Origin: Methylococcus capsulatus
GTDB lineage: Bacteria > Pseudomonadota > Gammaproteobacteria > Methylococcales > Methylococcaceae
Direction of reading: 5' to 3'
Assembly (NCBI RefSeq): GCF_036864975.1
Contig: NZ_CP104311.1
Span: forward strand, 908,001 to 972,000
Length of the DNA stretch: 64,000 bases
Shown here in pieces: positions 1 through 64,000 of the stretch. Positions within the stretch are counted from its first letter, which is position 1. Each line of letters opens with the position of its first letter. The notes beneath the pieces were generated by a model. The model did no database searches, had not been told where the DNA came from, and saw only the letters and a program-made list of their open reading frames with translations. A program made the translations under genes and the position numbers.

Positions 1-1206
1 AACGTCAATGACACACAACTTTCCCTCGGAGAGCGCGTGAACCAGCATGTCCATGAGTTGGCTGCTCTTGTCGTGCAGCATCCGGACAATCGATGTCATA
101 TTGGCCCGGGCGGCCAGAGCCTCGGCGTCCTGCTTTGGGTATTCAAGGTCTAGCAGCTTGGCAACATCCTCCAATGGCGTTGAGTTGCCGGTTTCATCAA
201 TGAGATTTACGAGCTTCTCCCAGCGCTCCTGGGGCAGGCCTCGAAGTTTCCGGACGTTCTGCTGTTCCTGACGTTCTGGCCCGAGCGCGATCGAAATCAC
301 GTCTCCTGGGCGTAGGCGGCGAATATCCAGCTTGATGCCCCCAGCCACGAACGACTGGTAGAAAGGACTCGGATTTTTCCTGTCGGTGAAGACGACAACC
401 TTGTCCTCCAGAGCGGGGACATCGCACAGCCCCGGACGGCCCTTGTCATCAGGCCAGAAATATTCGCCATCTGGATCGAAGATCACCGTGCCCACGGGGA
501 CCTGCTTGCCGGCGCGCTTGGTGACGAAGGGCGTCGTCTCGTAGAGCTTCGAGAAGAGCAGCTTGTTGAGATTGGATTTACCGAAGCCCGCTCTGGCAAA
601 GATGAAGCTGCGGCGAGACACCAGTGATTCGATCGGGAAGCGGACCAATACCTCGGGATCGACCACCTGCATCCATTCTTGCGCCTGGAGTGATTTGCTG
701 CCCGCGGCGTAGATGTACTCGCCGAAGGCCAGATGGCCGATGGGCGCCCCATCGATGTTGTGACCGGCGATCTCGCGCAGCACGTCGTCGTTCGGAAAAG
801 CCACCTTGCTGCCAACATGGGGGAGCCGGCGATGCGAGGGAACGAAGGTCAGCCCTTTGCCATTTCGCCGCAGCACACCGAGAACACGGATGTTCACCCG
901 GTATTTCAGGTACTGCTCACGCAGATCTTCGGGAATCGGCCTATCCTCGCGGACCGCGCGGATATTGAATTCCTCGCCGGAGCCGAAGGACAGCTTGCCC
1001 TCCGAGGAGAAGGAGGCGATGCGTCCCAGCACGGCCTCATCGGGCGTCTCCAATTGGACGAGGAGGAACTGCCCATGCATCGGGATGTTTTGGAACTCGT
1101 TCCGGTACGGCAACACCAGGTCGGCGTGGAACTCCATGCCTCCTTGCTGGAAGCCCCGGAAGATGCCGACGACCTGTTCCCTGGGAAAAAGTTGGATTTC
1201 TGCCAT
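1..1206 (-). CDS. herA: HerA-like DNA translocase ATPase (3' end outside window)
   Basis: The first 402 codons are present; the gene runs off the left edge. I translated it from the ATG at 1206, which has a GAGGGGGAA ribosome site overlapping the end of the nurA gene 11 bases upstream. An N-terminal beta-rich HerA-type region is followed by a Walker A motif GFGKSN near residue 206 and the HerA-typical stretch IFDPDGEYFWP about 35 residues later. The last visible residues, KLCVIDV, look like the Walker B strand. HerA ATPases form hexameric DNA pumps that work with NurA nuclease in DNA end processing, and in bacteria often in phage defence. Family assignment is from motifs; a defence role is inferred from the adjacent BREX operon. 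Confidence 0.8.
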   Translation of the reverse strand, partial: MAEIQLFPREQVVGIFRGFQQGGMEFHADLVLPYRNEFQNIPMHGQFLLVQLETPDEAVLGRIASFSSEGKLSFGSGEEFNIRAVREDRPIPEDLREQYLKYRVNIRVLGVLRRNGKGLTFVPSHRRLPHVGSKVAFPNDDVLREIAGHNIDGAPIGHLAFGEYIYAAGSKSLQAQEWMQVVDPEVLVRFPIESLVSRRSFIFARAGFGKSNLNKLLFSKLYETTPFVTKRAGKQVPVGTVIFDPDGEYFWPDDKGRPGLCDVPALEDKVVVFTDRKNPSPFYQSFVAGGIKLDIRRLRPGDVISIALGPERQEQQNVRKLRGLPQERWEKLVNLIDETGNSTPLEDVAKLLDLEYPKQDAEALAARANMTSIVRMLHDKSSQLMDMLVHALSEGKLCVIDV

Positions 1207-1217
1207 GTTGTTCCCCC

Positions 1218-2360
1218 TCATCCGTACCGGCGTTGCGCTGGGTCGGCGTCCTGTAGCTGAAACGCGTCCAAGGTCCCCGCGTCACCACCGAGACTCGATC
1301 GCACACCTTCGTAAATGAAGTCCTGCAGGATGTCGAAATCGAAATCGACCAGGGCCGCGTTTTCATGCGCCTTTTGCAGGCAACGGGGGTAGTGCGGCAC
1401 CGGGAAGCCGTTGATCGCGTCAGCGAGCATCGAGCCGAGGATGGTCTGCGACTCTCCGACTTGGGGCACAAAGATGTCCACCGGCCACACTGGGTCGCGG
1501 CGGTGTGAACCGAACTTCACCAGGAACATCTTGCCGCCGACGAACTTGTTGATCTCTCCACCCTCACCGGCGCGGTCATCGCCTCGCGCGAATTCCGACC
1601 AGACGTAGGCCTGTTCCTCAACCTCGCGCGGCACCTCCACGTAGGCCGGATAGTCGGTCTGAAGGACGCCTTCCAGCGCCATGGCGAGGCGATACCGTGA
1701 AAGCACCTTGCTGTGTTTGGCCACGCCAGCCAGGTACACCCGACGGCGGCTCTTGCTCCACTGCGCCTCGATGCGGTCCTTCATGCCCTGGAGCAGTCGC
1801 TGGAACAGCTCCTTGGCGAAGACCTTGCTGCGCAGTAGCCCGTCGCAAATGATCAAGGTGTCGGTACCAAAGTCCTTCTTCAGGATGGCGAACAAGATCG
1901 CCCACTCGACCAGTTCCCTGTAGACCTGCACCCAGCTGGGCGAAACCGGCTTCCCCTTATCGGTTGGCCGAATCATGTGGGAGAGCGCCGGCAGGCTGTC
2001 CACACCCAGAAAGGCCATCATCTCGCCCAGTGCCGTCCGCGCCGACCCGTCCGCAGCGAACTGACGCTCGTTGAGCTTCTGGACGGGGGTTGTGGGCGAG
2101 ACCGCCTCCAGGCAGTACTCGTTGTTGCTGCTATCCACCACCCGGACCAGCTGGATCAGGAAGGGGTCGAACTGGAGCTGGTTGTTGCCGCCATCGGTGC
2201 CGACCAGCGAGATCGACGTCGTGGCACGTGGTTGGATGCGGCGCGTGGCGCTCTTCAGAGGGCGGATCTCTTCCCGAAGCGCGTCCAGCACCCCCTGGTC
2301 GGTGCCGATGCAGTCCGCGATGGCCTCCTTCAGTTGGGCCTGGCTCGCCGGGTCGATCAT
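1218..2360 (-). CDS. nurA: NurA-domain nuclease
   Basis: 380 residues from the ATG at 2360, chosen because GGAGGGGG lies just upstream; a longer reading would begin at 2432. NurA is a Mn-dependent 5'-3' nuclease that works in a complex with HerA. Visible signs are the N-terminal strand ISLVGTDGG, which holds the expected catalytic Asp, and a C-terminal block FPVPHYPRCLQKAHENA that resembles the NurA C-terminal motif (aromatic-Pro, then K/RAHE). It is followed after 11 bases by the HerA-like gene on the same strand, so the two form an operon. It is transcribed away from the BREX operon. It is longer and more diverged than archaeal NurA, so the family call is good but not certain. Confidence 0.72.
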   Translation of the reverse strand: MIDPASQAQLKEAIADCIGTDQGVLDALREEIRPLKSATRRIQPRATTSISLVGTDGGNNQLQFDPFLIQLVRVVDSSNNEYCLEAVSPTTPVQKLNERQFAADGSARTALGEMMAFLGVDSLPALSHMIRPTDKGKPVSPSWVQVYRELVEWAILFAILKKDFGTDTLIICDGLLRSKVFAKELFQRLLQGMKDRIEAQWSKSRRRVYLAGVAKHSKVLSRYRLAMALEGVLQTDYPAYVEVPREVEEQAYVWSEFARGDDRAGEGGEINKFVGGKMFLVKFGSHRRDPVWPVDIFVPQVGESQTILGSMLADAINGFPVPHYPRCLQKAHENAALVDFDFDILQDFIYEGVRSSLGGDAGTLDAFQLQDADPAQRRYG

Positions 2361-2464
2361 TCCCCCTCCTGCCGACTGGCTGTTCAAACATAGACAAGTT
2401 TGCCGTATGCTTGCCAAGATTACCATCATCACCGGCCGCTGTCCCGATACCGGGTGAGGAAGCG
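2361..2464. promoter_or_regulatory. Divergent promoter region between nurA-herA and the BREX operon
   Basis: This 104-bp gap separates two divergent operons and must hold both promoters. On the minus strand TTGGCA (2412-2417) is a fair -35, but no convincing -10 follows at 17 bases. On the plus strand no good consensus pair is visible. GGTGAGGAAG just before 2465 is the ribosome site of the first BREX-side gene. The helix-turn-helix protein encoded next is a natural candidate for binding here, but that is inference. Confidence 0.4.
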
Positions 2465-2692
2465 ATGAAAGACGACACTGGAGAGATATTCACGCTCGAC
2501 GAAGTAGCTGCCTACCTCAAGGTGGGCAAGCGCACGGTCTATCGCTTGGCGGCGGCTAAGAAGATCCCCGCATTCAAAGTTGGTGGCACTTGGCGATTCC
2601 GGCGCCAGGAAATCGACCAGTGGATCAAGAGGCAGACGGCGGAAGCCCAGAGCGATGATGGTCCTGGCGGACCTCATGGCAGGAATGGGTAA
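2465..2692 (+). CDS. Small excisionase/MerR-type helix-turn-helix protein heading the BREX operon
   Basis: 75 residues from the ATG at 2465, preceded by GAGGAAG; longer upstream readings cross the divergent promoter and are not credible. Residues 9-55 are a classic HTH_17/excisionase-like winged helix, with LDEVAAYLKVGKRTVYRLAA as the DNA-reading helices and an FKVGGTWRFRRQEIDQWI wing. Such proteins bind DNA as excision factors or small transcription regulators. Lying 11 bases before brxF and opposite nurA, it probably regulates one or both operons. The C-terminal tail is low-complexity Gly/Pro/Asp. Confidence 0.75.
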   Translation: MKDDTGEIFTLDEVAAYLKVGKRTVYRLAAAKKIPAFKVGGTWRFRRQEIDQWIKRQTAEAQSDDGPGGPHGRNG

Positions 2693-2703
2693 AGGGCCGC
2701 CCC

Positions 2704-3171
2704 ATGCTCACACGACTGGACCGTCTGGTAGACGAGATCGCGGCCCTGCACAGCAAGCTGATCCTGCTTGTTGGGCGCCCTGGATGCGGCAAGAGCGCGC
2801 TGCTGGCCGAGCTGGCCAATCAGCGCGGTATGAAGGTAATGAATGTCGGAGCGGTGTTGGGAAAGCGTCTCGCGGCGCTCGCCCAGCGGCAGCGAGCACT
2901 TCAGGCCAATGTCGCGATGCGGGAGCTGGCCGATGAGTACGCGAGTGGCGATCTGGTCCTGCTCGACAACATCGAGCTGCTGTTCGATCAGTCGCTCAAG
3001 CTCGATCCGTTGGATCTGCTCAAGCGCCACGCCCACGCTCGGCGTGTTGTAGCAGTGTGGCCAGGAGAGCTGCGCGACGGTCGGTTGAGCTATGCCGAGA
3101 TGGGGCATCCGGAATATCAGGACTACGGCCTGGAGGGCGTGGTTCCGTTCGAAATTGAATCGATTGGGTAA
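2704..3171 (+). CDS. brxF: BREX type 3 small P-loop ATPase BrxF
   Basis: 155 residues. Walker A GRPGCGKS lies at residues 24-31 and a Walker B strand LVLLDN at 84-89. Size, sequence style and position directly before a large BrxC-type ATPase match BrxF, the hallmark gene of type 3 BREX. BREX systems methylate host DNA and block replication of unmethylated phage DNA; the role of BrxF is unknown beyond ATP binding. The start has only a weak AAAGGG ribosome site, which suggests partial dependence on translation of the preceding gene. Eleven bases separate its stop from brxC. Confidence 0.8.
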   Translation: MLTRLDRLVDEIAALHSKLILLVGRPGCGKSALLAELANQRGMKVMNVGAVLGKRLAALAQRQRALQANVAMRELADEYASGDLVLLDNIELLFDQSLKLDPLDLLKRHAHARRVVAVWPGELRDGRLSYAEMGHPEYQDYGLEGVVPFEIESIG

Positions 3172-3182
3172 AGGGAAAACGC

Positions 3183-6100
3183 ATGCGCTACGGGGATCTC
3201 ATTCAGTTCGAGCCGATCGAGTCGGTCATTCAGCTGCTCGACGCCAATCGGCCCGATGAGGCAAAGAAGCTCGTCGCCACCTACGTCATCTCCGACGACA
3301 TGGCCGAGCGGATCACCAAGCAGATGATCCCGCAGCTCTCGTTCGACGAATCGGTCGACCACAAGGGTGTGCTCGTGGTCGGCAACTATGGCACCGGTAA
3401 GTCGCATTTGATGTCGGTGCTGTCGCTGATCGCCGAGGACGCCGCCTACGTCCCCATGATCCGCCACCCCAAGGTCGCCGAGGCTGCCGGTGCGATCGCC
3501 GGCAAGTTCAAGGTGCACCGGATCGAGATCTCCAGCCAGATGTCCCTGCGCGACATCATCACGCAGGAGCTCGAGATTTTCCTGGAGAACCAGGGTGTTA
3601 GCTATTCCTTCCCGCCGGCCGACAAGGTGGTCAACAACAAGGCCGCCTTCGAAGAGATGATGGCCGCGTTCGACGAGGTGCACCCCAACCACGGCGTCCT
3701 CCTCGTCGTTGATGAATTCCTTGAATACCTGCGCTCCCGCAAGGACCATGATCTGGTGCTGGATCTGTCCTTCCTGCGCGAGATCGGCGAGGTCACCAAG
3801 CACCTGCGCTTCCGCTTCGTGGCCGGCGTGCAGGAGGCCATCTTCGACAGCAGCCGCTTCCAGCACGTGGCCGACAGCCTGTATCGCGTGAGCGAGCGCT
3901 TCACCCAGGTGCTGCTTGCCCGCCATGACGTGAGCTTTGTGGTGGCCGAACGCCTGCTCAAGAAGTCGGCCGACCAGCAACACAAGATCCGCACCTATCT
4001 CACGCCCTTCGCCAAGTTCTACAGCAATATGAACGAGCGGATGGATGAGTATGTCCGCCTTTTCCCCGTTCACCCGGACTACATCGGCACCTTCGAGCGG
4101 CTGATCTTTACCGAAAAGCGTGGCGCGCTGGTCACCCTGCGCGACCAGATCCAGGCTCTCCTGGATGAGGAGGTGCCGACCGATCGCCCCGGCTTGATCG
4201 GCTACGACAAGTTCTGGGACACGGTCACCTCCAACTCGGTGCTGCGCTCAGACCCGAATATCGGCCCGGTGTTGAAGGTTGCGGAGGCGCTGGGCGAGCG
4301 CGTGCAAAAGGCCTTCACCCGTCCGCCCTACAAGGCGATGGCCATGCGGGTGATCAAGGGGCTGTCCGTACACCGCCTGACCACCGGCGGCGACATCTAC
4401 GTGCCGGTGGGCCCAACGGCCGAGGAACTGCGCGACACGCTTTGTCTGTACCAGCCCGGCATCGAGGACATGGGCGGCGAGCCTTCCGACGACCTGCTGA
4501 CCGCCGTGCAGACGACGCTGCGCGAGATCGTCAAGACGGTCAACGGCCAGTTCATCTCCAAAGCGCCAGATACCGAGCAGTACTACCTCGATCTCAAGAA
4601 GGACGTCGACTACGACGCCCAGATCGAAAAGCGCGCCGAAGCGCTGTCCGACGACGCCCTGGATCGTGCCTACTACAGCGCCATGATGCAGCTCATGGAA
4701 TGCACCGATGAGCATGCCTACGTTACCGGCTACAAGATATGGCAGCACCAGGTCGAGTGGCAGGACCGCCGCGTGGAGCGCAACGGCTACCTCTTCCTAG
4801 GGGCGCCCAACGATCGGCCGACCGCCCAGCCCGAGCGCGATTTCTACATCTACTTCATCCAGCCGTTCGAGCCGCCCCGTTTCCGCGACGACAACAAGAC
4901 GGACGAGGTGTTCTTCCGACTGAAGGGGCTGGACGACGCCATCAAGCGCCATCTGGCGTTCTACGCCGCTGCCCAGGAACTTGCTTCCACGGCCAGCTGC
5001 GCGGCAAAGGCCGTCTACCTGGACAAGGCCCGTCGCGCCTTAAGCGACATGAGCAAGTGGCTGCAGGACAAACAGATGACCGCCTTCGAGGTCACCTACC
5101 AGGGCAAGACCCGACGCCTTTCGGAATGGGCCAAGGGCGTGTCGATGCGCGACAAGCTCCGATTGGGCCCGGACGAGCGCGCCAACTTCCGCGACATCGT
5201 CAACGTCACCTCAGGTCTGGCTCTCGGCACCCATTTCGCGGATCTTGCGCCGGAATATCCGACCTTCTCTGTCCTGGTCACCGAATCCAACCGCAAGCAG
5301 CTCATCACCAACGCCCTGAAGGCGCTGGCGGGTGGAACGCGCACCAAGGACGCCATCGCCATCCTGGACGCGCTGGAGATGTTGGACGGCGACCGCATCG
5401 AGCCCACGCGATCCAAGTACGCCCAGGAAGTGCTCAACCGGCTCAAGGCCAAAGGCCACGGGCAGGTGCTCAACCGCAGCGAGCTGCTCGTTCCGGTTGC
5501 TGGAGACATCGAATATTTCTACCCAACCAAGTACAGACTGGAGCCAGACCTTCTGATCATCGTGCTGGGCGCGCTGGTCTACTCGGGCGACATCGTGCTG
5601 GCGATTACCGGCGACAAGATCGACGCCGGCAAGCTGTCGCTCCTGGCCGAACGACCCTTGGACGACCTGATCCAGTTCAAGCACATCGAACCGCCCAAGG
5701 AAATCAATGTCGCCGTCTTGCGCTCGCTGTTCGAGCTGCTGGGCCTGCCGTCCGGCCTTGCCCAGATGGCGACGCAAGGCAAGGAAGAACCGGTCAAGAA
5801 ACTGCTGGATGCCGTGGCCAAGCTGGTACAGCGTGTGCTCACGGTCGGCACCGACCTGCAGAACCGCCTCAGCTTCTGGGGCCAGTCCCTGCTGCGCGAA
5901 GAAGAGCTGCGCGATTGGCGCACACGGCTGGAAGCGCTCAAGGGCTTCCTGGAAGGACTGTCGCCCTACAACACCGTCGGCAAGCTGAAAAACCTGCGCA
6001 TCACCCAGGACGACATCGATACCCAAAAGAAGAACCTCGATGTGCTTGCCGCAGTGGAGAGACTGCGTGACCTGGTTGCCGAGCTGGGCAATGTTGCCGC

Positions 6101-6911
6101 CTACCTCTCCCAAGCCGAAATGGTGCTGCCCGGCGATCATCCCTGGGTGCAGCAGGCACAGGCTGCCCGCAAGGACATTCTCGACAAGCTCGCCGAGGAC
6201 CGCAGTGCGCAGCATGCCGCTGAATACCGCCAGCGCCTGGCCACGTTGAAGAAGGACTACATCACCGCCTACGTGGCGCAACACAGTAAGGCCCGGCTCG
6301 GCGTGGCGGAGGACAAGACCAAGTCCGCTCTGCGCAAGGATCTGCGCATGGTGACCCTGCGCGCCTTGGCTGGCATCTCCCTCATGCCCACCGGCCAGCT
6401 CACCACCTTCGAAGACAGACTGGACAAGCTCAAGAGCTGCGCATCCCTGGTGGAAAGGGAGCTGGAAACAAGCCCGGTATGCCCGCACTGCGGTTTTCGC
6501 CCTGCCAACGAGCAGGGCGATCTGCTGCCGGCCGCCAACGTGCTCAAGGCCCTGGACGACGAACTCGATCGTCTCCTGGAAGGGTGGCAGCGAACCCTAC
6601 TGGACAACCTGGACGACCCGATCATTCAAGCGAACTTCGAACTGCTTAGACCTAAGCAGCGTGACCTGATCAAGGGCTTCCTTGCGTCGAAAGCCTTGCC
6701 GGATCCGGTCACGCCCGAGTTCGTCGCAGCGGTTCAGGAAGCGCTGTCCGGCCTCGAAAAGATCGTGGTCACCGGCGACGACGTCAAGAGGGCGCTGCTC
6801 GCTGGTGGATCCCCCGCGACGCCCGAGGATCTGCGCAAGCGTTTCGAGTCGTTCCTGAGCGAGCGCTGCAAGGGCAAGGACGCGAGCAAGCTGCGGTTCG
6901 TGGTGGAGTAA
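3183..6911 (+). CDS. brxC: BREX type 3 large ATPase BrxC/PglY (DUF6079-like)
   Basis: 1242 residues. Walker A GNYGTGKS is at 67-74 and Walker B VLLVVDEF at 172-179, followed by a long helical body. A lone CPHCG knuckle occurs near residue 1100. The N-terminal pattern (a DLIQFEPIESVIQL helix, then an AAA domain) and the length fit the BrxC/PglY ATPases of BREX, which are thought to work on DNA together with PglZ and PglX. In type 3 loci brxC is normally followed directly by pglXI. Here an ATPase-DUF4276 cassette intervenes. No frameshift or truncation is seen. Confidence 0.85.
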   Translation: MRYGDLIQFEPIESVIQLLDANRPDEAKKLVATYVISDDMAERITKQMIPQLSFDESVDHKGVLVVGNYGTGKSHLMSVLSLIAEDAAYVPMIRHPKVAEAAGAIAGKFKVHRIEISSQMSLRDIITQELEIFLENQGVSYSFPPADKVVNNKAAFEEMMAAFDEVHPNHGVLLVVDEFLEYLRSRKDHDLVLDLSFLREIGEVTKHLRFRFVAGVQEAIFDSSRFQHVADSLYRVSERFTQVLLARHDVSFVVAERLLKKSADQQHKIRTYLTPFAKFYSNMNERMDEYVRLFPVHPDYIGTFERLIFTEKRGALVTLRDQIQALLDEEVPTDRPGLIGYDKFWDTVTSNSVLRSDPNIGPVLKVAEALGERVQKAFTRPPYKAMAMRVIKGLSVHRLTTGGDIYVPVGPTAEELRDTLCLYQPGIEDMGGEPSDDLLTAVQTTLREIVKTVNGQFISKAPDTEQYYLDLKKDVDYDAQIEKRAEALSDDALDRAYYSAMMQLMECTDEHAYVTGYKIWQHQVEWQDRRVERNGYLFLGAPNDRPTAQPERDFYIYFIQPFEPPRFRDDNKTDEVFFRLKGLDDAIKRHLAFYAAAQELASTASCAAKAVYLDKARRALSDMSKWLQDKQMTAFEVTYQGKTRRLSEWAKGVSMRDKLRLGPDERANFRDIVNVTSGLALGTHFADLAPEYPTFSVLVTESNRKQLITNALKALAGGTRTKDAIAILDALEMLDGDRIEPTRSKYAQEVLNRLKAKGHGQVLNRSELLVPVAGDIEYFYPTKYRLEPDLLIIVLGALVYSGDIVLAITGDKIDAGKLSLLAERPLDDLIQFKHIEPPKEINVAVLRSLFELLGLPSGLAQMATQGKEEPVKKLLDAVAKLVQRVLTVGTDLQNRLSFWGQSLLREEELRDWRTRLEALKGFLEGLSPYNTVGKLKNLRITQDDIDTQKKNLDVLAAVERLRDLVAELGNVAAYLSQAEMVLPGDHPWVQQAQAARKDILDKLAEDRSAQHAAEYRQRLATLKKDYITAYVAQHSKARLGVAEDKTKSALRKDLRMVTLRALAGISLMPTGQLTTFEDRLDKLKSCASLVERELETSPVCPHCGFRPANEQGDLLPAANVLKALDDELDRLLEGWQRTLLDNLDDPIIQANFELLRPKQRDLIKGFLASKALPDPVTPEFVAAVQEALSGLEKIVVTGDDVKRALLAGGSPATPEDLRKRFESFLSERCKGKDASKLRFVVE

Positions 6912-6922
6912 AGGAGCCCGAC

Positions 6923-8083
6923 ATGATCAAGACCATCACGCTCACCAATTTCCTGAGTTACGGACCCGCGCCCGAGCCGGTCGAGCTGCGCGCGCTCAAT
7001 GTGATCATCGGCCCGAACGGATCTGGAAAGTCCAACCTCATCGAGGCACTGGAGCTGCTGTGTGCAACTCCGAAAGACTTGCTGATCCCCATCCGCGACG
7101 GCGGCGGCGTCCGCGATTGGCTGTGGAAAGGCGCCACAAAGCCGCCCATCGCCATGATCGACGCGGTCATCGACAACCCCAAAGGCCCTGTGCCGCTGCG
7201 CTATGTGCTGAGTTTCACCGAGGTGGGCCAGCGCTTTGAGATCGTGGACGAAAGGGTGGAAAACGAAGTGCCCGATGTGGGACACGCCCAGCCCTACCTG
7301 TACTACAAGTTCGAGAGTGGGCATGGCGTGCTCAACGTCAAGGGCAAACAGCGTCGCTTGCAGCACGAAGACATCGACCCCACCGCATCGATCCTAGCCC
7401 AGCGCAAAGATCCCGACCAATACCCAGAGCTGACCTACCTGGGCAACGCTTTCTCGAAGATGCGTCTGTACCGGGAGTGGAGCTTCGGCCGTTACACCAT
7501 TCCTCGCCTTCCCCAGAAGGCCGACCTGCCCAACGAGCATCTGGAGCCCGACGCGAGCAACTTGGGCCTGGTGCTCAACCGTTTGCGTCGTGAGCCAACC
7601 GTCAAGAAGCGGCTGCTGGATGCCTTGAGGGCGCTCTACGATGGCATCGACGACTTCGATGTGCAGATTGAAGGCGGCACTGTGCAGGTGTTCTTCCACG
7701 AAGGGCGCTACACCGTGCCTGCCACCCGCTTTTCGGACGGCACGCTGCGTTATCTGTGCCTGCTCGCGATCCTTTGCCACCCCAACCCGGGGCCGCTCGT
7801 CGTCATCGAAGAGCCGGAGCTGGGCCTCCACCCGGATGTGCTGCCCACCCTGGCTGAGCTGCTCAAGGAAGCCTCCGCGCGCACGCAACTCGTCGTCACC
7901 ACCCATTCCGATATCCTGGTCGATGCGCTGACCGACCAGCCCGAAGCGGTACTGGTCGCCAGCAGGGATGAAGCGGGTACGCGCCTGGAACGACTGAGCG
8001 CCGAAAAGCTCAAGCCCTGGCTGGAGAAATATCGCTTGGGGCAGCTTTGGACCCGCGGCGAGATCGGAGGGACACGGTGGTGA
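6923..8083 (+). CDS. AAA/ABC-type ATPase (OLD/RecF-like), accessory cassette 1
   Basis: 386 residues. The N-terminal strand leads into Walker A GPNGSGKS (30-37). FSDGTLRYL is an ABC-type signature, PLVVIEEPE near residue 296 is Walker B, and TTHSD near 326 is the switch histidine. This is the RecF/OLD/AAA15-21 family of single-chain ABC ATPases that sense DNA or phage proteins in many defence systems. It starts 11 bases after brxC with an AAAGGAG site. Its stop overlaps the next start as GTGA, so it is coupled to the DUF4276 gene. The pair resembles the PARIS plan (AAA ATPase plus TOPRIM partner), but with DUF4276 in place of DUF4435. Confidence 0.8.
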   Translation: MIKTITLTNFLSYGPAPEPVELRALNVIIGPNGSGKSNLIEALELLCATPKDLLIPIRDGGGVRDWLWKGATKPPIAMIDAVIDNPKGPVPLRYVLSFTEVGQRFEIVDERVENEVPDVGHAQPYLYYKFESGHGVLNVKGKQRRLQHEDIDPTASILAQRKDPDQYPELTYLGNAFSKMRLYREWSFGRYTIPRLPQKADLPNEHLEPDASNLGLVLNRLRREPTVKKRLLDALRALYDGIDDFDVQIEGGTVQVFFHEGRYTVPATRFSDGTLRYLCLLAILCHPNPGPLVVIEEPELGLHPDVLPTLAELLKEASARTQLVVTTHSDILVDALTDQPEAVLVASRDEAGTRLERLSAEKLKPWLEKYRLGQLWTRGEIGGTRW

Positions 8084-8709
8084 AGCTCTACGTCGAGGGT
8101 GGCGGTGACGGCAAAGCCCTGCAGATCGAGTGTCGCCGCGGATTCCGGGAGTTTCTCGAGAAAGCCGGCTTGAAAGGCAAGATGCCCGCCATCGCCGCCT
8201 GTGGTGGCAGGCGCTTCGCCTATGAGGATTACTGCACGGCGATCGCCAACGGCGAAGCGGCGATGCTGCTGGTCGACAGCGAAGCGCCTATCGCGGCCGC
8301 ACACCAGAAGGGAAAGCCAGATGAGTGGCTGCCTTGGCAGCACCTGAAAGCCCGACAGGGTGATGGCTGGGACAGGCCCCAAGGCGCCCGTGAAGCCGAC
8401 TGCCACCTGATGGTGCAGTGCATGGAATCCTGGTTCCTAGCCGACCGAGAAAAGCTCAAGGACTTTTTCGGCCAGGGCTTTCGGGACAACGCCCTGCCAT
8501 CCGCCGCAAACCCGGTCGAAACGATCGCCAAAACGGCGGTGCTCGACAGCCTGAAGAATGCCACGCGTCACTGCCAGCTCAAAGGGCAGTACGGCAAAGG
8601 CGATCACTCCTTCAAATTGCTGGCGCAACTCGACCCTGCCAAGGTCGTCGCCGCCTCGCCCTGGGCGAAGCGCTTTGTCGACACCCTCAAACAGAAGATG
8701 GGCGCATGA
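8080..8709 (+). CDS. DUF4276 protein, TOPRIM-like partner of the cassette 1 ATPase
   Basis: 209 residues from the GTG at 8080. That start gives a four-base GTGA overlap with the ATPase gene and sits nine bases after GGAGG at 8066-8070; an in-frame GTG at 8077 is the alternative. The N-terminal strand KLYVEGGGD supplies a TOPRIM-style Glu and AAMLLVDSEAP supplies a D-x-E acidic pair, consistent with a metal-binding nuclease or nucleotidyl-transfer fold. A central CMESWFLAD block and a C-terminal SPWAKRFVDTL are typical of DUF4276. The reading is a predicted effector nuclease controlled by the ATPase. The catalytic role is inference from motif layout. Confidence 0.75.
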   Translation: MKLYVEGGGDGKALQIECRRGFREFLEKAGLKGKMPAIAACGGRRFAYEDYCTAIANGEAAMLLVDSEAPIAAAHQKGKPDEWLPWQHLKARQGDGWDRPQGAREADCHLMVQCMESWFLADREKLKDFFGQGFRDNALPSAANPVETIAKTAVLDSLKNATRHCQLKGQYGKGDHSFKLLAQLDPAKVVAASPWAKRFVDTLKQKMGA

Positions 8710-11486
8710 ACGATCTACTCAAACACCGAGAGCAAGACTCCGGCCCTGTGGAATGTCTCGGACTCAGCTTCCCCAACGACCAGGCCCGCCGCGAACACTT
8801 TCTTAAGCTGCTCGCCGAAAAGCTGAAGGACCCGGAATTCCGCAAGCAGGAAGGTTTCCCGCAGGGGACGGATGAGGCGATCCTGGCCATGTCCGACCCG
8901 CCGTACTACACCGCTTGTCCGAACCCCTGGCTCGCGGATTTCGCCAAGTACTACGGCAAGCCCTACGACCCGAACGAACCGTACCGGCGCGAGCCGCTGG
9001 CCATCGACGTCTCGGTGGGCAAGACCGACCCGATCTACAAGGCGCATTCCTACCACACCAAGGTGCCGCACCTGGCTATCGTGCCATCGATCCTGCACTA
9101 CACACAGCCGGGTGACATCGTCCTCGACGGCTTCGCGGGATCAGGCATGACAGGCGTTGCCGCGCAGTGGTGCGCTTCCGCGCCTGCGGCCTACCGGCAT
9201 GAGCTGGAGATGGAGTGGAAGAAGCAAGGCAAGCCAGCGCCGAAGTGGGGAGCACGTCGCGTCATCCTCAACGATCTGTCGCCGGCGGCCACCTTCATCG
9301 CGGCCAACTACAACCTGCCGTTCGATGTGGACGCCTTCGCCAGGGCAGGCAAGCAACTGCTCGATGAGCTGGAAGCCGAAATCGGCTGGATGTACGAGAC
9401 CCTGCATTCGGACGGCAAGACCAAGGGGAGAATTGAATACACCGTTTGGAGCGAGGTCTTCACCTGCCCGGAGTGCGCGGGGGAGGTGAATTTTCTCGAC
9501 GAGGCGCTGGACGAGGACAGTAAGCGAGTACGAGAAACTTTCCCGTGCCCGCATTGTGGGGCGGAGCTGACGAAGAAAAAACTGGAACGGCTGTACGTCT
9601 CAAAGCTGGACCCCATCACCGGAAAGACGCTCCAGACTCCCATGCGCGAGCCGACGTTGATTTCTTATCGCGTTGGCAAGAATCGCTACGAAAAAACGCC
9701 AGATGCTGATGATTTGGCACTACTGGCCCAAATCGAGACACTGGCATTACCACGGTATGTTCCTGTCGTTGAGTATCCCTATGCTGACATGTGGGAAGCG
9801 CCGCGGATGCGCGACAAGGGAATCACGCACACTCATCACCTCTTCCTCCCCCGCGCCGCCCAGGCGATGGGCCGGCTGTGGGCAAAGGCGCGCGCCCATC
9901 CCGATGCGCGCATCCGGGCGTTTTTGTTATTCATGGTGGAGCAGGCGATATGGGGCTTGTCGGTGCTAAATCGATACGGCCCAACGCACTTTTCACAAGT
10001 GAACCGCATGCTCACCGGCGTCTATTACGTCGCTTCACAGCACGCTGAATGCAGCCCTTGGTACAACCTGGGCGGCAAACTCGACCGTCTGATCAAAGCG
10101 TTCCGTGATTACAAAATCGGCGCTGGCAGGACGGCAATCTCCACCGGCACCGCCGCCCGTCTGCCGCTGCCGGATGACTCGGTGGACTACATCTTCACCG
10201 ACCCGCCGTTTGGCGAAAACTTGCCCTATGCCGAACTGAATTTTTTGGTCGAGGCGTGGCACGGGGTGATGACGCAAGCCAAACTGGACGCCATCGTTGA
10301 TCGTACCAAGGAAAACCGTGCGGCTCAGAAGTCAGTAGATGATTATCGAAGGCTGATGACCGATTGCTTCGAGGAATACTTCCGTGTTCTCAAGCCCGGT
10401 CGCTGGATGACGGTAGTGTTTTCCAACACGCAGGCCGCCGTGTGGAATGGGCTGCAAACCGCTATGCAGGAAGCGGGTTTCGTCATCTCCAATGTGTCCG
10501 CGCTCGACAAGCAGCAAGGTAGTTTTAAGGCTGTCACTACAGCAGTTGCCGTCAAGCAGGACCTGGTGATCTCCGCGTACAAGCCCAACGGCGGGCTGGA
10601 GCAGCGCTTCCGCGAGCGCGGCGCCACGGAGTCCTCGGCCTGGGATTTCGTGCAGACGCACCTGCGCTATCTGCCGGTGGCCAAGACGAAAAACGGCGCG
10701 CTGGAGTTCATCGTCGAGCGCGACCCGCGCATCCTGTTCGACCGGATGGTAGCCTGGTTCGTGCGCCACGGCGCGGCTGTGCCGCTTTCCAGCCAGGAGT
10801 TTCAGCACGGCCTGCACGTCCGCTTTCCCGAGCGGGACGGCATGGTGTTCCTGCCCGAGCAGGTGGCCGAATACGACAAGAAGCGCGCACTGATGGCGCA
10901 AGCGCCGCAGATGGAGCTGTTCGTTTCGGACGAGCGCAGTGCCATCGACTGGCTGACTGACTTCCTCAAAAAGCGCCCCTCGACCTACCAGGAGATTCAC
11001 CCTGAGTTCACGGTGCAGCTCGGCGCCGGCTGGAAGAAGCACGAGAGCAAGCCCGAGCTCGCAGCGCTGCTGGAGGATAACTTCCTCCGGTATGACGGTA
11101 CCGGCGAGGTGCCGAGCCAGATCCACGCCTACCTTTCGACCAACTTCAAGGATCTGCGCGGCCTGGACAAGAACGATCCGCGCCTGATCGCCAAGGCCAA
11201 GGATCGCTGGTACGTGCCCGATCCGAACAAAGCGCAGGACCTGGAGAAGAAACGCGAGAAGGCACTGCTGAAAGAATTCCAGACCTACCTGAGCTTCACC
11301 GGTCGCCGGCTCAAAGAGTTCCGGCTGGAAGCGCTGCGCGCCGGCTTCAAGGACGCCTGGAGCAAGAAGGATTACCAGACCATCATCAAGGTGGCCCAGA
11401 AGATCCCGGACGAGGCGCTGCAGGAAGACGAGAAGCTGCTGCTCTGGTATGACCAGGCACTGACGAGAATGGAGGGGGGCCTATGA
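8706..11486 (+). CDS. pglXI: BREX type 3 DNA adenine methyltransferase PglXI
   Basis: 926 residues from the ATG at 8706, which overlaps the upstream stop as ATGA. A motif I-like FAGSGMTG lies near residue 142. Two DPPY/F motifs are present: SDPPYY near 62 and TDPPFG near 497. Between them is a zinc ribbon (CPEC near 253, CPHC near 280). A split methyltransferase fold with inserted Zn ribbon matches the large DUF1156-like PglXI of type 3 BREX. In BREX the enzyme methylates adenine in host DNA as the self mark. Its end overlaps accessory cassette 2 by ATGA. Confidence 0.85.
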   Translation: MNDLLKHREQDSGPVECLGLSFPNDQARREHFLKLLAEKLKDPEFRKQEGFPQGTDEAILAMSDPPYYTACPNPWLADFAKYYGKPYDPNEPYRREPLAIDVSVGKTDPIYKAHSYHTKVPHLAIVPSILHYTQPGDIVLDGFAGSGMTGVAAQWCASAPAAYRHELEMEWKKQGKPAPKWGARRVILNDLSPAATFIAANYNLPFDVDAFARAGKQLLDELEAEIGWMYETLHSDGKTKGRIEYTVWSEVFTCPECAGEVNFLDEALDEDSKRVRETFPCPHCGAELTKKKLERLYVSKLDPITGKTLQTPMREPTLISYRVGKNRYEKTPDADDLALLAQIETLALPRYVPVVEYPYADMWEAPRMRDKGITHTHHLFLPRAAQAMGRLWAKARAHPDARIRAFLLFMVEQAIWGLSVLNRYGPTHFSQVNRMLTGVYYVASQHAECSPWYNLGGKLDRLIKAFRDYKIGAGRTAISTGTAARLPLPDDSVDYIFTDPPFGENLPYAELNFLVEAWHGVMTQAKLDAIVDRTKENRAAQKSVDDYRRLMTDCFEEYFRVLKPGRWMTVVFSNTQAAVWNGLQTAMQEAGFVISNVSALDKQQGSFKAVTTAVAVKQDLVISAYKPNGGLEQRFRERGATESSAWDFVQTHLRYLPVAKTKNGALEFIVERDPRILFDRMVAWFVRHGAAVPLSSQEFQHGLHVRFPERDGMVFLPEQVAEYDKKRALMAQAPQMELFVSDERSAIDWLTDFLKKRPSTYQEIHPEFTVQLGAGWKKHESKPELAALLEDNFLRYDGTGEVPSQIHAYLSTNFKDLRGLDKNDPRLIAKAKDRWYVPDPNKAQDLEKKREKALLKEFQTYLSFTGRRLKEFRLEALRAGFKDAWSKKDYQTIIKVAQKIPDEALQEDEKLLLWYDQALTRMEGGL

Positions 11487-12517
11487 GCAAGCTCAGCCAC
11501 ATCAAGCTGGAGAATTTCACCGCCTTTGCCAGCCTGGACCAGGCGTTCTCCCCAGGCGTCAACGTGATCATCGGCGCCAACGGCACGGGTAAGACCCACC
11601 TGCTCAAGGTGCTCTATGCCGCCGCGGCGATCACCTTGGGCGAAGACCGGGAAAGAGGCTTTGCCCGCAAGCTGCTCGGCGTCTTCAATCCCTACCAGGC
11701 GCGCATGACACGTCTGATACGACGACAGCAGGGCTTGCCCGCTGCCGAGATCAGCATCGCGCGAGAGGATGGCGCCAAGCTCAAGACGGTCATCGACAAC
11801 CGGAAGGCGGACGTCAACGATGTGCGCGTCTCTGGGGAAACCAAGTGGCTGAGCATCAGCATGGAGTCCGCGTACATTCCGGTCAAGGAAATGCTGGCCC
11901 ACGCACCCGGTTTTCTGGCGACGGCATCGAAGCGGGAGATCGCCTTCGAGGATGTCTATGTCGACATCATCAAGAAGTCCTTTCTGCCAAAACTCAGAGG
12001 CCAACCCCATGATAACCGTAAACGGCTTTTGAATGCTTTGCAAAAAGCGATCGAAGGAAAGGTAATTGCCAAGGGCGAACATTTCTTTCTTAAGAATAGC
12101 CAGGGTGAATTGGAGTTCACTTTGCTGGCCGAGGGCATGCGCAAGCTTGCGCTGATCTGGTTGCTAATCCAGAACGGCACGCTCTTGTCCGGCTCGCTGC
12201 TCTTCTGGGACGAACCCGAGGCCAACCTGAACCCCTCTCTCATGGGCGAGGTCGTCGAAATCATTCTGGAACTGCATCGGCTTGGGGTTCAGGTCTTCCT
12301 GACCACCCACAACTATGTTCTGCTCAAGGAGTTCGACCTGCGGCAGAAAAAGGGTGATGCCATCCGCTATATCTCGCTGTATCGCGATGAGCAGAAGGCG
12401 GTCGTGGCCAACGCCAGCGACAGCTACACGGGCATCGACCCCAATGCCATCACCGGAACCTTCAGCGACCTATACGACCGCGAGCTGAAGCGCAGCCTGG
12501 GAGGGTTGGTCGAATGA
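11483..12517 (+). CDS. AAA/ABC-type ATPase, accessory cassette 2
   Basis: 344 residues. Walker A GANGTGKT is at 31-38, LLFWDEPEANLNP near residue 242 is Walker B with the D-loop Asn, and LTTHNYVLLKEF near 273 is the switch region. It belongs to the RecF/SMC-like AAA_15/21 ATPases. Both ends overlap their neighbours by four bases (ATGA at 11483 and at 12514), so it is read as part of the BREX polycistron. It is not a close copy of the cassette 1 ATPase. It probably licenses the nuclease encoded next. Confidence 0.8.
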   Translation: MSKLSHIKLENFTAFASLDQAFSPGVNVIIGANGTGKTHLLKVLYAAAAITLGEDRERGFARKLLGVFNPYQARMTRLIRRQQGLPAAEISIAREDGAKLKTVIDNRKADVNDVRVSGETKWLSISMESAYIPVKEMLAHAPGFLATASKREIAFEDVYVDIIKKSFLPKLRGQPHDNRKRLLNALQKAIEGKVIAKGEHFFLKNSQGELEFTLLAEGMRKLALIWLLIQNGTLLSGSLLFWDEPEANLNPSLMGEVVEIILELHRLGVQVFLTTHNYVLLKEFDLRQKKGDAIRYISLYRDEQKAVVANASDSYTGIDPNAITGTFSDLYDRELKRSLGGLVE

Positions 12518-13023
12518 CGTCTTTGGCCGAGGGGGACTTGCAGATCGCCTTGCCGGCCGGGGCCGCTGGGCGAAAGTTCGATGATGGGGCGACTCACGGG
12601 CTTTCCCACTGCATGAAGGCCGTGGATTTCATCGTGGAGCTGGATGAGAGGATTCTTTTCATCGAGTTCAAGGACCCGGATCACCCGGCCGCGCAACCCA
12701 AAGATCGGAACACGTTTCTGACAAAGATTCTGAGTGGCGGCTTGGATTCAGACCTGAAGACGAAATATCGGGACTCCTTCCTCTACGAATGGGGAGCCGG
12801 CCGAGTGACCAAGCCGATCTACTACCTCGTGTTGATTGGCGCGAGCAGCTTGTCCGAGGCGGAATTGCTAGCCAGAACAGATGCCCTGCGGCGGCAGCTC
12901 CCCGCCCATGGACCTGGTGACAGACCCTGGAAGAAGCCATTTGTCGCCGGTTGTGGCGTCATGAATATTGAGACGTGGAACAAGGCCTTGCCACAGTTTC
13001 CCGTCAACAGACTCAGCGCATGA
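12514..13023 (+). CDS. Small PD-(D/E)XK-like nuclease, accessory cassette 2
   Basis: 169 residues, overlapping the ATPase by ATGA and brxHII by four bases. I do not recognise a named family. The segment VDFIVELDERILFIEFKD (Asp38, Glu51, Lys53) is a textbook D-x(n)-E-x-K active site on two adjacent strands, and a later strand PIYYLVLIGASSL fits the fold. Paired with an ABC-type ATPase this looks like a defence effector module. Catalysis is inferred from the motif alone; it could also be an inactive DNA-binding relative. Confidence 0.6.
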   Translation: MTSLAEGDLQIALPAGAAGRKFDDGATHGLSHCMKAVDFIVELDERILFIEFKDPDHPAAQPKDRNTFLTKILSGGLDSDLKTKYRDSFLYEWGAGRVTKPIYYLVLIGASSLSEAELLARTDALRRQLPAHGPGDRPWKKPFVAGCGVMNIETWNKALPQFPVNRLSA

Positions 13024-15845
13024 CTGCTTGGAACGTCGGCGACTGGTGCTGGCATGCCCGGCAGGCGTCCCCCTGCCGGGTGATCGACCGCCAGGACGTG
13101 TGGGGCGAGGTCGCCTACCGCGTCTGGCTGCCGGCCAAGGATGCCGTGGTGCGCGCCCGCGCCCAGGATCTGGGCGAACTGACCAACGTGCGTCCGACGG
13201 TGGAGCAGATCCTGCACACGGTGGCCGCGGCCAAGCTGCTCGACGCGCTGGAAGACAACCTGCTGCTGGCGCCGATCCAGTCCAGCGTGGTGCCGCTGCC
13301 GCACCAGCTCTACGCGCTGAATCGGGCCATGAGCCGAGATCGCATCCGCTACTTGCTGGCGGACGAGGTGGGGCTGGGCAAGACCATCGAAGCGGGGCTG
13401 ATCCTGCGCGAGTTGAAGCTGCGCGGCATGGTGCGGCGGGTGCTGGTGGTGGCGCCGAAAAGCCTGGTGCGCCAGTGGCAGGCCGAAATGCGGCTGCACT
13501 TCGGCGAGCACTTCCGCTTCGTTGAGCCATCTGAACTCGCGGCCTTCCGTCAATGGCGCGACAACGGCACCCAGAACGACGAGAACCTCTGGCGCATGCA
13601 TGACCAGGTGATCGTCTCGCTCGACTCGGTCAAACCCATCGAAGGCCGCCGTGGTTGGAGCTTGGAGCAACTCGCCACCTACAACCGCGAGCGCTTCGAG
13701 GATCTGATCTCGGCAGGCTGGGATTTGGTGATCATCGACGAGGCACACCGCCTCGGCGGCAGTACTGAGCAGGTTGCCCGCTACAAGCTCGGTGCCGCTT
13801 TGGCCGAGGCCGCTCCCTACTTGCTGTTGCTATCCGCGACGCCGCATCAGGGCAAGACCGACCAGTTCATGCGGTTGATGCAGTTGTTGGACCGTGAGGC
13901 CTTTCCGGACGAAGGCAGCATCGACCGCGATCGGGTGCGCCCGTTCGTGATCCGCACCGAGAAGCGGGCCGCCATCGACGCGGAAGGCCAACCGCTATTC
14001 AAGCCCCGGTCCACACGACTTCACCCGGTAGCTTGGCAAGAGCGGCATGCCGCTCAGCGAAGGCTCTATGAGGCCGTGACGGACTACGTCCGGCACGGGT
14101 ACAACCAGGCGATGGCTGCCAAACAGCGGCACATCAGCTTCCTGATGATCCTGATGCAGCGGCTGGTGACGTCCAGTACGGCCGCCATCCGCGCCACCCT
14201 GGAGAAGCGCCAGGCCGTGCTGGAGGCGCCTCAGGCGCAGGCGAGCCTGTTCGAGGCAGTTGCCCCGGATGAGTGGGCAGAGCTCGACGGCCAGTCCCAG
14301 CTCGACATTGCCGTGCAGGCCAGCGGCTGGGAGCGGGAGAAGTCGGAGGTCGAGATGCTGCTGGATCTCGCCCGCGAAACCGAGCGACAGGGGACGGATG
14401 CCAAGGCAGAAGCGCTGTTGGAATTGATCTACAAGCTCCAGCAGGAGGAGAACGACCCGCAGCTCAAGGTGCTGGTCTTCACCGAGTTCGTTCCCACCCA
14501 GGCCATGCTGGCGGAGTTCCTGGAGAGCCGGGGCTTTTCGGTGGCGTTGCTCAACGGCGGGATGGACCTGGACGCGAGAACCCGCGCCCAGCAGGCCTTC
14601 TCACGAGATGTCCGGATACTGATCTCCACCGATGCCGGCGGCGAGGGCCTGAACCTCCAGTTCTGCCATGTCATCGTCAACTTCGACATGCCATGGAACC
14701 CGATGCGGCTGGAGCAGCGCATCGGCCGGGTGGACCGTATCGGCCAGCCCCATGTGGTGCGGGCCATCAACTTCGTGCTGGAAGACACGGTGGAGCACCG
14801 GGTGCGCGAGGTGCTTGAGGAGAAGCTTGCCGTCATCGCCCAAGAGTTCGGTGTCGACAAGGCAGCCGACGTGATGGATTCGGTGGAGGTGGAGCCGCTG
14901 TTCGACGAGCTGTTCGTGCATGGACTGCAAAACCCAGCATCGATCGACAAGGAATGTGATGCGCTCATCAGCCAGGTGCGCGACAAGGTCGCCGCCAGTC
15001 GCAAAGACACCGATCTGTTGACGGAAGACCACACGCTGGAAGCAGACGATGCCCGCAAGTGGCGGGATCATCCAGCGCAGTATTGGTTGGAGCGTGCGAT
15101 CACCGCCGGGTTGCCTGCGCGAGGTGGAGCGGCTGAGAAGGCAGGCGACGCTTGGCGCGTGAGGTGGGCGGACGGGAGCGAGTCACCCCGTGTCTGCTTC
15201 GACGCGCGCACCGCCGAACAGAACCCTGAGATGGAGTGGATCACGCTGGAAGATCCACGCGCCCGTGCAGTCATCAGCGAACTGCCGCGCTGCGTGGCGG
15301 GCCAGCCCCTGCCGATTGCGGCAGTCAGCGGCTTGCCCGATACGGTGCACGGCGTGTGGTCGCTGTGGGAGATCAGCATTAGCGCGTCCAATCTCTCTGA
15401 GAACTTCAACCGGCGGCGATTCTTGCCCGTGTTTGTTACCGACGATGGCCGCACCTTCGTGCCGACCGCCAAGCGGATCTGGGATTTGCTGCTGACCGAG
15501 AACGTGACGCTCGCCCCGAAGGTCGAGGTAGAGCATGCCTTGGCCTGCTTCGAAACGTCGCTGGCTGCGGCCAAGGCACAGGGGGAGCGGCTTTTTACCG
15601 AGCTGCTGGAGGAGCACCGTGCCTGGCTCGCCGAGGAGCGTGAACGGGCGCGCTACGCCTTTGAAGCGCGCTACCAGGCGATAGGCCGCATAGGCCTTCC
15701 CGCGGTCAGGGAGCACCGGCGCAAACGGCTCGAAGCCGAGCACGAGACGCGTCTGGCAGCGCTGGCGGATGCGGAAGCCTGCACGCCGGATCTCAACGCC
15801 GTGCTGATGTTGAGAGTCGGCCAATCGGGAGGTGCACAGGCATGA
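13020..15845 (+). CDS. brxHII: BREX type 3 SNF2-like helicase BrxHII
   Basis: 941 residues from the ATG at 13020, overlapping the nuclease stop; an upstream ATG at 12975 would give 956 residues but lies deep in the previous gene. Superfamily 2 motifs are clear: ADEVGLGKTIEAG near residue 115 (motif I), IIDEAHR near 239 (II), LLLSATPHQGK (III), and the C-terminal TDAGGEGLNLQ with EQRIGRVDRIGQ (V and VI). The C-terminal part is a Glu/Arg/Ala-rich helical region. This class of SNF2 helicase lies between pglXI and pglZ in type 3 BREX. It probably translocates on duplex DNA. Confidence 0.85.
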   Translation: MTAWNVGDWCWHARQASPCRVIDRQDVWGEVAYRVWLPAKDAVVRARAQDLGELTNVRPTVEQILHTVAAAKLLDALEDNLLLAPIQSSVVPLPHQLYALNRAMSRDRIRYLLADEVGLGKTIEAGLILRELKLRGMVRRVLVVAPKSLVRQWQAEMRLHFGEHFRFVEPSELAAFRQWRDNGTQNDENLWRMHDQVIVSLDSVKPIEGRRGWSLEQLATYNRERFEDLISAGWDLVIIDEAHRLGGSTEQVARYKLGAALAEAAPYLLLLSATPHQGKTDQFMRLMQLLDREAFPDEGSIDRDRVRPFVIRTEKRAAIDAEGQPLFKPRSTRLHPVAWQERHAAQRRLYEAVTDYVRHGYNQAMAAKQRHISFLMILMQRLVTSSTAAIRATLEKRQAVLEAPQAQASLFEAVAPDEWAELDGQSQLDIAVQASGWEREKSEVEMLLDLARETERQGTDAKAEALLELIYKLQQEENDPQLKVLVFTEFVPTQAMLAEFLESRGFSVALLNGGMDLDARTRAQQAFSRDVRILISTDAGGEGLNLQFCHVIVNFDMPWNPMRLEQRIGRVDRIGQPHVVRAINFVLEDTVEHRVREVLEEKLAVIAQEFGVDKAADVMDSVEVEPLFDELFVHGLQNPASIDKECDALISQVRDKVAASRKDTDLLTEDHTLEADDARKWRDHPAQYWLERAITAGLPARGGAAEKAGDAWRVRWADGSESPRVCFDARTAEQNPEMEWITLEDPRARAVISELPRCVAGQPLPIAAVSGLPDTVHGVWSLWEISISASNLSENFNRRRFLPVFVTDDGRTFVPTAKRIWDLLLTENVTLAPKVEVEHALACFETSLAAAKAQGERLFTELLEEHRAWLAEERERARYAFEARYQAIGRIGLPAVREHRRKRLEAEHETRLAALADAEACTPDLNAVLMLRVGQSGGAQA

Positions 15846-17836
15846 CCGCATGGGCTGATCGCATCCTGAAGGAGTTCCCCTCCGATCTCGCCCGGCTGTG
15901 GATTGTCACCGACCCGGACGACGTGTTACTGGATGAGCAGGTGTTGTCTGGCCTGCGCGAGCGCGGTTTCGACGTATTGCCTTTCGAGGACAGCATCGCC
16001 TTCCGGGCAGAGTACGAGGAGCGCTATCGGGCGGCGTGGGAACGCGGGGAGCCTGGCCCGTCCCGCGCCTTGGTCCTCCAGTTGCGTGGCACGGCCCTGG
16101 GCGAACTGCCTTGGGACTACTTGCGCCAGGCGCGCAAGGTCAGTCTGGGGCTTGTAGAGCTGTTTCCGAAACTGAGCTATGCGGTGGTCAGGCAGCTGGG
16201 CAGCGAGATGCTACCCGCGCTGTTCGAGGCGCAGGCGCGGCACGTTCATCAGTCGCTGGGTGAGGCGGCGACGAAGGAGTTTGTGCTGACGCACATCTTC
16301 CGGATCAGCCCGCATCTGATCACCCGGCCAGAGGACCTTTGGCGTGAGCTGCTCCGTCTGCACTACCGCGAGGCACTGCTGCCGCCCGTGTTGGCGGAGC
16401 ACGTGGAGCATGTGCTCGGTGAGCGAACGATCTTCACGGGCATTCCTGTCGCCGATCTGTTTTCGCAGAAGAGCTTCGCGCTGCGCGTGGTGCAGGACGC
16501 TTGGTATCGCTATCTGACCAAGCTGGGGCTCACCGGAACGCGAACGGGGGAGCCGGAGCCGCCGGACTATGTGCCCAAGCTCGACATCCCGTTCGATCAC
16601 CACGATGTCCGTGTGATTGTCGATTCGATGTTTCTGGACGGCACGCTACACCCGCTGGCGATCCAGGGTGTGCCGGTCAACCTGCCGGAATGGGCGAAAG
16701 CGGGTGTTGTGCAGGATCCGTTGTCGATGCGGAATCTGGTGCTTGAGGGCATCAAGAACCTCGAGGATGAGATCCCGACCTCTGCTTCTCCCTACCGCGA
16801 CTGGACCCATTTCTCGCGTCGGATCGGCGAGGTGATCTCGCGTTTCCACGGTCTGGACGCGGCCCGGGCAGAAAGCCTGAAGGACGAAATGCGGGGCTTG
16901 GTGAGCGATGCAGACAGCCGGCTGCAAGAGTGGGTTGAAACGCACTACGCCGATTTGCCGTCCCTGCCAGCGGCCAAGGCGCCTGTCATGGTCCATCACG
17001 TGCCGCGATACCTTGCGATGCGCCGAGCGCGTGGCGAGGAGAAGATCGCGCTCGTGGTCTTTGACGGGCTGGCGGTAGATCAGTGGACCCAGATTCGCGA
17101 GTGCATCGTTCATCGAGCGCCGCGACTGATGTTCGACGAGAACGCTTGTTTTGCGTGGCTGCCAACCCTGACGTCGGTTTCCAGGCAGGCGCTGTTCTCC
17201 GGCCTGCGCCCACGCGAGTTCGCCGACAGCATCGAGACCACCTCGAAAGAGCCCCAGCACTGGACGCGGTTCTGGCAAGACCACGGACTTCGCGCCAATG
17301 AGGTCTTGTACCGCAAATCGCTCAAGCGCATGGATGACCTTCCTGAGCTGGAATCTCTGCTCTCGAGCCCATCCGTGAAGATTGCAGGTCTGGTCGTGGA
17401 TACGGTCGACGAGATCATCCACGGCGCCGTGCTCGGCAAGCGCGGCGTTGCAACCCAGATTGGAAATTGGTGCGAATCGGGCTTTGTGGATCGCCTGTTT
17501 GCGATGCTGCTGGAGAACGGATTCCACGTCTACCTGACCGCTGATCACGGCAATGCCGAAGCGGTAGGGATTGGCCGTCCGAACCAGGGTGTCGCCTCGG
17601 AACTGCGCGGAGAGCGTGTCCGGACGTATCGCAGTGGGACTTTGGTTGCGGAGACAGCAGCGGCAAATCCGGACACCTTCCGTCTTGATGTCGCTGGACT
17701 TCCGGCGAACTTCATGCCGCTATTTGCAGGAGGGCGTGGGGCATTCGTGCCGAAGGGTGACCAGGTCGTGGTCCACGGTGGCATGTCCCTGGAAGAACTG
17801 ATCGTGCCCTTCGTGAGAGTGAGTTACGTAAATTGA
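15842..17836 (+). CDS. pglZ: BREX type 3 phosphatase-domain protein PglZ
   Basis: 664 residues, ATGA overlap with brxHII. The second half is an alkaline-phosphatase superfamily core: ALVVFDGLAVDQW near residue 404 gives the first metal-binding Asp, TLTSVSRQALFSGLRP near 440 holds the Thr/Ser nucleophile region, and LTADHGNAEAVG near 565 gives the second metal site. The N-terminal 250 residues match the variable PglZ arm. PglZ is the defining BREX gene. Its last codons overlap the next gene by TTGA. Confidence 0.88.
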   Translation: MTAWADRILKEFPSDLARLWIVTDPDDVLLDEQVLSGLRERGFDVLPFEDSIAFRAEYEERYRAAWERGEPGPSRALVLQLRGTALGELPWDYLRQARKVSLGLVELFPKLSYAVVRQLGSEMLPALFEAQARHVHQSLGEAATKEFVLTHIFRISPHLITRPEDLWRELLRLHYREALLPPVLAEHVEHVLGERTIFTGIPVADLFSQKSFALRVVQDAWYRYLTKLGLTGTRTGEPEPPDYVPKLDIPFDHHDVRVIVDSMFLDGTLHPLAIQGVPVNLPEWAKAGVVQDPLSMRNLVLEGIKNLEDEIPTSASPYRDWTHFSRRIGEVISRFHGLDAARAESLKDEMRGLVSDADSRLQEWVETHYADLPSLPAAKAPVMVHHVPRYLAMRRARGEEKIALVVFDGLAVDQWTQIRECIVHRAPRLMFDENACFAWLPTLTSVSRQALFSGLRPREFADSIETTSKEPQHWTRFWQDHGLRANEVLYRKSLKRMDDLPELESLLSSPSVKIAGLVVDTVDEIIHGAVLGKRGVATQIGNWCESGFVDRLFAMLLENGFHVYLTADHGNAEAVGIGRPNQGVASELRGERVRTYRSGTLVAETAAANPDTFRLDVAGLPANFMPLFAGGRGAFVPKGDQVVVHGGMSLEELIVPFVRVSYVN

Positions 17837-18564
17837 ATCGAATGAAGTCATCAGCACCGCAAATTGGCTTCGACCGCTTCATACCGCTGGAGTGGGCGGC
17901 GGCTGCGCTGCGGGTGCGTGCTGATCTGGGGACGCTCGATGATCTGAATGCCCTGTTGGACGCAGCCGAACTGGGTGTGGCAGCACGAAAGAAGACACGG
18001 ACTGTACTGAATCGTTTGTGGCTTGAGCCACGCCCCGAACTCGCCGACTTCGCCGAGCGTGCCGTCGCGATCTTCAAGGCCGACCCGAGCGTCCCTATCG
18101 CCGCCCTGACCTGGGGCATGGCCATTGCCACCTATCCGTTCTTCGGCAAGGTGGCGGAGCTGGTGGGGCGCCTCTCGGCGTTGCAAGGTGACTGTGCTTC
18201 GGCGGAAGTCCATCGCCGAATGAGCGAAACCTATGGCGAACGCGAAGGCACGTACCGGATGACCAACATGGTGCTGCAGTCGCAGGCGAGCTGGGGCGCA
18301 ATCGAGCGCATCGAGAAAGGCAAGCGCCTCGTGCGCATGAAGCCGATCGTGGTCAGCAACGAACAGGCTGTGGCCTGGCTTGTCGAGGCGGCGCTGCGTT
18401 ACTTCGGCAAAGCCGTATCGGTTCCGACGCTGTCGTCCTTGGCGGTGCTTTATCCATTCGTGCTGGATCAGCCGCTGGGCTACCTTGCATCAAAGAGCCC
18501 GAACCTGGAAGTGAGGTCGGAGGGAGCCGGAATCCAGTTCGTGTGCCTGCATCCCGCACGGTGA
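17833..18564 (+). CDS. brxA: BrxA-like (DUF1819-like) BREX protein
   Basis: 243 residues from the TTG at 17833, which gives a TTGA overlap with pglZ; the in-frame ATG at 17842 is equally possible. The layout resembles BrxA/DUF1819: a helix-rich N-terminus, a KKTRTVLNRLW segment, a WGMAIATYPFFGKVAELVGRL helix and a C-terminal winged-helix-like block with YRMTNMVLQSQASWG. BrxA is a DNA-binding protein of BREX and is last in the usual type 3 order, as here. I could not confirm the family by alignment, so the symbol is tentative. Confidence 0.55.
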   Translation: MNRMKSSAPQIGFDRFIPLEWAAAALRVRADLGTLDDLNALLDAAELGVAARKKTRTVLNRLWLEPRPELADFAERAVAIFKADPSVPIAALTWGMAIATYPFFGKVAELVGRLSALQGDCASAEVHRRMSETYGEREGTYRMTNMVLQSQASWGAIERIEKGKRLVRMKPIVVSNEQAVAWLVEAALRYFGKAVSVPTLSSLAVLYPFVLDQPLGYLASKSPNLEVRSEGAGIQFVCLHPAR

Positions 18565-18573
18565 CGATCGTTC

Positions 18574-20224
18574 ATGCCCTTGCTAAATGCCATAGAGTCC
18601 ACCGTCGCACGCACGAGGAAGACGATTCGGCGACGAATCGCGGCATCGTGGCAGTACGGGTATAGAGCCAAATACCGGCTTGCACAATGGGGGCTTCGAT
18701 ATGGCAGCATTGTACTTGCTGCGGTTCTACTCCTTCTCGTATCCGCCAGCGCTTATCTGTCGCCGGCTCTCCAAACTGTGCTTGGGGAGCACTACGCGAC
18801 AGAACAGGCGATCGAGGGGCTGCGCGGCCTGATTCTAAACACGGGAACCGCGCTGATAGGTGCGGCCGCCATTGTGACATCGCTCGTACTGTTCGCCATG
18901 CAGGTAAACATCGAGCGCATGCCTCACGGGTTATTTCGCCGCCTGAGTGCAGATCCGAAGCTGCTCGGCGCGTTTGCGTTGGCATTCCTCCTGGCAATCG
19001 GCGTCGCATCGCTCTCCACGTTCGTGGATCAGACCCGGCTGGCGTACGTCGTGCTCGCGGCCTCATGGGCGATCGTATTCATACTGATCTCGTTCATGTA
19101 CGCCTATCGGCGCGCCTTGGTCCTCATCAATCCCTTGCAGCAACTCGGCATACTCATTCAAGACACCCGGAAGGAATTGCGGACCTGGGCTCGGCGGGCT
19201 CAGCGGGCAATGCCACTCCTTGAGCGCGAAGAACCTGCAAGTGCCACGTCGTCACCCACGGACTCCACGCATGACTTGGCCCGTAGGGTCTTCTTCCAGA
19301 TCAACAATCGATGGACCGATGGCGCGAAACGAGCGATCCGACATGCAATGTCGTTTGCTCGGCGCTATGCAGAGCAAGGGGATTATGAAGTTTCCGGCGC
19401 GGCGCTGAACGCTGTCGTCGGCATCAATGCTGCATACATCGAGTCCAAGGGGAAAACTTTCTACGCCAATAACCCATTTGTCGACAACCCTCTTTCTAGC
19501 GACAGCTTCTTCAACGACACACTGGAGCACCTGCGGCAAAACGCCCAGAGTGGGATTACGCGCCGGGATGAGCAGCAAATCGAACAGACATTGCAAGCTA
19601 TGGCTGCGCTTGTTCAGGTGTATCTGGGCATCGATTACTCGAGCCCATATGCTGCAAAAAGCCACGCACAACTCGCCGCAGGATACCTTGCGAGCGCGGT
19701 ACAGACCGTGGTTCCTCACGATATGGCCGATGTTCTGCTGGAGGGACAACGGCTGATGGGGCAGTCTGCGCGATATATCCTCGCCCATGGAGATCCTAAC
19801 GACATAGCGGTACTCAGCGAAAAGATTGCTTTGGTCGCGTGCACTGGCTGCGCGAAAGAGGATTACCGCCCAGTTACGATGGAAGGCATGACGCAGCTTG
19901 CGAATCTGACTTTCGACCTCCTTCGATCCAGGAACCACGACATCCATTTCGCGGTTGGAGAAATCCGCCGAGACGTGGCCTTGGTTGCGAAGTTGTTTCT
20001 TAAGGTGCCAGATGCACCTCTATCGAGCAGCCATAGCACATTCCTGGGGCCGTACTACTCGTCGACGAGCATGCAGAGCTTGAGGGCGCGGCTTACGGCC
20101 TTGGCAAACGCGATCTCTGAAGCGCAACCGGACAATGCGGACGTCCAATCGATCATACGGAACATTGAGCGTTGGGCTGACGGCCTCTACCAAACGGAGA
20201 AGGAGTTACTTCTCGCAGCCGTAC
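18574..20224 (+). pseudogene. DUF2254-like four-helix membrane protein, 5' part, split by the prophage
   Basis: About 550 host-encoded residues remain. Four hydrophobic segments occur near residues 43-62, 84-108, 128-150 and 154-177, including ALIGAAAIVTSLVLFAMQ. A long soluble helical C-terminal domain follows, as in DUF2254 membrane proteins. It begins nine bases after the brxA-like stop with no clear ribosome site, so it looks like the last gene of the BREX operon. The prophage enters at 20225. The present open frame runs 41 bases into phage DNA and stops at 20263-20265, giving a foreign tail of about 13 residues. The gene resumes in frame at 63604. Confidence 0.8.
20219..20224. repeat. 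Left target-site duplication CCGTAC
   Basis: CCGTAC immediately precedes the TGAAG end of the prophage and recurs at 63604-63609 immediately after the CTTCA end. Joining the host sequence through one copy restores an open frame (...LLAAVQEKSHF...). Confidence 0.92.
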
Positions 20225-20235
20225 TGAAGGGGAGT

Positions 20236-20266
20236 GAGATAAATGAACGGGAATGTGTGAGATAAA
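20236..20266 (+). promoter_or_regulatory. Left-end transposase binding sites (two tandem copies)
   Basis: GAGATAAA occurs at 20236-20243 and 20259-20266, 23 bp apart, the first 11 bp from the element end. The right end holds the mirror arrangement. Identical distances at both ends argue that these are recognition sites for the MuA-type transposase, by analogy with Mu end sites. Confidence 0.75.
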
Positions 20267-20343
20267 CGGGAAGAACAGGGATGAAGAAGGAAGAAACGGA
20301 ACGTCAAAACGAAAAAACGTTTCACACGACGCAACAACACAAA

Positions 20344-20880
20344 TCAGCCGATCGCGGCCTGAATGTGCTCCTCAAGAATCGCGGCGATCTCTTCCCGGTC
20401 GGCATCGGACAAGCCGACAAACGGCCTCGCTGGGATATCGCCCCAGGGAATCGGATGTCCTTTCTTTGAGCCGGCATGGCGCCTGAAGTCGTTCTTGTCG
20501 TACTTCAAACGCGACAGCTGGTAGTACCTTCCGAACTCGCCCATCGCCGCACCGAACTGATGAACAGCCCCGTAGATCCTGTCGGTGCCGAACAGCAGGC
20601 CATCGTCCTCGATCTGGTAGTGAAGGGAATTGCGCAGATGCCCTTCGAGCACCAGCACCTTGTCCTGGTGTTGTGGCTTGATAGCGCGGTAGGACTCTGA
20701 CAGCGGCGCCCACTTCGAGCCATCCGGCGCTTCCCCCGCGGCGAAGCGTTCATCGTGGGACCGCTCAAGATAAGCGCCGATGTCACGGAGCGCGGCTTCC
20801 GGATTGCCGATCAGGCGCGCCAATTCCGCCAGGGCCGTCCTCGCGTTTTCGTCATCGACCCGAATGAACGTGCCGGCCAT
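20344..20880 (-). CDS. Phage virion morphogenesis protein (Mu gpG type), intact copy
   Basis: 178 residues. Landmarks are DIGAYLERSHDERFAAGEAPDGSKWAPL, GAVHQFGA and GDIPARPFVGLSDAD, diagnostic of the gpG/tail-completion family. Mu gpG acts late in head-tail joining. It is the last gene of the leftward late arm, 119 bp from the phage left end. In Mu the protease gene follows gpG; here the phage simply ends. A second, diverged and broken gpG lies at 43723-44247 on the opposite strand, directly before the protease. Confidence is high for the family. Confidence 0.88.
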   Translation of the reverse strand: MAGTFIRVDDENARTALAELARLIGNPEAALRDIGAYLERSHDERFAAGEAPDGSKWAPLSESYRAIKPQHQDKVLVLEGHLRNSLHYQIEDDGLLFGTDRIYGAVHQFGAAMGEFGRYYQLSRLKYDKNDFRRHAGSKKGHPIPWGDIPARPFVGLSDADREEIAAILEEHIQAAIG

Positions 20881-20886
20881 CGCGAC

Positions 20887-21219
20887 TCAGTAGGTCACAG
20901 TGACATCAGGAAAACCATCGAGACCATGGGGTTCAGAATCCTCGATCACCGGGTACGCTGCAGCCAAATCAGGCGGCAGCTTCCATGTGTAACCCAAAAG
21001 CGCAGCGAACTCGGTACGGTTCCGTAGCGGATCGGTCGCTCTAATCGAGCTCGGGATGGGGTGGCAGCCGATGTAGCCCTGCTTCATTACATAATCCGCC
21101 ATCTCTTGCACGATGGCTGCATCAGGTCCGCGAACTTCGCCCGTCTCTTCATCCCAAGAAAATTCGATAGGGTCGAAAGCTCTTGGAGTCATCGGTTCAA
21201 GACGAAAATCACGGAACAT
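20887..21219 (-). CDS. Hypothetical phage protein between gpF and gpG
   Basis: 110 residues, acidic (SWDEETGEV, VIEDSEPHGLDGFPDVTVTY), with no membrane segment and no domain I recognise. It overlaps the end of the gpF gene by 11 bases and stops six bases before gpG starts, so it is read in the same late operon. It includes GCHPIPSSIRATDPLRNRTEFAALLG. The position suggests a head or head-tail accessory role, but no function can be given. Confidence 0.6.
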   Translation of the reverse strand: MFRDFRLEPMTPRAFDPIEFSWDEETGEVRGPDAAIVQEMADYVMKQGYIGCHPIPSSIRATDPLRNRTEFAALLGYTWKLPPDLAAAYPVIEDSEPHGLDGFPDVTVTY

Positions 21220-22735
21220 AATGGAAGAGCACCCCTATCACCAAGTTGAACAACTCTCGATCACGAACCAATAATCTAGTAAAGCTAACCGCGTCGCGCG
21301 GCGCCAGCACGGTTTCAAACGCCATGGTCAAAACTTCTAGAGCGCCACGGCCATCGTATTCCTTCCCGAAATAGGGATCAATATAGTGATCCTCTCGGGC
21401 ACGTTCGTCTCTTCCGTAGGCAAGATCGGGTTTGAGGTCCTTCAGCCGTCGGAGCGGGTCGCCGTTGGTGCGCCGACGATGGAGCGCTTGAAACAGACCG
21501 TCCAGTTCCGGCATGGCCGACTGTAGACGGTGGGCCAGTTCATGAACCGCGCTGAATGGGTCATGACATCGGATATATCCAGCGTTGACGTCTCCCGGCA
21601 TCACACCGAACCCCTGTCTTTTCAGGTCGAGCATCTGGCCTCGGTAATCCCCTATCAGCGTCATGTGGAGGGCACGGGCCTCGGAATAGCGCCCATACAG
21701 CTTACCGAACGCATCGGCCTTACGCGTCCAACTATCCGGAAACTGGCGCGATGCCTCTTCCAGCAGGCGTTTCGCTTTGCTCCCGTTCGACCCATAGGGT
21801 GTCACGGCCGCAGCTGTCTGGGTTCCGACCTCCGTCTGCAGCACTTCTCGGAGCGCGGCGCGGAAATCCTCGGATGCCGTACCCGCCTTGCCTATCAACG
21901 CATCGGTCTTCAGGTTTCCGAGGCGGATCAATTCGTCCAGATCCTTCGATGTGATCCTGGGCGATAGCACCTCTTCCTTCAACTGTCGCCCAATCCCCGC
22001 CGGCAGCTTCGCCACCTTCCGCTCGATCTCCTTGCGCATCAGATCCGTGCGCGAGGCGCCCGGCGCGTAATCCCAGCCGGGATCGATGCCGTTCGGCACC
22101 CGGTGCACCTCGCCGGTCACCTTGTCCGTCCAGTCGTAGCTGCCATCGTCCGGCGGCGTATCCGGGCCGGTCTTGCCCATCCGTCGCAGATCCCGCTCGG
22201 CCAACGCGAACATCCGGCACTTGCAGCCCCAGCCGTTCGGCGGCCAATGGGTTTGCACCCAGGGGTCGTCGACGGCCATGACCAGTCCGTCCCAGCTCAC
22301 ATGCAGCGGACGCGGATGGGCGGATAGATCGGAGTGCTTGTACTCGAGGTACGGCCGCCATTGCTTGCCCGCCTGCACCTGCGCCCAGCGTCCGGCCTGG
22401 TAGGCGGTGCGCAGGTTGGTGTCGTAGATCAGCCGGGTGCGCCACGCGCGTCCGGCCGCTGTCGCTTCACCCTTCCAGCCCGTCCAGCCATGGCGGGCCA
22501 CGATCGCATCGAAATCCTTCCGGAATTCCGCCAGCGTCGTACCCTTGGACACCCCCTTGAGCACAGCTCCATGCAGGTCGGCCAGCAGATCGGCCTTGGC
22601 GGCGCCGGCCACCATGAAGCCGACGTCGTGCTCTTCCTTCCAGACATCCGCCCAGCGGTCGGTCGGGACCAGGTCTTTCCCGCGGAAGAACCGGATCGCC
22701 TCGTCGAATGGGAGAGAACCGTATTGCCCGGACAT
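21209..22735 (-). CDS. Phage head morphogenesis protein (Mu gpF / SPP1 gp7 type) with C-terminal HELAH domain
   Basis: 508 residues. Residues 1-190 are the gpF minicapsid family: PFDEAIRFFRGK at the start, RLIYDTNLRTAYQAGRW, and the HWPPNGWGCKCR metal-binding-like motif. Beyond the usual core the protein has a C-terminal extension with AVHELAHRLQSAMPEL (HELAH at 398-402), followed about 70 residues later by ALEVLTMAFE. That is the HExxH plus downstream Glu pattern of minimal zinc metallopeptidases. gpF proteins enter the head and some carry ejected or toxic C-terminal domains. The start overlaps the stop of the upstream gene by one base. Peptidase activity is inferred. Confidence 0.85.
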   Translation of the reverse strand: MSGQYGSLPFDEAIRFFRGKDLVPTDRWADVWKEEHDVGFMVAGAAKADLLADLHGAVLKGVSKGTTLAEFRKDFDAIVARHGWTGWKGEATAAGRAWRTRLIYDTNLRTAYQAGRWAQVQAGKQWRPYLEYKHSDLSAHPRPLHVSWDGLVMAVDDPWVQTHWPPNGWGCKCRMFALAERDLRRMGKTGPDTPPDDGSYDWTDKVTGEVHRVPNGIDPGWDYAPGASRTDLMRKEIERKVAKLPAGIGRQLKEEVLSPRITSKDLDELIRLGNLKTDALIGKAGTASEDFRAALREVLQTEVGTQTAAAVTPYGSNGSKAKRLLEEASRQFPDSWTRKADAFGKLYGRYSEARALHMTLIGDYRGQMLDLKRQGFGVMPGDVNAGYIRCHDPFSAVHELAHRLQSAMPELDGLFQALHRRRTNGDPLRRLKDLKPDLAYGRDERAREDHYIDPYFGKEYDGRGALEVLTMAFETVLAPRDAVSFTRLLVRDRELFNLVIGVLFHYVP

Positions 22736-23940
22736 CAGCCGATAACAGCCGGCAGCTCGATCGAATCGGCGTCCACCCCGGAGAACTCAACCCAGGGGCC
22801 GGCACCGCGTCGCACGTCGAAACGCGCCTTCGGATTGCGCGGGATCTCCAGCGTTGCAATACCGTTGGCATCGCTCAATGCTTTCATGACTTGCGCGGAA
22901 TACGCACCTTTTGATCCAACGGCATCGCGCATCCGAATCACGACTTCGACCCCCGCCACCGCTGCACCATGAACATCGTAGCAATACGCCAAGGCGACTG
23001 TTTTGGTGGGACCGGAGGGAGCCGGGATGGATATCACTGGGCCAGACGGTACGTTGTACACAATTCGATCGTTGATCGCCTGTACCTCGGAGGCGATCCC
23101 TGAGATCGTAGGGTCGGATGCGAGGTCTGCCGCTGTGATATACCCGGTTCCGACGGTGTCGTCAGTTGGAACTCCAACAGATACTCGGGCCGGAGGCGGG
23201 ACAGCCAGTGAACCGGTGTAGGCGGCGTCGCCGTAAACTGTGCCGGAACGGACGTTGGCCTGCGCTGGGACAACTAAGGCTGTTGGGCGGCATACCTCTA
23301 TCGTGCCGTCCTCAAGCACCACTTCAAATTTTCGGTGGGGCACATTAAGCATTCGACACCCACCGCTTGTGTTTACACCCACAGAGTAGTACGGCGCTGG
23401 CCCCGATAGGGCCTCTTCGTAGTAGGCGATAGTTGTAATAGCGACAGCGCCGATCCCAGTCGCTGCAAACCCAGCTCCGGAAATGGCGCGTTTCACCCAT
23501 GCCTTCCCCGTGCCGTAAACATAGAGCCCCACGGATGACTGACCAGAACCTCCGTAAACGTCGCCGATGATGTGCAGGTCACCCGCTACGCGATGGGTAA
23601 TGCCCATGATGTTTGTCCCCGTCCCTCCGTGCGAGTCTCCGACGATATAGGAAGTCTCTCCGGCAACGCCGGTATATTGCACGCACCCGTATTCGATCAG
23701 GAATTCCGATCCAGCGTAAATGTTCGCCGTTAGTGTCCGGTTGCCGGGTAGCTGGAATCGCCCGCCCTGTACCGCTCCGCCTGTCGCATCGTTCCGGACC
23801 TCCGCCAGCGTCCAATCGACGTCGATAACGATGGATTTGCCGTTCGCAACCGCGACGTCCCCCGGCCCAGGCACGACCCCACCAGCCCACGTTGCGGGGG
23901 CGCTGGCATTACCGTTCTGTGCCGCGAGGATGATGGCCAC
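22735..23940 (-). CDS. Fibre-like beta-structured phage protein
   Basis: 401 residues. The N-terminal half is Gly/Thr/Val-rich with repeated beta strands (PATWAGGVVPGPGDVAVANG, then GGRFQLPGNRTLTANIY), like G8-type or beta-helical surface proteins. The C-terminal 90 residues (VALAYCYDVHGAAVAGVEVV to LEIPRNPKARFDV) look like an Ig/carboxypeptidase-regulatory-like domain. It lies between portal and gpF, where Mu has no gene, so it is an added late gene. A head fibre or decoration role is a reasonable guess. I see no catalytic motif. Confidence 0.6.
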   Translation of the reverse strand: MAIILAAQNGNASAPATWAGGVVPGPGDVAVANGKSIVIDVDWTLAEVRNDATGGAVQGGRFQLPGNRTLTANIYAGSEFLIEYGCVQYTGVAGETSYIVGDSHGGTGTNIMGITHRVAGDLHIIGDVYGGSGQSSVGLYVYGTGKAWVKRAISGAGFAATGIGAVAITTIAYYEEALSGPAPYYSVGVNTSGGCRMLNVPHRKFEVVLEDGTIEVCRPTALVVPAQANVRSGTVYGDAAYTGSLAVPPPARVSVGVPTDDTVGTGYITAADLASDPTISGIASEVQAINDRIVYNVPSGPVISIPAPSGPTKTVALAYCYDVHGAAVAGVEVVIRMRDAVGSKGAYSAQVMKALSDANGIATLEIPRNPKARFDVRRGAGPWVEFSGVDADSIELPAVIG

Positions 23941-23943
23941 GGC

Positions 23944-24246
23944 TTAATACCCTCGGGCGGTGATAAACGCTTGGATGGCTGGGAGGATCGCTGCCATAGC
24001 AGCAGCCAGCACAGGATCGGTCTCGGCCTGTGCGTAGCAGGCACCAACGCCCTCCTGCCGAATGCCGGCAGGGTTGGTGTCTAGCGTGCCATCCGGGAGG
24101 TAGCGGTACGGAGTCAAGCGGAGCGACATCGCCCCCTCGATGTTGTTGGCGATGACGACAGGGGCGAGGGTAAGCTCAACCAAGTACTTGTCGTAGGGAA
24201 TCTCCGGATGTACGACCGTTGACGGTGAGGTTGCTAGGATAGGCAT
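23944..24246 (-). CDS. Hypothetical phage protein
   Basis: 100 residues from the ATG at 24246, chosen because GGAG lies seven bases upstream; an ATG at 24258 has no ribosome site. The sequence MPILATSPSTVVHPEIPYDK, EGAMSLRLTPYRYLPDG and a C-terminal Ala-rich helix (AAAMAAILPAIQAFI) resemble small proteins found beside phage fibre genes. It is probably an accessory of the 401-residue fibre-like protein that follows four bases later. Function unknown. Confidence 0.55.
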   Translation of the reverse strand: MPILATSPSTVVHPEIPYDKYLVELTLAPVVIANNIEGAMSLRLTPYRYLPDGTLDTNPAGIRQEGVGACYAQAETDPVLAAAMAAILPAIQAFITARGY

Positions 24247-24288
24247 GGGGTACTCCATTCAAAATTGCAATTAAGGTCGACGGCGATT

Positions 24289-25944
24289 TCATTCCCCCTG
24301 GCGGACTTCGAATTGCCCCGCCATTCGGGCCGCGAACATCCCCTGCGCCATGAATTCCGCGAAGTCGCGGGCGTCCATCGCGGCGAATAGAGACGGTAGC
24401 GACTCGCCGAATTCCGCCAGCGTCTGGCCGTCGGCAATCGCCTGGTAGAGCGCCGTGCGGATCGGATCGAGCAGCCCTTTTTCGATCAGCGGCTCGGCCT
24501 CTCGTCCGAGGCGCTCGACGTATTGGTCGACCACGTCGGGTGCCGGGTCGGCTTCGGCCAGATCAGCGCTGTTATTTCGCGGCGGAGCCGCTCCCACAGA
24601 GGCTGCCAACCCTCCCAGCCCCCCCTTATCAGGGGGGGGTGTTGTGGGAGCGGCTCCGCCGCGATCAAGGATTGGCAAGCTGCCGTTGTCCGGCGGCGGC
24701 GCAGGCTTCACTTCCTCCCACTCCCCGCCGTAGGTCTCCTTGACCTCTTTCAGGGTCGGCTTGTAGCCGATGTCGAACACGTTCTTGTCGCGTTCGGAGC
24801 GAGCCTTCAGGTCTTCCGGTTCTTCGACGTCGCGCCAGACCTTCGGGTAGGCCGCGCCGGGGTAGTTCCAGTCGACCAGCCAGCGAATGAAGGACCGGTT
24901 GGCCGACTCGCAGATCAGATCCGCATCGGCTTTGACCAGGTCGCGGCGGACGTCGGCGGCATTGCTCTCACCGCCCAGCCGGCCGGGCGTGGCGTCGGTG
25001 CTGCCGGTGTGGCCCAGCACCACCTTGCTGATCGCGGCGTTCATGCGGTCGTACAGCGCGGTGTAATCGGCGGTGCCGGAGCGGGCGGCTTCGATCAGCT
25101 CGATCTGCATGCCCTCGGGAATGATGACCCCGGAGTCGCGCTGGATCGCCCGTACCGCGGACAGCAGCCTGCGTTTTTCCGCATCGGTGGCGCCGGGCTG
25201 ATAGGTTCCCTTGCCGGTGGGCATACCGAACTTCTCCAGGAAGATCAGCCAGAACTTGATGTCGTTCTTTTTGAAGAAGGTTGGCCAATACAGCCAGTGT
25301 CCCAGTCCCAGGCCGTAGGGTTCGTCGTCGTGGTCGGCGCCGGTGGCGAACACCCAGAACTTGCGCTCGGGCATCAGCTCGCCCTGGGCGTTGCTGCCGG
25401 TCAGCAACCGCAGGCGAAAATCCCCGTCGAAGGCAAACCGGCGCCGGTCGCGCACCTTCACCGCATCCAGCACGATCTGGGCGCCGTCGCGCGCCCACAG
25501 GCACTCGGCCACCGCCCAGCCGTAGAACACCCCGTACAGCATCTTGTCGGTGCGCTGGTCCCAGCCGATGTGCTCGAGCTGGGCCTTGATGAAATCCGCA
25601 GCCTGCTTGTCGATCCGCTTGGTGCCGCCGGGTTCCACGTCCCATTCGGCGGAGGTCACGGCGCTGCGGCGCTGGCCGAACGAGGTTTGCACCTGGTCGT
25701 CGCGCAGCACCTCTGCGTAGACCTTCAGGTCCCCGCCCTTGGCCTGCAGGATTTCGTCCGAGGACGGCAGGATCATGTCCGGGTGGATGTAGCCGCGGGT
25801 GACGTCGCGACCGTCGTGGGTGGTCGCTATCTCGTCGAATTCCGGGCCGGCGGTCTCCGCCAGCTCGGCGAAGGGTGGCAAGGGCCTGCCGTGAGCGGAG
25901 TCGAATGGTGCGGCAGCTCGAGCGATGTAATCCCAGAATCCCAT
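24289..25944 (-). CDS. Phage portal protein (DUF935, Mu gp29 type)
   Basis: 551 residues. The N-terminus (GFWDYIARAAAPFD, IHPDMILPSSDEILQAKGGD, RRSAVTSAEWDVEPG) and the middle (GVFYGWAVAECLWA, LEKFGMPTGKGTYQPGA) are typical of DUF935 portals, the dodecameric DNA gate of the head. It lies between terminase and gpF as in Mu. Residues about 427-456 derive from an inverted pair of REP-like palindromes (24577-24664), giving RGGAAPT and VGAAPPRN flanking a Gly/Pro stretch. The frame is kept. The start is one base from the terminase stop. Confidence 0.9.
   Translation of the reverse strand: MGFWDYIARAAAPFDSAHGRPLPPFAELAETAGPEFDEIATTHDGRDVTRGYIHPDMILPSSDEILQAKGGDLKVYAEVLRDDQVQTSFGQRRSAVTSAEWDVEPGGTKRIDKQAADFIKAQLEHIGWDQRTDKMLYGVFYGWAVAECLWARDGAQIVLDAVKVRDRRRFAFDGDFRLRLLTGSNAQGELMPERKFWVFATGADHDDEPYGLGLGHWLYWPTFFKKNDIKFWLIFLEKFGMPTGKGTYQPGATDAEKRRLLSAVRAIQRDSGVIIPEGMQIELIEAARSGTADYTALYDRMNAAISKVVLGHTGSTDATPGRLGGESNAADVRRDLVKADADLICESANRSFIRWLVDWNYPGAAYPKVWRDVEEPEDLKARSERDKNVFDIGYKPTLKEVKETYGGEWEEVKPAPPPDNGSLPILDRGGAAPTTPPPDKGGLGGLAASVGAAPPRNNSADLAEADPAPDVVDQYVERLGREAEPLIEKGLLDPIRTALYQAIADGQTLAEFGESLPSLFAAMDARDFAEFMAQGMFAARMAGQFEVRQGE
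24577..24664. repeat. Inverted REP-like pair inside the portal gene
   Basis: GTGGGAGCGGCTCCGCCGCG appears at 24644-24663 and its near-perfect reverse complement at 24577-24597. Between them a C7/G8 hairpin (24619-24639) separates the arms. The same palindrome recurs in and near other phage genes (29234-29297, 33756-33776, 34213-34262, 47136-47193, 56699-56719). Confidence 0.9.
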
Positions 25945-25945
25945 C

Positions 25946-27358
25946 TCAATACCCCTCGAAGTCGTTCAGCCCGGACACGGTGCCGAAGCCGCGGTCGGTG
26001 AGGGCCAGCTCGTTTTCACCGGCGTCGATCACGGCACGACGGCCGCCGATGGATTGGAAGTCGATCGGTGCGACGGGCGAACTGGCGGCATTGAGTGCCA
26101 GGAAACAAGCCCAGGCGCGATCGGCGTGGCCGGCGCTGTCCGAGTCGGCGACGAATCGCGGGGCGCCGGTGGCGGAGGTCTCCTTCTTCAGCTTGTGCAG
26201 ATCGTTGCGGAGCTCCTGGTTCCCTTCCGGGATCCGGACCCGGCGGTCTTCGAATGCCTCCTTCCCCGTGGTTGCCAGCGCCAGTTTGTTGGGGCCGGTG
26301 AATAGAACGCCCTCAACGCGGCTGGTGCCGAAGCGGCGCTGTGCATCTTCGACAGGCTTCTCGCCCATCCCCGTCTGGTCCATGCAGCAGCGTATGACCC
26401 GGTAGCGATTGAACGCATCAGCCAGCAGCGCGTCCTGCTCAGCAAATGAAATACGTCGCCTGGCTAGAATCTCACGTGTCCAATACACATCGCCTACGGC
26501 CTCCAATACCCAAATCACGAACAGGTCGTTGCGCGCCGCGATGTCGACGCCGAGAAAACAAGGGCCGCCGGCATAGTGCTCGGGGATGCCGGCGTGGTCG
26601 TGCTCGACCGAATTGATCAGTTCGAATGACAGCCAGGCGGACGCTTCGTCCAGCCATTGCAGCTCGAATTCCTGCGCCCAGGCGTCCTCGTCGTTCAGCG
26701 CCGCCCGCATCTCCTCAATGTCGCGGGGCAGGCCATCCGCGACGGCCTGGTAGATGTCGACCACGTGGCGCGACCAGGCCGAGTCCTCGGCGGTCGACAG
26801 GTCGTAGAACTTGTTGCCTTTGCCGTTCGGCGTGCTGGTCACGCGCAGCTTGAATCCGGCGGAGATAACCGGAAACAGCGCCGTCCATATCTTGCGGGAA
26901 TCCTGGTGAAAGGCGAACTCGTCGAGAAAGACGTTGGCCGAGAAGCCGCGTGCGGTGTCCGGGTTGGCTGGCAGCGCGGTGATCTTGTTGACGATCTTCC
27001 CGCGATCGGTGAACACGACTTGCAGCGCTTTGCGTTTGATGCCCGAGTCGGCGTCGTACCACTCGACTTCTTCTTTGCCGACGCTCTTCGGATTAAGGAG
27101 AGCATTGGCAGACGTCATGTAGGATTCGAGGTGACGGAATACGCCTTCCTCCATCGCCTCGCGCGCTTGGCGTTCGCCGCGGGACAATATGACCCACGGC
27201 GAACGTTTGCCGGCTGCGGTCGCCTCTAACACATCATCGACCACTTCTAACGTGGTAGTGAAGGTCTTGCCGGTTTGCCTGGCGAAGCGGCCCAGCTTGA
27301 ACCGGGAACGATCTTTCAGCCAGCGCTGCTGGTAGGGGTAGAGGGTGACTGATGTCAT
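25946..27358 (-). CDS. Terminase large subunit (Mu gp28 type)
   Basis: 470 residues. YQQRWLKDRSRFKLGRFARQTGKT holds the Walker A-like motif near residues 23-32. VFLDEFAFHQD is Walker B, and CFLGVDIAARNDLFVIWVLE starts the RNaseH-like nuclease with its first Asp. This motor cuts and packages DNA into the head. It overlaps the small-terminase-like gene by four bases and is followed by the portal. No truncation is seen. Confidence 0.9.
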   Translation of the reverse strand: MTSVTLYPYQQRWLKDRSRFKLGRFARQTGKTFTTTLEVVDDVLEATAAGKRSPWVILSRGERQAREAMEEGVFRHLESYMTSANALLNPKSVGKEEVEWYDADSGIKRKALQVVFTDRGKIVNKITALPANPDTARGFSANVFLDEFAFHQDSRKIWTALFPVISAGFKLRVTSTPNGKGNKFYDLSTAEDSAWSRHVVDIYQAVADGLPRDIEEMRAALNDEDAWAQEFELQWLDEASAWLSFELINSVEHDHAGIPEHYAGGPCFLGVDIAARNDLFVIWVLEAVGDVYWTREILARRRISFAEQDALLADAFNRYRVIRCCMDQTGMGEKPVEDAQRRFGTSRVEGVLFTGPNKLALATTGKEAFEDRRVRIPEGNQELRNDLHKLKKETSATGAPRFVADSDSAGHADRAWACFLALNAASSPVAPIDFQSIGGRRAVIDAGENELALTDRGFGTVSGLNDFEGY

Positions 27359-27921
27359 ACCAGCCCGTAGACCTCCTGCCGGATGATCCGCAGGGTCTCG
27401 GCATCGAGCTTTCGAGCGCCCGGCACAGTGCCGGCCGCCTCCGCTTCAAGTCCAGCGATTTTCGACTCCAGCTCCTTTCTTAGAGACGACCGCCACTTCT
27501 TCATGGCAATGGTTGAGCGTGCCTGATCCGCATTGGCCCTATTTATCAGCGACAAGAGCTTGCCGTAGTCCTCCGGCGCCATGTCATCTCTCAGCTTTCG
27601 CAATCGATAAAGGAACCGGAGATTTTCTGCGGCGACAGCATCGTTCGTGGCGTCTTGAATCGACCCGTCGTCGTCGGCCGCCACGGATTTTGCGGCTTTG
27701 ATCGTATCCAGGATGACTCGTCGCTCGGCCATCTCGTTCTCGTATTCCTCCTTGAAATCGGCGCCGTGCCGGTGCAGTGCGGATGTACCGATGCTGTAGC
27801 CTTGCGACGCCAACCACTCTGACAGCCCGGCGTAGCCACCGAAACCGGACTCCACCAGTCGTGCGTTGAGCTCCTCACGGATTTCACGTGGCAGCTTATT
27901 GACCGCTTTGACGCGCGGCAT
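27355..27921 (-). CDS. DUF3486 phage protein (Mu gp27-like, small terminase role)
   Basis: 188 residues from the ATG at 27921, which overlaps the preceding stop as TGATG; a reading from 28029 adds an out-of-place N-terminus. MPRVKAVNKLPREIREELNARL and YSIGTSALHRHGADFKEEYE are typical of DUF3486. A helix-turn-helix-like start and long helices follow. It is placed directly before the large terminase, as in Mu-like phages, so it is the likely DNA-recognition subunit. That role is established for the position rather than shown here. Confidence 0.82.
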   Translation of the reverse strand: MPRVKAVNKLPREIREELNARLVESGFGGYAGLSEWLASQGYSIGTSALHRHGADFKEEYENEMAERRVILDTIKAAKSVAADDDGSIQDATNDAVAAENLRFLYRLRKLRDDMAPEDYGKLLSLINRANADQARSTIAMKKWRSSLRKELESKIAGLEAEAAGTVPGARKLDAETLRIIRQEVYGLV

Positions 27922-28211
27922 CAGCCCGTCTCGCCCGGCAACGGCCGCCGAATGCCGGGAATCGCCCGTGTACCTTCCAGCGCTTCCAGGCCCTCCATCG
28001 TCAACGTGGCGATATGTACGCCCTGGCACGCGGTATCGAGTACAGCATCGGCATTGGCACTCAGCCAGGCCAGCTCGATCTTGAGCTGGTCGCGGTTCAT
28101 GGCATGGCCAGCGTTACGCAAGGCGGCGAGTAGCACCTCTTGATTGGTGGTGTAGTTGGGCTGCTCCCGTAGAATCTTCAGGATATGGAAACGCACGTCC
28201 TCGCGATTCAT
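27921..28211 (-). CDS. Winged-helix-like phage protein (Mu gp26-like position)
   Basis: 96 residues beginning MNREDVRFHILKILREQPNY, with a helix-turn-helix-like spread (TNQEVLLAALRNAGHAMNRD) and a beta wing (GVHIATLTMEGLEAL). Such small winged-helix proteins occur between the DUF2730 and DUF3486 genes of Mu-like phages. Both ends overlap their neighbours by a few bases. DNA binding is likely, target unknown. Confidence 0.7.
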   Translation of the reverse strand: MNREDVRFHILKILREQPNYTTNQEVLLAALRNAGHAMNRDQLKIELAWLSANADAVLDTACQGVHIATLTMEGLEALEGTRAIPGIRRPLPGETG

Positions 28212-28606
28212 AACTTGCTCCCTTGGTGCATCATCAATCCTGTGAGCCGGTCCAAATTGGTCAGCACTTGAGTGACCTGGCCAGCCATTTGCCCAACCTG
28301 ACCCTCCATGCGACTGAGCTGCGTCATCAGGCCATCCACGCGCCGGTGTACTGCTGCCAGGTCGTCATGTTTGATAGCGTTCTCGGCCGCCATTTCCAGC
28401 GCAGAAATGCGCTCGGAGTGCTGCCCCAACCGGTGCATGGCTTTTTCCTCCAGCGTTTTGGTTTCGCTGGACGCACTCTTTTGCACCGCCTTGAGCTCGT
28501 CGGTAGCCGCCTTGCTGCGATTGCTGACCTGAACCCAGGCCACGACGCCGAAGTTCATCATGAACATCAAGACGGTCCAGAAGTTGAAGTCGAACGAAAC
28601 TGTCAT
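28208..28606 (-). CDS. DUF2730 phage protein (Mu gp25-like)
   Basis: 132 residues. One N-terminal membrane segment (FWTVLMFMMNFGVVAWVQV) is followed by a long coiled coil (LKAVQKSASSETKTLEEKAM, then RMEGQVGQMAGQVTQVLTNL). This is the DUF2730 plan seen in Mu-like phages just upstream of the terminase genes. It starts by ATGA-type overlap with the preceding zinc-finger gene. Its function is not known; membrane anchoring suggests a lysis or assembly accessory. Confidence 0.8.
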   Translation of the reverse strand: MTVSFDFNFWTVLMFMMNFGVVAWVQVSNRSKAATDELKAVQKSASSETKTLEEKAMHRLGQHSERISALEMAAENAIKHDDLAAVHRRVDGLMTQLSRMEGQVGQMAGQVTQVLTNLDRLTGLMMHQGSKL

Positions 28607-28857
28607 CGCCGCGCCTCCGCTGCCAAATAGCGCTCGTGCTCAACCTGGCAGTCCATACAGCGAATCGCCGTCGGATAGGCATCGAGCCGACCCTGTGGAA
28701 TCGGCGCCTCGCAGTCATAGCAAATGATCGTCGGCGCACCGTCTTCGCCGGCAACCACGACCTGCGGCATGTCCGGCTTCATCATGTCCAGCGCAGCGCG
28801 CCGGTTCAGCTCGAGCTCTTGCTCGATACGATCTTCCGCAATGTCAGCGGCGTCCAT
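28603..28857 (-). CDS. TraR/DksA-type C4 zinc-finger protein
   Basis: 84 residues from the ATG at 28857 with GGAG upstream; the longer frame from 28920 lacks one. The N-terminal helix MDAADIAEDRIEQELELNRR is followed by a C-terminal zinc finger, ICYDCEAPI and IRCMDCQ (two CxxC knuckles). Short TraR-like proteins bind RNA polymerase in the secondary channel and are common between lysis and terminase genes in Mu-like phages. It may tune late transcription. Confidence 0.85.
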   Translation of the reverse strand: MDAADIAEDRIEQELELNRRAALDMMKPDMPQVVVAGEDGAPTIICYDCEAPIPQGRLDAYPTAIRCMDCQVEHERYLAAEARR

Positions 28858-29074
28858 CCTGATCTCCGATTTCACACGACAGGCCGGCCCCGAATTCCGT
28901 CGGCTGTTCGCCAGGAACAAATCCCGATGCGCCAGGGAACGTCATGTAGCCGGTCGGCGAACAAGCCAAGCAGCCGCATCCGGGCAATGCGAGTTCCGCC
29001 AGCAAGGTAGCTCCGATTAGCGCAGCGTAATCGGAGGAAATCCGCTGCGTGCGATTACGCTGCGCTAATCGCAC
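28844..29074 (-). CDS. Doubtful small ORF beginning inside a palindromic repeat
   Basis: 76 codons if read from the GTG at 29074, but the first roughly 20 codons come from the palindromic repeat 29011-29074. The C-terminal half (CGCLACSPTGYMTFPGASGF, then VPGEQPTEFGAG) looks like protein and overlaps the zinc-finger gene start by 14 bases. It may be the remnant of a small phage gene whose beginning was replaced by the repeat. I would not rely on its start. Confidence 0.3.
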   Translation of the reverse strand: MRLAQRNRTQRISSDYAALIGATLLAELALPGCGCLACSPTGYMTFPGASGFVPGEQPTEFGAGLSCEIGDQDGRR

Positions 29075-29078
29075 CTAC
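29007..29078. repeat. Paired palindromic repeat (second family)
   Basis: Two hairpins, 29011-29036 and 29049-29074, are near mirror images. Each has a CGATTA/TAATCG stem around GCGCAGCG, and the pair is bounded by GTAG and CTAC. It supplies the TAG stop of the lipoprotein gene at 29075-29077. Structure and pairing are those of dispersed REP-like elements. Confidence 0.85.
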
Positions 29079-29428
29079 CGGCCCTCCCGACACACCCGGA
29101 TCGCCTCGCGGGCGCGGGCATAGCCGAATAGCAGCACCTTGCCGCCCGCATCGGCCTGGGGCGGCCGGCCGGGGGCGATGGCGATGAAGACGGTCGAGGC
29201 CAGCGGCGGCAGCTCTGGCAGAGCACAGGTATTTCGCGGCGCAGCCGCTCCCGCCGGGGAAAGAGCTACCGGTTCTGTGGGAGCGGCTCCGCCGCGCTCC
29301 GGAAACAGTGCCTTCGGCCCGACCTGTACACATCCCGCCAGCGTTAGCGACAGCGCCAGAATCGCCGCGGGCGGGAATCCGTTAACGCACCCCAGGCACA
29401 CGGTCCACCCCCGCTTCCACATCCTCAT
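29075..29428 (-). CDS. Small lipoprotein of the lysis cassette (outer spanin-like)
   Basis: 117 residues from the ATG at 29428, or 115 from 29422. A signal sequence with lipobox (AILALSLTLAGC) gives Cys near residue 33 for lipid attachment. The mature part is Pro-rich and ends AREAIRVCREGR. It overlaps the endolysin gene by 47 bases, like nested outer-spanin genes. Residues about 44-65 come from a REP-like pair (29234-29297), and its stop codon lies in a second repeat family, so the original C-terminus may be lost. Spanin function is inferred from context. Confidence 0.6.
   Translation of the reverse strand: MRMWKRGWTVCLGCVNGFPPAAILALSLTLAGCVQVGPKALFPERGGAAPTEPVALSPAGAAAPRNTCALPELPPLASTVFIAIAPGRPPQADAGGKVLLFGYARAREAIRVCREGR
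29234..29297. repeat. Inverted REP-like pair inside the lipoprotein gene
   Basis: The arms at 29234-29254 and 29277-29297 are reverse complements of the GTGGGAGCGGCTCCGCCGCG family with one or two changes. They encode GGAAPT and GAAAPRN in frame. Confidence 0.88.
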
Positions 29429-29807
29429 GCTTGAGCCAGCGCTCGCACGCCATCGCGCCGTTCTCGTGGGTACAGACGGCCCAGATCAGCAGGGTGAGCG
29501 TCTTCCGGTCGAACAGGTTGATCGTGTGATCCGCGTCCACGTCGAGCGCTTGCGCGACCCGTCGGACATAGGTGGCGGTGTCGTTCTCATTGGGCGGCGC
29601 CCAACGGGTGATGATCTGGCTGACGGTGTGGAGCTTGTGCTTCCTCTGGTAGTTGAGCAGCGTCACCCCCAGCGCCCGCACCCCGTTCTCCATTTGCTCG
29701 AACCGGACAAACCGTTCGTCGTGGCCGATCTGGCCCTCCCAAGCATTGCGCGGGTTGTAGACGAGATTGCCGGGATTGTTGTTGCGCAGGCCCCGCGGCT
29801 TAACCAT
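29382..29807 (-). CDS. Phage muramidase-like/virion lysis protein
   Basis: 141 residues. The N-terminal RGLRNNNPGNLVYNPRNAW, followed by RFVRFEQMENGVRALGVTLL and SQIITRWAPPNENDTATYV, is the signature of the structural-protein/transglycosylase family used as endolysin in many Mu-like phages. It lies between the holin-like gene (eight-base overlap) and the lipoprotein gene. No signal peptide, so export would need the holin. The exact bond cleaved is not evident. Confidence 0.78.
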   Translation of the reverse strand: MVKPRGLRNNNPGNLVYNPRNAWEGQIGHDERFVRFEQMENGVRALGVTLLNYQRKHKLHTVSQIITRWAPPNENDTATYVRRVAQALDVDADHTINLFDRKTLTLLIWAVCTHENGAMACERWLKHEDVEAGVDRVPGVR

Positions 29808-30045
29808 GCTGCTGCCTCCGCACGAACGCCGCGAATTCCTCGTCGGTCATGTCATCCCCTCGCCCTTGGGGAAAGGAAGCCGGGGCGATGCCGGCTTTTT
29901 CGATCTTGTGGCCGACGCCCGCGATGCCGATGCCTTGCACGATGAACTGCATGGCAATGTCCGCGCCGTGCAGGCCGAGCAGCCAGCCCAGCAGGCCATA
30001 GATGACCGAGACGATCGCGGCGGTTTTGGTCTTCCAGCCGGTCAC
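29800..30045 (-). CDS. Holin-like small membrane protein
   Basis: 81 residues. Two hydrophobic stretches (AAIVSVIYGLLGWLLGLHG and AMQFIVQGIGIAGVG) are followed by a charged tail with DDMTDEEFAAFVRRQQ. Size, topology and place directly before the endolysin fit a phage holin. It overlaps both neighbours by a few bases. Confidence 0.65.
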   Translation of the reverse strand: MTGWKTKTAAIVSVIYGLLGWLLGLHGADIAMQFIVQGIGIAGVGHKIEKAGIAPASFPQGRGDDMTDEEFAAFVRRQQHG

Positions 30046-30371
30046 GGCGCAGTCTCCACAGCCGGCTTCTCGGGCAGCACCCCGACCGCCATTTCGATGG
30101 CGCGGTTCATCATCCGGGCCGGAATCTGCTCCGCCCAGGCGATTTCCCGCGCCTTCAGCTCGCTGACAATCAGCGCAATGGCCGCCTGCTTTTTGGCTTC
30201 ACCGGACTTCGGCGCCCAGCTCAGCGAATCTTCGACGGCCTTGACCATCCGCTCCGTGATCGGCAGCAGAATTTCCCATTGCTGGCGAACGCCATCGGCC
30301 AGCATCGGCGCGAAATAGCGCCACAGAATCGGCCACGCTTTGGCGGCCAGATTGAGAATCCACGTCCACAT
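30042..30371 (-). CDS. First gene of the leftward late operon, unknown function
   Basis: 109 residues. A hydrophobic Trp-rich N-terminus (MWTWILNLAAKAWPILWRYF) and a helical remainder with SLSWAPKSGEAKKQAAIALI suggest membrane association. It is the first reading frame after the mor gene and the palindromic promoter element at 30407-30453. Upstream GGAGTACTCC contains its probable ribosome site, about 11 bases from the ATG. By place it could assist the holin; nothing more is visible. Confidence 0.6.
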   Translation of the reverse strand: MWTWILNLAAKAWPILWRYFAPMLADGVRQQWEILLPITERMVKAVEDSLSWAPKSGEAKKQAAIALIVSELKAREIAWAEQIPARMMNRAIEMAVGVLPEKPAVETAP

Positions 30372-30406
30372 TGGTTGGAGTACTCCGGGTTGTCGACTTC
30401 AACCGC

Positions 30407-30453
30407 AGAGTAAAGGGACGCAGGCAATCGGATCAGGCGGAAACGTTTCCGCC
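30407..30453 (-). promoter_or_regulatory. Predicted late promoter of the lysis-terminase-head operon with activator palindrome
   Basis: The perfect palindrome GGCGGAAACGTTTCCGCC (30436-30453) overlaps the last codons of mor. On the minus strand TACTCT (30412-30407) begins 24 bases after the palindrome, placing its centre near -44.5. No -35 is needed if a Mor-type activator recruits polymerase. The same palindrome, flank and spacing occur before the protease gene at 44465-44511. Confidence 0.6.
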
Positions 30454-30846
30454 GCAGGATTCGAACAGATCGATGTTGGGGGAGAATTCCTCGGCCTCAC
30501 CGAGGATGTTGCGGATTTGGCGCTCGCTGAGATGATGCCGCAGCGCCAGGGCGGCCTGGCTGTAACCCTGTGCGCGTTCGGTGCGGATCAGCACGTTACG
30601 GCAAAGCGTCATGTACCGGTCGGCCTTCGCGATTTCGGGCCGGTCGCCGCCCAAATACTCGGCGATGGCGCGCGCCGCGTCAATGCCGACCACCTCCACC
30701 AGCGGGTGATCGGGCTCCAGCTTATCGGCCACCGGCACATACAGCCGCGTCCCGCCCCAGCGCTTCGCAATCGCCAACGCCGCCGGGAAACCAGCGATTC
30801 TGGCGATGTCGGAGAGGACGCCGGGGAGGTCGATGGGTAGAGTCAT
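30433..30846 (-). CDS. mor: Mor-family middle/late transcription activator
   Basis: 137 residues from the ATG at 30846, which overlaps the gemA stop as ATGA; longer readings intrude into gemA. The motifs AKRWGGTRLYVP and LRHHLSERQIRNILGE (the C-terminal helix-turn-helix) are characteristic of Mor/C activators of Mu. Mor proteins bind dyad sites centred near -43 and recruit RNA polymerase. No second C-type gene is seen, so this one may drive both late operons. Its final codons (CGGNVSA) are formed by the palindrome that is its own likely target. Confidence 0.85.
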   Translation of the reverse strand: MTLPIDLPGVLSDIARIAGFPAALAIAKRWGGTRLYVPVADKLEPDHPLVEVVGIDAARAIAEYLGGDRPEIAKADRYMTLCRNVLIRTERAQGYSQAALALRHHLSERQIRNILGEAEEFSPNIDLFESCGGNVSA

Positions 30847-31334
30847 TGAGCGCGTGGACCTTCCGAGTCCGCCCGATCCTCCGCCTGCCGGGCGGCCCGG
30901 AATCCCCATTTTTTGAGCTGCTCGATCACCCGCGAGGCTTGGTGCTCGTCCAGCCATTGCAGCGCCTCCACGCCGGTCATGCGCTTCACGTAGGCGGCCA
31001 GGGCGGATTCGTTCGGGTCGCGCACGATCCCGGCCTGGTGCAGCCCCAGCCACAGCGCCCGGATTTTGCGCGACTGAGCCTCTTGGTCGACCGTCCGGCT
31101 TGTTGCCCCTCTCCCTTTGGGAGAGGGGTTGGGGTGAGGGCGCGTCTTATGCCGAACTTTGAACCCTTTGGCCTTAAGCGCCTCCAGGGCTTTTTCCAGC
31201 TCCGGCACGGTCATATCCGTCGTCGAGGTTTTGCCGGTGGCCGACTTCAGCAATAGACGGTAAACGTCGTCGCCGAGCCGCAGATCGCGCTTGGCGACGT
31301 GGATCAACTTGATCAGTTTCTGGCGCGGGTCCAT
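30843..31334 (-). CDS. gemA: GemA-like regulatory protein (DUF1018, Mu gp16)
   Basis: 163 residues. The N-terminus DPRQKLIKLIHVAKRDLRL followed by YRLLLKSATGKTS, and the C-terminus VKRMTGVEALQWLDEHQASR, are DUF1018/GemA signatures. GemA in Mu alters host gene expression and replication. Residues about 64-76 (RPHPNPSPKGRGA) come from a dispersed G/C hairpin repeat at 31106-31128 inserted in frame. Overlaps mor by ATGA and follows a helix-turn-helix gene at a one-base overlap. Confidence 0.85.
   Translation of the reverse strand: MDPRQKLIKLIHVAKRDLRLGDDVYRLLLKSATGKTSTTDMTVPELEKALEALKAKGFKVRHKTRPHPNPSPKGRGATSRTVDQEAQSRKIRALWLGLHQAGIVRDPNESALAAYVKRMTGVEALQWLDEHQASRVIEQLKKWGFRAARQAEDRADSEGPRAQ
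31106..31128. repeat. Dispersed hairpin repeat inside gemA
   Basis: CCCCTCTCCC (31106-31115) pairs with GGGAGAGGGG (31119-31128); the following GTTGGGGTGAGGG is typical of this widespread intergenic repeat. It encodes PNPSPKGRG in the gemA frame. Confidence 0.85.
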
Positions 31335-31540
31335 TAGAATGCCCTCGCAAACATGTCCGTCTGGGATTCCTTCCTGATCCGCCGCAGGCAGGCTTGCATG
31401 GCCCGGCCTTCCGCCCGGCCCTTCTTGTATTCAGCGTCCGTCAGCAGCTTGTATTGCCGCATCTGCCGCAGGGCGCGAGAGACCGTGCTGGGATGTAGCC
31501 CCAGCTCGGCGGCGATTTTCGTAATCGTCGTGCCCGTCAT
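31334..31540 (-). CDS. Small helix-turn-helix protein
   Basis: 68 residues. TTITKIAAELGLHPSTVSRA is a clear helix-turn-helix of the Lac/resolvase style, followed by a basic tail (KKGRAEGRAMQACLRRIRK). It sits in the early-middle operon between the BRO-N gene and gemA. Likely a DNA-binding modulator; target unknown. Confidence 0.7.
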   Translation of the reverse strand: MTGTTITKIAAELGLHPSTVSRALRQMRQYKLLTDAEYKKGRAEGRAMQACLRRIRKESQTDMFARAF

Positions 31541-31576
31541 GAACTTGAAGTGGATACGCTCCCAGGCCGGGTGCTT

Positions 31577-32044
31577 CTAGCACAGCGCTTTGACCACATC
31601 CCGGTAGGCGGCGTACCAGCCGGTTTCTTCGTGGCGGTGCTCGATCAGGTCCAGCGCCCATGCGCGGAACCGTCGGCCAACCTCCGTCTTGGCCAGCATG
31701 CCCAGCAGATAACAGCCGCGCAGACTGAATACGCGCACCTTAATTTTTCGGGTGTGGCGCTTCAGTTTTGCCCGACTACCACCCTCAGATTGAGGGTGGT
31801 AGTCATCGGCCCCGGCCTCGATATCCATCTCGATCACGGCGGTTTCTTTCTGCGTGAATTCGTCATCGTTTCGACCATACAGGGTGAGAACAGCATCGCC
31901 TGGGTCGGCAAATTCGAGCGCCTCGCCCACCGTTTTGGCGGTAAACCAAGGCTTCCCGTTCCGGTCGATCACCTTCAGGCTCTGGCCGTGAAAGTCGAGG
32001 TACAGCGGGCAGTAATCGCGATAGCGTAAGGTGAGCAAAGACAT
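31577..32044 (-). CDS. BRO-N domain (KilA/antirepressor-like) protein
   Basis: 155 residues. The first 100 residues follow the BRO-N fold: GQSLKVIDRNGKPWFTAKTV, ALEFADPGDAVLTLYGRND and the later VRVFSLRGCYLLGMLAKTE. BRO-N domains bind DNA in phage antirepressors. The usual C-terminal effector domain is absent; a short helical tail (EETGWYAAYRDVVKALC) ends the protein. It lies in the middle operon, 36 bases before the next gene. Confidence 0.75.
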   Translation of the reverse strand: MSLLTLRYRDYCPLYLDFHGQSLKVIDRNGKPWFTAKTVGEALEFADPGDAVLTLYGRNDDEFTQKETAVIEMDIEAGADDYHPQSEGGSRAKLKRHTRKIKVRVFSLRGCYLLGMLAKTEVGRRFRAWALDLIEHRHEETGWYAAYRDVVKALC

Positions 32045-32052
32045 GCGGCCTC

Positions 32053-32340
32053 CTAGTGCGTGACACGGTCGAGTTTCATGGCATGGATCAGTTCCTGGAC
32101 CGAAACATACCTATGGAATTCATCCAGCAGTCCTTGGTGCTTGGCACGCTTGAAGCGATGCTTTTTGAAAAGGCCAAGCAGAGTTTCCGCGTGGCTGAAG
32201 CCGCGTGCAGTCGCCATACCGAACAGACCGACGACGATATTGAGAGCACGCTCTTTCAGCTCGTCGTCGGCCTCCTCGTCATAGGCCGCGAAACAAAAGA
32301 GCTTGAATGTGGCGCTTAAAGAAAAAACAGTCTCAGACAT
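32053..32340 (-). CDS. Hypothetical early phage protein
   Basis: 95 residues, mostly helical, no recognised domain. It contains DEEADDELKERALNIVVGLF and HRFKRAKHQGLLDEFHRYVS. It overlaps the upstream gene by eight bases and is eight bases before the BRO-N gene, so it belongs to the same transcript. No function proposed. Confidence 0.6.
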   Translation of the reverse strand: MSETVFSLSATFKLFCFAAYDEEADDELKERALNIVVGLFGMATARGFSHAETLLGLFKKHRFKRAKHQGLLDEFHRYVSVQELIHAMKLDRVTH

Positions 32341-32581
32341 GACGATTCTCCGGAGAGTGGGGAAGCGAAGATAAAAGCCGGTCCCGCTCGTCTAGGACGT
32401 GCTCGAACTGCAGCGAGAGGATTTTGAAGCAGTGCCGCAGCATGTTTTCCATGTCGGCGTAGGCGTCGCGCTCCTCCTCTGCGAGGTCGGCAGGCGGAGC
32501 TTGACGTGCGGCCTTGGCGGCGCGGTAAGCGGCGAGGGAAATAACGGGCGCGCGCGGACGCGCAGGGGGTTTCTTGGCCAT
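32333..32581 (-). CDS. Hypothetical early phage protein
   Basis: 82 residues from the ATG at 32581, which has an AGGAGG-like CAAAGGAGGCC upstream; longer frames to 32896 read through a GC-rich structured stretch and are rejected. The basic N-terminus (AKKPPARPRAPVISLAAYRA) is followed by a helix with ERDAYADMENMLRHCF. Function unknown. Confidence 0.6.
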   Translation of the reverse strand: MAKKPPARPRAPVISLAAYRAAKAARQAPPADLAEEERDAYADMENMLRHCFKILSLQFEHVLDERDRLLSSLPHSPENRHV

Positions 32582-32859
32582 GAGGGCCTCCTTTGGTAGC
32601 GGTTGAAATCCGCCACACCCCCGACCAAGAGGGTGGACGGACCGGACAGGGTTGGTCGACCGGCCCAAAGGAAACCGGCACCCCCGAAGGGGTCCCCGCC
32701 CGGCCCGCCCATAGAGGGACGCGCCAAGGCGCTGCGCACAAAAAAGCCGCTTAGGGCGCGGCTGTGCGCCTTTGGTTTCCGGGCGACCAAGCCCGATCCC
32801 GGCATGAGGCCGGGACGGCAACAGGAAACCGCAACGCACGCGCCTTGTCAACATGGCGA
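32582..32859. other. 278-bp structured non-coding gap in the early operon
   Basis: No credible gene. It contains several inverted repeats: the terminator at 32734-32769, a CCCGGC/GCCGGG hairpin within a larger GGTTTCC...GGAAACC bracket (about 32773-32837), and GTCGAC-rich sequence near 32650. It separates the DUF3164 group from the middle genes and may hold a middle promoter, but I see no clear consensus. Confidence 0.55.
32734..32769 (-). terminator. Rho-independent terminator, minus strand
   Basis: On the minus strand AGCCGC (complement of 32758-32763), a seven-base loop and GCGGCT (complement of 32745-32750) form a hairpin followed by a run of T (complement of 32740-32744). An outer GCGCAC/GTGCGC pair can extend the stem. 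It would end early transcripts after the DUF3164 gene. Confidence 0.7.
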
Positions 32860-33519
32860 TCAAACCCCCGCCAAATCCATCGAAATCAGCCGCCACTCGT
32901 CGGCCTCGCCGAGGCGCTCGTAGACCATGATGTAGCTGGCCGTGCCGACCGACACGGTGGCATCGCCGATCGCCCGCATCGCCTCCATCCAGCGCGGGTC
33001 CTTAATGTCGAGCCGACGCAGGGACAGCACCCGGCCTGTGTTTATGCGTCCGGTCTTGTCGACCTGGAACGCGTCGTTCACCAGCGCCCGCAGCTCATCG
33101 CGAGCACCATCGCACCAATCGTGCAGACACTCGTCGATCAGCGCCTTCGCGGCCTGCAGCCGCTCGTCGAAGCGCAGCAGGTCCGCGTATTTGCGCTGCA
33201 CCTTGTAGCGCCCGTCGTAGCTGTAGAGCGTCAGGTTGCCCTTGCCGCCCTCCCGTGTGCCGCGGAACGTGACGCCGTATTGCTCCGCCGACAAATCGAC
33301 GAATGCGGCGATGTCGCCGAACGCATCCGCCTTGAAATCGCGCAGCAGTCCGCTGAGACCCATCGCCTTGCCGACGATCTCCCGCACCAATTGGTCACGC
33401 GCTTTGTCGATCGGCTTTACCAGCGTTTCCGGTACCAGCCGGCCCTCGGCGTCGCGCCAGTGCACGACGCCGTTGATGTCCTGAAACGACGACGCCGGCG
33501 CCGCTTGTGTGTGTGCCAT
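32860..33519 (-). CDS. DUF3164 early phage protein
   Basis: 219 residues from the ATG at 33519, with AGGAGG seven bases upstream. FQDINGVVHWRDAEGRLVPE, KPIDKARDQLVREIVGKAM and GGKGNLTLYSYDGRYKVQR are typical of DUF3164 proteins of transposable phages. Its role is unknown; Mu-like phages carry it between B and gemA, as here. It is followed by a terminator. Confidence 0.85.
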   Translation of the reverse strand: MAHTQAAPASSFQDINGVVHWRDAEGRLVPETLVKPIDKARDQLVREIVGKAMGLSGLLRDFKADAFGDIAAFVDLSAEQYGVTFRGTREGGKGNLTLYSYDGRYKVQRKYADLLRFDERLQAAKALIDECLHDWCDGARDELRALVNDAFQVDKTGRINTGRVLSLRRLDIKDPRWMEAMRAIGDATVSVGTASYIMVYERLGEADEWRLISMDLAGV

Positions 33520-33535
33520 GGTTAACCTCCTGCTC

Positions 33536-33697
33536 CTAAATACCCAGGTTGATGTCATCGGTGGCCGGGTGCCTCGCCTGTGCTTTGCGCTCGGCCCGGC
33601 CAACCAGGTTGATGTCCAGCACCGCACCGAGAAACAGCCCGGTACCGAGTCCAAACAGGAAGATCATCGCCATGCCGGCGAGAACGATGGTTTTCAT
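33536..33697 (-). CDS. Small single-span membrane protein
   Basis: 53 residues (MKTIVLAGMAMIFLFGLGTG, then LFLGAVLDIN...). One membrane helix followed by a short charged tail. AAAGGAGC precedes the ATG at 33697 at good distance and the start overlaps the upstream stop (33694), supporting a real gene. Role unknown. Confidence 0.6.
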   Translation of the reverse strand: MKTIVLAGMAMIFLFGLGTGLFLGAVLDINLVGRAERKAQARHPATDDINLGI

Positions 33698-34200
33698 TTC
33701 AATGCTCCTTTCAGATTGCTCAAGTGCCCGGCCACGTCCGCCATGCCCTGGCGTTTCGCGGCGGAGCCGCTCCCACCGTTGCGCCGCCGCTCTTCCGTCA
33801 GTGCTTCCGATCGGGCTTCCGCTTTACTCGCCTTGCCGACCAGGATTTCCAGCAGATAGCCGTGCGATTTCAGCGGGCGGGTAAACGGCTTGGCGCGGTC
33901 CCGGTCGAGGATTTCCTGCAGCGCGGCCGGCCAGACCTCCGCCGGTACCGCCCAGACCCGTCCGTCCCGGGTAATCTGCCCGGACTGGATCAGCGGCAGC
34001 AGCTCGCCGAGCAGGCTGGCCAGCCGATCCAGCGTGAGCTGGCGCTTTTCCGGACGGAACAGGGTGATGTACTGGATCAGCAGCTTTCCCATCGGCGCCG
34101 GGAGCTGCAGCGCGATCTGCACCGCCTCCCGCGCGCCGTCGTGCGCCACGATCACATCCAGGCTCATCAATGCGCCACAGCTGGGGCAGGCCAACTTCAT
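33694..34200 (-). CDS. Conserved early phage protein with N-terminal zinc knuckle
   Basis: 168 residues from the ATG at 34200; GGGAGG just upstream is the ribosome site and lies at the edge of a REP-like repeat. It begins MKLACPSCGALMSLD (CxxC) and continues with helices LPAPMGKLLIQYITLFRPEK and VWAVPAEVWPAALQEIL. The C-terminal NGGSGSAAKRQ (about 142-150) is encoded by a REP-like element. It is found before the DUF3164 gene in this phage. Function unknown; likely DNA-linked. Confidence 0.65.
   Translation of the reverse strand: MKLACPSCGALMSLDVIVAHDGAREAVQIALQLPAPMGKLLIQYITLFRPEKRQLTLDRLASLLGELLPLIQSGQITRDGRVWAVPAEVWPAALQEILDRDRAKPFTRPLKSHGYLLEILVGKASKAEARSEALTEERRRNGGSGSAAKRQGMADVAGHLSNLKGALK
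33756..33776. repeat. Single REP-like element in the zinc-knuckle gene
   Basis: Reverse complement of the GTGGGAGCGGCTCCGCCGCG family, lying in frame near the 3' end of the 33694-34200 gene. Confidence 0.85.
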
Positions 34201-34212
34201 GCCGCACCTCCC

Positions 34213-34262
34213 GTGGGAGCGGCTGCGCCGCGAAACGAAGATCGCGGCGGAGCCGCTCCTAC
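34213..34262. repeat. Inverted REP-like pair between two early genes
   Basis: Two family members, 34213-34233 and 34242-34262, in opposite orientation with an eight-base spacer. They occupy most of the 76-bp gap between the genes at 34200 and 34277. Confidence 0.88.
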
Positions 34263-34276
34263 TCTCTTGCGATGGG

Positions 34277-34507
34277 TCAAGCGCGCCCCCAGGCCAGCCG
34301 GCGCGCCTGGCGTTGCTTGGCTTGGGCAGCGGCCACGGTATTGACCGGCCGCTTTGCCTCGCGCATTTCCTTCTCCGCGGTTTCCGCGAGCTGCTCGGCA
34401 CGGAACCAGGTGCCTACGATGAGGATTTCCCTAACCTGGTCGCCGACCTTGATGACGGACTTCCAGCCATACTGGCCCAGGCGTGGATAGTGATAGATGC
34501 GGATCAT
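34277..34507 (-). CDS. Hypothetical early phage protein
   Basis: 76 residues. Of two nearby ATGs (34513 and 34507) the second is chosen, because AGGAGG at 34515-34520 is only one base from the first but seven from the second. The sequence starts MIRIYHYPRLGQYGWKSVI and ends in a basic helix. It directly follows the B ATPase gene. No domain recognised. Confidence 0.6.
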   Translation of the reverse strand: MIRIYHYPRLGQYGWKSVIKVGDQVREILIVGTWFRAEQLAETAEKEMREAKRPVNTVAAAQAKQRQARRLAWGRA

Positions 34508-34509
34508 GG

Positions 34510-35700
34510 TCATACCTCCTTCACCAGTTCGGCGCCGACCTTCGGCGCGCCCAGTTCGGCGGCCAAGTTCAGACACCCGTTGACGAGATTCCCGACCGCC
34601 AGGGGATACAGCAGGGAAACGGTGTCCCGCGGTTGCCCGCGTCCGGGTGCCGAGGCAGACCGGCTGTAGGTCAGCTTCGCGCGGATCGCATCCAGCCCGG
34701 CCGGATCGAGCATGGCGCTCATATCTGCGCCTACACGCTTGAACTTGAAGGCCAGGTATTCTTCGAGGCGCGAGTCCAGTGGCGGCAGCTCTACGACCTC
34801 GCAGCGCTGGACGACCTCCCGCACCTCCGGATTGCGCTCGGAGAGCTTGGCACGCAATTCGGGTTGGCCGATGAGGATGATGGAGAGCAGCTTCTTGAAG
34901 CCGTCCTCCAGTTCGAAAAACCGCTTGAGGTGCTTGATGGTCGGTACCGGCAATCCATGCGCCTCCTCGATAATCAGACAGTGCGAATACCCTGCCTTGC
35001 GGCTTTCCTTCAGCAGGCGGTGCAATTGCCGGCTCTTCGCCTCCATCGAACGCCGCGGGTTTTCCAGCGGCGCCACCGCTGAAATGATGGCGTCGGCAAT
35101 GCTGGCGGCCTTCATGGTCTTGCCCTTGGCGTCGTTGTCCTCCATGCCCAGCACGTAGGGTTCGATCACGACGACGGGCTGATCCTCCCGGTTGATCCGG
35201 TCGATCAGATCCCGCCGCAGCGTGGTCTTGCCCGCTCCGGATTCGCCGACCACGGCGAGGAATCCGCCGTGCTTGGCGGTTGCGAACATCGCCTCTCGGA
35301 CGTAGCGGATGTCGTTCGATACGAACACGTCGTCCTGGTCGCTCACGTCCTCGCTGAACGGATCGCGGAACAACCCGAAATGCCGGCGGGCCGCTGGTGA
35401 CAGCCCCTGTTTACGTAGTAACATCTCAGTCTCCTGTGTGGGCTCCAGCCCATTGCTACCCGGCTGGTGGGTGTTGGCGCACTCATCAGCCACCTTGAAA
35501 ATATCCTCCCCCACGCTCAAACCGTGCCCCTGGCAGACCAGCAGGATGGCCTCCCGCAGCACGAGCCCGGCTTTGGGCCACTGGTTATGGTTCACGATCT
35601 GGGCGATCGTGGCAGGGCTGACCCCGCACGCTCGAGCCAGTGCGGCCTGGCTGAATCCCGCTTCAATGAGTACGCGCTTGAGCTTCAGCACCGCGCTCAC
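34510..35700 (-). CDS. MuB-type transposition ATPase
   Basis: 396 residues. Residues 8-40 form a helix-turn-helix (FSQAALARACGVSPATIAQI). An AAA ATPase follows, with Walker A GESGAGKT at 152-159 and Walker B CLIIEEAHGLP. The C-terminal part (FFELEDGFKKLLSIILIGQP, then ERNPEVREVVQRCEV) is typical of the ExeA/MuB family. MuB selects target DNA, activates the transposase and gives target immunity. It follows the transposase gene with one small gene between. Confidence 0.88.
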   Translation of the reverse strand: MSAVLKLKRVLIEAGFSQAALARACGVSPATIAQIVNHNQWPKAGLVLREAILLVCQGHGLSVGEDIFKVADECANTHQPGSNGLEPTQETEMLLRKQGLSPAARRHFGLFRDPFSEDVSDQDDVFVSNDIRYVREAMFATAKHGGFLAVVGESGAGKTTLRRDLIDRINREDQPVVVIEPYVLGMEDNDAKGKTMKAASIADAIISAVAPLENPRRSMEAKSRQLHRLLKESRKAGYSHCLIIEEAHGLPVPTIKHLKRFFELEDGFKKLLSIILIGQPELRAKLSERNPEVREVVQRCEVVELPPLDSRLEEYLAFKFKRVGADMSAMLDPAGLDAIRAKLTYSRSASAPGRGQPRDTVSLLYPLAVGNLVNGCLNLAAELGAPKVGAELVKEV

Positions 35701-35863
35701 CCATGTACTGCACCAGCTTCACATCGCCATCGCTGACGATTTCCATATAGGTCGTTCCGCCGACCCGCCATACCGAAACGGCGCACCGTTCCGGCATGTA
35801 ACGGGCGAGCGTAAACAGCGCCGCCTTCATCTCGTCTTTGATTTCGCCTTCCTTAAAAGCCAT
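35663..35863 (-). CDS. Small protein between transposase and B
   Basis: 66 residues from the ATG at 35863 with GGAG upstream. It begins MAFKEGEIKDEMKAALFTLA and has a beta-rich middle (VSVWRVGGTTYMEIVSDGDV). It overlaps the start of the B gene by 38 bases. Function unknown. Confidence 0.55.
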   Translation of the reverse strand: MAFKEGEIKDEMKAALFTLARYMPERCAVSVWRVGGTTYMEIVSDGDVKLVQYMGERGAEAQARTH

Positions 35864-35877
35864 CGTTGTGTCTCCTC

Positions 35878-37671
35878 TCAAACCGCCCGCAAACCGGGCT
35901 TGACCGATTCCGCCGCCGCTGTGAGCTGCGCCAGAATCCCCTCGATCGCATCCTCCTGGGCGCCGTCCGGAAAACGGCGTTCCAGCCAGGCATAGGATTG
36001 CGACGTCCACGCAATCCCCCGCGCTTCCAGCTCCGGCTTGAGCCGCTTGACGAGCTGCGGAATCGACAGGGGGGTGAATTCGAACTTCGGCACCGCCGTT
36101 TCATGCTCGGTACCGCGCTTGGGTAGGTAATCGGGTGTAGGCTCGGTTTTCGCCCGGAGGTAGGGATCGACCTCGTTGCCGAACGGCACGTAGTCCCGAC
36201 GCTCGCGCGCCTTGTCGGCGTCGGCCTGACGGTCTCGTCCCGAGGCGATTCGGGCAATCTCCTTGCGATGGGTATCCGCCAGCGTGTCGGGGCGGCTCTT
36301 GCGCTCTTCGCCGATCAGGGCCGCATCGGCCTGGAATCCCCATTCGTTGTTGTAGGGGTCGACGTTGCCGGTCACGTCCGGCAATTGGTAATGCACCTCC
36401 CGGCCCTGTTCATCCTCGACCACCGCCATCGCGGTGTTGGCGACGAACGGATGCCAATGCACATGCACCGTCCCACCGACCAGTACACCGGGCACGTCAC
36501 CCACGTACCAGGTGCGCCGTTGGAAACTCACCGTGAGGTTGCCAGTGACTTTGCGTGCCAGCGGTTCGTCCGTGGCCAGGGCCAGCAGGGTACTTTCGGC
36601 ACCGACCCTGACCAGGTGTTCGGCCCGGATGTGCATCCAGGCGGCCATGCGCGTCATGCCGTGGCGGCCGAGAACGGCATGATTGTTCCAGTGGATCTGA
36701 TACATCTCGGCCAGGGTGTTCAGGTCGGCGAAATCGGCGACCTGTCTTCGGGCAAACCGGAGCCCGCTCTCGAATGCCAACTCGACGATGTCATTGCCTT
36801 TTTCGACGCTGCCCTTGGCTCGCGGGCGGCGGCGCTCGTTGACGATCAACTCGATCCCCATCCGCCGGCAAAACCGCTTAACCAAGCCGCCGGAGGTGGC
36901 GCCGGGATCGACCATGAGGATGCGCGGCCGGCCTTCGAACGGGTCTTTGCGCGGGTCCGGCTTGCCGGCCATGGCCCAGGCCAGAAATCGCACCGTGTGT
37001 TCGCCGGTTTCCGCATGCGGGTAGTAGCGGAACCGGGTGAGCCCAGTGCAATGGTCGGTGAGCACATAGCGGATCACCCGGAACCGCTCGATGGCCTTCA
37101 GGTTTTCCGGCTTGTTCTTGTAGTGGGCCGCCTGGTCCGTCTCGACCAGTTCCGCCCCACCGCCCGGCAGATAGAACAGCACGCACACCGAGCCGTCGAC
37201 TTGCCATACATGGTTGGGATGTGCCGACTTGAGCTTGACGTGCGGTGACGGCTGCTTGAGCTGTTCCGGGTGCAGGGTATAGGCCCGGAGTGCGCGGGAG
37301 ATGGCCGATATCGAGAGGGGGATGATTTCTCCCGTGGTCTCGTCGCCGCGCCCGGCGACGATCTTGCCGTTCGCACGTAGCACATCGACCGCCTGGGCAA
37401 TGGTCACGGTCTTCTTGGCGTTCTTCCGGTACCCCTCCATGATGTAGGCTGAAATCGCGGCAGCTTCGGCACGCGGCAGCTCGACCTCTCCGGCGTCGGC
37501 GCGCCGTTTGCGATTGCTCACGGTCACCTCCTCGAGCGCACGGTAGAACGTGGCCCGGTGCATGCCGAGGGTGGCGCAGGCCGTCTCCACGATGCGCCCC
37601 TTCTCGCCCTTGCGCGCGGCGGCGAGCTGCTCGGCAAACTGGGAAACGGCGATCAGGCGCTGGGCTGACAT
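35878..37671 (-). CDS. MuA-type DDE transposase
   Basis: 597 residues. An N-terminal helix-turn-helix (about 28-50) is followed by the rve catalytic core with Asp159 (WQVDGS), Asp255 (LMVDPGATS) and Glu290 (KGSVEKGND), a DDE triad. A C-terminal beta-barrel includes RTWYVGDVPGVLVGGTVHVH. It joins phage ends to target DNA for integration and replication, and is the expected binder of the end sites at 20236-20266 and 63562-63592. Length is slightly shorter than MuA (663). Confidence 0.92.
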   Translation of the reverse strand: MSAQRLIAVSQFAEQLAAARKGEKGRIVETACATLGMHRATFYRALEEVTVSNRKRRADAGEVELPRAEAAAISAYIMEGYRKNAKKTVTIAQAVDVLRANGKIVAGRGDETTGEIIPLSISAISRALRAYTLHPEQLKQPSPHVKLKSAHPNHVWQVDGSVCVLFYLPGGGAELVETDQAAHYKNKPENLKAIERFRVIRYVLTDHCTGLTRFRYYPHAETGEHTVRFLAWAMAGKPDPRKDPFEGRPRILMVDPGATSGGLVKRFCRRMGIELIVNERRRPRAKGSVEKGNDIVELAFESGLRFARRQVADFADLNTLAEMYQIHWNNHAVLGRHGMTRMAAWMHIRAEHLVRVGAESTLLALATDEPLARKVTGNLTVSFQRRTWYVGDVPGVLVGGTVHVHWHPFVANTAMAVVEDEQGREVHYQLPDVTGNVDPYNNEWGFQADAALIGEERKSRPDTLADTHRKEIARIASGRDRQADADKARERRDYVPFGNEVDPYLRAKTEPTPDYLPKRGTEHETAVPKFEFTPLSIPQLVKRLKPELEARGIAWTSQSYAWLERRFPDGAQEDAIEGILAQLTAAAESVKPGLRAV

Positions 37672-37674
37672 GGA

Positions 37675-38673
37675 TCAGGCCTCGATCTCGGTGCCGTTCA
37701 CCGCCTCGTCCTGGGCGTTGATCTCGTCCCAGATCGCCTTCTCCGGGTCATCGACGGATTGATGCAGCGTTTCAGCGGGAGTCAGCCCCAGCTCATCGCA
37801 TGCCGTGCGAGCGGCGACGATGACCAGCCCGAATGCCTGAGCGGCGGCGACCCGCGCCAGATCGGGTACTGAGCCGTCGCCGTAGTGATTGAACAGTTTC
37901 ACCACTAGACTGCGCAGGGATGCGGCGACCATCGAAACCGCTCGATCCGTCTCCATCTGCAGGTCGATGATCAAGCCTTGTTCGGCCAGGTGCGGCGCTT
38001 TCGCCCGCTTCCCCTTTAAGGTCGCCAGCTCCTCTTCGAGGTCGCCGACCCGCTTGTTCAGGTTGGCATTACGCTGGCCAGAGGATTCGAGCGAGGCTTG
38101 CAGGTCGGCCGATTTTTTGGCGAGACTTTCCTTCTCCTTGACGTGCTTGGCGGCCATGTCCTGTAGCAGATCGATGACCCGGTCTTTATCCTCAGCCTCG
38201 ATCGCCTGCTTGATGATGGCCTGCTCCTCTTCGGGCAGGGCCTTGATGGCGTTGTAGTCGCGCTGGCCGAAGCCCAGCTTTTCGGCGCGCTCGTAGAGTT
38301 CGGGGCCGAGTAGGTGATGGTTGCTCATCAGCTCGGCGACCCGGCGCCGAGACTTGCCCAGTTTGTACTCGCAGAATTCCTCAAAAGTGGCGACGCGTCG
38401 CGCGTTTCCGTTTTCGTCGCTGTACGGCAAGCCTTTGTATTTCTTGCCTTCCTTCATTTTTATAGCGGTTTCTGCAATCAATTTTTCGGCGACGGTCGCC
38501 ATAAATTCCGCGGCCTCAATGCGTCCCAGCGCCTTGAAGACGTCCTCGTAGTACGCGAGCGCACCCTCTATCTTGCGCGCGGTGGCCTCTTGCTCGACCA
38601 GTTCGCGCGGGGTTTCGGTGCCGTAGTCCGGGCCGGCCGGTTCCACCGGCTGAATCAGTTCTTTACGTGACAT
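37675..38673 (-). CDS. Early phage protein with coiled coil (DUF3102-like)
   Basis: 332 residues. TFEEFCEYKLGKSRRRVAEL is a helix-turn-helix-like region shared with DUF3102/ParB-like phage proteins. Residues about 170-225 (LQDMAAKHVKEKESLAKKSA onwards) form a coiled coil. It ends three bases before the transposase start and is in the early operon. A role in phage DNA replication or regulation is plausible. Confidence 0.65.
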   Translation of the reverse strand: MSRKELIQPVEPAGPDYGTETPRELVEQEATARKIEGALAYYEDVFKALGRIEAAEFMATVAEKLIAETAIKMKEGKKYKGLPYSDENGNARRVATFEEFCEYKLGKSRRRVAELMSNHHLLGPELYERAEKLGFGQRDYNAIKALPEEEQAIIKQAIEAEDKDRVIDLLQDMAAKHVKEKESLAKKSADLQASLESSGQRNANLNKRVGDLEEELATLKGKRAKAPHLAEQGLIIDLQMETDRAVSMVAASLRSLVVKLFNHYGDGSVPDLARVAAAQAFGLVIVAARTACDELGLTPAETLHQSVDDPEKAIWDEINAQDEAVNGTEIEA

Positions 38674-38682
38674 GCGTGCTCC

Positions 38683-38985
38683 TTACGGGATGCGTGAATA
38701 ACGCTGTTCGGTCTCTTCCAGCCGGGCGCGCTTGCGCTCCAGCTCCAGGGTGTGGGCGCGGAATATCTGGATCGCCTTGGGGCCGAGCCGCCAGGCTTCC
38801 TCCCTGCCGGGTACCCGCTCGGCAAATCCTTCGGACTCCATATCGGCCATGTCACGCGTCACCATCGGCGGATCGATGCCCAGCGCGGTGCCGATTTGCT
38901 TGTTGCGCAGCCCATCGACCTCATGCCCGCCCAGCAGCGCGATGAGACGCAGCATGCGACGCGAGCCCTTGATCTTTTCGCTCAT
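38683..38985 (-). CDS. Winged-helix regulatory protein (IclR-type fold)
   Basis: 100 residues. RMLRLIALLGGHEVDGLRNK followed by ALGIDPPMVTRDMADMESEG is a full winged helix. A C-terminal helix (TLELERKRARLEETEQRY) may mediate pairing. It overlaps the preceding small gene by ATGA. Probably an early regulator. Confidence 0.7.
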   Translation of the reverse strand: MSEKIKGSRRMLRLIALLGGHEVDGLRNKQIGTALGIDPPMVTRDMADMESEGFAERVPGREEAWRLGPKAIQIFRAHTLELERKRARLEETEQRYSRIP

Positions 38986-39161
38986 ACCTGCCGCTCCGCG
39001 TAGTCGCTGTATTCAATGGCTGCCCTGATACGCGCGCTGTCCAGCCGCTCGTATTCACGCTGCGCTGCAGCCAGCCTTTTCCAGGCTTGCTGGGCCGCGG
39101 CCTTGGCGGCCTGCTTGCGCGCCTTGAGGCGCATCAATTTGTTCATGCCGTTAATGCTCAT
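38982..39161 (-). CDS. Small coiled-coil protein, tandem copy 2
   Basis: 59 residues (MSINGMNKLMRLKARKQAAK ... EYSDYAERQV). It is a paralogue of the next gene upstream: both begin MSIN, carry an AQREYE-like helix and end EYxDYAERxV. ATGA overlaps at both ends. Function unknown. Confidence 0.6.
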   Translation of the reverse strand: MSINGMNKLMRLKARKQAAKAAAQQAWKRLAAAQREYERLDSARIRAAIEYSDYAERQV

Positions 39162-39337
39162 ACTCGCCGCTCCGCGTAATCGAGGTATTCCATGACCGCC
39201 TTCTGATGCGCCTTGCGCTTGCAGGCATACTCCCGCTGAGCCTCGCTCAGCTTCCGCCGTGCCTCGTCCAGATCATCCAGGGCCGCGTACTTGCGCGCGT
39301 TCAGGCGTATCAATTCCTTCTCCTCGTTAATGCTCAT
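39158..39337 (-). CDS. Small coiled-coil protein, tandem copy 1
   Basis: 59 residues (MSINEEKELIRLNARKYAAL ... EYLDYAERRV), paralogous to 38982-39161 and of identical length. The start at 39337 overlaps the upstream gene by 11 bases. The shared start and end suggest a local duplication. Function unknown. Confidence 0.6.
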   Translation of the reverse strand: MSINEEKELIRLNARKYAALDDLDEARRKLSEAQREYACKRKAHQKAVMEYLDYAERRV

Positions 39338-39812
39338 CGTTGCCTCCGAAATCGAATTCGGGTTGTTGGGATTTCTCGACCTGTCCCCGGTGCAGGGCCA
39401 GGGCCTCCATGCCGGACTGGATGGCCGTCAAGGTTTCGCCGGCATCGCCGTTGCCGCGCCAGAACTTGATGAGCTGCCCGGTCGCGGCGTTCAGCAGTTC
39501 CTGTAATTCAGCGATGTCGCCGACCCGTGCCTTCTTGCCAGTTGGCACATCGATTACCAGCTTGCCGGCGCTGGTAGCCAGGTAGCGCGACACGAAGTCG
39601 ATACCGCACTGGTCTTCGAACGGCCGGATCATCCGCGCCGGCAGGCTGCCGCTTTCCATCCATTTATAGAGCGTCCACTTGTTCGCCATGCCCATCCCCT
39701 CGGCTACCCGGTCGACCGAGCGGTTGTGGCGTTCCCTGGCGTACTCCAAGCACAGCTCCATGGCGTGGTTGAGCCCGGTGGGTTGGATGCGCTTCCAATT
39801 CCGTTTCGGCAT
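39327..39812 (-). CDS. CII-like phage regulatory protein
   Basis: 161 residues. The N-terminal GLNHAMELCLEYARERHNRS, then MANKWTLYKWMESGSLPARM, is a helix-turn-helix of the phage CII-like family. AATGQLIKFWRGNGDAGETL and the acidic C-terminus follow. It would bind DNA in the early region. The promoter/operator candidate at 39834-39869 lies just upstream. Confidence 0.7.
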   Translation of the reverse strand: MPKRNWKRIQPTGLNHAMELCLEYARERHNRSVDRVAEGMGMANKWTLYKWMESGSLPARMIRPFEDQCGIDFVSRYLATSAGKLVIDVPTGKKARVGDIAELQELLNAATGQLIKFWRGNGDAGETLTAIQSGMEALALHRGQVEKSQQPEFDFGGNDEH

Positions 39813-39833
39813 TGGCAGTCCGTCAGATCGCCG

Positions 39834-39869
39834 TTTCCAAACAAAAAACCCGTTTGCTACTATGCAAAC
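39834..39869 (+). promoter_or_regulatory. Possible promoter with overlapping operator for the plus-strand gene at 39923
   Basis: TTTCCA (39834-39839) and TACTAT (39858-39863), 18 bases apart, make a fair sigma-70 pair. The -10 lies exactly between the arms of GTTTGC (39852-39857) and GCAAAC (39864-39869), a likely repressor site. Confidence 0.5.
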
Positions 39870-39922
39870 CGGTTGCGCCTGCTGAAAATTGCCGCCACTT
39901 CAACGCAGACAGGGGCTCGATC

Positions 39923-40168
39923 ATGAACACCGCCGAATTCACAGAACTGGCCGGCCGTATTGAAGGACTGGGTGCTGCTTTCCTTTGCCTGGTTGCGGAG
40001 CTGGAAAATCGCAGAGTCATGGACGGTTCCCGCTTCACTTCGGGCCTGCATCGGATCGCGGGGGAATTGTGTTTCGAGCAGCCCCACCTGGAGGAGACGA
40101 AACGGACGGTGCGCGAACTTGCGACCGAGCTGGATGCGATGCGCGAGCGTCGTATTCGCGGCCGATAA
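39923..40168 (+). CDS. Small plus-strand protein inside the early region
   Basis: 81 residues (MNTAEFTELAGRIEGLGAAF and so on), helical, with ETKRTVRELATELDAMRERR near its end. It opposes the surrounding early genes and overlaps the 3' part of the minus-strand ORF 40035-40208. A promoter with operator is visible upstream. No domain recognised; a counter-transcribed regulator or moron is possible. Confidence 0.5.
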   Translation: MNTAEFTELAGRIEGLGAAFLCLVAELENRRVMDGSRFTSGLHRIAGELCFEQPHLEETKRTVRELATELDAMRERRIRGR

Positions 40169-40208
40169 TTGCGGCGTCAGGGATGAAACCCCAGGGGTTG
40201 ATGGTCAT
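40035..40208 (-). CDS. Small ORF with the MTxNxWGFxPDAA start
   Basis: 57 codons starting MTINPWGFIPDAAIIGREYD, with GGAG seven bases upstream. The first 13 residues match the start of the ORF at 41043, and the codons differ mostly at third positions, which supports coding of the start. The rest overlaps an opposite-strand gene, so the true end is uncertain. Confidence 0.4.
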   Translation of the reverse strand: MTINPWGFIPDAAIIGREYDARASHPARSQVRAPSVSSPPGGAARNTIPPRSDAGPK

Positions 40209-40245
40209 GATTGCTCCAAGTGTCGTTAAGCAAGGAAATCAGCGT

Positions 40246-40626
40246 TTAGTCAGCTTGAGTGCCATCAGTGCTAGGCGCCTGACTGTTTGTTTCAGCCGTC
40301 TGTGCGTAAATGCGTTTATCAGGATTTACAGGCGCATCGTCGTCGCCTTCCTCGGTCACAGAATCGTTGTCCGGCTCGGCCATGTGTTGATAGGGCCGTA
40401 CCGGCCAGAGCGTGCAGGCCGGGATGCGGCATTGGCCGATGGCTCTTTGGGGGTTGGGGTCTGCGCCGCAGCCGACGCAGTCCCAGCACTTGCCATTGAT
40501 GGCCAGGCGCAGGGAGGTCGGGTTACGGCGCGCCTTCTCGATGGGGTTGAGACGTTCGAGTTCGCCGGCCGCACGCTTTTCGGCCATGGCCACGCGGGCT
40601 TTTTCGAGACGAGACAGGTGGGTCAT
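40246..40626 (-). CDS. Cysteine-rich zinc-finger-like phage protein
   Basis: 126 residues. The core NGKCWDCVGCGADPNPQ, then CRIPACTLWPVRPYQ, is a conserved phage motif with six Cys for metal binding. The N-terminus is a basic helix and the C-terminus an acidic tail. GGAG precedes the ATG at 40626. Function unknown, probably nucleic-acid related. Confidence 0.75.
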   Translation of the reverse strand: MTHLSRLEKARVAMAEKRAAGELERLNPIEKARRNPTSLRLAINGKCWDCVGCGADPNPQRAIGQCRIPACTLWPVRPYQHMAEPDNDSVTEEGDDDAPVNPDKRIYAQTAETNSQAPSTDGTQAD

Positions 40627-40661
40627 GACGGGCTCCGATTTTCAAAAATGGGCGAATAGCA

Positions 40662-40997
40662 ATGAGTGAACAGCAGCCGAATTCAAAAAATATTCCGGTC
40701 AAGCCGATTGCCGATCTGATCGATGCGGCCTATTACAAGGGTCAACATGACATGCTTAACCTTTGGGCCTCGCAGGCCATCACACTGTCTCTGATCGTTG
40801 CTCGCCTGAATCAGGCGGGATTGCTTCCGCTGGAAGGGCTGCTGGCTGATTTGGACAAGCAGGCGGCCGCGGCGGAAAAAGGCTCTCCAGAGCAGGTGTC
40901 ATTTCGCGAACTAATCGTTCACATCCATGCCTGCGTAGCTCGGCTAGCCGGGAATCCAATGCCCTATGAATCCGGGCCCGAGCCAGACGGACATTGA
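40662..40997 (+). CDS. Plus-strand helical protein in the early region
   Basis: 111 residues (MSEQQPNSKNIPVKPIADLI ..., with LSLIVARLNQAGLLPLEGLL). The amphipathic pattern looks like a folded protein, but no ribosome site is clear, and it is antisense to ORF 40780-41043. It could belong with the other plus-strand gene at 39923. Function unknown. Confidence 0.45.
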   Translation: MSEQQPNSKNIPVKPIADLIDAAYYKGQHDMLNLWASQAITLSLIVARLNQAGLLPLEGLLADLDKQAAAAEKGSPEQVSFRELIVHIHACVARLAGNPMPYESGPEPDGH

Positions 40998-41043
40998 TCG
41001 GCTCGGCGGCGTCGGGGGCAAATCCCCAGAAATTGGTGGTCAT
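40780..41043 (-). CDS. Small ORF with the MTxNxWGFxPDAA start, second copy
   Basis: 87 codons from the ATG at 41043, with GGAG seven bases upstream. The start MTTNFWGFAPDAAEPINVRL shares its motif with 40208. Beyond residue 45 the sequence is Pro-rich and antisense to the 40662 gene, so the annotated C-terminus may not be natural. Confidence 0.4.
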   Translation of the reverse strand: MTTNFWGFAPDAAEPINVRLARARIHRALDSRLAELRRHGCERLVREMTPALESLFPPRPPACPNQPAALPAEAIPPDSGEQRSETV

Positions 41044-41067
41044 GGTGGGCTCCGGTGAATTGGAAAA

Positions 41068-41781
41068 TCAGGCGGCGTGCTGGCCGGATGACTTCAGACC
41101 GAGCCTGAGTGCCTTGCTGAATTTGAACTTGCCGTTCTTGATGAGCGACACCGTTGCCGTGGAGACGCCGAGCTGGCGGGCGATATCGGCGCCGGGCAGT
41201 CCCATCGCGGTCAATTCGGCAATGGCGTCGACGTCGTCTGCCGTAACGGGCCGGATCGCGCGCCGCGGCCTCCTCTGATGGGTTTCCAGCAGGGCGGTGT
41301 AGCGCTGGGTCACATCCAGGGCCTGCGCCAGGGCGGCCATGGACGCCTGAGTGCTGGTGGCCAGCGTGGCGAGCTGGGCCTGCATGGCGCGCAGCATTTC
41401 CAGCAGTTCCGGCGTGGCCGCAGCCGGTTCGGCCGAGTGGAGCCCGCTCCAGTGCCGCCACAGCACTTCGTCGCATTCGTTCTGGTAGCGGATCAGCTTG
41501 TCGCGGAGATCGGGGCGGACGCGGGAGGGTTCGAAGCTGAAGAGCAGCGCAGGCAATTTACGCAGTGGCATGCAGAGGGTTTCTTGGATGCCGCCGGGCG
41601 AAGGTATTGCCATCACGGCAATACCCCAGCGTTGAAAGTTGCGATTGAGCTTGCGAAATTGGGCGGACCAATCGAGCCCAAGCGCGTCGGTAATGGGCTT
41701 GACCGGCGTATACGGCAGCCCATCGTGGTCGGTCAGGAACAGGGTGTCGTCGTAGAAGGAAACGGGGGTTAAGGAATTCAT
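41068..41781 (-). CDS. Phage antirepressor (P22 Ant N-terminal type) with C-terminal helix-turn-helix
   Basis: 237 residues. The N-terminal 120 residues match the P22_AR_N domain: VSFYDDTLFLTDHDGLPYTP, KLNRNFQRWGIAVMAIPS, CMPLRKLPALLFSF, KLIRYQNECDEVLWRHW. The C-terminus has a helix-turn-helix (LPGADIARQLGVSTATVSLI). It may counteract the CI-like repressor encoded 350 bp away. GGAGC precedes the ATG. Confidence 0.82.
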   Translation of the reverse strand: MNSLTPVSFYDDTLFLTDHDGLPYTPVKPITDALGLDWSAQFRKLNRNFQRWGIAVMAIPSPGGIQETLCMPLRKLPALLFSFEPSRVRPDLRDKLIRYQNECDEVLWRHWSGLHSAEPAAATPELLEMLRAMQAQLATLATSTQASMAALAQALDVTQRYTALLETHQRRPRRAIRPVTADDVDAIAELTAMGLPGADIARQLGVSTATVSLIKNGKFKFSKALRLGLKSSGQHAA

Positions 41782-41810
41782 GGTTCGCTCCGGTAGGGTT
41801 GAGGGGTGGC

Positions 41811-42017
41811 TCAGGCGGCGGGCTGGCTAACTTCGCCGTCCTTCAGTCCCATGATGACGGCGTGGTCGTGGGCTCTGCCTCGCGTGCCGCGAATGCGGCC
41901 GACGAGCAGGTCGCGCACCAGCTTGGGATCGAGGGATCTGGCTTTGGCGTAGGCGCTGATCGTCATGCCTTTGGAGTCCAGCTCCTTGCGGAGTTGTTCG
42001 GGGGTGTAAAGGGCCAT
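41811..42017 (-). CDS. Ner/Cro-like DNA-binding protein
   Basis: 68 residues from the ATG at 42017 with AGGAGC upstream. PEQLRKELDSKGMTISAYAK followed by SLDPKLVRDLLVGRIRGTRG is a helix-turn-helix of the Ner/Cro type. It is the first leftward gene of the switch, divergent from the repressor, the place of ner in Mu. It would turn down early and repressor transcription. Confidence 0.75.
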   Translation of the reverse strand: MALYTPEQLRKELDSKGMTISAYAKARSLDPKLVRDLLVGRIRGTRGRAHDHAVIMGLKDGEVSQPAA

Positions 42018-42127
42018 GGGTTTGCTCCTGTGGAAGTCGTTAATGACCATCGCGCGTTAGAGAAATTAAAAGCGCGTTGGTTGGTGTGTAGATTAAATCT
42101 ACTTTTGTAGAGTTGCAAGAGGCTTTT
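42018..42127. promoter_or_regulatory. Repressor/ner switch region with operators
   Basis: 110 bp between divergent regulators. A perfect 15-bp palindrome GTAGATTAAATCTAC lies at 42088-42102, and a half site GTAG at 42107-42110. GCGCGTT is repeated near 42052 and 42072. On the minus strand TTGCAA and TAATCT 17 bases apart, overlapping the palindrome, could be the early promoter. These are likely repressor and Ner sites. Confidence 0.6.
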
Positions 42128-42697
42128 ATGTCTGATTTCGAAAAAATATTGCTCAGACTTAAAGAGCAGCTTGGAGCATCGGACGATAAGGATGTCGCCG
42201 AGTTGCTTGGCCTGACGGATAAGGCGCTCAGCGCCAGGAAACGCCGCAATGCCTTCCCCGAAGACAAGCTCCGCGCACTGGCGCAGCAGCGCCCCGAGCT
42301 GGGGATCGACGTGGCTTATGTGCTGACGGGACGATGGACAGAGCGCGACTTTCAGGAAAGGCGGCAGACCTTGCATCGCCGCCTGCGGGAGGCACGGGGA
42401 GAACAGGACTTAGGGGAATTTGCCGCATCCTTGGGGATGGCCCCGGAGGACTGGACGGCCTATGAAACAGGTGCGCGACCGGCTACATCCGGCCTGATTA
42501 AGTTGATCATTGAGCGGCGGCCGGAAATCGATCCGATGGCCTTGTTGCTGGATGCGCCGCAGCGGCTCGAAGGCGAGTTTTCACATCTGGAGGTCGTGCT
42601 AATCCAGAACTACCGGGCCAGCAGCCCGGAGGGCCAGGAGATGTTGCGGCGCTTGGCGGTGCATTGCGCCGAGTATCATAGAAAGGGGAATCAGTGA
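42128..42697 (+). CDS. CI-like phage repressor
   Basis: 189 residues from the ATG at 42128 (AGAGG upstream). The N-terminal LGASDDKDVAELLGLTDKAL followed by SARKRRNAFPEDKLRALAQQ is the Bac_repress_CI helix-turn-helix. A second helix-turn-helix-like part (LGEFAASLGMAPEDWTAYET) follows. There is no LexA-type Ser/Lys peptidase, so induction would not be by RecA cleavage. It divides the phage into leftward and rightward arms. Keeps early genes off in the lysogen. Confidence 0.8.
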   Translation: MSDFEKILLRLKEQLGASDDKDVAELLGLTDKALSARKRRNAFPEDKLRALAQQRPELGIDVAYVLTGRWTERDFQERRQTLHRRLREARGEQDLGEFAASLGMAPEDWTAYETGARPATSGLIKLIIERRPEIDPMALLLDAPQRLEGEFSHLEVVLIQNYRASSPEGQEMLRRLAVHCAEYHRKGNQ

Positions 42698-42897
42698 TGG
42701 CCTTTAAATGTGGTGACGTCGCCGCATTTGGGGAATGGCGCGTCGACGCACCATTTGATTGAATCCAAAAATGGATTCAATGGCACGAAGCGGGAGGACT
42801 GCGCAATTTTGCGTAGTCCTCCCGCTCTATGACCGGGCAAATACGAAAACGTTTTCGCATTGGGTTTTGAGCCGCCGAGCCACAAGGAGTACATTGA
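42698..42897. other. Two strong hairpins and a palindrome after the repressor gene
   Basis: A 21-codon frame (MAFKCGDVAAFGEWRVDAPF...) begins at 42697, overlapping the repressor stop. Then come hairpin 42758-42781 (10-bp stem ATTGAATCCA, AAAA loop), hairpin 42789-42826 (12-bp perfect outer stem AGCGGGAGGACT plus a nearly paired inner arm) and the palindrome CGAAAACGTTTTCG at 42844-42857. No T-run follows, so they are not simple terminators. They may insulate or regulate the cassette at 42898. Confidence 0.6.
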
Positions 42898-43077
42898 ATG
42901 AGCAAAGACAAGAAGCCCGAGCCACCTGTTGAGCGCGATATCCGTCGCCGGCTGGATGAAGACACGGCGGATTTTAGTGAGGGCAAGCCCGGCCGCTCGT
43001 GGGACCGCACTGTCTCACCGAGCAAACCGCATCCGGCTGAGCCGCCGGGCAATGACCGGAACAGGAACAAGAAATGA
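42898..43077 (+). CDS. Small charged protein of the lysogenic cassette
   Basis: 59 residues (MSKDKKPEPPVERDIRRRLD ... NDRNRNKK), very hydrophilic and probably disordered. AAGGAG precedes the ATG at 42898 by eight bases. It overlaps the following membrane-protein gene by ATGA, so the two act together. Function unknown. Confidence 0.6.
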   Translation: MSKDKKPEPPVERDIRRRLDEDTADFSEGKPGRSWDRTVSPSKPHPAEPPGNDRNRNKK

Positions 43078-43547
43078 ACGACGAACTCACCCCGTACCAG
43101 ATCATGCTGCGCTGCCGGCTCTCGTCACGCTATCACCAGCAGCGGCGGCGCGTGTTGATGCGGCGGTCCCGGATCGCGGGTTATCTGGGCGTGGCGATGA
43201 GTATGGGGATGGTGGCCTCGCTGATTCAGGACGGTCCGAAGTTCATTCAGCTTGCACTGCCTTTTCTGGTCGCGTTGGCGACTCTGGCGGATACGCTGTT
43301 CGGCTTTACCGCTCAGGCCTTCGAGCACCTGGCTTTGTACCGACGCTATATGGAGCTGGAGCAGTGGCTGTTGAAAAACGAGGCGACGCCAGCGGAAGCG
43401 CTGGCGCGGATCACGGCCATCGAGGCCGACGAGCCGCCGGTCAATCAGACCGCTGTGGACGTTTGCGACAACGAGCTGCTCATGGCGCACGGGCATGAGG
43501 CGGAGCACCGGGTTCACCCTTGGGCGCGGATGTGGGCGTCGATCTGA
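43074..43547 (+). CDS. Two-helix membrane protein, SLATT-like
   Basis: 157 residues. A basic N-terminal helix (RCRLSSRYHQQRRRVLMRRS) is followed by two membrane helices (GYLGVAMSMGMVASLI and LALPFLVALATLADTLFGF) and a helical tail (HLALYRRYMELEQWLLKNEA, then ARITAIEADEPPVNQ). This is the order of SLATT domains, pore-forming effectors in nucleotide-signalled defence. It sits beside the repressor, pointing to expression in the lysogen and a role in superinfection exclusion. Family assignment is by topology only. Confidence 0.55.
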   Translation: MNDELTPYQIMLRCRLSSRYHQQRRRVLMRRSRIAGYLGVAMSMGMVASLIQDGPKFIQLALPFLVALATLADTLFGFTAQAFEHLALYRRYMELEQWLLKNEATPAEALARITAIEADEPPVNQTAVDVCDNELLMAHGHEAEHRVHPWARMWASI

Positions 43548-43658
43548 GCGCTTGCTTACAGGCGCGTTCAGCGCCTCATTAAGCCGAGACCGCGCCCTAT
43601 GCCTACCGAACCGCTCCTCTCGGCCCCTAAAGGCTTTAGAGGATTTGGAGCGCGGTGT

Positions 43659-43687
43659 TTGGGATGGCTCTCGCCCCGCCGTATACT
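43659..43687 (+). promoter_or_regulatory. Sigma-70-like promoter before the broken gpG
   Basis: TTGGGA (43659-43664) and TATACT (43682-43687) with a 17-base spacer, 35 bases upstream of the ATG at 43723. One of the best consensus matches I found in the window; it could also serve the small gene at 44281. Confidence 0.6.
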
Positions 43688-43722
43688 CTGGGCGTTCGAA
43701 ACCAGCGTTTGAGGATATAAAC

Positions 43723-44247
43723 ATGGCGGGCGCGTTCATCAAGATCGAAGTCGACGACCGGGAGGTCCGGGAGAGGCTGGAGGACCTCCGGCGGCTGATG
43801 GGTGACCTGGAGCCGGTGTTGCACGATATCGGTACGCATCTGGAGCGGTCCCATCGCCAGCGCTTCGAGCGGAGCGAGGCACCAGATGGCAGCAAGTGGG
43901 CGCCCAACAGCGCGGTGACGTTTGATCAACTTGCCAGCGGCGGCTTGCTCACCAAACGGGGCAAGCTCAATAAGGAAGGGGTTGGCCGGCTGGCGGCAAG
44001 AAGCCGCTGATCGATACCGGCCATCTTATGGATTCACTGACTCACGCGTTGGATGGTCACGACGACGCGCTGCTGTTCGGAACGAATGTGATCTATGGCG
44101 CCGTTCACCAGTTCGGCGCGGAACAAGCGAAATTCGCCGATCCCCTGGGGTGACATCCCGGCCCGTCCCTTCATCGGCCTGTCCGATGACGATAAGAATT
44201 ACATCGTCGAGACGATCGAAGAGCACATCAAGGCCGCCTGGGGTTAA
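43723..44247 (+). pseudogene. Broken second copy of the gpG virion morphogenesis gene
   Basis: The frame starts with MAGAFIKIEVDDREVRERLE and carries HLERSHRQRFERSEAPDGSK, like gpG at 20344-20880. It stops at 44008-44010 after a one-base shift near 43990-43998. The next frame continues KKPLIDTGHLMDSL to GAVHQFGAE and stops at 44151-44153. A third frame supplies GDIPARPFIGLSDDDKNYIV to the TAA at 44245-44247. Compared with the intact copy a loop of about 24 residues is missing before GDIPARPF. It stands directly before the protease operon, where Mu has G. Confidence 0.88.
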
Positions 44248-44280
44248 CCGCCGCTGCACTTGGGAGGGGAGTAACATGTC

Positions 44281-44460
44281 ATGAGCCTGCTCAAAGGTCT
44301 TCTGCTTTTCAGCGTTGCTTACGGAATCGGTTGGGCCGCCGCATCTTCTCCTAGAGACGCCCGGCCCATCTGCACCAGCATCAATGGGGACCAAAACATC
44401 TCCATCACCTATGCCGCCAAGACGTTAACCATCGCGCCGCAGAACACTCCCGCAAGATAA
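44281..44460 (+). CDS. Small secreted or membrane-anchored phage protein
   Basis: 59 residues (MSLLKGLLLFSVAYGIGWAA ...), with a hydrophobic signal-anchor and a short polar tail. GGGAGGGG is about ten bases upstream; an ATG-TCA-TGA triplet at 44276 overlaps the start. Function unknown. It ends just before the late-promoter palindrome. Confidence 0.5.
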   Translation: MSLLKGLLLFSVAYGIGWAAASSPRDARPICTSINGDQNISITYAAKTLTIAPQNTPAR

Positions 44461-44464
44461 CTCG

Positions 44465-44511
44465 GGCGGAAACGTTTCCGCCTGATATCTCCCGGCCCCG
44501 GTCCGTAACCT
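44465..44511 (+). promoter_or_regulatory. Predicted late promoter of the protease-capsid-tail operon with activator palindrome
   Basis: GGCGGAAACGTTTCCGCC (44465-44482), identical to that at 30436-30453 and extended by TGAT in the direction of transcription. TAACCT (44506-44511) begins 24 bases after it, the same spacing as at the other late operon. The centre would be near -44.5, where Mor/C proteins bind. The start point would fall at about 44518, next to the ATG at 44519. Confidence 0.6.
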
Positions 44512-44518
44512 ACGGACC
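44500..44518. promoter_or_regulatory. Inverted repeat abutting the protease start codon
   Basis: GGTCCGTA-ACC-TACGGACC, eight-base arms with a three-base loop, ends one base before the ATG at 44519 and covers the predicted -10. It could be an operator or, if transcribed, a translational block. Confidence 0.55.
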
Positions 44519-45601
44519 ATGAGCCAAACCACACCCCAACCCATCGAATCCCTCAAGCCCGGCCGGTTTACGGCCATGGGCGGCCAGGTCGTTGAGTTTT
44601 CCGAGACCGATCTGGCCGCGATGGCGGCGGCCTACGATCCAGCCGTTTACCGCGCGCCGATCGTCGCCGGGCACCCGAAACATGACGATCCGGCCTACGG
44701 CTGGGTCGATGCCCTGCGCTATTCGCCGGAAACCCAGCGCCTGCTGTCCGTGCCGGGCGACGTCGATCCGGCGTTCGCCGAACTGGTGCGCGGGAAAAAA
44801 TTCCGCTCTGTCAGCCTGTCCGTCTATCTCCCCGACTCTCCCGTCAATCCGAAACCGGGCGTGTTCTATCCGCGCCATCTCGGTTTCCTGGGCGCCATGC
44901 CGCCGGCGGTGAAGGGCCTGCGAGAAGCCTCCCTGTCCGATTCCGAAGAAGGCGTCATAGAGCTGAGCGAATGGGACGACGTGACCCATGCCGGCTTATG
45001 GCGCCGTCTGCGTGAATGGCTGATCGGCCAGTTTGGCCAGGACACCGCCGATCGGGTGATCCCCGGTTACGACGTGCAGTCCCTGGAGCAAGCCGCTCAA
45101 CAGGAAGTGGCCGAAGCCGCCGCCGAGGATGCCGGCGCCCAGCCCGCCTTTTCAGAATCTCAACCCGAGGTAACGCCCACGATGACTGCTCAAACCACCG
45201 ATCTGGCCCAACGCGAGGCGGAGATCGCCCGCCGCGAGGCCGAACTGCAACGCCGCGAGGCGGCGGCGACGCGGCAGATGCATGCCGATTTCGCCGAAAG
45301 CCTGGTGCAGGCCGGCAAGTTGCCGCCGGCGGACAAGGCGGGCCTGGTCGAGTTCATGGCCAGCCTGGACGGCGAGGCGACGCTGGAATTCAGCGAGGGC
45401 GATGAAACGGTCACGACGCCATCCAGCGCCTGGCTCAAGTCGTTCCTGAGCCGCCGACTGCCGAAAATCGTCGAATTCAGCGAGCTCAGTGGCGGTGCCG
45501 GCACGGGCGATGAGATCAGCCTGTCGGAAGCTGAGCGGAAGACCTGTGAGGCGCTGAACCTCACGGCGGAGGAATACCTGGCGACAAAGAAGGGGGCGTG
45601 A
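44519..45601 (+). CDS. Phage protease with C-terminal scaffold (Mu gpI/Z type)
   Basis: 360 residues. SLKPGRFTAMGGQVVEFSET, DLAAMAAAYDP and IVAGHPKHDDPAYGWVDALR are typical of the Mu-like prohead protease family. The C-terminal third (AQREAEIARREAELQRREAA) is a long coiled coil of scaffold type. An internal ATG at 45182, preceded by GAGG, would make the scaffold alone, like gpZ in Mu. No ribosome site lies before 44519, which fits either a leaderless start or repression by the adjoining hairpin. Confidence 0.85.
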   Translation: MSQTTPQPIESLKPGRFTAMGGQVVEFSETDLAAMAAAYDPAVYRAPIVAGHPKHDDPAYGWVDALRYSPETQRLLSVPGDVDPAFAELVRGKKFRSVSLSVYLPDSPVNPKPGVFYPRHLGFLGAMPPAVKGLREASLSDSEEGVIELSEWDDVTHAGLWRRLREWLIGQFGQDTADRVIPGYDVQSLEQAAQQEVAEAAAEDAGAQPAFSESQPEVTPTMTAQTTDLAQREAEIARREAELQRREAAATRQMHADFAESLVQAGKLPPADKAGLVEFMASLDGEATLEFSEGDETVTTPSSAWLKSFLSRRLPKIVEFSELSGGAGTGDEISLSEAERKTCEALNLTAEEYLATKKGA

Positions 45602-45602
45602 C

Positions 45603-46019
45603 ATGACCGCATTGGCAGCAGAGCGCAACACCAAAGAACGGATCGGCGACGTCTTCGACCTTCCGGTCAAAGCCAATACCAAGTGTTTTCTCGGTGGCCT
45701 GGCAGTCATCGACGCCGGCTACGCGGCGCCCGGACGTACCGCAACCACCCTGGTCGCGGCCGGCCGGTTCGAAGAGAGCGCCGACAACACCGGCGGTGCG
45801 GCCGGCGACAAGAAAGCGCGAGTCAAGCGCGGCATCTACAAGTTCGCCAACAGCGCCGCGGGCGATCTGATCGCGCAGGCCGACGTCGGCGCCGACTGCT
45901 ACATCGTCGACGACCAGACCGTCGCCAAGACCAACGGCACCAACACCCGCTCCCGCGCGGGCCAAATCGTAGCCGTCGACAGCGACGGCGTCTGGGTCCA
46001 GATCGGTCTGGGCTGGTAA
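45603..46019 (+). CDS. Capsid decoration-like protein
   Basis: 138 residues, beta-rich (KANTKCFLGGLAVIDAGYAA, AGQIVAVDSDGVWVQIGLGW). It lies between scaffold and major capsid genes, the place of head-stabilising cement proteins. It starts two bases after the protease stop. I recognise the type from many Mu-like phages but not a specific family. Confidence 0.65.
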   Translation: MTALAAERNTKERIGDVFDLPVKANTKCFLGGLAVIDAGYAAPGRTATTLVAAGRFEESADNTGGAAGDKKARVKRGIYKFANSAAGDLIAQADVGADCYIVDDQTVAKTNGTNTRSRAGQIVAVDSDGVWVQIGLGW

Positions 46020-46031
46020 TCGGAGAAAAGC

Positions 46032-46928
46032 ATGCAGATCACGCCCCAAACCCTGAAAGCCCTGCAGAACGGTTTCAATGCCGCCTTCCTCAAGGGCTTC
46101 AACTCCGCCGAGGCCCAGTGGCCTCTGATCGCGATGGAGGTTTCCTCCCAGTCGGCCCTGGAAAACTACGGCTGGATGAAGGAACTGCCCGGCATGCGGG
46201 AATGGATCGGCCAGCGCGTCATCCACAACCTCGAGATGATCGGCTACCAGATCATCAACAAACACTGGGAGCACACGGTCGGCGTCGACCGCAACGACAT
46301 AGAGGACGACAAGCTGGGGTTGTACTCCACCCGCTTCTCGATGCAGGGCGAGGTCGCCAAGCGCCACCCGGACGAGCTGATGTGGCAGGTACTGTTGAGC
46401 GGATTCAATTCGCTCGCGATGGACGGCCAGTATTTCTTCGACACCGACCATTTAGGGTTCGACGCCGCCGGCAACGAGACCTCCTGGAGCAACTACCAGG
46501 CCGGCGCCAGTTCGCCCTGGTTCCTGATGGACCTCTCGCGCAGCTTCATGAAGCCGCTGGTGTTCCAGAACCGCTCGGCGGTGAAGTTCGTCAACCAGTC
46601 CAACGAGACCGACGACAACGTCTTCATGAACCGGCAGTTCCGGTTCGGTGTGGACGGCCGCTACAACGGCGGCTTCGGTTTCTATCAGCTCGCCTACGCC
46701 TCCAAGGCCGCGCTCGATGCCACCAACTACCAGGCGGCCCGGCTGGCGCTGGGTACCCAGCGGCGCCCGGACGGCACGGTGTTGCCGATCCATCCAACTC
46801 ACCTCATCGTCGGTCCGACCAACGAAGCCGCCGCGCTCGCGCTGCTCAACAAGGAGCTGGTCTCCGGCGGTGAAACCAACATCTGGTACAAGACCGCGCA
46901 GCTCGTGGTCGTGCCGCAGCTGGGGTAA
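46032..46928 (+). CDS. Major capsid protein (Mu gpT type)
   Basis: 298 residues. QITPQTLKALQNGFNAAFLK, MREWIGQRVIHNLEMIGYQI and GVDRNDIEDDKLGLYSTRF are hallmarks of the Mu gpT family (HK97 fold). The C-terminus GGETNIWYKTAQLVVVPQLG completes the barrel. GGAGAAAAGC precedes the ATG. Length matches Mu T (about 305). Confidence 0.92.
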   Translation: MQITPQTLKALQNGFNAAFLKGFNSAEAQWPLIAMEVSSQSALENYGWMKELPGMREWIGQRVIHNLEMIGYQIINKHWEHTVGVDRNDIEDDKLGLYSTRFSMQGEVAKRHPDELMWQVLLSGFNSLAMDGQYFFDTDHLGFDAAGNETSWSNYQAGASSPWFLMDLSRSFMKPLVFQNRSAVKFVNQSNETDDNVFMNRQFRFGVDGRYNGGFGFYQLAYASKAALDATNYQAARLALGTQRRPDGTVLPIHPTHLIVGPTNEAAALALLNKELVSGGETNIWYKTAQLVVVPQLG

Positions 46929-46932
46929 GCAC

Positions 46933-47238
46933 ATGATCATCCGAATCACTGCACGACGCGCCGGATTCCGCCGCTGTGGCATCGCCCACCCGGCGGAACC
47001 CACCGATTATCCCTTCGATCGGTTCAGCGAAAGCGAGCTGAAGACGCTCCAGGCCGAAAACATGCTCATCGTCGAAGTACTGGACGATGGGGCATCGGGC
47101 TCCGCGGCCGCCGACCCGGCGCCGCTCAAGGCGCATCGCGGCAAAGCCGCTCCCACCGCGGGATCGGCCTCCGTAGGAGCGGCTCCGCCGCGATCTAGGG
47201 CGGATGCCGCGGGCGATCCGCCGGAGGGCGTGGCGTGA
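46933..47238 (+). CDS. HI1506-like phage protein with REP-derived tail
   Basis: 101 residues. The N-terminal 55 residues (MIIRITARRAGFRRCGIAHP ... FDRFSESELKTLQAENMLIV) match the small HI1506-related proteins that follow the capsid gene in Mu-like phages. Residues about 68-87 are encoded by an inverted REP-like pair (47136-47193): GKAAPT and VGAAPPRSR. It overlaps the next gene by GTGA. Confidence 0.75.
   Translation: MIIRITARRAGFRRCGIAHPAEPTDYPFDRFSESELKTLQAENMLIVEVLDDGASGSAAADPAPLKAHRGKAAPTAGSASVGAAPPRSRADAAGDPPEGVA
47136..47193. repeat. Inverted REP-like pair inside the HI1506-like gene
   Basis: The arms at 47136-47156 and 47173-47193 are diverged copies of the GTGGGAGCGGCTCCGCCGCG family in opposite orientation with a 16-base spacer. 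Confidence 0.88.
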
Positions 47239-47651
47239 GCTATTGCACCCAAGCCGACCTGGAAAAGGTCTCGGCCGTCGAGTTCCTGCAGCTCGCCGAT
47301 CGCGACCGCGACAGCGTGGCGGATGCGGACGTCGTCGCCGAGGCCATCGCCAAGGTGGACGGGATCATCGACAGCTACGTGCGGCACCGCTACGCCGTGC
47401 CGCTGGCGCCCGATCCGGCCATCCGGGACTGCGCGGTGAAACTGGTCTGGTTCACCCTGCAGGAAACCAATCCGACGGAAGCGGCCCGGAAGAACCGCGA
47501 CGACGCGGTGAAGTTCCTGCGCGACCTGTCGGACGGAACGAGCCACCTGGGATCGGACCAGCTCGCACCGGGCGCGACCGTCAGCGTCGATGTCCCGCAG
47601 GCCGACGCGCCGGACCGGGTGTTCAGCGACGACACGCTGGCCGGGTACTAG
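47235..47651 (+). CDS. DUF1320 head-tail connector-like protein (Mu gp36)
   Basis: 138 residues from the GTG at 47235. SYCTQADLEKVSAVEFLQLA, DGIIDSYVRHRYAVPL and CAVKLVWFTLQ are DUF1320 signatures. These proteins resemble head-tail adaptors. Translationally coupled to the upstream gene by GTGA. Confidence 0.88.
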   Translation: MSYCTQADLEKVSAVEFLQLADRDRDSVADADVVAEAIAKVDGIIDSYVRHRYAVPLAPDPAIRDCAVKLVWFTLQETNPTEAARKNRDDAVKFLRDLSDGTSHLGSDQLAPGATVSVDVPQADAPDRVFSDDTLAGY

Positions 47652-47660
47652 AGCGCGTCG

Positions 47661-48089
47661 ATGCAAATCTCACCCGTCGTCGCCCAGCTCCAGACCGTGC
47701 CGGAACTGACCGGCCGGGTCGAGATCGCCGGCAGCGTCCGTCAGATCCTGACCGAGCTGAACAGCGGGAAAGGCCCGCGATGGGCCTGGGTGATTTCGCC
47801 GGGTGACGACGCCGAGAAAAACACCCTGTCGGCCGGCGGTATCCGGCAACGGGTGACCGACCGCTACGGCGTCGTCCTCGGCTGCTACGACGTCAGCGAC
47901 CGTCGCGGCGAAGCCGCTCTGCTCAAGGTGGAAGCGCTGGGCGAGGCCGTGGAGCCGAAGCTCTTGGGCTTCATCCCGGCGCCGGGCTACACGGAGCTCA
48001 CCTACCGATCCGGCCAGATGGTCGGCGGCACCGACGGCTGGGTGCTGTGGCTGCACCTCTGGCAATCGAACCACTACATCACCAAGTGA
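47661..48089 (+). CDS. Tail completion/terminator-like protein (Mu gp37-like position)
   Basis: 142 residues. It contains MQISPVVAQLQTVPELTGRV, a central RWAWVISPGDDAEKN and a C-terminal TDGWVLWLHLWQSNHYITK. The alpha-beta pattern and location after the DUF1320 gene match the tail-terminator group of long-tailed phages. Assigned from position and size rather than a firm family match. Confidence 0.6.
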   Translation: MQISPVVAQLQTVPELTGRVEIAGSVRQILTELNSGKGPRWAWVISPGDDAEKNTLSAGGIRQRVTDRYGVVLGCYDVSDRRGEAALLKVEALGEAVEPKLLGFIPAPGYTELTYRSGQMVGGTDGWVLWLHLWQSNHYITK

Positions 48090-48096
48090 GGACGCG

Positions 48097-48387
48097 ATGC
48101 ACACGAACGAACATTTCGGCAAAGGCGGTAGCTACGTGCTGAATCCGGAGACGGATCAGATCGAGCTGACCGAACGCACCCAGACACACGTCGAGAGCGA
48201 GCCGGGTCCCGATGAGGAATCTGGCAGTCACTCCGGCGCCGGAACTCCGGCGCCGGCCGTGAACGCAGCCGAAGGGCAGGTTGAGCTCGAGACGGCGATC
48301 GAACCGGCCGGGGCAGTTGAGGCGGCCGACGCCGCACTGGACAGGCCGGCCCGACGCAGCAAGAAGACTGACGGAGAACAGGCATGA
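48097..48387 (+). CDS. Hypothetical acidic tail-module protein
   Basis: 96 residues. The first 35 (HTNEHFGKGGSYVLNPETDQ, then IELTERTQTH) look structured; the remainder is acidic and Ala/Glu-rich with low complexity (APAVNAAEGQVELETAIEPA). It overlaps the tube gene by ATGA. It has the place of Mu gp38, a small tail accessory, but I see no domain. Confidence 0.55.
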   Translation: MHTNEHFGKGGSYVLNPETDQIELTERTQTHVESEPGPDEESGSHSGAGTPAPAVNAAEGQVELETAIEPAGAVEAADAALDRPARRSKKTDGEQA

Positions 48388-49574
48388 GCGGACTGCTATT
48401 GCGCAACAACCGAGTCCTGCTCGGCAAGCTGGAGTCGACCTACGGCACCGACGCCGCCCCCACCGGCGCACTGAACGCTTTGCGGGTGACGGACCTGAGC
48501 ATCAAGCCGATCCAGGGCAATACCAAAGAGTTGAAGTACATCACCAACTCCCTGGGCACCGGCAAGAAAATCCGCACGGAGTTGTACCGGTCGATCACGT
48601 TCAAGTGCGATCTGGTCTCGGCGCTCACCCCCGGCACGCCGCCCCCTTACGGATTCGCGCTGCGCGCCTGCGGTATGGCAGAGCTCCTCTCGGCCGCAGC
48701 GGTCACCGGTACCGCGCAAGCGGGTTCCACTACCACTACGCTCAAGCTGGCCGCGGCGGCCTCCAGCGTCGACGACGTCTATCTCGGCGCCAAGGTACGA
48801 ATCACGGGCGGCATCGGTAACGGTCAGTCCGCCACGATCATCGATTACGTCGGCAGCACCAAAGTGGCGACGGTCGACCGGCCGTGGACCGTCACGCCGG
48901 ACGCTACCTCGCTCTACTCGATCGATCCGTTCGCCCGCTATAACCCGGTGTCGGACATCCTGACCATGGATGCCGCAACCTTCTATTACAACGAAGGCAA
49001 CCAGGTGCGTCACAAGCTGGTGGGCTGCCGCGGCAACGTCAAGGGCGATGCCTCGGCCAAAGACACCGGCATGTACGATTTCGAGATGATCGGCTTGTAC
49101 GCCGGCGTGGCCGATGCCTCGGAAACCGGCGTGATCGTGTCCAACTGGGTCGATCCGTTCGAAGTGGGGTTTGGCCGCACCTACGGCCAGGCGTTCGGCA
49201 AACAGTTCACGGGCGGGGCCAGTGGGTTGCAGATGGGCAAGTTCTCCTTCGACCTTGGCCAGAAACCCGCTTACCGCTCCGTGGTCGGCTACCAGGGCAT
49301 CAACATCACCGACCGCGCCGCCTCCGGCTCCCTCACCCTGGATGCCGCGCTCGTCGCACAGTTCGATCCCTGGACGCTGCTTGCCAACAACGGCTCCGGC
49401 GCCATCGGCATCGAGCAGCCGGACAGCAATGGCGGTTCCGTCCGCATCGACATCCCCAAAGCCGCCCCGACCGAAATCGACTACGGCGAAGACCAGGGCA
49501 TATCCACCAACACGCTTTCGTTCGATTGCCAGCGCGTGCTCGGCAACGACGAAATCTATATCACCTGCCGGTAG
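48384..49574 (+). CDS. Tail tube protein
   Basis: 396 residues. It starts SGLLLRNNRVLLGKLESTYG, TDAAPTGALNALRVTDLSIK, typical of long tube proteins of siphovirus-type transposable phages. An inserted beta domain (GAKVRITGGIGNGQSATIID) lies near the middle. There is no sheath gene next to it, which argues against a contractile tail. The stop codon TAG is followed at once by a palindrome. Confidence 0.75.
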   Translation: MSGLLLRNNRVLLGKLESTYGTDAAPTGALNALRVTDLSIKPIQGNTKELKYITNSLGTGKKIRTELYRSITFKCDLVSALTPGTPPPYGFALRACGMAELLSAAAVTGTAQAGSTTTTLKLAAAASSVDDVYLGAKVRITGGIGNGQSATIIDYVGSTKVATVDRPWTVTPDATSLYSIDPFARYNPVSDILTMDAATFYYNEGNQVRHKLVGCRGNVKGDASAKDTGMYDFEMIGLYAGVADASETGVIVSNWVDPFEVGFGRTYGQAFGKQFTGGASGLQMGKFSFDLGQKPAYRSVVGYQGINITDRAASGSLTLDAALVAQFDPWTLLANNGSGAIGIEQPDSNGGSVRIDIPKAAPTEIDYGEDQGISTNTLSFDCQRVLGNDEIYITCR

Positions 49575-49600
49575 GGCGGATAAGCGCCAGCGCATCCGCC
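49575..49600. repeat. Palindromic repeat after the tube gene (third family)
   Basis: GGCGGAT and ATCCGCC flank AAGCGCCAGCGC, whose GCGC arms can pair. It starts one base after the tube stop codon, and GTAG/CTAC lie at its borders. It resembles dispersed REP-type elements. Confidence 0.7.
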
Positions 49601-49639
49601 ATCCGGCTACGAACGAAAACCCATACCAAAGGCAATCAG

Positions 49640-50050
49640 ATGGCATTCAAGCTCGGTACCCAGGAAGCGTTAAGCAAACCCATCCAACGCAAAGTGATGC
49701 TGCCGGTCTGCAACGAGGCCGGCACGCCCATCAATCACCAGATCACCATGCTGTACCACCGCATGACCGTGGAGGAGATCGGCGCCGCCTACGCTGCCCT
49801 GGGGGAAGACGCCAAGCTGCTGGAAGAACTCAGCGGGCCGGCGCTGACCGCCGCGGTGCTGGACATGCACGCCAACCACGTCCTGCGCCTGGCGGCCGGG
49901 TGGAAGGAGGTTCAGGCGGACGACGGTACCGACGCGGCATTCACCTTCGATAACGTCCGCGCCCTGCTGAATGCCGTGCCGAAAGCCTACGACAAGATCA
50001 CGGAGGAATTCCAGAAGGCCAACCGGGGCGGGGCCGCGCTGGGAAACTGA
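49640..50050 (+). CDS. Tail assembly chaperone (G product)
   Basis: 136 residues from the ATG at 49640. AFKLGTQEALSKPIQRKVML, YHRMTVEEIGAAYAALGEDA and FTFDNVRALLNAVPKAYDKI are typical of the small chaperone that coats the tape measure. Its last sense codons are GGA AAC inside the heptamer GGGAAAC, directly before the TGA. See the frameshift product that follows. Confidence 0.8.
   Translation: MAFKLGTQEALSKPIQRKVMLPVCNEAGTPINHQITMLYHRMTVEEIGAAYAALGEDAKLLEELSGPALTAAVLDMHANHVLRLAAGWKEVQADDGTDAAFTFDNVRALLNAVPKAYDKITEEFQKANRGGAALGN
50041..50047 (+). promoter_or_regulatory. -1 programmed frameshift site GGGAAAC
   Basis: The zero-frame codons read G GGA AAC TGA, so the heptamer is in the exact X-XXY-YYZ register. 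After slipping, reading continues AAA CTG ATC in the -1 frame, which stays open to 50427. Lambda G/GT uses the near-identical GGGAAAG. Confidence 0.85.
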
Positions 50051-50427
50051 TCGAGGCCGCCGAGTACTGGGCGCGGAGCGGCGAACAACCCGATCACGCG
50101 CTCCAGGCCGACCTGGAGGCGTTCGGTCTGACACAAGCGGATGACGATACAACGCCGGCGGATGCCGACTTCTATGTCATGGAGGACAACTGGGACACGG
50201 TCATGGCGTTCCTTGCCTGCAGGACATTATGGCGCCGGCACTATCCACCGATGGGAGGCCCAGTGATCTGGGAAGGGCTATTCCCCTCGGAGGTAAACGT
50301 CGTGATCCGCTGCCGTGGCCATCGAGGCGCAAGGGCGGATGAAATCTTCGCCGGCATCCAGGTCATGGAAGCGGCGGCCTTGGCCGTGTTCCATCCGCCG
50401 GTGGCGGAGTCAGCGGCTGAGGAATAA
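50044..50427 (+). CDS. Tail assembly chaperone frameshift extension (T part of GT)
   Basis: About 127 codons in the -1 frame (KLIEAAEYWARSGEQPDHAL ... MEDNWDTVMAFLACRTLWRR). The initial LIEAAEYW matches the start of the second chaperone domain in related phages, and there is no ATG until 50179. It is therefore expressed mainly as a fusion to the 136-residue G protein, giving about 262 residues. The domain links G to the tape measure. It ends 130 bp before the tape-measure gene. Confidence 0.8.
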   Translation, partial: KLIEAAEYWARSGEQPDHALQADLEAFGLTQADDDTTPADADFYVMEDNWDTVMAFLACRTLWRRHYPPMGGPVIWEGLFPSEVNVVIRCRGHRGARADEIFAGIQVMEAAALAVFHPPVAESAAEE

Positions 50428-50556
50428 CCGCCCGGCGGAGGTCAGGCAAGCCAGGACGAAAACGGCGATACCGGCCCACACCATGGCGGCGCCGTATTTG
50501 AGGAATCCCAGCGCGAACACTAGAAAGCCCAGCACCATCAGACTGATTAAGGACAT
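50410..50556 (-). CDS. Small two-span membrane protein, antisense to the tail operon
   Basis: 48 residues (MSLISLMVLGFLVFALGFLK, then YGAAMVWAGIAVFVLACLTS and AGRLFLSR). Two hydrophobic helices make it look like a real protein. It fills the gap between chaperone and tape measure on the opposite strand. Its ATG and that of the tape measure are back to back in CATATG. AGGG lies upstream at a plausible distance. Expression is unproven. Confidence 0.4.
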   Translation of the reverse strand: MSLISLMVLGFLVFALGFLKYGAAMVWAGIAVFVLACLTSAGRLFLSR

Positions 50557-53500
50557 ATGGCCGGCCCTATCGTAGTTGGCATCAAACTCAATCTCGACGA
50601 GAAAGGAGCGCTGGTCGGGGTTGAGAAGGTCGAAAGCGGATTCAAGCGCATCGGCGCCGCCGCCAGCGAATCCGCCAGCCGTATCGATGCATCATACAAG
50701 AAAGTCGAAACCGGCATCGCCGAAGTCGAGAACGGCTTCAAGCGCGTTGGCTCTGCCGCCAGCGAATCCGCTGGCCGGATCGACGCGGCTTACGGCAAGA
50801 CCCGCCAGGGCCTGGATTCCATCAGCACGCAGCTGGCGACGGCCAAGCGCCAGTTTCTCGAATTCGTCACCGCCCAGGCGGCGTTCGGCGCTGGTCGGGA
50901 ACTGGCCGATGTGGCCGACCGCTACGCCAACCTATCCGCCCGGCTCCGGCTCGCCACCCAAAGCGAACTGGAGTATGCCAAGGCGCAGGCGCAGGTGTTT
51001 GCCATCTCGCAGCGCCACAGCACCGCCCTCGACGACAACGCCAGGCTGTACTCCCGCATCGCCCCCGCGGCGCGCGATGCAGGCAAGAGCCAGTCCGACC
51101 TCGTCAAGGTCGTCGAAGCGGTCAGCGCCAGCCTGAAGACCTCCGGCGCCACCGCGGCCGAACAATCCTCCACCATTACCCAGCTCTCCCAGTCCCTAGC
51201 CTCATCCACGGTGCAGTGGGAGGACTTCGGCCAGCTCGCCGACACCAATATGCGTCTGGTCGATGCCGTCGCCAAGCAATTGGGCGGCAGCATGGGCGAC
51301 CTCAAGCAAAAGATGTCGGACGGGCTGATCAGCAACACGCAGCTGTTCGACGCCATCATCGCTGCCTCCGAACGGCTCAAGGCCGAAGCCGCGACGATGC
51401 CCAACACCATCGGCGGTGCGGTGCAGCAGATCGAAAACGCCTGGGAGCGCTACATCGGCAAAGCCGACCAGGCGGCCGGCGCCAGCCGGGACGTGGCCAA
51501 TGCCATCAGTGGAGTGGCCACCCACTTCGACCAGATCGCCGACGGCGCAGTCCGGGCCGGTGAAGTGGTGGCGGTCGCCATCGGTGTCAAGGCAGTGACC
51601 GCGATGACCGCCTATGTGGCGGAGGCCGCGGCGGCCGCCAATGGCACGCTGCTGTTCAGCCGGGCGGTCGGTGCGCTCGGCGGGCCGATCGGCGCCGCCA
51701 CCTTTGCTGTCCTCGCCGGCGCGGAAGCCCTGTCGGCTTGGCGCGCCAACATGATCGCGGCCAACGACGAGGCGCTGCGGATCCGCAGTCAGGGCAATGC
51801 CGGCGCGCTGAATACCACCGACCCCACCAAAATCATCGGCGTCGATCTCAAGGCCAAGGCCGACCAAGCCAAGCAGGCGATAGGTGACCTCTCGGTCACT
51901 GTCACCAAGGCTGGCGCAGCGATGGATCAGTCCAGCCAGCAAACCAAAAAGTTTGCCGGCTCCATGGACGACCTTGACCAGCGCCAGGCGAAAGCCAAAC
52001 AGGATTGGGGGAAGTGGGCGGAATCGCGGGCCAAGCAGCTCGGGTTCAATGCCCAGGAAACCGAGGCGTATAAGAAAAAAGTCCTCGAAACGATCGCTGT
52101 GGAGAAATCGGCCGAGGAGACCAAGAAGGCCCATACAAAGGCCATCTCCGAGGAAGCCAGCGCGGTCAAGAAGGCGGCGACTGAGCACCAGAACGCGATC
52201 GAAGCCAGCGACAAGTTCATCCAATCACTGAAAGACCAGCTCCAGAACATACAGGACACCACCGGCGCAAGCGAAGCCGAACAAGCCGCGCGCAAGGCCT
52301 CGATCGGCTTGATCGGCAAAGAGTCCGACGAGCGCGCCAAGCTGGCCAAGCAGCTGGTCGAAGAACGCCAGGCCTACGAAGGCGCCGAGCGGATCAAGCA
52401 GCTCGAGATCAAAACCCAGAACGACATCGCCGAGGCGATCCGGCGGAAAGCAGAGACGAACGCCCAGGCCCTGCAAAGTGCCCAGGACGAAGAACAGAAA
52501 CAGCTCGCGATCCTGGCCCAGCTCCAAGCTGCACACGAAGCCGGTTACGGGCCGGAAGCGCTGGCCCGGATGAGGTCCTACCTGAGCGCGGTCTATGACG
52601 TGACCCAGGGCATGGGCGAGGAAGAGGCCGCAGCCACGGCGGCCGCCATGGCCCACACCGAAGCCGCCAATCACATGATGGGCGAGATGACCCAGACCGG
52701 TCAGTCCATGCTGTCCGATTTGGGCGGCATCGCTCAGAACATGATGGGCATCTTCACCTCGATGTTTTTCGACCCGTTCGGGTCCGCCACGGCGAATATG
52801 GGGCAGCAGTTCAGCCGGATGCTGCAGCAGATGGCGTCGCAGCTGATGCAGAGCGCCGTGACGCAGTTTTTCACCGGAGGCTCGTCGGGGGCCGGCTCCA
52901 TTGGCGGGCTGATAGGCTCCGTCGGCAGCTGGTTCGGTGGCTCGGGAGCCACAGCCGCGCCCTCGGTGGGTGGGATCGTCAATACCGGGGCGGCCGTTGC
53001 GAACTGGGCCAACGTCGGCGATATGTTCGTTTCGACCGGTGGCGGCAAGGCCATGCCGGTGGCCATCGTGGATGCCGCCGGCGCCGGGACACGGGCGGCA
53101 GGTACGGCGGGCAGTTGGCTGGGCGGCCCCGGCTGGGCCAGCACCGCGCTCGGCTATGCCGGTGCGGGCATAGGCGGTCTCGGCACCGGATACATGATCG
53201 GCAACGCGATTGGCGGGAAATATACCTACGGCCGCGAGGGCGGCATGGTGGGTGGCGCCGTGGGCGGGGTGGCAGGCTATGCCGCCGCCACCGGCGGGAT
53301 GCTCGGCGCCACGGTCGCCGAAAGCACGCTGCTGACGGCCTTGTCGTCCACCGGCATCGGGGTCGTCGTCGCCGCCGTCGTCGCCGCAGTCATGTCCTCA
53401 ATCAAAAAGGGGCAGCCAGACGCCACGGCCCAGTATTCCTGGCAGAACGATAGCTGGACCTTGAACAAACAGGCCGAGCGCAATGGCGGCAATCTGGCCT

Positions 53501-56500
53501 TTCTGGGGAATTTCGCCACCAAGCTGTTCCAGCCTTTGACGGATCTCGAAAAGACGCTGGCCGTCCAGCTGCCCGCCTTCAATCTCAACATGCGCCAGCA
53601 TGAAGGCTATTTCGGCATGCAGATTCCTGGGCTCTATTCCGCCCGGATGAAGGCAGATTCCGAGGCCAACAAATACATGGCCCAGGCGGTCAGCATCGGC
53701 GTCATGCGACTGTTTCAGCAACCGGCCGTCACGAGCCAGATGGCCGACCCGCTGACGAAAGCGGTGGTGATGCTGTCCGGCGACCTCCAAGCGTTCGGCG
53801 ACAACATCAAGGCCGCGGAGGAGGTGCGCAAATATGCGGCCGGCGCTTCCTCCTTCAAAGTGATCGGCAAATCCCTGGACCTGTCCGGCGGCAGCGCCGA
53901 GACCTTCTTCGGCAATATGAAGGAGGCCGGCGCGCTGCGCACCTTCCTCGGCGAGCTGACGCCAAACACGGATGCGTTCGCCAAGCTGGTGCAGTCGTTC
54001 CAGCAGATGGAGGACATCGCCAAGAAATTCGGGGTGTCGGTCGACGACGTGCACAAGAAGGTCGACCAATTCCTGAAGGCGGCGGAATACAACACGCAGG
54101 ACCGCGTCAATCAGCTGCTCGGCAAGCCGCAATCGATCGGCTCGAAAGTCTTCAACGACATGCAGAGCTTCGACCAGATCGCCCAGGACCAGCGCAACAA
54201 CGTCGCCGAACTCGCAAAGCAGAACAAAGCAGAGGCTCAGCGGGGCAAAAACCTGCTGAATTACGGCGATTTCGTGTCGCTCACCGGCGCCGACAAGAAA
54301 GAAGCCAAAGGGCTGCTCAAGCAACTAGACAACCCTGATCTTGCCGGCAATCCGGAGATGTTGAAGCAGTGGCAGACGGGTTGGGACGCCTATTGGCAGA
54401 AGCAGATCGACGAAGCCAAGGCATCAATCAAGAATCCCAAGAAGCTGGCCAAGGAAATCAAGCGACTGGAGAACGGGCGCGATTCGCTCGACGCCTTGGG
54501 TATCGGTCAGGTGGATATCGATGCGGCAAAGCAGCAGCGCAAGGAGCAGCAGAAACAGGAGGTGCTCGATCAAGCCCAGGCCTATGCTGGGCAGGGCGCG
54601 TCCCAATTCGCGGCGAAGCTGAAAGAGATCACCGACTATTTCAGCTGGGCGCGCGACGGCGCGAACGAGTTGGGCATCAGCGTCGACGAGCTGAACCAAT
54701 ACCAGAAGGCTGCCACCGATGCCCTCAATGGCCAGTTCGACGATGCGCTGAAACAGTTCGCGGGCGAGAGTGTGTCCGGCGCTGCCGCAGCGCTCAAGGC
54801 GATCGACGACCAAGCCAAAGCGTTTCGCGAGGACGCGATTGCCCTGGGTAAGTCGGTGGAGGACGTCGACCGGGCGACGGAGAAGGCAAAGCAGAAACTC
54901 AAGGACCAGTTCGACGACACGCTGAAACAGTTCGCGGGCGAGAGCGTGTCCGGCGCTGCCGCAGCGCTCAAGGCCATCGATGACCAGGCCAAGACCTTAC
55001 GCGAGGACGCCATTGCCCTGGGCAAATCCGTCGAAGATGTGGACAAGGCCACGGAGTCGGCGAAAAAGAAACTCAAGGACGACTTCGTCCACGGCCTGGA
55101 GCAAATGGCCGGCGTGCTCGATACCAACACGATCGCGTTCAATGGGCTGCGCGATCAGTTCAAGGGTCTGTACGAGGACGCCAAGACCCTCGGCGTCGGC
55201 ATGGACCAGGTCGGCGCCGCGCTCGCCCAGTCGATGAAAAACCTCTGGGAGCAGATGACGTCCGGCATCGAGCAGGCTCGTCAGTCTATCGCCCAGCAGA
55301 TCGCCGAGCTCCGCGGGCCCCAGGCCGTCGCCGACCTGGCGGGGCAGAACGTCGACAAGGCCAAGCAGAAGCTCGCCGATTACCGTGCCGGCGGCGGTAC
55401 CGACATCAGCAGGGAAATCGCGCTGATTCAAGGCGTGCAGGCTGCCGTGATGGCCCGGTACCAGGCCGAGCTGGCACTGATCCAACAAGCGGTCCAGGCG
55501 GAGGTGCAGGCGATCCAGACCCGCATGCAAGCCGAGATCGACGCGGTCAACACCACGCTCAACGCGGCCATCCAAGCCGAAAACGATCGACTGGCGGCGA
55601 TCACCGAGGCGGAAAGCAAAAGGCTCGAAGCCCAGACGTCCGCGATCCAAGAGGCCGCGGACGTTGCTGCTGAGATCCGACAGGAGGCCCAACAGGCCGC
55701 GCTGGATGCATTGAACGAGCAGCTCCAGGTAGCGAACCAGCTCAAGAGCGCGATCAAGGGAATCGCCGACTACGCCAAGAGCTTGATGACGTCGGCGGAT
55801 TCACCGCTGTCCCCGAAGGCCCGGCTGGAAGCGGCCAAGGCGCAGTACGAAGCGACGGCGGCGAAAGCGCCAACGGATGCCGAAGCGGCGGCCCGGTATC
55901 AGCAAGATGCCGAGGCTTACCGCCAGGCAGCCAAGGACTACTATGGCTCCGGCCCCGGCTACGCTGAGGCCTATAACCGAATCCAGTCCGACGCGACTCG
56001 GATTGGCAATACGAACGTCACCAGCCCAGACAGCGTCGAGTCCCAGCTCAAAGAGCTGCGCAAGCAGCAAGCCCAAGAAAACAAAGAAGCTCAGCGACTG
56101 GTTCAAGAGCAGATCAAGGCGGCTCAGCAGGCATCCCAAGACTATCTCGCCAGTCAGCGCACGGCCTCCGAGGACATCGTATCTGGACTCAGGGCGACCG
56201 CCGAATCCCAGATACAAGCAATCCGCACGAAAGCCGACGAACAGATCAAAGCCGCGCAGGATCTGGATTCAAGGCCGGACGTGCAAGCACTTAAGGCCGA
56301 AACCGTCAAAGAGCTACAAACGCTTGATCAGAATCTGGCGAAAGCCTATGAGACGGCTCAGCGGCAATACCAGACGTTCCTCGACTCGCTCGCGGGTGTC
56401 GTCGGCGCCAACACGGCCGCCATCGGGTCACTGGTCGAATGGCTGCGCAGCCAGGGCGTCAACGTCACCGCGCCCCCTGATCCTGACCCCGGCGTGTACG

Positions 56501-57180
56501 AGCCGACGGCCCCGACTGCGGGCGGCTCGGGCGATCCCCTCCCGCATCATGCCGCCGGCGGCCATTATCGCGGCGGGCTCGCTCTCGTCGGCGAACTCGG
56601 CCCTGAGCTCATCAATTTCAACCGCCCCGGCTACGTCCACACCGCAGACGAAACCGCGCGCATCCTCGCCGCCGTCAGCGGGGGCGACTCTGCAATCCGT
56701 GGGAGCGGCTCTGCCGCGAAGACCATCGACCAGATCCAGCAGCTGCTCGGCGGCCTGCCGTTCGATCCACGTCAGCTGCTGTCGATGTTCTCGGCGGCGA
56801 ACGACGCCCACGGCGCCTACGCCAACATCCTCGACCTACCGCCGACCTGGTCGAACGCCGCCTCGGCCGTCCAGAGCCTGATGCTCAAGCCGGCGGCCAG
56901 TTCGCCCGCGATCGACATGCCCTTCGTCGGCCACCAGCCGCCGACCAGGTCCACCCCATCCCGCCAAACCGCCCAGATCGAAGAGCGCCTCAGCCGCATC
57001 GAAGCCAACCAATCCGGCACCGAACTCAAGGGATTGAAAGAAGCACTGGAATCGATCCGGCGCGAATCGAAAGCTGGGGTCAACGTGCAGAGCGCGGGAT
57101 TCTCGCAGTTGCTCATAGTGATGAACCAAATGCTGGCGCACCTGGACGAGATGGAGCGCCGGTCCCGTTATGCCTCGTAA
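50557..57180 (+). CDS. Tail tape measure protein
   Basis: 2207 residues. The N-terminal part has a repeated ESGFKRIGAAASESASRIDA / ENGFKRVGSAASESAGRIDA segment, then the tape-measure domain (ALDDNARLYSRIAPAARDAG, MPNTIGGAVQQIENAWERYI). Hydrophobic stretches occur near residues 860-960 and long helices (about 1000-1900) include a 58-residue tandem repeat. Length sets tail length, here well over 200 nm by the usual rule of about 1.5 Angstrom per residue. Residues near 2048-2054 come from a REP-like element. Tail-tip sequence follows. Confidence 0.9.
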   Translation: MAGPIVVGIKLNLDEKGALVGVEKVESGFKRIGAAASESASRIDASYKKVETGIAEVENGFKRVGSAASESAGRIDAAYGKTRQGLDSISTQLATAKRQFLEFVTAQAAFGAGRELADVADRYANLSARLRLATQSELEYAKAQAQVFAISQRHSTALDDNARLYSRIAPAARDAGKSQSDLVKVVEAVSASLKTSGATAAEQSSTITQLSQSLASSTVQWEDFGQLADTNMRLVDAVAKQLGGSMGDLKQKMSDGLISNTQLFDAIIAASERLKAEAATMPNTIGGAVQQIENAWERYIGKADQAAGASRDVANAISGVATHFDQIADGAVRAGEVVAVAIGVKAVTAMTAYVAEAAAAANGTLLFSRAVGALGGPIGAATFAVLAGAEALSAWRANMIAANDEALRIRSQGNAGALNTTDPTKIIGVDLKAKADQAKQAIGDLSVTVTKAGAAMDQSSQQTKKFAGSMDDLDQRQAKAKQDWGKWAESRAKQLGFNAQETEAYKKKVLETIAVEKSAEETKKAHTKAISEEASAVKKAATEHQNAIEASDKFIQSLKDQLQNIQDTTGASEAEQAARKASIGLIGKESDERAKLAKQLVEERQAYEGAERIKQLEIKTQNDIAEAIRRKAETNAQALQSAQDEEQKQLAILAQLQAAHEAGYGPEALARMRSYLSAVYDVTQGMGEEEAAATAAAMAHTEAANHMMGEMTQTGQSMLSDLGGIAQNMMGIFTSMFFDPFGSATANMGQQFSRMLQQMASQLMQSAVTQFFTGGSSGAGSIGGLIGSVGSWFGGSGATAAPSVGGIVNTGAAVANWANVGDMFVSTGGGKAMPVAIVDAAGAGTRAAGTAGSWLGGPGWASTALGYAGAGIGGLGTGYMIGNAIGGKYTYGREGGMVGGAVGGVAGYAAATGGMLGATVAESTLLTALSSTGIGVVVAAVVAAVMSSIKKGQPDATAQYSWQNDSWTLNKQAERNGGNLAFLGNFATKLFQPLTDLEKTLAVQLPAFNLNMRQHEGYFGMQIPGLYSARMKADSEANKYMAQAVSIGVMRLFQQPAVTSQMADPLTKAVVMLSGDLQAFGDNIKAAEEVRKYAAGASSFKVIGKSLDLSGGSAETFFGNMKEAGALRTFLGELTPNTDAFAKLVQSFQQMEDIAKKFGVSVDDVHKKVDQFLKAAEYNTQDRVNQLLGKPQSIGSKVFNDMQSFDQIAQDQRNNVAELAKQNKAEAQRGKNLLNYGDFVSLTGADKKEAKGLLKQLDNPDLAGNPEMLKQWQTGWDAYWQKQIDEAKASIKNPKKLAKEIKRLENGRDSLDALGIGQVDIDAAKQQRKEQQKQEVLDQAQAYAGQGASQFAAKLKEITDYFSWARDGANELGISVDELNQYQKAATDALNGQFDDALKQFAGESVSGAAAALKAIDDQAKAFREDAIALGKSVEDVDRATEKAKQKLKDQFDDTLKQFAGESVSGAAAALKAIDDQAKTLREDAIALGKSVEDVDKATESAKKKLKDDFVHGLEQMAGVLDTNTIAFNGLRDQFKGLYEDAKTLGVGMDQVGAALAQSMKNLWEQMTSGIEQARQSIAQQIAELRGPQAVADLAGQNVDKAKQKLADYRAGGGTDISREIALIQGVQAAVMARYQAELALIQQAVQAEVQAIQTRMQAEIDAVNTTLNAAIQAENDRLAAITEAESKRLEAQTSAIQEAADVAAEIRQEAQQAALDALNEQLQVANQLKSAIKGIADYAKSLMTSADSPLSPKARLEAAKAQYEATAAKAPTDAEAAARYQQDAEAYRQAAKDYYGSGPGYAEAYNRIQSDATRIGNTNVTSPDSVESQLKELRKQQAQENKEAQRLVQEQIKAAQQASQDYLASQRTASEDIVSGLRATAESQIQAIRTKADEQIKAAQDLDSRPDVQALKAETVKELQTLDQNLAKAYETAQRQYQTFLDSLAGVVGANTAAIGSLVEWLRSQGVNVTAPPDPDPGVYEPTAPTAGGSGDPLPHHAAGGHYRGGLALVGELGPELINFNRPGYVHTADETARILAAVSGGDSAIRGSGSAAKTIDQIQQLLGGLPFDPRQLLSMFSAANDAHGAYANILDLPPTWSNAASAVQSLMLKPAASSPAIDMPFVGHQPPTRSTPSRQTAQIEERLSRIEANQSGTELKGLKEALESIRRESKAGVNVQSAGFSQLLIVMNQMLAHLDEMERRSRYAS
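54736..55083 (+). repeat. Two tandem 174-bp repeats in the tape measure gene
   Basis: Copies at 54736-54909 and 54910-55083 both encode FDD-LKQFAGESVSGAAAAL, then KAIDDQAK and VEDV, 58 residues each, with few changes. The periodic unit is in frame, so copy number would alter tail length by a fixed step. Confidence 0.9.
56699..56719. repeat. Single REP-like element in the tape measure gene
   Basis: One member of the GTGGGAGCGGCTCCGCCGCG family with a single change in the middle, in frame, encoding RGSGSAAK. Confidence 0.85.
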
Positions 57181-57199
57181 TCCTAGCTAGGAGACAACC

Positions 57200-57637
57200 A
57201 TGACCGCTTTATCCAACTACCTCGAAAACAAATTGCTCGACGACCTGTTCCGGGCCACAGCGTATGCCCCGCCGGCAACGCTCTACATCGCACTGTTAAC
57301 CGCCGCGCCCAGCGATACCGGTGGAGGCACAGAGGTGGCCGGCGGTTCGTATGCTCGGGTTGCCGTCACCTCCGGGCTGACGGCCTGGAACGGCACCCAC
57401 GGCAATACCACCGGCGCCAGCTCCGGCACCGGCGGCACGATCAGCAACGCGGCTACGATCGCGTTTCCCGCGCCGACCGCAAACTGGGGTTCGATCACCC
57501 ACTTCGGTATTTTCGATGCGGCCGCTGCCGGCAATCTACTGGTCTGGGGTGCGCTCAGCGCGGCCAAGACCGTCAACAACGGCGATCCCGCCCCGACGTT
57601 TGCGGCGGGCGCTCTGACGGTCCAGATCGACAACTAA
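57200..57637 (+). CDS. Tail-tip/fibre-type protein
   Basis: 145 residues. TALSNYLENKLLDDLFRATA, YAPPATLYIALLTAAPSDTG and a Gly/Ala-rich beta tail (NWGSITHFGIFDAAAAGNLL) are typical of a conserved phage tail-fibre protein family. GCTAGGAG precedes the ATG. It directly follows the tape measure. Confidence 0.7.
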   Translation: MTALSNYLENKLLDDLFRATAYAPPATLYIALLTAAPSDTGGGTEVAGGSYARVAVTSGLTAWNGTHGNTTGASSGTGGTISNAATIAFPAPTANWGSITHFGIFDAAAAGNLLVWGALSAAKTVNNGDPAPTFAAGALTVQIDN

Positions 57638-57667
57638 GCGCCGGCCGCATCAGGGATAGGAACCGCA

Positions 57668-60163
57668 GTGGCAACGGCAGGCCCTAATTACGCGTCCACC
57701 GCGGTCAGCGATAGCGCGCTGGCGGGTAATGTCTGGAGCAATCCGGGCAACGCCGGCGCGGGCGACGACTCGTACTCAACAGCCTATTCGAACGGGACCC
57801 AGTATCTAAAAGCCACGGGGTTCGGATTTTCGATCCCCACCGGGGCAGTCATCGAAGGCATCGTTGTTGAGTGGGAGAGGAAAGCCTCCGGGTCAACCGT
57901 CAAAGACAAAGCGGTCCGCATCGTCAAAGCGGGCACCGTCGGCGCGACGGACAAATCCGTTACGACGGATTGGCCGACGACGGACGCGTTCGCCAGTTAC
58001 GGCGGTTCGTCCGATCTGTGGGGCGAGACCTGGACGGCAGCCGACATCAATGCAGCCAGTTTCGGCGCTGCCATCGCGACGAATAGCACATTTGTCCGGA
58101 CCGCGTCGGTTGATGCTGTACGGATCACGGTCTACTACACACCACAGATCAATTTAGCGTCCGATGCCGCCGCGGTCGCGACGGCCGCTGCCGATCTGAC
58201 CACTACGATTGCTCTCAGTGGCGATTTGGCGGCCAGCGCCACACTGGCGGGCGACCTGACCACGGGCATCGCATTGCAGGGCGCCGCCACCGCCGCGGCC
58301 GCAGCCGCAGCCTATTTCTCCGTCGTGCTGGACGGGGCGATCCAGGCCCAGGCCAGTGCATCGGCGGATTTAAGCACGGGGATTGCCCTCTCTGGCAATG
58401 CGGCCGGGATCGCCACATTGTCCGGCAACCTGACCACGCAGATCCCGCTGGCGGGAGATTCCGCCAGCGTGGCAACGGCTGCTGCTGGCCTGTCCACGCA
58501 GATCGCGCCGGCCGGTGCGATGTCCTCGGTGGCCTCGGCCTCGGCGAGCCTCACGACGTCGATCCGGCTGGCTGGCAGCCTGGCCGCCAGCGCCGCCGCA
58601 TCGGCCGACCTCAGTGTCGGCCGAGTCTTCATCCCGCCCGCGTCCCAGCGCATCTACCTCGCCGAGATCACCTGCTACGACCCAACATTGCCGGGTATCC
58701 GCACCTTGCGCTACAGCTCGGGGGCGGATGGCTACGACAACGGCGGAATCTTGTACGAGCCCCTGATCCAGCAACCGGCCACGCTGCGCCGGGAGATCCC
58801 CACCGACGTGGTGGGCGGCCATGTGTCGGCCAGCTACGGGGCGTTGACCCTGGTCAATGCCAGCGGGCAGCTCAAGGCCTTGCGCGATTACTACTTCGGC
58901 GGTTACGAATTGACGCTAAAGGTCGGAGAAGCCGGGGCGCCCTACGCCAGCTTCACGACCCGGCTCAAGGCCACCGTCGAAACCGCCAGCTTCGAACCCA
59001 ACCGGGTGGCGATCCGCCTGCGCGGCCGTGAGGAAACCCTGAAGACGCCGCTGCAGACCCTCTCCTACGGCGGCACCAACGTCCTGCCCGACGGACTGGA
59101 CGGCACCCCGGACGATCAAAAGGGCAAGCAGCGTCCGCTCGGCTTCGGCCGGCTGGCGGCGATCACGCCGCCGTGCGTGAACACGTCGCTGCAGATCTAC
59201 GAAATCAGCACCTCTGCCTTCGACGACATCGTCAACGTCTTCGACGGTGGGACTTTCCTCACCCGCGGCACGGAATACACCAGCCTGTCGGCCTTCAAAT
59301 CATCCACGGTCGGTGCCGGGGGCTACAACATCTATAAGGCGGGACCGACTTACATCAAGCTGGAGCGCGAGCCGTTCCGGACCCTGGCGGTCTGCGCGGC
59401 GGAGAAGTGGGATTACACCCAGATCTCCGCGGCCGGGATCCTCAAGCGGATACTGCAGTCACTGGGCTACACCGCCGCCGACTGGGTCGAGCAGGATTTC
59501 CTCGACCTCGATGCGGCGAATGCCGGCTCACTCGGCATCCTGGTGGGGGACGGCGAAACCATCGCCGGCGTGCTGGACCGGATCTGCATTTCGGTCGGCG
59601 CCTGGTGGGGATTCGACAACCTGAACCGGTTCCGGGTCCGCCGCTTCGACGGCCCGGCAGGGAATCCGGTGGCGACCATCACCGACGAGCACATCCAGGA
59701 ATTCGGACCGGTCGGGCCGGTCCAGCGGCCGCTGTGGGAGGTCACGGTGCAGGGCGACTGGAACTACGCGGTGCAGCCCAACGCCAATCTGACCGGACAG
59801 GCCCAGGAGCAACCCGCCCGGGCGCAGTGGTGGGACAAGGCCAGCCGGGACCAGGTGATCTCGGTACCGTCCGTCAAAGCGAACCGTCCCTTGGCCGAGA
59901 AGACCACCCTCACCAGCTACCAGAACGGCATCAGCCAGTGTCTGGCCGAAGGTACGCGCCGGCGAGCCCGGTTCGACGACTGCCATGATCCGATTGCGGT
60001 GACGCTGGGAGCGCCTGACGCGTGGATGGACCTGATCGACCTCGGCTCGGAGGTCGTCCTGGTATCCGATCAATGCGGCTATCCGGCGGGGCGCGCCAAG
60101 GTAGTGGTGATGACCCAGCCGGATTTCCAACGCAACCGCCTCGACCTGATCCTGTGGGGATGA
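57668..60163 (+). CDS. Large tail-tip (hub-like) protein with repeat region
   Basis: 831 residues from the GTG at 57668. Residues 1-155 form a beta domain (GFSIPTGAVIEGIVVEWERK). Residues about 175-318 are seven degenerate copies of a 20-residue Ala/Thr/Leu unit (DLSTGIALSGNAAGIATLSG). The remainder (ASQRIYLAEITCYDPTLPGI to the C-terminus) looks like the central tail-tip protein of siphovirus-type Mu-like phages. Only the last part is likely to be in the baseplate core. Confidence 0.7.
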   Translation: MATAGPNYASTAVSDSALAGNVWSNPGNAGAGDDSYSTAYSNGTQYLKATGFGFSIPTGAVIEGIVVEWERKASGSTVKDKAVRIVKAGTVGATDKSVTTDWPTTDAFASYGGSSDLWGETWTAADINAASFGAAIATNSTFVRTASVDAVRITVYYTPQINLASDAAAVATAAADLTTTIALSGDLAASATLAGDLTTGIALQGAATAAAAAAAYFSVVLDGAIQAQASASADLSTGIALSGNAAGIATLSGNLTTQIPLAGDSASVATAAAGLSTQIAPAGAMSSVASASASLTTSIRLAGSLAASAAASADLSVGRVFIPPASQRIYLAEITCYDPTLPGIRTLRYSSGADGYDNGGILYEPLIQQPATLRREIPTDVVGGHVSASYGALTLVNASGQLKALRDYYFGGYELTLKVGEAGAPYASFTTRLKATVETASFEPNRVAIRLRGREETLKTPLQTLSYGGTNVLPDGLDGTPDDQKGKQRPLGFGRLAAITPPCVNTSLQIYEISTSAFDDIVNVFDGGTFLTRGTEYTSLSAFKSSTVGAGGYNIYKAGPTYIKLEREPFRTLAVCAAEKWDYTQISAAGILKRILQSLGYTAADWVEQDFLDLDAANAGSLGILVGDGETIAGVLDRICISVGAWWGFDNLNRFRVRRFDGPAGNPVATITDEHIQEFGPVGPVQRPLWEVTVQGDWNYAVQPNANLTGQAQEQPARAQWWDKASRDQVISVPSVKANRPLAEKTTLTSYQNGISQCLAEGTRRRARFDDCHDPIAVTLGAPDAWMDLIDLGSEVVLVSDQCGYPAGRAKVVVMTQPDFQRNRLDLILWG
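58189..58620 (+). repeat. Coding repeats of about 60 bp in the tail-tip gene
   Basis: Seven degenerate units of about 20 codons with the pattern L-T/S-T-x-I-x-L-x-G then Ala-rich. They join the N-terminal domain to the hub part. Confidence 0.75.
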
Positions 60164-60164
60164 C

Positions 60165-60917
60165 ATGCAGCCTATCGTGATCGGCTACGCCAACCTGATC
60201 GACATCGCTACCCTGGGCGGGACCGGCTGGAATGCGAGCTATCCGCTGACGAACCTCCAGAACCGTTACGCCGGCAGCAAGGCGCGCGCGACCGGTCTGA
60301 CCGGGCAGATTTACATCGATCTCGGTGTGCCGGATGCCGCCATCCGGGCATTCGGCATCAAGGACCACAATGCGTCCACGGTGCGGCTGGAGGGCTCGGC
60401 GGTCAGCAACTTTTCGAGCATCGCCTACGACACGACCACGCTGCCGACCTATGCCGATACCAGCTATCTGCGAGCGCTGCCCGCGGCCGTGGTCGCCCGC
60501 TATTGGCGGCTGACGCTGACGGGGGCTTCGAATCCGGAGATGGGCCGCATATTCATCGGCGCCGGCTGGCAACCGAGCCCGGAGAACAACATCGAATGGG
60601 GCGCCTCACTCCGGATCGAGAGCAAAACGGAGGTGGCCGAGTCCCTGAGCGGCTACGAGGATTTCAACGTCAAGCCGCTGCGGCGGGTGTTCCGGGCCCG
60701 CTTCGACTTTCTGCCCGATGCCGATGCCTGGGGTGTGCTGCTGCCGATGATGCGGTCGCAGGGCGACCACCGTGAGTATCTCCTGATCGCCGATCCGGAC
60801 GACACGACCTATCAGGCCCAGCGCAACATGTTCTGCAGGATGCGCGAACTCAGTGAGATCGAAGATCCGTACCTCAACGCCCATACCGTCGGCCTGGAAT
60901 TTTCGGAGCTGCTGTAG
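60165..60917 (+). CDS. Tail-tip associated protein
   Basis: 250 residues (MQPIVIGYANLIDIATLGGT, GWNASYPLTNLQNRYAGSKA). A discoidin-like beta pattern (IYIDLGVPDAAIRAFGIKDH) suggests carbohydrate or protein binding. It starts one base after the tail-tip gene stop. Found in the tail-tip cluster of related phages; exact role unknown. Confidence 0.6.
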   Translation: MQPIVIGYANLIDIATLGGTGWNASYPLTNLQNRYAGSKARATGLTGQIYIDLGVPDAAIRAFGIKDHNASTVRLEGSAVSNFSSIAYDTTTLPTYADTSYLRALPAAVVARYWRLTLTGASNPEMGRIFIGAGWQPSPENNIEWGASLRIESKTEVAESLSGYEDFNVKPLRRVFRARFDFLPDADAWGVLLPMMRSQGDHREYLLIADPDDTTYQAQRNMFCRMRELSEIEDPYLNAHTVGLEFSELL

Positions 60918-61817
60918 ATGGCGCTCGCACTCTACCGGGAAAATGCAACCGGGTTCCTGGTGCGACGCGATACGCCCGGCGCGGGCTATACCGCCATCGC
61001 CGCCATGCCGACCGGCAGCATCGCGGCTCGCGCGAGCTGGTACCGCGATCTGGACACCTATGGCCAGTCCAGCGCCTGGCACCCGTCTCAAAGCGCACCG
61101 GGGCCGGAAAGCGCCGCGCCGACCGTCCCCTACGACAATGTCACCGGGACCAAACCACCGGCGGATGCAACCCGCAACAAGATATTCATCCAGTCGGGGA
61201 CGCCGGCTTCGCCCACGGCGGGGGATCTCTGGTTCGACACCGCGAATAAGACCTGGGCGACCTGGACCGGCACGCTGTGGCAGGTGGTGTCGGACGTGAC
61301 GGCTTACAAGACGGCCGCTGCCATCGTCGGCCAGGGTGCCTATGCGACGCTGGATCTTCTGACCTCGGGCAACGTCGACAGTTTTATGTCGGACTCGACC
61401 CTGGGCACGCTGAAGCTGGCGCTAAATGCGCTATCGGTGCTGCAGGGGGCGTCGGGCCTGGTATCCACGGCGTACAACACCTGGGTGCAGACCAGCAGCT
61501 GGAACATCCCTGCCGTGGCCAATGCCTCGCTGCGCGGGAAGTTCTTGCTGCTGGCGTGGCAACAGTGGATGGATCTGGGCACCGACTATACCGGCGCCAG
61601 TGCCATCAAACGGGACGGCTCGACCATCGTGGATGTGTCCGACCGGATCATCACCAACGTCAGTTCAATCGGCAAGTCCCAGACCATCGCCTGGATCGAC
61701 TCGTCGCCCCCAGCCACCGCCGCCTTCAATTACACGGTGCATGTCTTCCAGAACTACAACGGCAGCCCACCGAACATCAATTCTAGCTTGGCGATCGTGG
61801 AGCTGAAGCGGTCATGA
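60918..61817 (+). CDS. Tail fibre-like protein
   Basis: 299 residues. ATRNKIFIQSGTPASPTAGD followed by LWFDTANKTWATWTGTLWQ is a common phage fibre segment. The C-terminal 110 residues (AIKRDGSTIVDVSDRIITNV) are beta-rich. Receptor binding is possible. It overlaps the next gene by ATGA. Confidence 0.65.
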   Translation: MALALYRENATGFLVRRDTPGAGYTAIAAMPTGSIAARASWYRDLDTYGQSSAWHPSQSAPGPESAAPTVPYDNVTGTKPPADATRNKIFIQSGTPASPTAGDLWFDTANKTWATWTGTLWQVVSDVTAYKTAAAIVGQGAYATLDLLTSGNVDSFMSDSTLGTLKLALNALSVLQGASGLVSTAYNTWVQTSSWNIPAVANASLRGKFLLLAWQQWMDLGTDYTGASAIKRDGSTIVDVSDRIITNVSSIGKSQTIAWIDSSPPATAAFNYTVHVFQNYNGSPPNINSSLAIVELKRS

Positions 61818-62221
61818 GCGCGATCTATTGGACTGTGTACCAGCCTTCGACCGGCCGGATCCTGGAGCTGCCGAAATCGATCCCGGATGCCTATGCCCAG
61901 CTCTACCTCGGACCGGACCGGCACGTTATCGAGGGTGCCTGGTATCCGGACCGCCATTACATCGGGCCGGTGGGCGGATTGGAGCGGCCGCCGCAGGCAA
62001 CGCTGCTCGATGTGGCGACCATCCTGGCCAATGGCGAGGACGTCGCCACGCTAAGCCAACTGCCCGATCCATGCACGATCGAGCTGTACGGGCCGGTGCG
62101 GGATACGTTTGCCGTCGAGGGCGGCACGCTAGAGTTCGTCGCCGACGTGCCGGGGCGGTATGAGTTGGTCGTCCTGGCGTTTCCCTGCCTGGACCACGCG
62201 GTGGCGATCCATGCGCTATAG
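61814..62221 (+). CDS. Hypothetical tail-tip protein
   Basis: 135 residues, beta-rich (SAIYWTVYQPSTGRILELPK, GRYELVVLAFPCLDHAVAIH). It overlaps both neighbours (ATGA at 61814 and 11 bases at 62211). Likely fibre accessory; no family recognised. Confidence 0.6.
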   Translation: MSAIYWTVYQPSTGRILELPKSIPDAYAQLYLGPDRHVIEGAWYPDRHYIGPVGGLERPPQATLLDVATILANGEDVATLSQLPDPCTIELYGPVRDTFAVEGGTLEFVADVPGRYELVVLAFPCLDHAVAIHAL

Positions 62222-62582
62222 GGCCACCCTCCCGATGCCGGAGCTGCGGCGGCTAAAGCAGGATCAGGTCAACGCGAGACGCGCTGAGCTGCTGGCCGAA
62301 GGTTATGAATTTGAGGGCGCGACCTTCGCCACCGATCCGCAGTCGATCGCCAACATGACCGCAGTGCTGGCCGCCATCGGCGCCGGCGTGCCGCTGCCGG
62401 AAGGATTCGCCTGGCGTGACTACGCCAACGTCAATGTGCCGATGGATGTGGAGACATTCAAACGGTTCGCCGGCGGATTGATCGGCCAGGTGAACCGGAT
62501 CTATACCCAGTCCTGGAGCAAGAAGGATGAGATTGAAACCAGCGGAACACCGGCGTCGATCGATGTGGATTTGAAGATATGA
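62211..62582 (+). CDS. DUF4376 phage tail protein
   Basis: 123 residues from the ATG at 62211. The core FATDPQSIANMTAVLAAIGA, then NVPMDVETFKRFAGGLIGQV, is the DUF4376 signature found at the end of phage tail operons. The N-terminal helix is rich in Arg and Leu. It overlaps the upstream gene by 11 bases. Confidence 0.82.
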   Translation: MRYRATLPMPELRRLKQDQVNARRAELLAEGYEFEGATFATDPQSIANMTAVLAAIGAGVPLPEGFAWRDYANVNVPMDVETFKRFAGGLIGQVNRIYTQSWSKKDEIETSGTPASIDVDLKI

Positions 62583-62732
62583 AAGACAGCGGCCGGCCGA
62601 GTGTTGGAGCACCCGGCCAGCCAGCTGACCCGCAGCGTATACCTGCAAGCCAACCCAAGGCTGCCACCGAATGGCCACTCGGTGTGGCAAGCCTAGTGGA
62701 TTTCTAACGTTTCTGAAATAGTATTGCGTCCT
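62583..62732. other. Structured gap before the methyltransferase gene
   Basis: 150 bp. Hairpins can form at 62591-62618 (GGCCGG/CCGGCC with an inner GTG/CAC) and 62659-62693 (GGC...CCGA against TCGG...GCC with small bulges). TAGTAT (62719-62724) could be a -10. AACGTTTC (62706-62713) resembles half of the late palindrome. No T-run, so no clear terminator. Confidence 0.5.
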
Positions 62733-63494
62733 ATGCAATATGCGAAACCTATCTTCCCCTGGATCGGCGGTAAGCGCCGGCTCGCGCGGCATATCCTTCC
62801 TTTGTTCCCTGCGCACGACTGCTACGTCGAACCGTTCTGTGGCGCGGCGGCGCTGTTCTTCCTAAAAGAACCGGCCAAGTGCGAGGTCATCAACGACATC
62901 AACGGCGAACTGGTCAACCTGTACCGGGTGGTGCAGCATCACCTCGAAGAGTTCGTCCGCCAGTTCAAGTGGGCGCTGACTTCCCGGCAGATCTATGAAT
63001 GGATGAACGCCACGCCCGAGGAAACACTAACCGACATCCAGCGGGCGGCCCGGTTCTTCTATCTGCAGAAGCTGGCGTTCGGCGGCAAGGTGGAGTCCAG
63101 GACCTTCGGCACGTCGACCACATCCGGTCCCCGGCTTAACTTCATGCGCCTCGAGGAGGAGCTGTTGGCGGCACACTTGCGGCTGTCACGAACCACCATC
63201 GAACATCTGCCGTGGGAGGAATGCATCTGCCGCTACGACCGGCCGCACACACTGTTCTATCTCGACCCGCCCTATTGGGGCACGGAAGGTTACGGGGTGG
63301 AGAATTACGTCCGTATGGCGGAGCTGGCTCGGACGATCGAGGGACGGATGGTTATCTCGGTGAACGATATCCCAGAGATGCGGGCGGCATTCGAAGGGCT
63401 GCCGACGAAACACGCCGAGCTCTGTTACTCAGTCGGTGGCGGTAAGCGATCCCGCGGATCGAGCGGTGAACTGATCATTCGGAGCTGGACGTGA
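62733..63494 (+). CDS. D12-class DNA adenine methyltransferase (Dam-like)
   Basis: 253 residues from the ATG at 62733. FPWIGGKRRLARHI and YVEPFCGAAALFFLKEP form the AdoMet site, and FYLDPPYWG is the DPPY catalytic motif. It is the last phage gene, at the place of mom in Mu, and probably protects phage DNA from host restriction, including the BREX or other systems nearby. There is no ribosome site, so expression may be weak or controlled. Confidence 0.9.
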   Translation: MQYAKPIFPWIGGKRRLARHILPLFPAHDCYVEPFCGAAALFFLKEPAKCEVINDINGELVNLYRVVQHHLEEFVRQFKWALTSRQIYEWMNATPEETLTDIQRAARFFYLQKLAFGGKVESRTFGTSTTSGPRLNFMRLEEELLAAHLRLSRTTIEHLPWEECICRYDRPHTLFYLDPPYWGTEGYGVENYVRMAELARTIEGRMVISVNDIPEMRAAFEGLPTKHAELCYSVGGGKRSRGSSGELIIRSWT

Positions 63495-63603
63495 TCTACG
63501 CGGCACATGCGTTGCTCATGAGGTTATTATGTTTCCCCACGCGCAAAATCGTCATGGACGATTTATCTCACAATTTCGTGTTCGTTTATCGCGCGCGGCT
63601 TCA
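63495..63603. other. Right end of the prophage, non-coding
   Basis: 109 bp without a gene. It carries the right-end transposase sites and ends in CTTCA. Confidence 0.75.
63562..63592 (-). promoter_or_regulatory. Right-end transposase binding sites (two tandem copies)
   Basis: On the minus strand GCGATAAA (63592-63585) and GAGATAAA (63569-63562), 23 bases apart, the first 11 bases from the end. This mirrors the left end exactly. Confidence 0.75.
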
Positions 63604-63609
63604 CCGTAC
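63604..63609. repeat. Right target-site duplication CCGTAC
   Basis: Direct repeat of 20219-20224, immediately outside the CTTCA end. Confidence 0.92.
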
Positions 63610-64000
63610 AGGAAAAGTCGCACTTCGCTTTTGACATGATTCACTGGATAACGGGCGTGACGGAAATCCTGTTGGCAGTGTCAAATGCGCCCGCGTGCGA
63701 CCATCACAGCCAAGAGGAACTGCAGAAGCATGCGCGCTGGTTGATCGCGACATTGACCTGGATTCCCGATGACAAGGCATCGGTCACGTTCGTTGAGAAC
63801 TTCCAGATGACGGAGACGTTGTTCGAAGCCGCAATAGACGCGCGTAATCGCGGCTGCGATGAAATTGCGAGAGAAATCGGGGAGAGCCTCCTGTCCTGGA
63901 CGTTCAAGGGCGGGAGATATCAAACAGGATGGGGCATTCTGGAAAGAGGTCTTTGCGGGCTCGCTACATTTGCTCTACTTGGTGGGGACGAACAGGTTTC
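63604..64000 (+). pseudogene. DUF2254-like membrane protein, 3' part (continues beyond window)
   Basis: From the second CCGTAC the plus frame stays open to the window end, about 131 codons: VQEKSHFAFDMIHWITGVTE, then ILLAVSNAPACDHHSQEELQ and so on. It is in frame with codons ...AAV of the 5' part at 20215-20223 when the prophage and one repeat are removed. The segment is helical and looks like the missing end of the soluble domain. Without a start of its own it is probably silent while the prophage is present. Confidence 0.88.

Follow-up and report, generated by a model that had tools for sequence, protein, structure and literature searches.

This analysis revealed a complete type 3 BREX operon at positions 2465-18564, on the + strand of the window (the whole stretch of 64,000 nucleotides that was analysed, from Methylococcus capsulatus contig NZ_CP104311.1, assembly GCF_036864975.1), in which two two-gene cassettes flank pglXI, the methyltransferase gene: HEC-01 precedes it and HEC-02 follows it. 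We consider it likely that both are autonomous backup anti-phage cassettes, carried as cargo in slots flanking pglXI, and not components of the BREX machine. The order on the + strand, HTH - brxF - brxC - HEC-01A - HEC-01B - pglXI - HEC-02A - HEC-02B - brxHII - pglZ - brxA, is made up of the following features:

2465..2692, + strand: the operon's first gene, for a small MAD1-like HTH protein with an HTH of the excisionase type (NF047737, 88.1 bits, cut-off 80; TIGR01764)
2704..3171, + strand: brxF (NF033453 BREX_3_BrxF, 190.6 bits, cut-off 50; PADLOC BrxF)
3183..6911, + strand: brxC, type 3, DUF6079 (PF19557, 1911 bits)
6912..8705, + strand: cargo slot 1, the brxC/pglXI junction, which holds HEC-01 here and is occupied in 53/83 type 3 loci
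6923..8083, + strand: HEC-01A, OLD-type ABC ATPase (PADLOC PDLC04177, 623.9 bits; AAA_21, 135.7 bits)
8080..8709, + strand: HEC-01B, DUF4276, predicted OLD-kind TOPRIM nuclease (PF14103, 95.5 bits; PADLOC PDLC04201, 278.4 bits)
8706..11486, + strand: pglXI, adenine methyltransferase, presumed specificity gene (PADLOC PglXI, 1365.7 bits)
11483..13023, + strand: cargo slot 2, the pglXI/brxHII junction, which holds HEC-02 here and is occupied in 23/66 type 3 loci
11483..12517, + strand: HEC-02A, OLD-type ABC ATPase (PADLOC PDLC04213, 422 bits; AAA_21, 91.3 bits)
12514..13023, + strand: HEC-02B, predicted PD-(D/E)XK-like nuclease, 169 aa (PADLOC PDLC04229, 211 bits)
13020..15845, + strand: brxHII, Snf2-type helicase (PADLOC BrxHI|BrxHII, 1437.9 bits)
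15842..17836, + strand: pglZ (PF08665, 77 bits; PADLOC PglZ, 800 bits)
17833..18564, + strand: brxA, TTG start (PADLOC BrxA, 224.8 bits)

With brxF, a DUF6079 brxC, pglXI, brxHII, pglZ and brxA in the expected order, the operon is a type 3 BREX by gene content and order, and site-specific adenine methylation and phage exclusion are its predicted activities. Profile matches and coordinates confirm the order given in the preliminary description, and Pfam and PADLOC confirm the two ATPase and nuclease-like pairs that it placed inside the operon at two junctions. Its start at 2465 is correct for the operon as a whole, but the first gene is the MAD1-like HTH gene and brxF begins only at 2704. The top PADLOC model for the helicase gene carries the joint label BrxHI|BrxHII. 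A 563-aa open reading frame downstream of brxA had no match in Pfam, PADLOC, NCBIfam, PHROG or phage records.

According to the sequence and the open reading frame coordinates, each of the seven boundaries from HEC-01A to brxA is a 4-bp overlap:

8080, + strand: GTGA, HEC-01A/HEC-01B
8706, + strand: ATGA, HEC-01B/pglXI
11483, + strand: ATGA, pglXI/HEC-02A
12514, + strand: ATGA, HEC-02A/HEC-02B
13020, + strand: ATGA, HEC-02B/brxHII
15842, + strand: ATGA, brxHII/pglZ
17833, + strand: TTGA, pglZ/brxA

The ATGA/GTGA overlaps described earlier are thus present at the HEC-01 and HEC-02 boundaries, but not between brxC and HEC-01A, which are separated by an 11-bp gap (6912-6922). Both pairs are probably co-transcribed with BREX and translationally coupled.

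Each cassette consists of an ATPase gene followed by a second gene, of the DUF4276 type in HEC-01 and of the HEC-02B type in HEC-02, and all four genes match the corresponding PADLOC models. When HEC-01A was compared with the PDB by sequence, its matches included SMC proteins, an OLD nuclease and AriA; the same comparison gave no match for HEC-01B at E 0.1. The structural model of HEC-01B (pLDDT 84.5) places it in the OLD TOPRIM fold: the C-terminal region of OLD was matched with Z 9.5 over 169 residues (rmsd 3.9) and GajA with Z 7.0, and the top 12 rows contained exclusively OLD or GajA. This assignment depends on VIA-align as a second comparison, since Foldseek alone returned nothing for this model at E <= 0.001. 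The motifs E6-G-G and D66-S-E68 are conserved, with E6 and D66/E68 in 18/18 sequences, and these residues may form the catalytic acidic set. No AriB-type TOPRIM partner, as in PARIS, was recognized in HEC-01B, whose PADLOC matches at E 0.01 comprised 11 families, all of them HEC-01B models.

HEC-02B had no Pfam match. Its designation as PD-(D/E)XK-like, which the preliminary description had given together with an ATPase assignment that is backed by a family match, is therefore derived from a motif and weak fold matches. The putative motif D38...E51-x-K53 is well conserved among relatives (D38 in 19/19, E51 in 19/19, K53 in 18/19). The low-confidence model (pLDDT 63.4) matched restriction endonucleases with Z at most 6.9, the best being EcoO109I (123 residues, rmsd 3.9); Foldseek alone gave nothing at E <= 0.001, and the sole PDB sequence match, at E 0.46, was dismissed as chance.

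HEC-01 and HEC-02 are listed in PADLOC-DB as Hma-embedded candidates, named by Payne et al. (2024, bioRxiv). Both pairs of the window match these two-gene models over nearly their full length and are likewise embedded in a host defence operon. The host here, however, is a type 3 BREX and not Hma, an origin taken from the name and from a paper citing Payne et al., and the window carries both cassettes at once, in separate slots. ABC ATPases paired with a TOPRIM or PD-(D/E)XK nuclease in BREX loci have been described in general terms by Rakesh and Krishnan (2026, PMC12839542), and the OLD-ABC backup effectors in the sections of that paper available to us show the same pairing inside BREX; relative to those sections, we add the junctions, their comparison with other junctions and the finding that pglXI is exchanged while the genes around it are conserved. 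HEC-01 also shares the two-gene layout of ABC ATPase and TOPRIM nuclease with PARIS (AriA and AriB), but HEC-01B is a DUF4276 protein without an AriB match, and the trigger and tRNA target are those described for PARIS itself. In OLD, to which HEC-01B is structurally related, ATPase and nuclease are on one polypeptide, whereas HEC-01 has two genes. GajA of Gabija is likewise a single polypeptide, according to the available part of PMC12839542. Our literature search found no paper on DUF4276 in BREX, nor on DUF4276 alone.

The position of cargo was mapped across 87 type 3 loci collected via brxC. These comprised the best 80 of 331 relatives (brxC identity 71-96%) and, from 25 genomes with a match, the window's own genome and five others with full-length brxC; the truncated G129 was dropped. 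A junction was scored as filled when it held an insert of at least 300 bp, and denominators differ because a junction was counted only where both adjoining genes were near-complete. Inserts were found at brxC|pglXI in 53/83 and at pglXI|brxHII in 23/66 loci, against 1/86 at brxF|brxC and 1/52 and 1/38 at the remaining junctions away from pglXI (pooled Fisher p = 4e-28, for loci that are not independent). Slot 2 is undercounted at loci with long slot-1 inserts, because brxHII is pushed beyond the 10-kb flank, and L067 is absent from the pglXI|brxHII count because of a misplaced helicase match. When the window, its sister copy and five divergent loci were left out, the slots were filled in 46/76 and 18/60 cases and the other junctions in 0/79, 1/49 and 0/35. 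Of the three filled junctions away from pglXI, one contained an additional pglXI-like gene (L037) and one a GmrSD_N protein (L070); the third, which belongs to the sister copy, is a gap partly covered by an extended pglZ reading frame.

An integral BREX component would be expected in most loci of its type. HEC-01 occupies slot 1 in 6/83 and HEC-02 slot 2 in 4/66 of the type 3 loci surveyed; elsewhere, the slots contain different cargo or nothing. In distribution, the cassettes are therefore the rare, strain-specific inserts that the preliminary description, in proposing such a survey, had named, together with a lack of effect on protection, as evidence against its own reading. The 76 filled slots contained 150 open reading frames in 60 clusters, each named from one scanned representative. 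A PADLOC-named family was present in 36/76 slots, and in 58/76 when Schlafen-like and toxin-antitoxin genes were included, which leaves 18/76 with none of these.

Overlapping genes are not peculiar to the two cassettes. A 4-bp overlap from the last cargo gene to the core gene is possible in 11/52 cases at slot 1 and in 17/22 at slot 2, of which HEC-01 and HEC-02 contribute 3 each; these counts are generous, as an in-frame start producing an overlap was favoured. PD-T7-3-like, Schlafen-like, toxin-antitoxin and further cargo kinds can overlap in this way. HEC-02 overlaps its neighbours in 4/4 and 3/3 cases, more regularly than most cargo. Cargo also shows slot fidelity across the type 3 loci: HEC-01 was in slot 1 in 6/6 cases, HEC-02 in slot 2 in 4/4 and the other kind of HEC-01 in slot 2 in 5/5, and Schlafen-like proteins fall into separate groups according to slot (identity 60% and 79% within, 48% between). 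A fitted role could alternatively account for both the slot fidelity and the regular HEC-02 overlaps.

Cargo interchange is seen within the genome and the genus. In this genome's second BREX copy, HEC-02 is retained, but slot 1 is occupied by a Phd_YefM and PIN toxin-antitoxin pair. The two copies are identical base for base in the brxC region at 3176-5635, a run of 2460 bp in the same assembled genome, and this apparently recent tract may reflect gene conversion or an assembly error. The congener G432 carries relatives of the Phd_YefM and PIN pair together with HEC-02, which is thus kept in both copies and in a congener, and in M. capsulatus Texas and G453 both slots are empty.

Both pairs also occur away from BREX. 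The queries used to look for BREX genes in the neighbourhoods were the type 3 core of the window and a single type 1 core, and some of the contigs were shorter than 5 kb. Among 20 HEC-02 contexts (of 36 matches outside the window's own genome), 15 had no BREX core match, 4 were in type 1 BREX, every one beside pglX, and one had only a BrxHII-like helicase (30% identity) about 6 kb away; for HEC-01, 14 of the 15 contexts examined, from 23 matches, had no BREX core match. HEC-02A was found in five plasmid records, and the surroundings were read for three: one plasmid has a type 1 BREX with HEC-02 between brxC and pglX, and another has HEC-02 without nearby BREX core genes. HEC-01A gave no match in plasmids and phages at the limits used. 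In a small type 1 sample, the pglX-flanking slots were filled in 9/34 cases, against 0/49 for other junctions. This sample comprised 17 loci, from 7/9 genomes (G279 and G124, with pglX in two pieces, were left out) and 10/253 plasmid records, the latter hand-picked across genera; L171, L156 and L160, reached via HEC-02, were excluded from the count. In the type 1 locus L212, pglX is interrupted by an IS element.

The slots surround a gene which, judged by several measures of divergence, has a history different from that of brxC and brxHII. Among 36 loci, tree distances correlated at 0.64 between brxC and brxHII and at 0.83 between brxC and pglZ, against 0.12 between brxC and pglXI and -0.05 between brxHII and pglXI. 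With conserved columns only, pglXI correlated with brxC at 0.37 and with pglZ at 0.39, so its incongruence stems partly from the variable region; conservation is lowest at about residues 300-550 of the window protein. At fourfold sites, pglXI was more divergent than both brxC and brxHII in 195/198 close pairs, and more than 1.5-fold so in 114. Against Tepidiphilus and Tepidimonas, the synonymous-site divergence of pglZ equals that of pglXI, and exchange therefore extends beyond this zone. The idea that cargo travels with pglXI was not supported by the trees: cargo required 26, 27 and 26 changes on the pglXI, brxC and brxHII trees (shuffle means 28.4-28.5), and since it fits the pglXI tree no better, cargo is not, as a rule, exchanged in one piece with the methyltransferase gene. 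Phase variation of pglXI was also discarded, with breaks in 3/71 copies, compared with 2/54 for brxHII, 1/41 for pglZ and 0/87 for brxC, and no homopolymer of at least 7 in pglXI of the window or the sister copy.

The preliminary description took co-translation as a sign that the pairs are parts of the system, which would make them BREX's own abortive layer, acting through protein contacts or BREX signals. Their position inside the operon with seven overlapping boundaries, their constant slots across type 3 loci and the presence of HEC-02 in both BREX copies all favour this, and some modules may be semi-autonomous and need BREX input, as Rakesh and Krishnan suggest (PMC12839542). We nevertheless find it improbable, as the pairs are rare, close relatives have unrelated cargo or none, other cargo shares the overlaps, and both pairs occur without BREX core genes. 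Published cases, as far as the sections available to us go, point the same way. In Salmonella, PARIS embedded within BREX is dispensable for it: deletion of ariA/ariB kept BREX defence, with methylation near wild type, and single deletions raised defence tenfold (PMC11341690). BrxU works independently of its BREX (PMC12707154) and is encoded between brxC and pglX in the pEFER type 1 BREX (PMC8565348). These are also embedded defence genes, in type 1 BREX and with other cargo, and the survey by Went et al. (PMC11341690), in the sections available, is confined to the pglX-pglZ interval, which contains genes in about 7,000 of about 9,000 genomes.

Cargo might instead guard the methyltransferase gene or its product and fire on a phage inhibitor (such as Ocr), on loss of the locus or on its conversion. 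In type 3 as well as type 1 BREX, cargo does sit next to the methyltransferase gene, and it includes toxin-antitoxin genes and OLD/TOPRIM pairs built like PARIS, an Ocr responder (PMC12839542, in the part available). PARIS inside Salmonella BREX, however, gave no Ocr response in the assay reported in the available part of PMC11341690, and with both pairs found without a BREX core neighbour, we regard a guard role as highly unlikely. Somewhat less doubtful, though still unlikely, is that the slots reflect tolerance and not exchange, inserts beside pglXI sparing a needed stoichiometry among otherwise tightly coupled core genes. Measured between aligned gene ends, stop codon included, empty brxHII|pglZ and pglZ|brxA junctions overlap in 26/52 and 26/38 loci, and empty brxC|pglXI junctions are mostly about 34-76 bp apart and pglXI|brxHII junctions 11 or 23 bp, as tolerance would have it. 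Yet brxF|brxC, mostly at 12-38 bp, is no tighter than pglXI|brxHII and is almost never filled, and tolerance leaves the separate history of pglXI unexplained.

We therefore favour autonomous cargo. Read-through of the operon, along with overlapping start and stop codons, would let the cassettes be expressed together with BREX; the OLD-type ABC ATPase may sense a phage event and release the nuclease, of the TOPRIM type in HEC-01 and of the PD-(D/E)XK type in HEC-02, so that each cassette would act as a backup. A second defence layer, as first suggested, is a reasonable function for the pairs, in agreement with the embedded-effector views in the available text of PMC12839542. brxC, brxHII and pglZ would largely share a history, forming the frame of an exchange zone in which pglXI and cargo are replaced. 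The simplest route would be homologous recombination with its anchors in the conserved genes to either side, a route that for cargo is conjectural.

Embedded BREX effectors have already been published; the slot map and the exchange zone are the new part. More broadly, we give about even chances to BREX being a platform, in type 3 and type 1 alike, whose specificity gene and flanking slots are replaced separately by core-anchored homologous recombination. If so, the DNA specificity and the backup weapons of BREX would be renewed independently of its engine, and the two fixed junctions would be a place to look for new defence systems. The locus also warns that overlapping genes inside a defence operon need not be parts of one machine.

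This analysis revealed a complete type 3 BREX operon in the window, with its core genes in the usual order (2465-18564, plus strand). The preliminary description had placed two-gene cassettes, one each, at two of its junctions, which was borne out by PADLOC, whose names for the pairs are HEC-01 and HEC-02:

6923-8083, plus strand: HEC-01A, AAA_21 ATPase, between brxC and pglXI (pair HEC-01)
8080-8709, plus strand: HEC-01B, DUF4276 protein, directly after HEC-01A (pair HEC-01)
11483-12517, plus strand: HEC-02A, AAA_21 ATPase, between pglXI and brxHII (pair HEC-02)
12514-13023, plus strand: HEC-02B, 169 aa, directly after HEC-02A (pair HEC-02)

We refer to the brxC-pglXI and pglXI-brxHII junctions as slots 1 and 2, and to the genes inserted there as cargo. 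The ATGA/GTGA overlaps ascribed to the cassettes hold from HEC-01A onwards, all seven boundaries to brxA overlapping by 4 bp (five ATGA, one GTGA, one TTGA), but brxC and HEC-01A are separated by an 11-bp gap. The gene starting at 2465 is a small MAD1-like HTH gene, not brxF. In NCBIfam, this operon-head gene (2465-2692) scores above the threshold set for MAD1 (MADS defence system); in 14 of 84 loci, brxF is immediately preceded by a relative.

The survey comprised 87 type 3 loci gathered by brxC only: the window, the second copy in the same genome, 5 divergent loci found among 397 phylum genomes, and 80 relatives, the best 80 of 331 obtained from 84,980 species genomes. With at least 300 bp between adjacent core genes scored as filled, the filled junctions were brxF-brxC 1/86, brxC-pglXI 53/83, pglXI-brxHII 23/66, brxHII-pglZ 1/52 and pglZ-brxA 1/38; for the 80 relatives alone, the values were 0/79, 46/76, 18/60, 1/49 and 0/35, respectively. 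As the loci are related by descent, the Fisher value for this contrast (4e-28) is descriptive only. Within type 3 operons, inserts therefore flank the methyltransferase on both sides and occur almost nowhere else, the count covering core-core junctions only. In one divergent locus (L037, read as reverse complement), the brxF-brxC interval is occupied by a second pglXI-like methyltransferase (1395-4274).

The slots held 150 ORFs in 60 clusters, each named from one representative; 140 lie on the operon strand, and the other 10 may be spurious, given the mechanical longest-ORF choice. Slot 1 cargo includes Schlafen-AlbA/HATPase proteins (14), PD-T7-3-like proteins (11), SIR2 with HerA (7, and one more of a different kind), HEC-01 (6), a Phd_YefM and PIN pair (2) and PDC-M07 (2), and slot 2 cargo Schlafen-AlbA/HATPase proteins (8), another HEC-01 kind (5) and HEC-02 (4). 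Cargo can be stacked: slot 2 of L115 holds HEC-02 and the other HEC-01 kind, and slot 1 of L108 several genes. A PADLOC-named family occupies 36 of the 76 filled slots, or 58 when Schlafen-like and toxin-antitoxin genes are added. The representatives of four recurrent slot 1 clusters, F8 (L058:13736-15079), F14 (L061:13731-15650), F6 (L077:13739-14404) and F22 (L072:6744-7166), matched nothing in PADLOC (at 1e-4) or in Pfam; these clusters are candidates for undescribed defence genes.

The cassettes had been suggested to be parts of BREX on the grounds of co-translation, a view that comparison with other cargo does not support. Under a generous rule, counting wherever a 4-bp overlap is possible, overlap between the preceding core gene and the first cargo gene was scored in 10/52 cases for slot 1 and 6/22 for slot 2, and overlap between the last cargo gene and the following core gene in 11/52 and 17/22. 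The latter overlap was found for HEC-01 (3/4) and HEC-02 (3/3), and also for Schlafen-like cargo (4/12 and 8/8), PD-T7-3-like cargo (1/11), the toxin-antitoxin pair (1/2) and others; on entry to slot 1, PD-T7-3-like cargo ranks highest (7/10). HEC-02 overlaps its neighbours more regularly (4/4 and 3/3) than most cargo. Since several cargo kinds overlap the core, the feature is not peculiar to HEC-01 and HEC-02; it is a sign of operon fit, not of BREX membership.

Both pairs also occur elsewhere: among 398 phylum genomes, own genome counted, 31 carry HEC-02A-like genes (E <= 1e-30) and 24 carry HEC-01A-like genes (E <= 1e-80). Their contexts were searched for type 1 and type 3 BREX core genes. 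Among 20 HEC-02 contexts, four lie in type 1 BREX, always beside pglX, one lies about 6 kb from a BrxHII-like helicase (30% identity), and 15 gave no match to these core genes, several contigs being short. Among 15 HEC-01 contexts, one adjoins the end of a type 3 brxC and 14 had no BREX core match, several contigs again being short. A Methylomonas plasmid with type 1 BREX has HEC-02 between brxC and pglX, and its pglX-pglZ junction holds a PDDEXK gene; on a Paracoccus plasmid, HEC-02 has no BREX core genes within the stretch shown. In 17 type 1 loci chosen regardless of cargo, a small sample partly picked by eye, inserts occupy brxC-pglX (4/17) and pglX-pglZ (5/17), and none were found at brxA-brxB (0/15), brxB-brxC (0/17) or pglZ-brxL (0/17). 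In two genomes of the phylum scan, type 1 pglX appears as two fragments separated by about 3 kb (G279:C1:3094555-3101209 and G124:C95:7959-14932).

With regard to the partner proteins, the HEC-01B structure model, built from six sequences, is of good confidence (pLDDT 84.5). Foldseek alone gave no match at E 0.001; a second look with VIA-align returned OLD C-terminal regions as best matches (Z 9.5, 169 residues, rmsd 3.9), followed by GajA (Z 7.0), the top twelve rows all being OLD or Gabija. E6-G and D66-S-E68 are kept in 18/18 sequences, and E6, D66 and E68 are probably the catalytic residues. Given the model matches and conserved acidic residues, HEC-01 looks like an OLD nuclease divided into two genes. 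By sequence, HEC-01A matches PDB entries for SMC, OLD and AriA ATPases. In HEC-02B, D38 and E51 are present in 19/19 sequences and K53 in 18/19. Its low-confidence model (pLDDT 63) best matches EcoO109I (Z 6.9), with unrelated rows interspersed lower down; further matches are restriction and repair nucleases, which we take to be PD-(D/E)XK. This is suggestive, not proof, of a PD-(D/E)XK-like nuclease.

The second type 3 BREX of this genome (about 1144-1160 kb) carries the same HEC-02 (87% and 79% identical), and a Phd_YefM and PIN pair in slot 1, where the window has HEC-01. A frameshift interrupts pglXI of the second copy (about 20119-20125 in joined L003+L004 coordinates), so that this copy may lack an intact methyltransferase. 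Type 3 brxC is present in 4 of 6 genomes of the genus: both slots are empty in G453 and G451 (M. capsulatus Texas), and G432 carries relatives of the toxin-antitoxin pair along with HEC-02. In the Texas locus (L041), the empty slots measure about 50 and 10 bp, and identity to the window outside slots and pglXI is 92% upstream and 88% downstream, versus 81% in pglXI. A 563-aa ORF directly after brxA (18574-20265) has a counterpart at the corresponding position in Texas, with 93% identity. The ORF has no family match, and of the loci as collected only these two extend more than 2 kb past brxA. A Mu-like prophage adjoins the island (about 20344 to at least 57180), with Phage_Mu_F, tail completion, terminase, portal, transposase, DUF3164, head protease and 2207-aa tape measure genes.

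The window's operon and the second copy are identical over 2,460 bp (3176-5635 and about 1144.95-1147.4 kb), from just before brxC. Between them, brxC has a synonymous divergence of 0.10, and brxF, HEC-02, brxHII, pglZ and brxA have values of 0.44-1.21, pglXI being omitted on account of its frameshift. Because this identity lies amid otherwise diverged operons, it looks like recent exchange or gene conversion inside brxC between two copies in one chromosome, barring assembly error. Comparison with the loci of Tepidiphilus and Tepidimonas (L077, L088) gives a dS of about 0.30 for brxC, 0.17-0.19 for brxHII and 0.76-0.82 for pglXI; that of pglZ is also high (0.77-0.94). Across 36 loci, tree-distance agreement was 0.64 for brxC-brxHII, 0.83 for brxC-pglZ and 0.12 for brxC-pglXI. 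Restricted to conserved columns, pglXI agreed at 0.37 with brxC, 0.17 with brxHII and 0.39 with pglZ; as the brxC value rises, the variable region of pglXI explains part of the incongruence. In 50 loci, pglZ not being required, the values were 0.70 (brxC-brxHII), 0.12 (brxC-pglXI) and 0.06 (pglXI-brxHII). Fourfold-site change in pglXI exceeded that of both brxC and brxHII in 195 of 198 close pairs, which are not independent, and did so more than 1.5-fold in 114. The simplest route of exchange would be recombination in the flanking genes. We also considered that cargo travels with pglXI. Cargo is near random on the brxC, pglXI and brxHII trees and follows pglXI no better than its neighbours; methyltransferase and cargo therefore turn over separately.

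The most probable reading of HEC-01 and HEC-02 is that they are independent cassettes for backup defence, housed in two cargo slots that flank the methyltransferase gene. In published work, OLD-ABC ATPases with TOPRIM, PD-(D/E)XK, HNH or PIN partners are described inside BREX loci, with a proposed backup-effector role (Rakesh and Krishnan 2026, PMC12839542), the genes of the pglX-pglZ interval are counted and embedded PARIS is dispensable for BREX in Salmonella (Went et al. 2024, PMC11341690), brxU sits between brxC and pglX (Picton et al. 2021, PMC8565348), and several HEC systems are reported to have antiviral activity (PMC12988326). The observation of cassettes within BREX is sound, and of a kind already known. 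Neither a two-slot rule for type 3 BREX nor pglXI exchange between conserved neighbours was found in the published text searched, and either may already be in print. The new element is the slot map together with the exchange zone around pglXI.

What the first reader, a model, noticed from the sequence alone, without database searches (positions are those of the whole stretch)
21209..22735. gpF with an added HExxH metallopeptidase-like C-terminal domain
HELAH at 398-402 and a downstream Glu in a helix are the minimal zinc-protease pattern, beyond the normal gpF core. As gpF is a head component it could be delivered into the next host with the DNA, for example to attack defence proteins.
Basis: inference. 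Interest (0 to 1): 0.65.

Follow-up and report, generated by a model that had tools for sequence, protein, structure and literature searches.

The report
Phage head protein carrying protease toxin
A Mu-like prophage has a minor head protein whose tail end is a separate zinc-protease-type domain followed by a small partner gene; the two look like a swappable toxin-and-antidote cassette of a kind already known in phages, but of a family that has no name yet.

Summary
In detail: the gene (window 21209-22735, minus strand, 508 aa) is a Mu gpF/MuF head protein with HELAH at 398-402 in a separate C-terminal domain. AlphaFold2 of residues 300-508 (pLDDT 88.5, pTM 0.85) gives a zincin whose best solved matches are anthrax lethal factor domain IV and the PPEP proteases (Z 8-9.7), although no sequence model of a peptidase family matches. 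The domain belongs to a large family, seen in over 110 viral contigs and in prophages of many phyla. In 58 aligned full-length members R354, H398, E399, H402, E444, D449 and E467 are invariant.

It is not simply "gpF plus protease". In a same-genus prophage the gpF core and gpG are 91-95% identical in DNA, while the C-terminal domain plus the next small ORF (110 aa) is replaced by a divergent version. Other gpF relatives carry nothing, a nuclease, a JAB-like domain or another zincin. 84 of 98 family genes are followed by such a small ORF (controls 80/347); 58 of these 84 end in [IVLM][YF] (controls 0/80).

Best reading: a MuF polymorphic toxin-immunity cassette with an M34-like protease domain, packaged in the head. 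Toxicity, delivery, substrate and inhibition are inferred, not shown.

The parts
21209..22735 (-). gpF/MuF minor head protein with C-terminal zincin domain, 508 aa
22001..22735 (-). conserved gpF core (about residues 1-245), 94% aa identical in the same-genus prophage of G002
21212..21838 (-). residues 300-508: M34-like (lethal factor/PPEP fold) zincin domain
   Evidence: AF2; fold comparison; family
21530..21544 (-). HELAH, residues 398-402 (predicted zinc ligands and catalytic Glu)
21332..21406 (-). residues 444-468: invariant E444, D449, PYxGKxY and E467 (E444 or E467 is the candidate third zinc ligand)
20887..21219 (-). partner ORF, 110 aa, overlaps the end of gpF by 11 nt, ends ...VTVTY; predicted immunity protein
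20344..20880 (-). gpG, Phage_tail_S virion morphogenesis protein; marks the far side of the cassette
20882..22001 (-). exchanged cassette (domain + partner): no DNA similarity to the G002 prophage, flanked by 91% and 95% identical DNA; lower G+C (57% and 54% against 66% in the gpF core)
20225..63603 (.). complete Mu-like prophage, ends TGAAG...CTTCA, 6-bp target duplication CCGTAC at 20219-20224 and 63604-63609

Best explanation
The C-terminal ~205 residues of this gpF are a zinc peptidase domain of lethal factor/PPEP-like fold, carried as an exchangeable effector ('MuF toxin') on the head protein. The overlapping 110-aa ORF is its cognate inhibitor. Proposed working: (1) gpF is placed in the procapsid through the portal (inferred from SPP1 gp7). 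(2) During lytic growth the co-translated partner keeps the peptidase off in the producing cell (inferred from gene coupling and co-divergence). (3) The head protein enters the next cell with the DNA without the partner, and the peptidase cuts cytoplasmic proteins there, helping take-over or the lysis-lysogeny choice (inferred). (4) A cell already lysogenic for the same phage makes the partner and is protected (inferred). Shown here: the domain, its predicted fold, the conserved active-site pattern, the partner, and the exchange of domain plus partner as one cassette.
For: Predicted zincin fold with 140-149 residues aligned to PPEP and lethal factor structures, Z 8.2-9.7, and the same result for a distant family member (Z 8.3-9.2, thermolysin 4.3). 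Active-site residues invariant across highly diverged members. Cassette swap between two same-genus prophages: core 94%, domain 46%, partner 35% aa identity. Related gpF proteins carry no extension, PBECR2 nuclease, RadC/JAB-like, another zincin or MuF_C-like C-termini. Small ORF behind 84/98 family genes against 80/347 for other large ORFs; conserved C-terminal dipeptide in 58/84 against 0/80. A modelled domain+partner chain of a relative gave pTM 0.85 with the partner body at pLDDT 88-97. MuF toxins with validated toxicity and binding-type immunity proteins are known (PMC12226406, PMC11699363), and 20% of predicted MuF toxins have a metallopeptidase domain (PMC5576092).
Against: No toxicity, cleavage, packaging or binding data. 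No sequence-level match to any known peptidase family. Foldseek E-values are weak (best 8e-3). The partner's conserved tail was not placed in the model (pLDDT below 50), so how the partner would inhibit is open. About one in seven family genes has no small ORF behind it, and versions with ~200 extra C-terminal residues are followed by ORFs without the tail.
Confidence: 0.65

Rival explanations
1. The zincin is an assembly or self-processing protease: it trims gpF or other head proteins during maturation or after ejection, and the small ORF is its substrate or a head-completion factor rather than an immunity protein.
For: Zincin domains in polyvalent phage proteins are thought to process their own polypeptides (PMC5512222). 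The partner's conserved C-terminus would also fit a substrate or docking tail.
Against: Related phages with the same head genes lack the domain; the prophage has its own head maturation protease (44519-45601); domain and partner are exchanged as one unit.
Confidence: 0.17
2. The domain is an injected counter-defence protease that cuts a specific host defence or regulatory protein without general toxicity; the partner only prevents premature action in the producer.
For: Head location and early timing; Jamet et al. suggest mild MuF peptidases could give resistance to defence or guide the lysis-lysogeny choice (PMC5576092).
Against: No defence target or link was identified; a dedicated partner argues for activity harmful to the producer itself.
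Confidence: 0.14
3. Catalytically idle structural or binding domain that keeps the zincin fold only.
For: No activity has been shown; the third zinc ligand is not settled (E444 or E467).
Against: HExxH and several charged residues are invariant across highly diverged members while most other positions vary.
Confidence: 0.04

Closest known systems
MuF polymorphic toxins (Jamet et al. 2017, PMC5576092); tested examples Apk2 (PMC12226406) and Bxa (PMC11699363)
   Same: MuF head protein with C-terminal effector domain, temperate phage packaging module, small ORF directly downstream, exchange of the C-terminal domain among related cores
   Different: Apk2 makes (p)ppApp and Bxa is an ADP-ribosyltransferase; here an M34-like zincin. 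Metallopeptidase MuF toxins were counted in 2017, but whether this family was among them could not be checked (supplement not readable). The [IV]Y-ended partner is not mentioned in the passages read.
Anthrax lethal factor domain IV and PPEP proteases (MEROPS M34 type)
   Same: Overall fold of the catalytic domain and HExxH
   Different: No sequence match (Pfam ATLF not hit); an insertion carrying PYxGKxY between the motif helix and the E467 helix; attached to a phage head protein
Zincin MPTase domains of polyvalent proteins (Iyer et al. 2017, PMC5512222)
   Same: Zincin domain in a protein likely injected with DNA
   Different: Those sit in large multidomain proteins; here a simple MuF + zincin protein with a dedicated small partner. 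Relation to their 12 clades was not tested.

Membership tests
MuF polymorphic toxin | N-terminal MuF domain | tested here: met
   PF04233 residues 54-175, E 1.6e-14
MuF polymorphic toxin | C-terminal extension of at least 100 aa with a toxin-type enzyme domain | tested here: met
   about 205-260 aa; zincin fold; the enzyme activity itself not shown
MuF polymorphic toxin | small ORF under 150 aa directly downstream | tested here: met
   110 aa, overlapping start; 84/98 in the family
MuF polymorphic toxin | same core carries different C-terminal domains | tested here: met
MuF polymorphic toxin | encoded in the packaging/head module of a temperate phage | tested here: met
   terminase, portal, gpF, gpG, transposase A/B, capsid; complete prophage in two copies
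MuF polymorphic toxin | C-terminal domain shared with other polymorphic toxin families (Rhs, CdiA and so on) | tested here: inconclusive
   only MuF, one portal fusion, and proteins without a Pfam N-terminal domain seen
MuF polymorphic toxin | toxicity and its neutralisation by the partner | not testable with these tools
   needs expression
M34 (lethal factor/PPEP) peptidases | M34 catalytic fold | tested here: met
   predicted model, Z 8.2-9.7 over 140-149 residues, the top of the list is only PPEP and LF; repeated with L018
M34 (lethal factor/PPEP) peptidases | sequence membership (Pfam ATLF PF07737) | tested here: not met
   no hit up to E 10, so it is called M34-like, not an M34 member
M34 (lethal factor/PPEP) peptidases | HExxH plus downstream Glu and catalytic Tyr | tested here: inconclusive
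   HExxH, E444 and E467 invariant and Y440 conserved in over 90%; geometry could not be measured
M34 (lethal factor/PPEP) peptidases | proteolytic activity | not testable with these tools
   needs an assay
Polyvalent-protein MPTase | large multidomain polypeptide | tested here: not met
   only MuF plus zincin found

The most novel reading that the evidence does not exclude
A widespread, unnamed family of phage-head-delivered M34-like proteases is held in check by small partner proteins that share little but a free C-terminal [IV]-[YF] tail. The tail acts as a substrate- or product-like plug of the active site, so it would reveal what the protease cuts.
Probability: 0.3. Interest if true: 0.72.

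Novelty: new variant of a known kind. Interest (0 to 1): 0.5.

Why it matters
MuF toxins are a recognised but little-tested class of phage-carried effectors; only a few have been studied at the bench. This family is large, has no Pfam model, spans phages of many phyla, and comes with a partner whose conserved C-terminus offers a direct handle on mechanism and substrate.

Tried and rejected
Alignment A1 was too diverged for the search for related loci; a degenerate DNA pattern worked instead. PDB sequence search with the family profile gave nothing significant (best E 0.2). Pfam, PHROGs and NCBIfam found no named family for the domain (three PHROGs of unknown function match it), and Pfam and PHROGs none for the partner. 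The idea that the partner's tail docks in the active site was looked at with a domain+partner chain of relative L018 (in-frame stop read as Gly): the partner body was confident but the last 9 residues were below pLDDT 50, so docking is not supported. A structural relative of the partner was not found, though it was not folded alone. Profile comparison with the other zincin of HS6/ZX4290 aligned only the HExxH helix. The host species was not identified.

Full report
What is there. The gene is on the minus strand, 21209-22735, 508 aa. Residues 54-175 match Phage_Mu_F (PF04233, E 1.6e-14) and 3-272 match phrog_220, minor head protein and DNA pilot. HELAH lies at 398-402. The gene sits in a Mu-like prophage that runs from 20225 to 63603, with ends TGAAG...CTTCA and a 6-bp target duplication CCGTAC. 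Terminase, portal, gpF, gpG, transposase, DNA transposition protein, head protease, major head protein and tape measure protein are all present. A second copy, 99.7-99.9% identical, lies inverted elsewhere in the same genome with its own duplication CCTGCC, and its gpF protein is identical.

The domain. tblastn with residues 305-508 found relatives in phages of Streptococcus, Bacillus, Flavobacterium, Planktothrix and Vibrio. In all five records opened the match ends at or near the end of its gene, and two of these genes are annotated as PF04233 or SPP1 gp7-type head proteins. All keep HExxH. A pattern built on a different stretch (D-x-[FY]-x-x-P-Y-x-G-K-x-Y) hit at least 120 viral contigs, and 117 of 118 informative hits also carry HExxH 45-88 residues upstream. 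In 80 non-redundant members R354 is 99% conserved, position 405 is E or Q in 99%, and E444, D449 and E467 are 100%. In 58 aligned full-length members R354, H398, E399, H402, E444, D449 and E467 are all invariant. The D449 and PYxGKxY residues are fixed by the search pattern, and HExxH was required when the 80 were chosen, so those columns are not independent evidence; R354, E444 and E467 are. 34 of 58 full-length members have PF04233 and no Pfam family covers the C-terminal domain in general. In named genomes the pattern gave 62 hits, 45 with HExxH, in Firmicutes, Proteobacteria, Bacteroidetes, Cyanobacteria, Armatimonadetes, Nitrospirae and others.

Fold. AlphaFold2 on residues 300-508 with 40 rows gave pLDDT 88.5 and pTM 0.85; the HELAH helix is model residues 94-108 and E467 stands at the start of helix 169-178. 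Foldseek's top ten are lethal factor and PPEP-3 (E 8e-3 to 0.24). VIA-align gives PPEP-2 Z 9.7 (140 aligned, 3.4 A), lethal factor Z 9.2 (147 aligned, 3.6 A), and almost only these groups and related toxins in the list. A distant member, L018, gave PPEP-3 and lethal factor on top (Z 9.2 and 9.1) with IrrE at 5.0 and thermolysin at 4.3. The tool warns that Z near 8 can be a common arrangement; what counts here is that the matches are of one type, stand apart from other zincins and recur with an independent model.

The cassette. In a prophage of another species of the genus (G002, L008) gpF codons 1-245 are 90.7% identical in DNA and gpG to the prophage end is 94.5% identical, but the stretch between (20882-22001, the rest of gpF plus the next ORF) has no detectable DNA similarity. 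In protein, the core is 94% identical, the aligned part of the domain 46% and the partner 35%. G+C falls from 66% in the core to 57% in the domain and 54% in the partner. A gpF core 73% identical to this one (L004) carries a RadC/JAB-like end (weak match, E 0.015). Others end at 243-264 aa (YPCBV-1, where gpG follows directly, and L006), or carry PBECR2 (RR1-B), a MuF_C-like end (JBD67, weak) or a different zincin with a small ORF (HS6, ZX4290).

The partner. ORF 20887-21219 (110 aa) overlaps the end of gpF by 11 nt and lies between gpF and gpG. It has no Pfam or PHROG match. Within 31 related genomes it occurs only beside the domain or a remnant of it, including one remnant where the domain is truncated but a 98-aa partner is open. 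Across the family 84 of 98 genes have a 60-130 aa ORF starting within -36 to +40 nt of the stop, against 80 of 347 other large ORFs in the same loci; 58 of the 84 end in [IVLM][YF], against 0 of 80 controls. After clustering at 50% identity, 34 of 57 end in [IV][YF] against 8 of 1215 other ORFs. The window's partner ends in VTVTY, a looser fit, and that of G002 ends in DAVA, so the tail is common, not universal. A domain+partner chain of L018 folded with pTM 0.85 and partner body pLDDT 88-97, which fits a defined placement of the two parts, but the last nine residues were below 50, so docking of the tail is not supported by this model.

Function. From published work, SPP1 gp7 is brought into the procapsid by the portal and supports early infection (PMC6316719). 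Jamet et al. predicted 191 MuF toxins, 20% with a metallopeptidase domain and 89% followed by a small ORF (PMC5576092). Two kinds have shown toxicity and immunity by direct binding (PMC12226406, PMC11699363). The evidence here fits that kind best. Inhibition by the partner, delivery, toxicity and the substrate are inference.

Known or new. The arrangement is known; this protease family and its tail-bearing partner were not described in the passages that could be read. By fold it may work like an M34 peptidase, but it fails the M34 sequence model and is not filed as a member.

Noticed in passing
window 22735-23940 and 23944-24258 (minus strand): Two ORFs of 401 and 104 aa lie between the portal and gpF, with no Pfam or PHROG match; in JBD25, JBD67, HS6 and YPCBV-1 gpF follows the portal directly.
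   Followed up: partly
G000:C1 about 2419534-2420069 (L003, L213): Remnant holding the last 82 residues of a related zincin domain, an open 98-aa partner and the start of gpG; looks like an orphan partner left after prophage decay.
   Followed up: partly
window 20225-63603 and G000:C1 about 1935470-1978990: Two nearly identical Mu-like prophages in opposite orientation with different 6-bp target duplications, suggesting recent transposition or double infection.
   Followed up: yes
L138 (HS6) and L141 (ZX4290): Related gpF proteins carry a different HExxH domain with weak resemblance to lethal factor (Pfam ATLF E 0.01-0.2) and their own small downstream ORF.
   Followed up: partly
L004:2989-4320 (+): gpF core 73% identical to the window's but with a RadC/JAB-like C-terminus (HNHPS motif, Pfam E 0.015) and a 54-aa ORF behind it.
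   Followed up: partly
L152:238-3126 (-), Brasilonema: MuF protein with Hint/intein-type domains between the MuF part and the zincin domain.
   Followed up: no
L020, L021, L038, L048, L056, L057, L158, L190 and others: A subgroup has about 200 residues after the zincin domain, and the ORFs behind it lack the [IV]Y tail.
   Followed up: partly
L070:963-3454 (-): Two zincin-bearing genes stand in tandem in one viral contig.
   Followed up: no
window 54724-55087: Direct repeat of about 190 bp with an offset of 174 inside the 2207-aa tape measure gene (seen).
   Followed up: no
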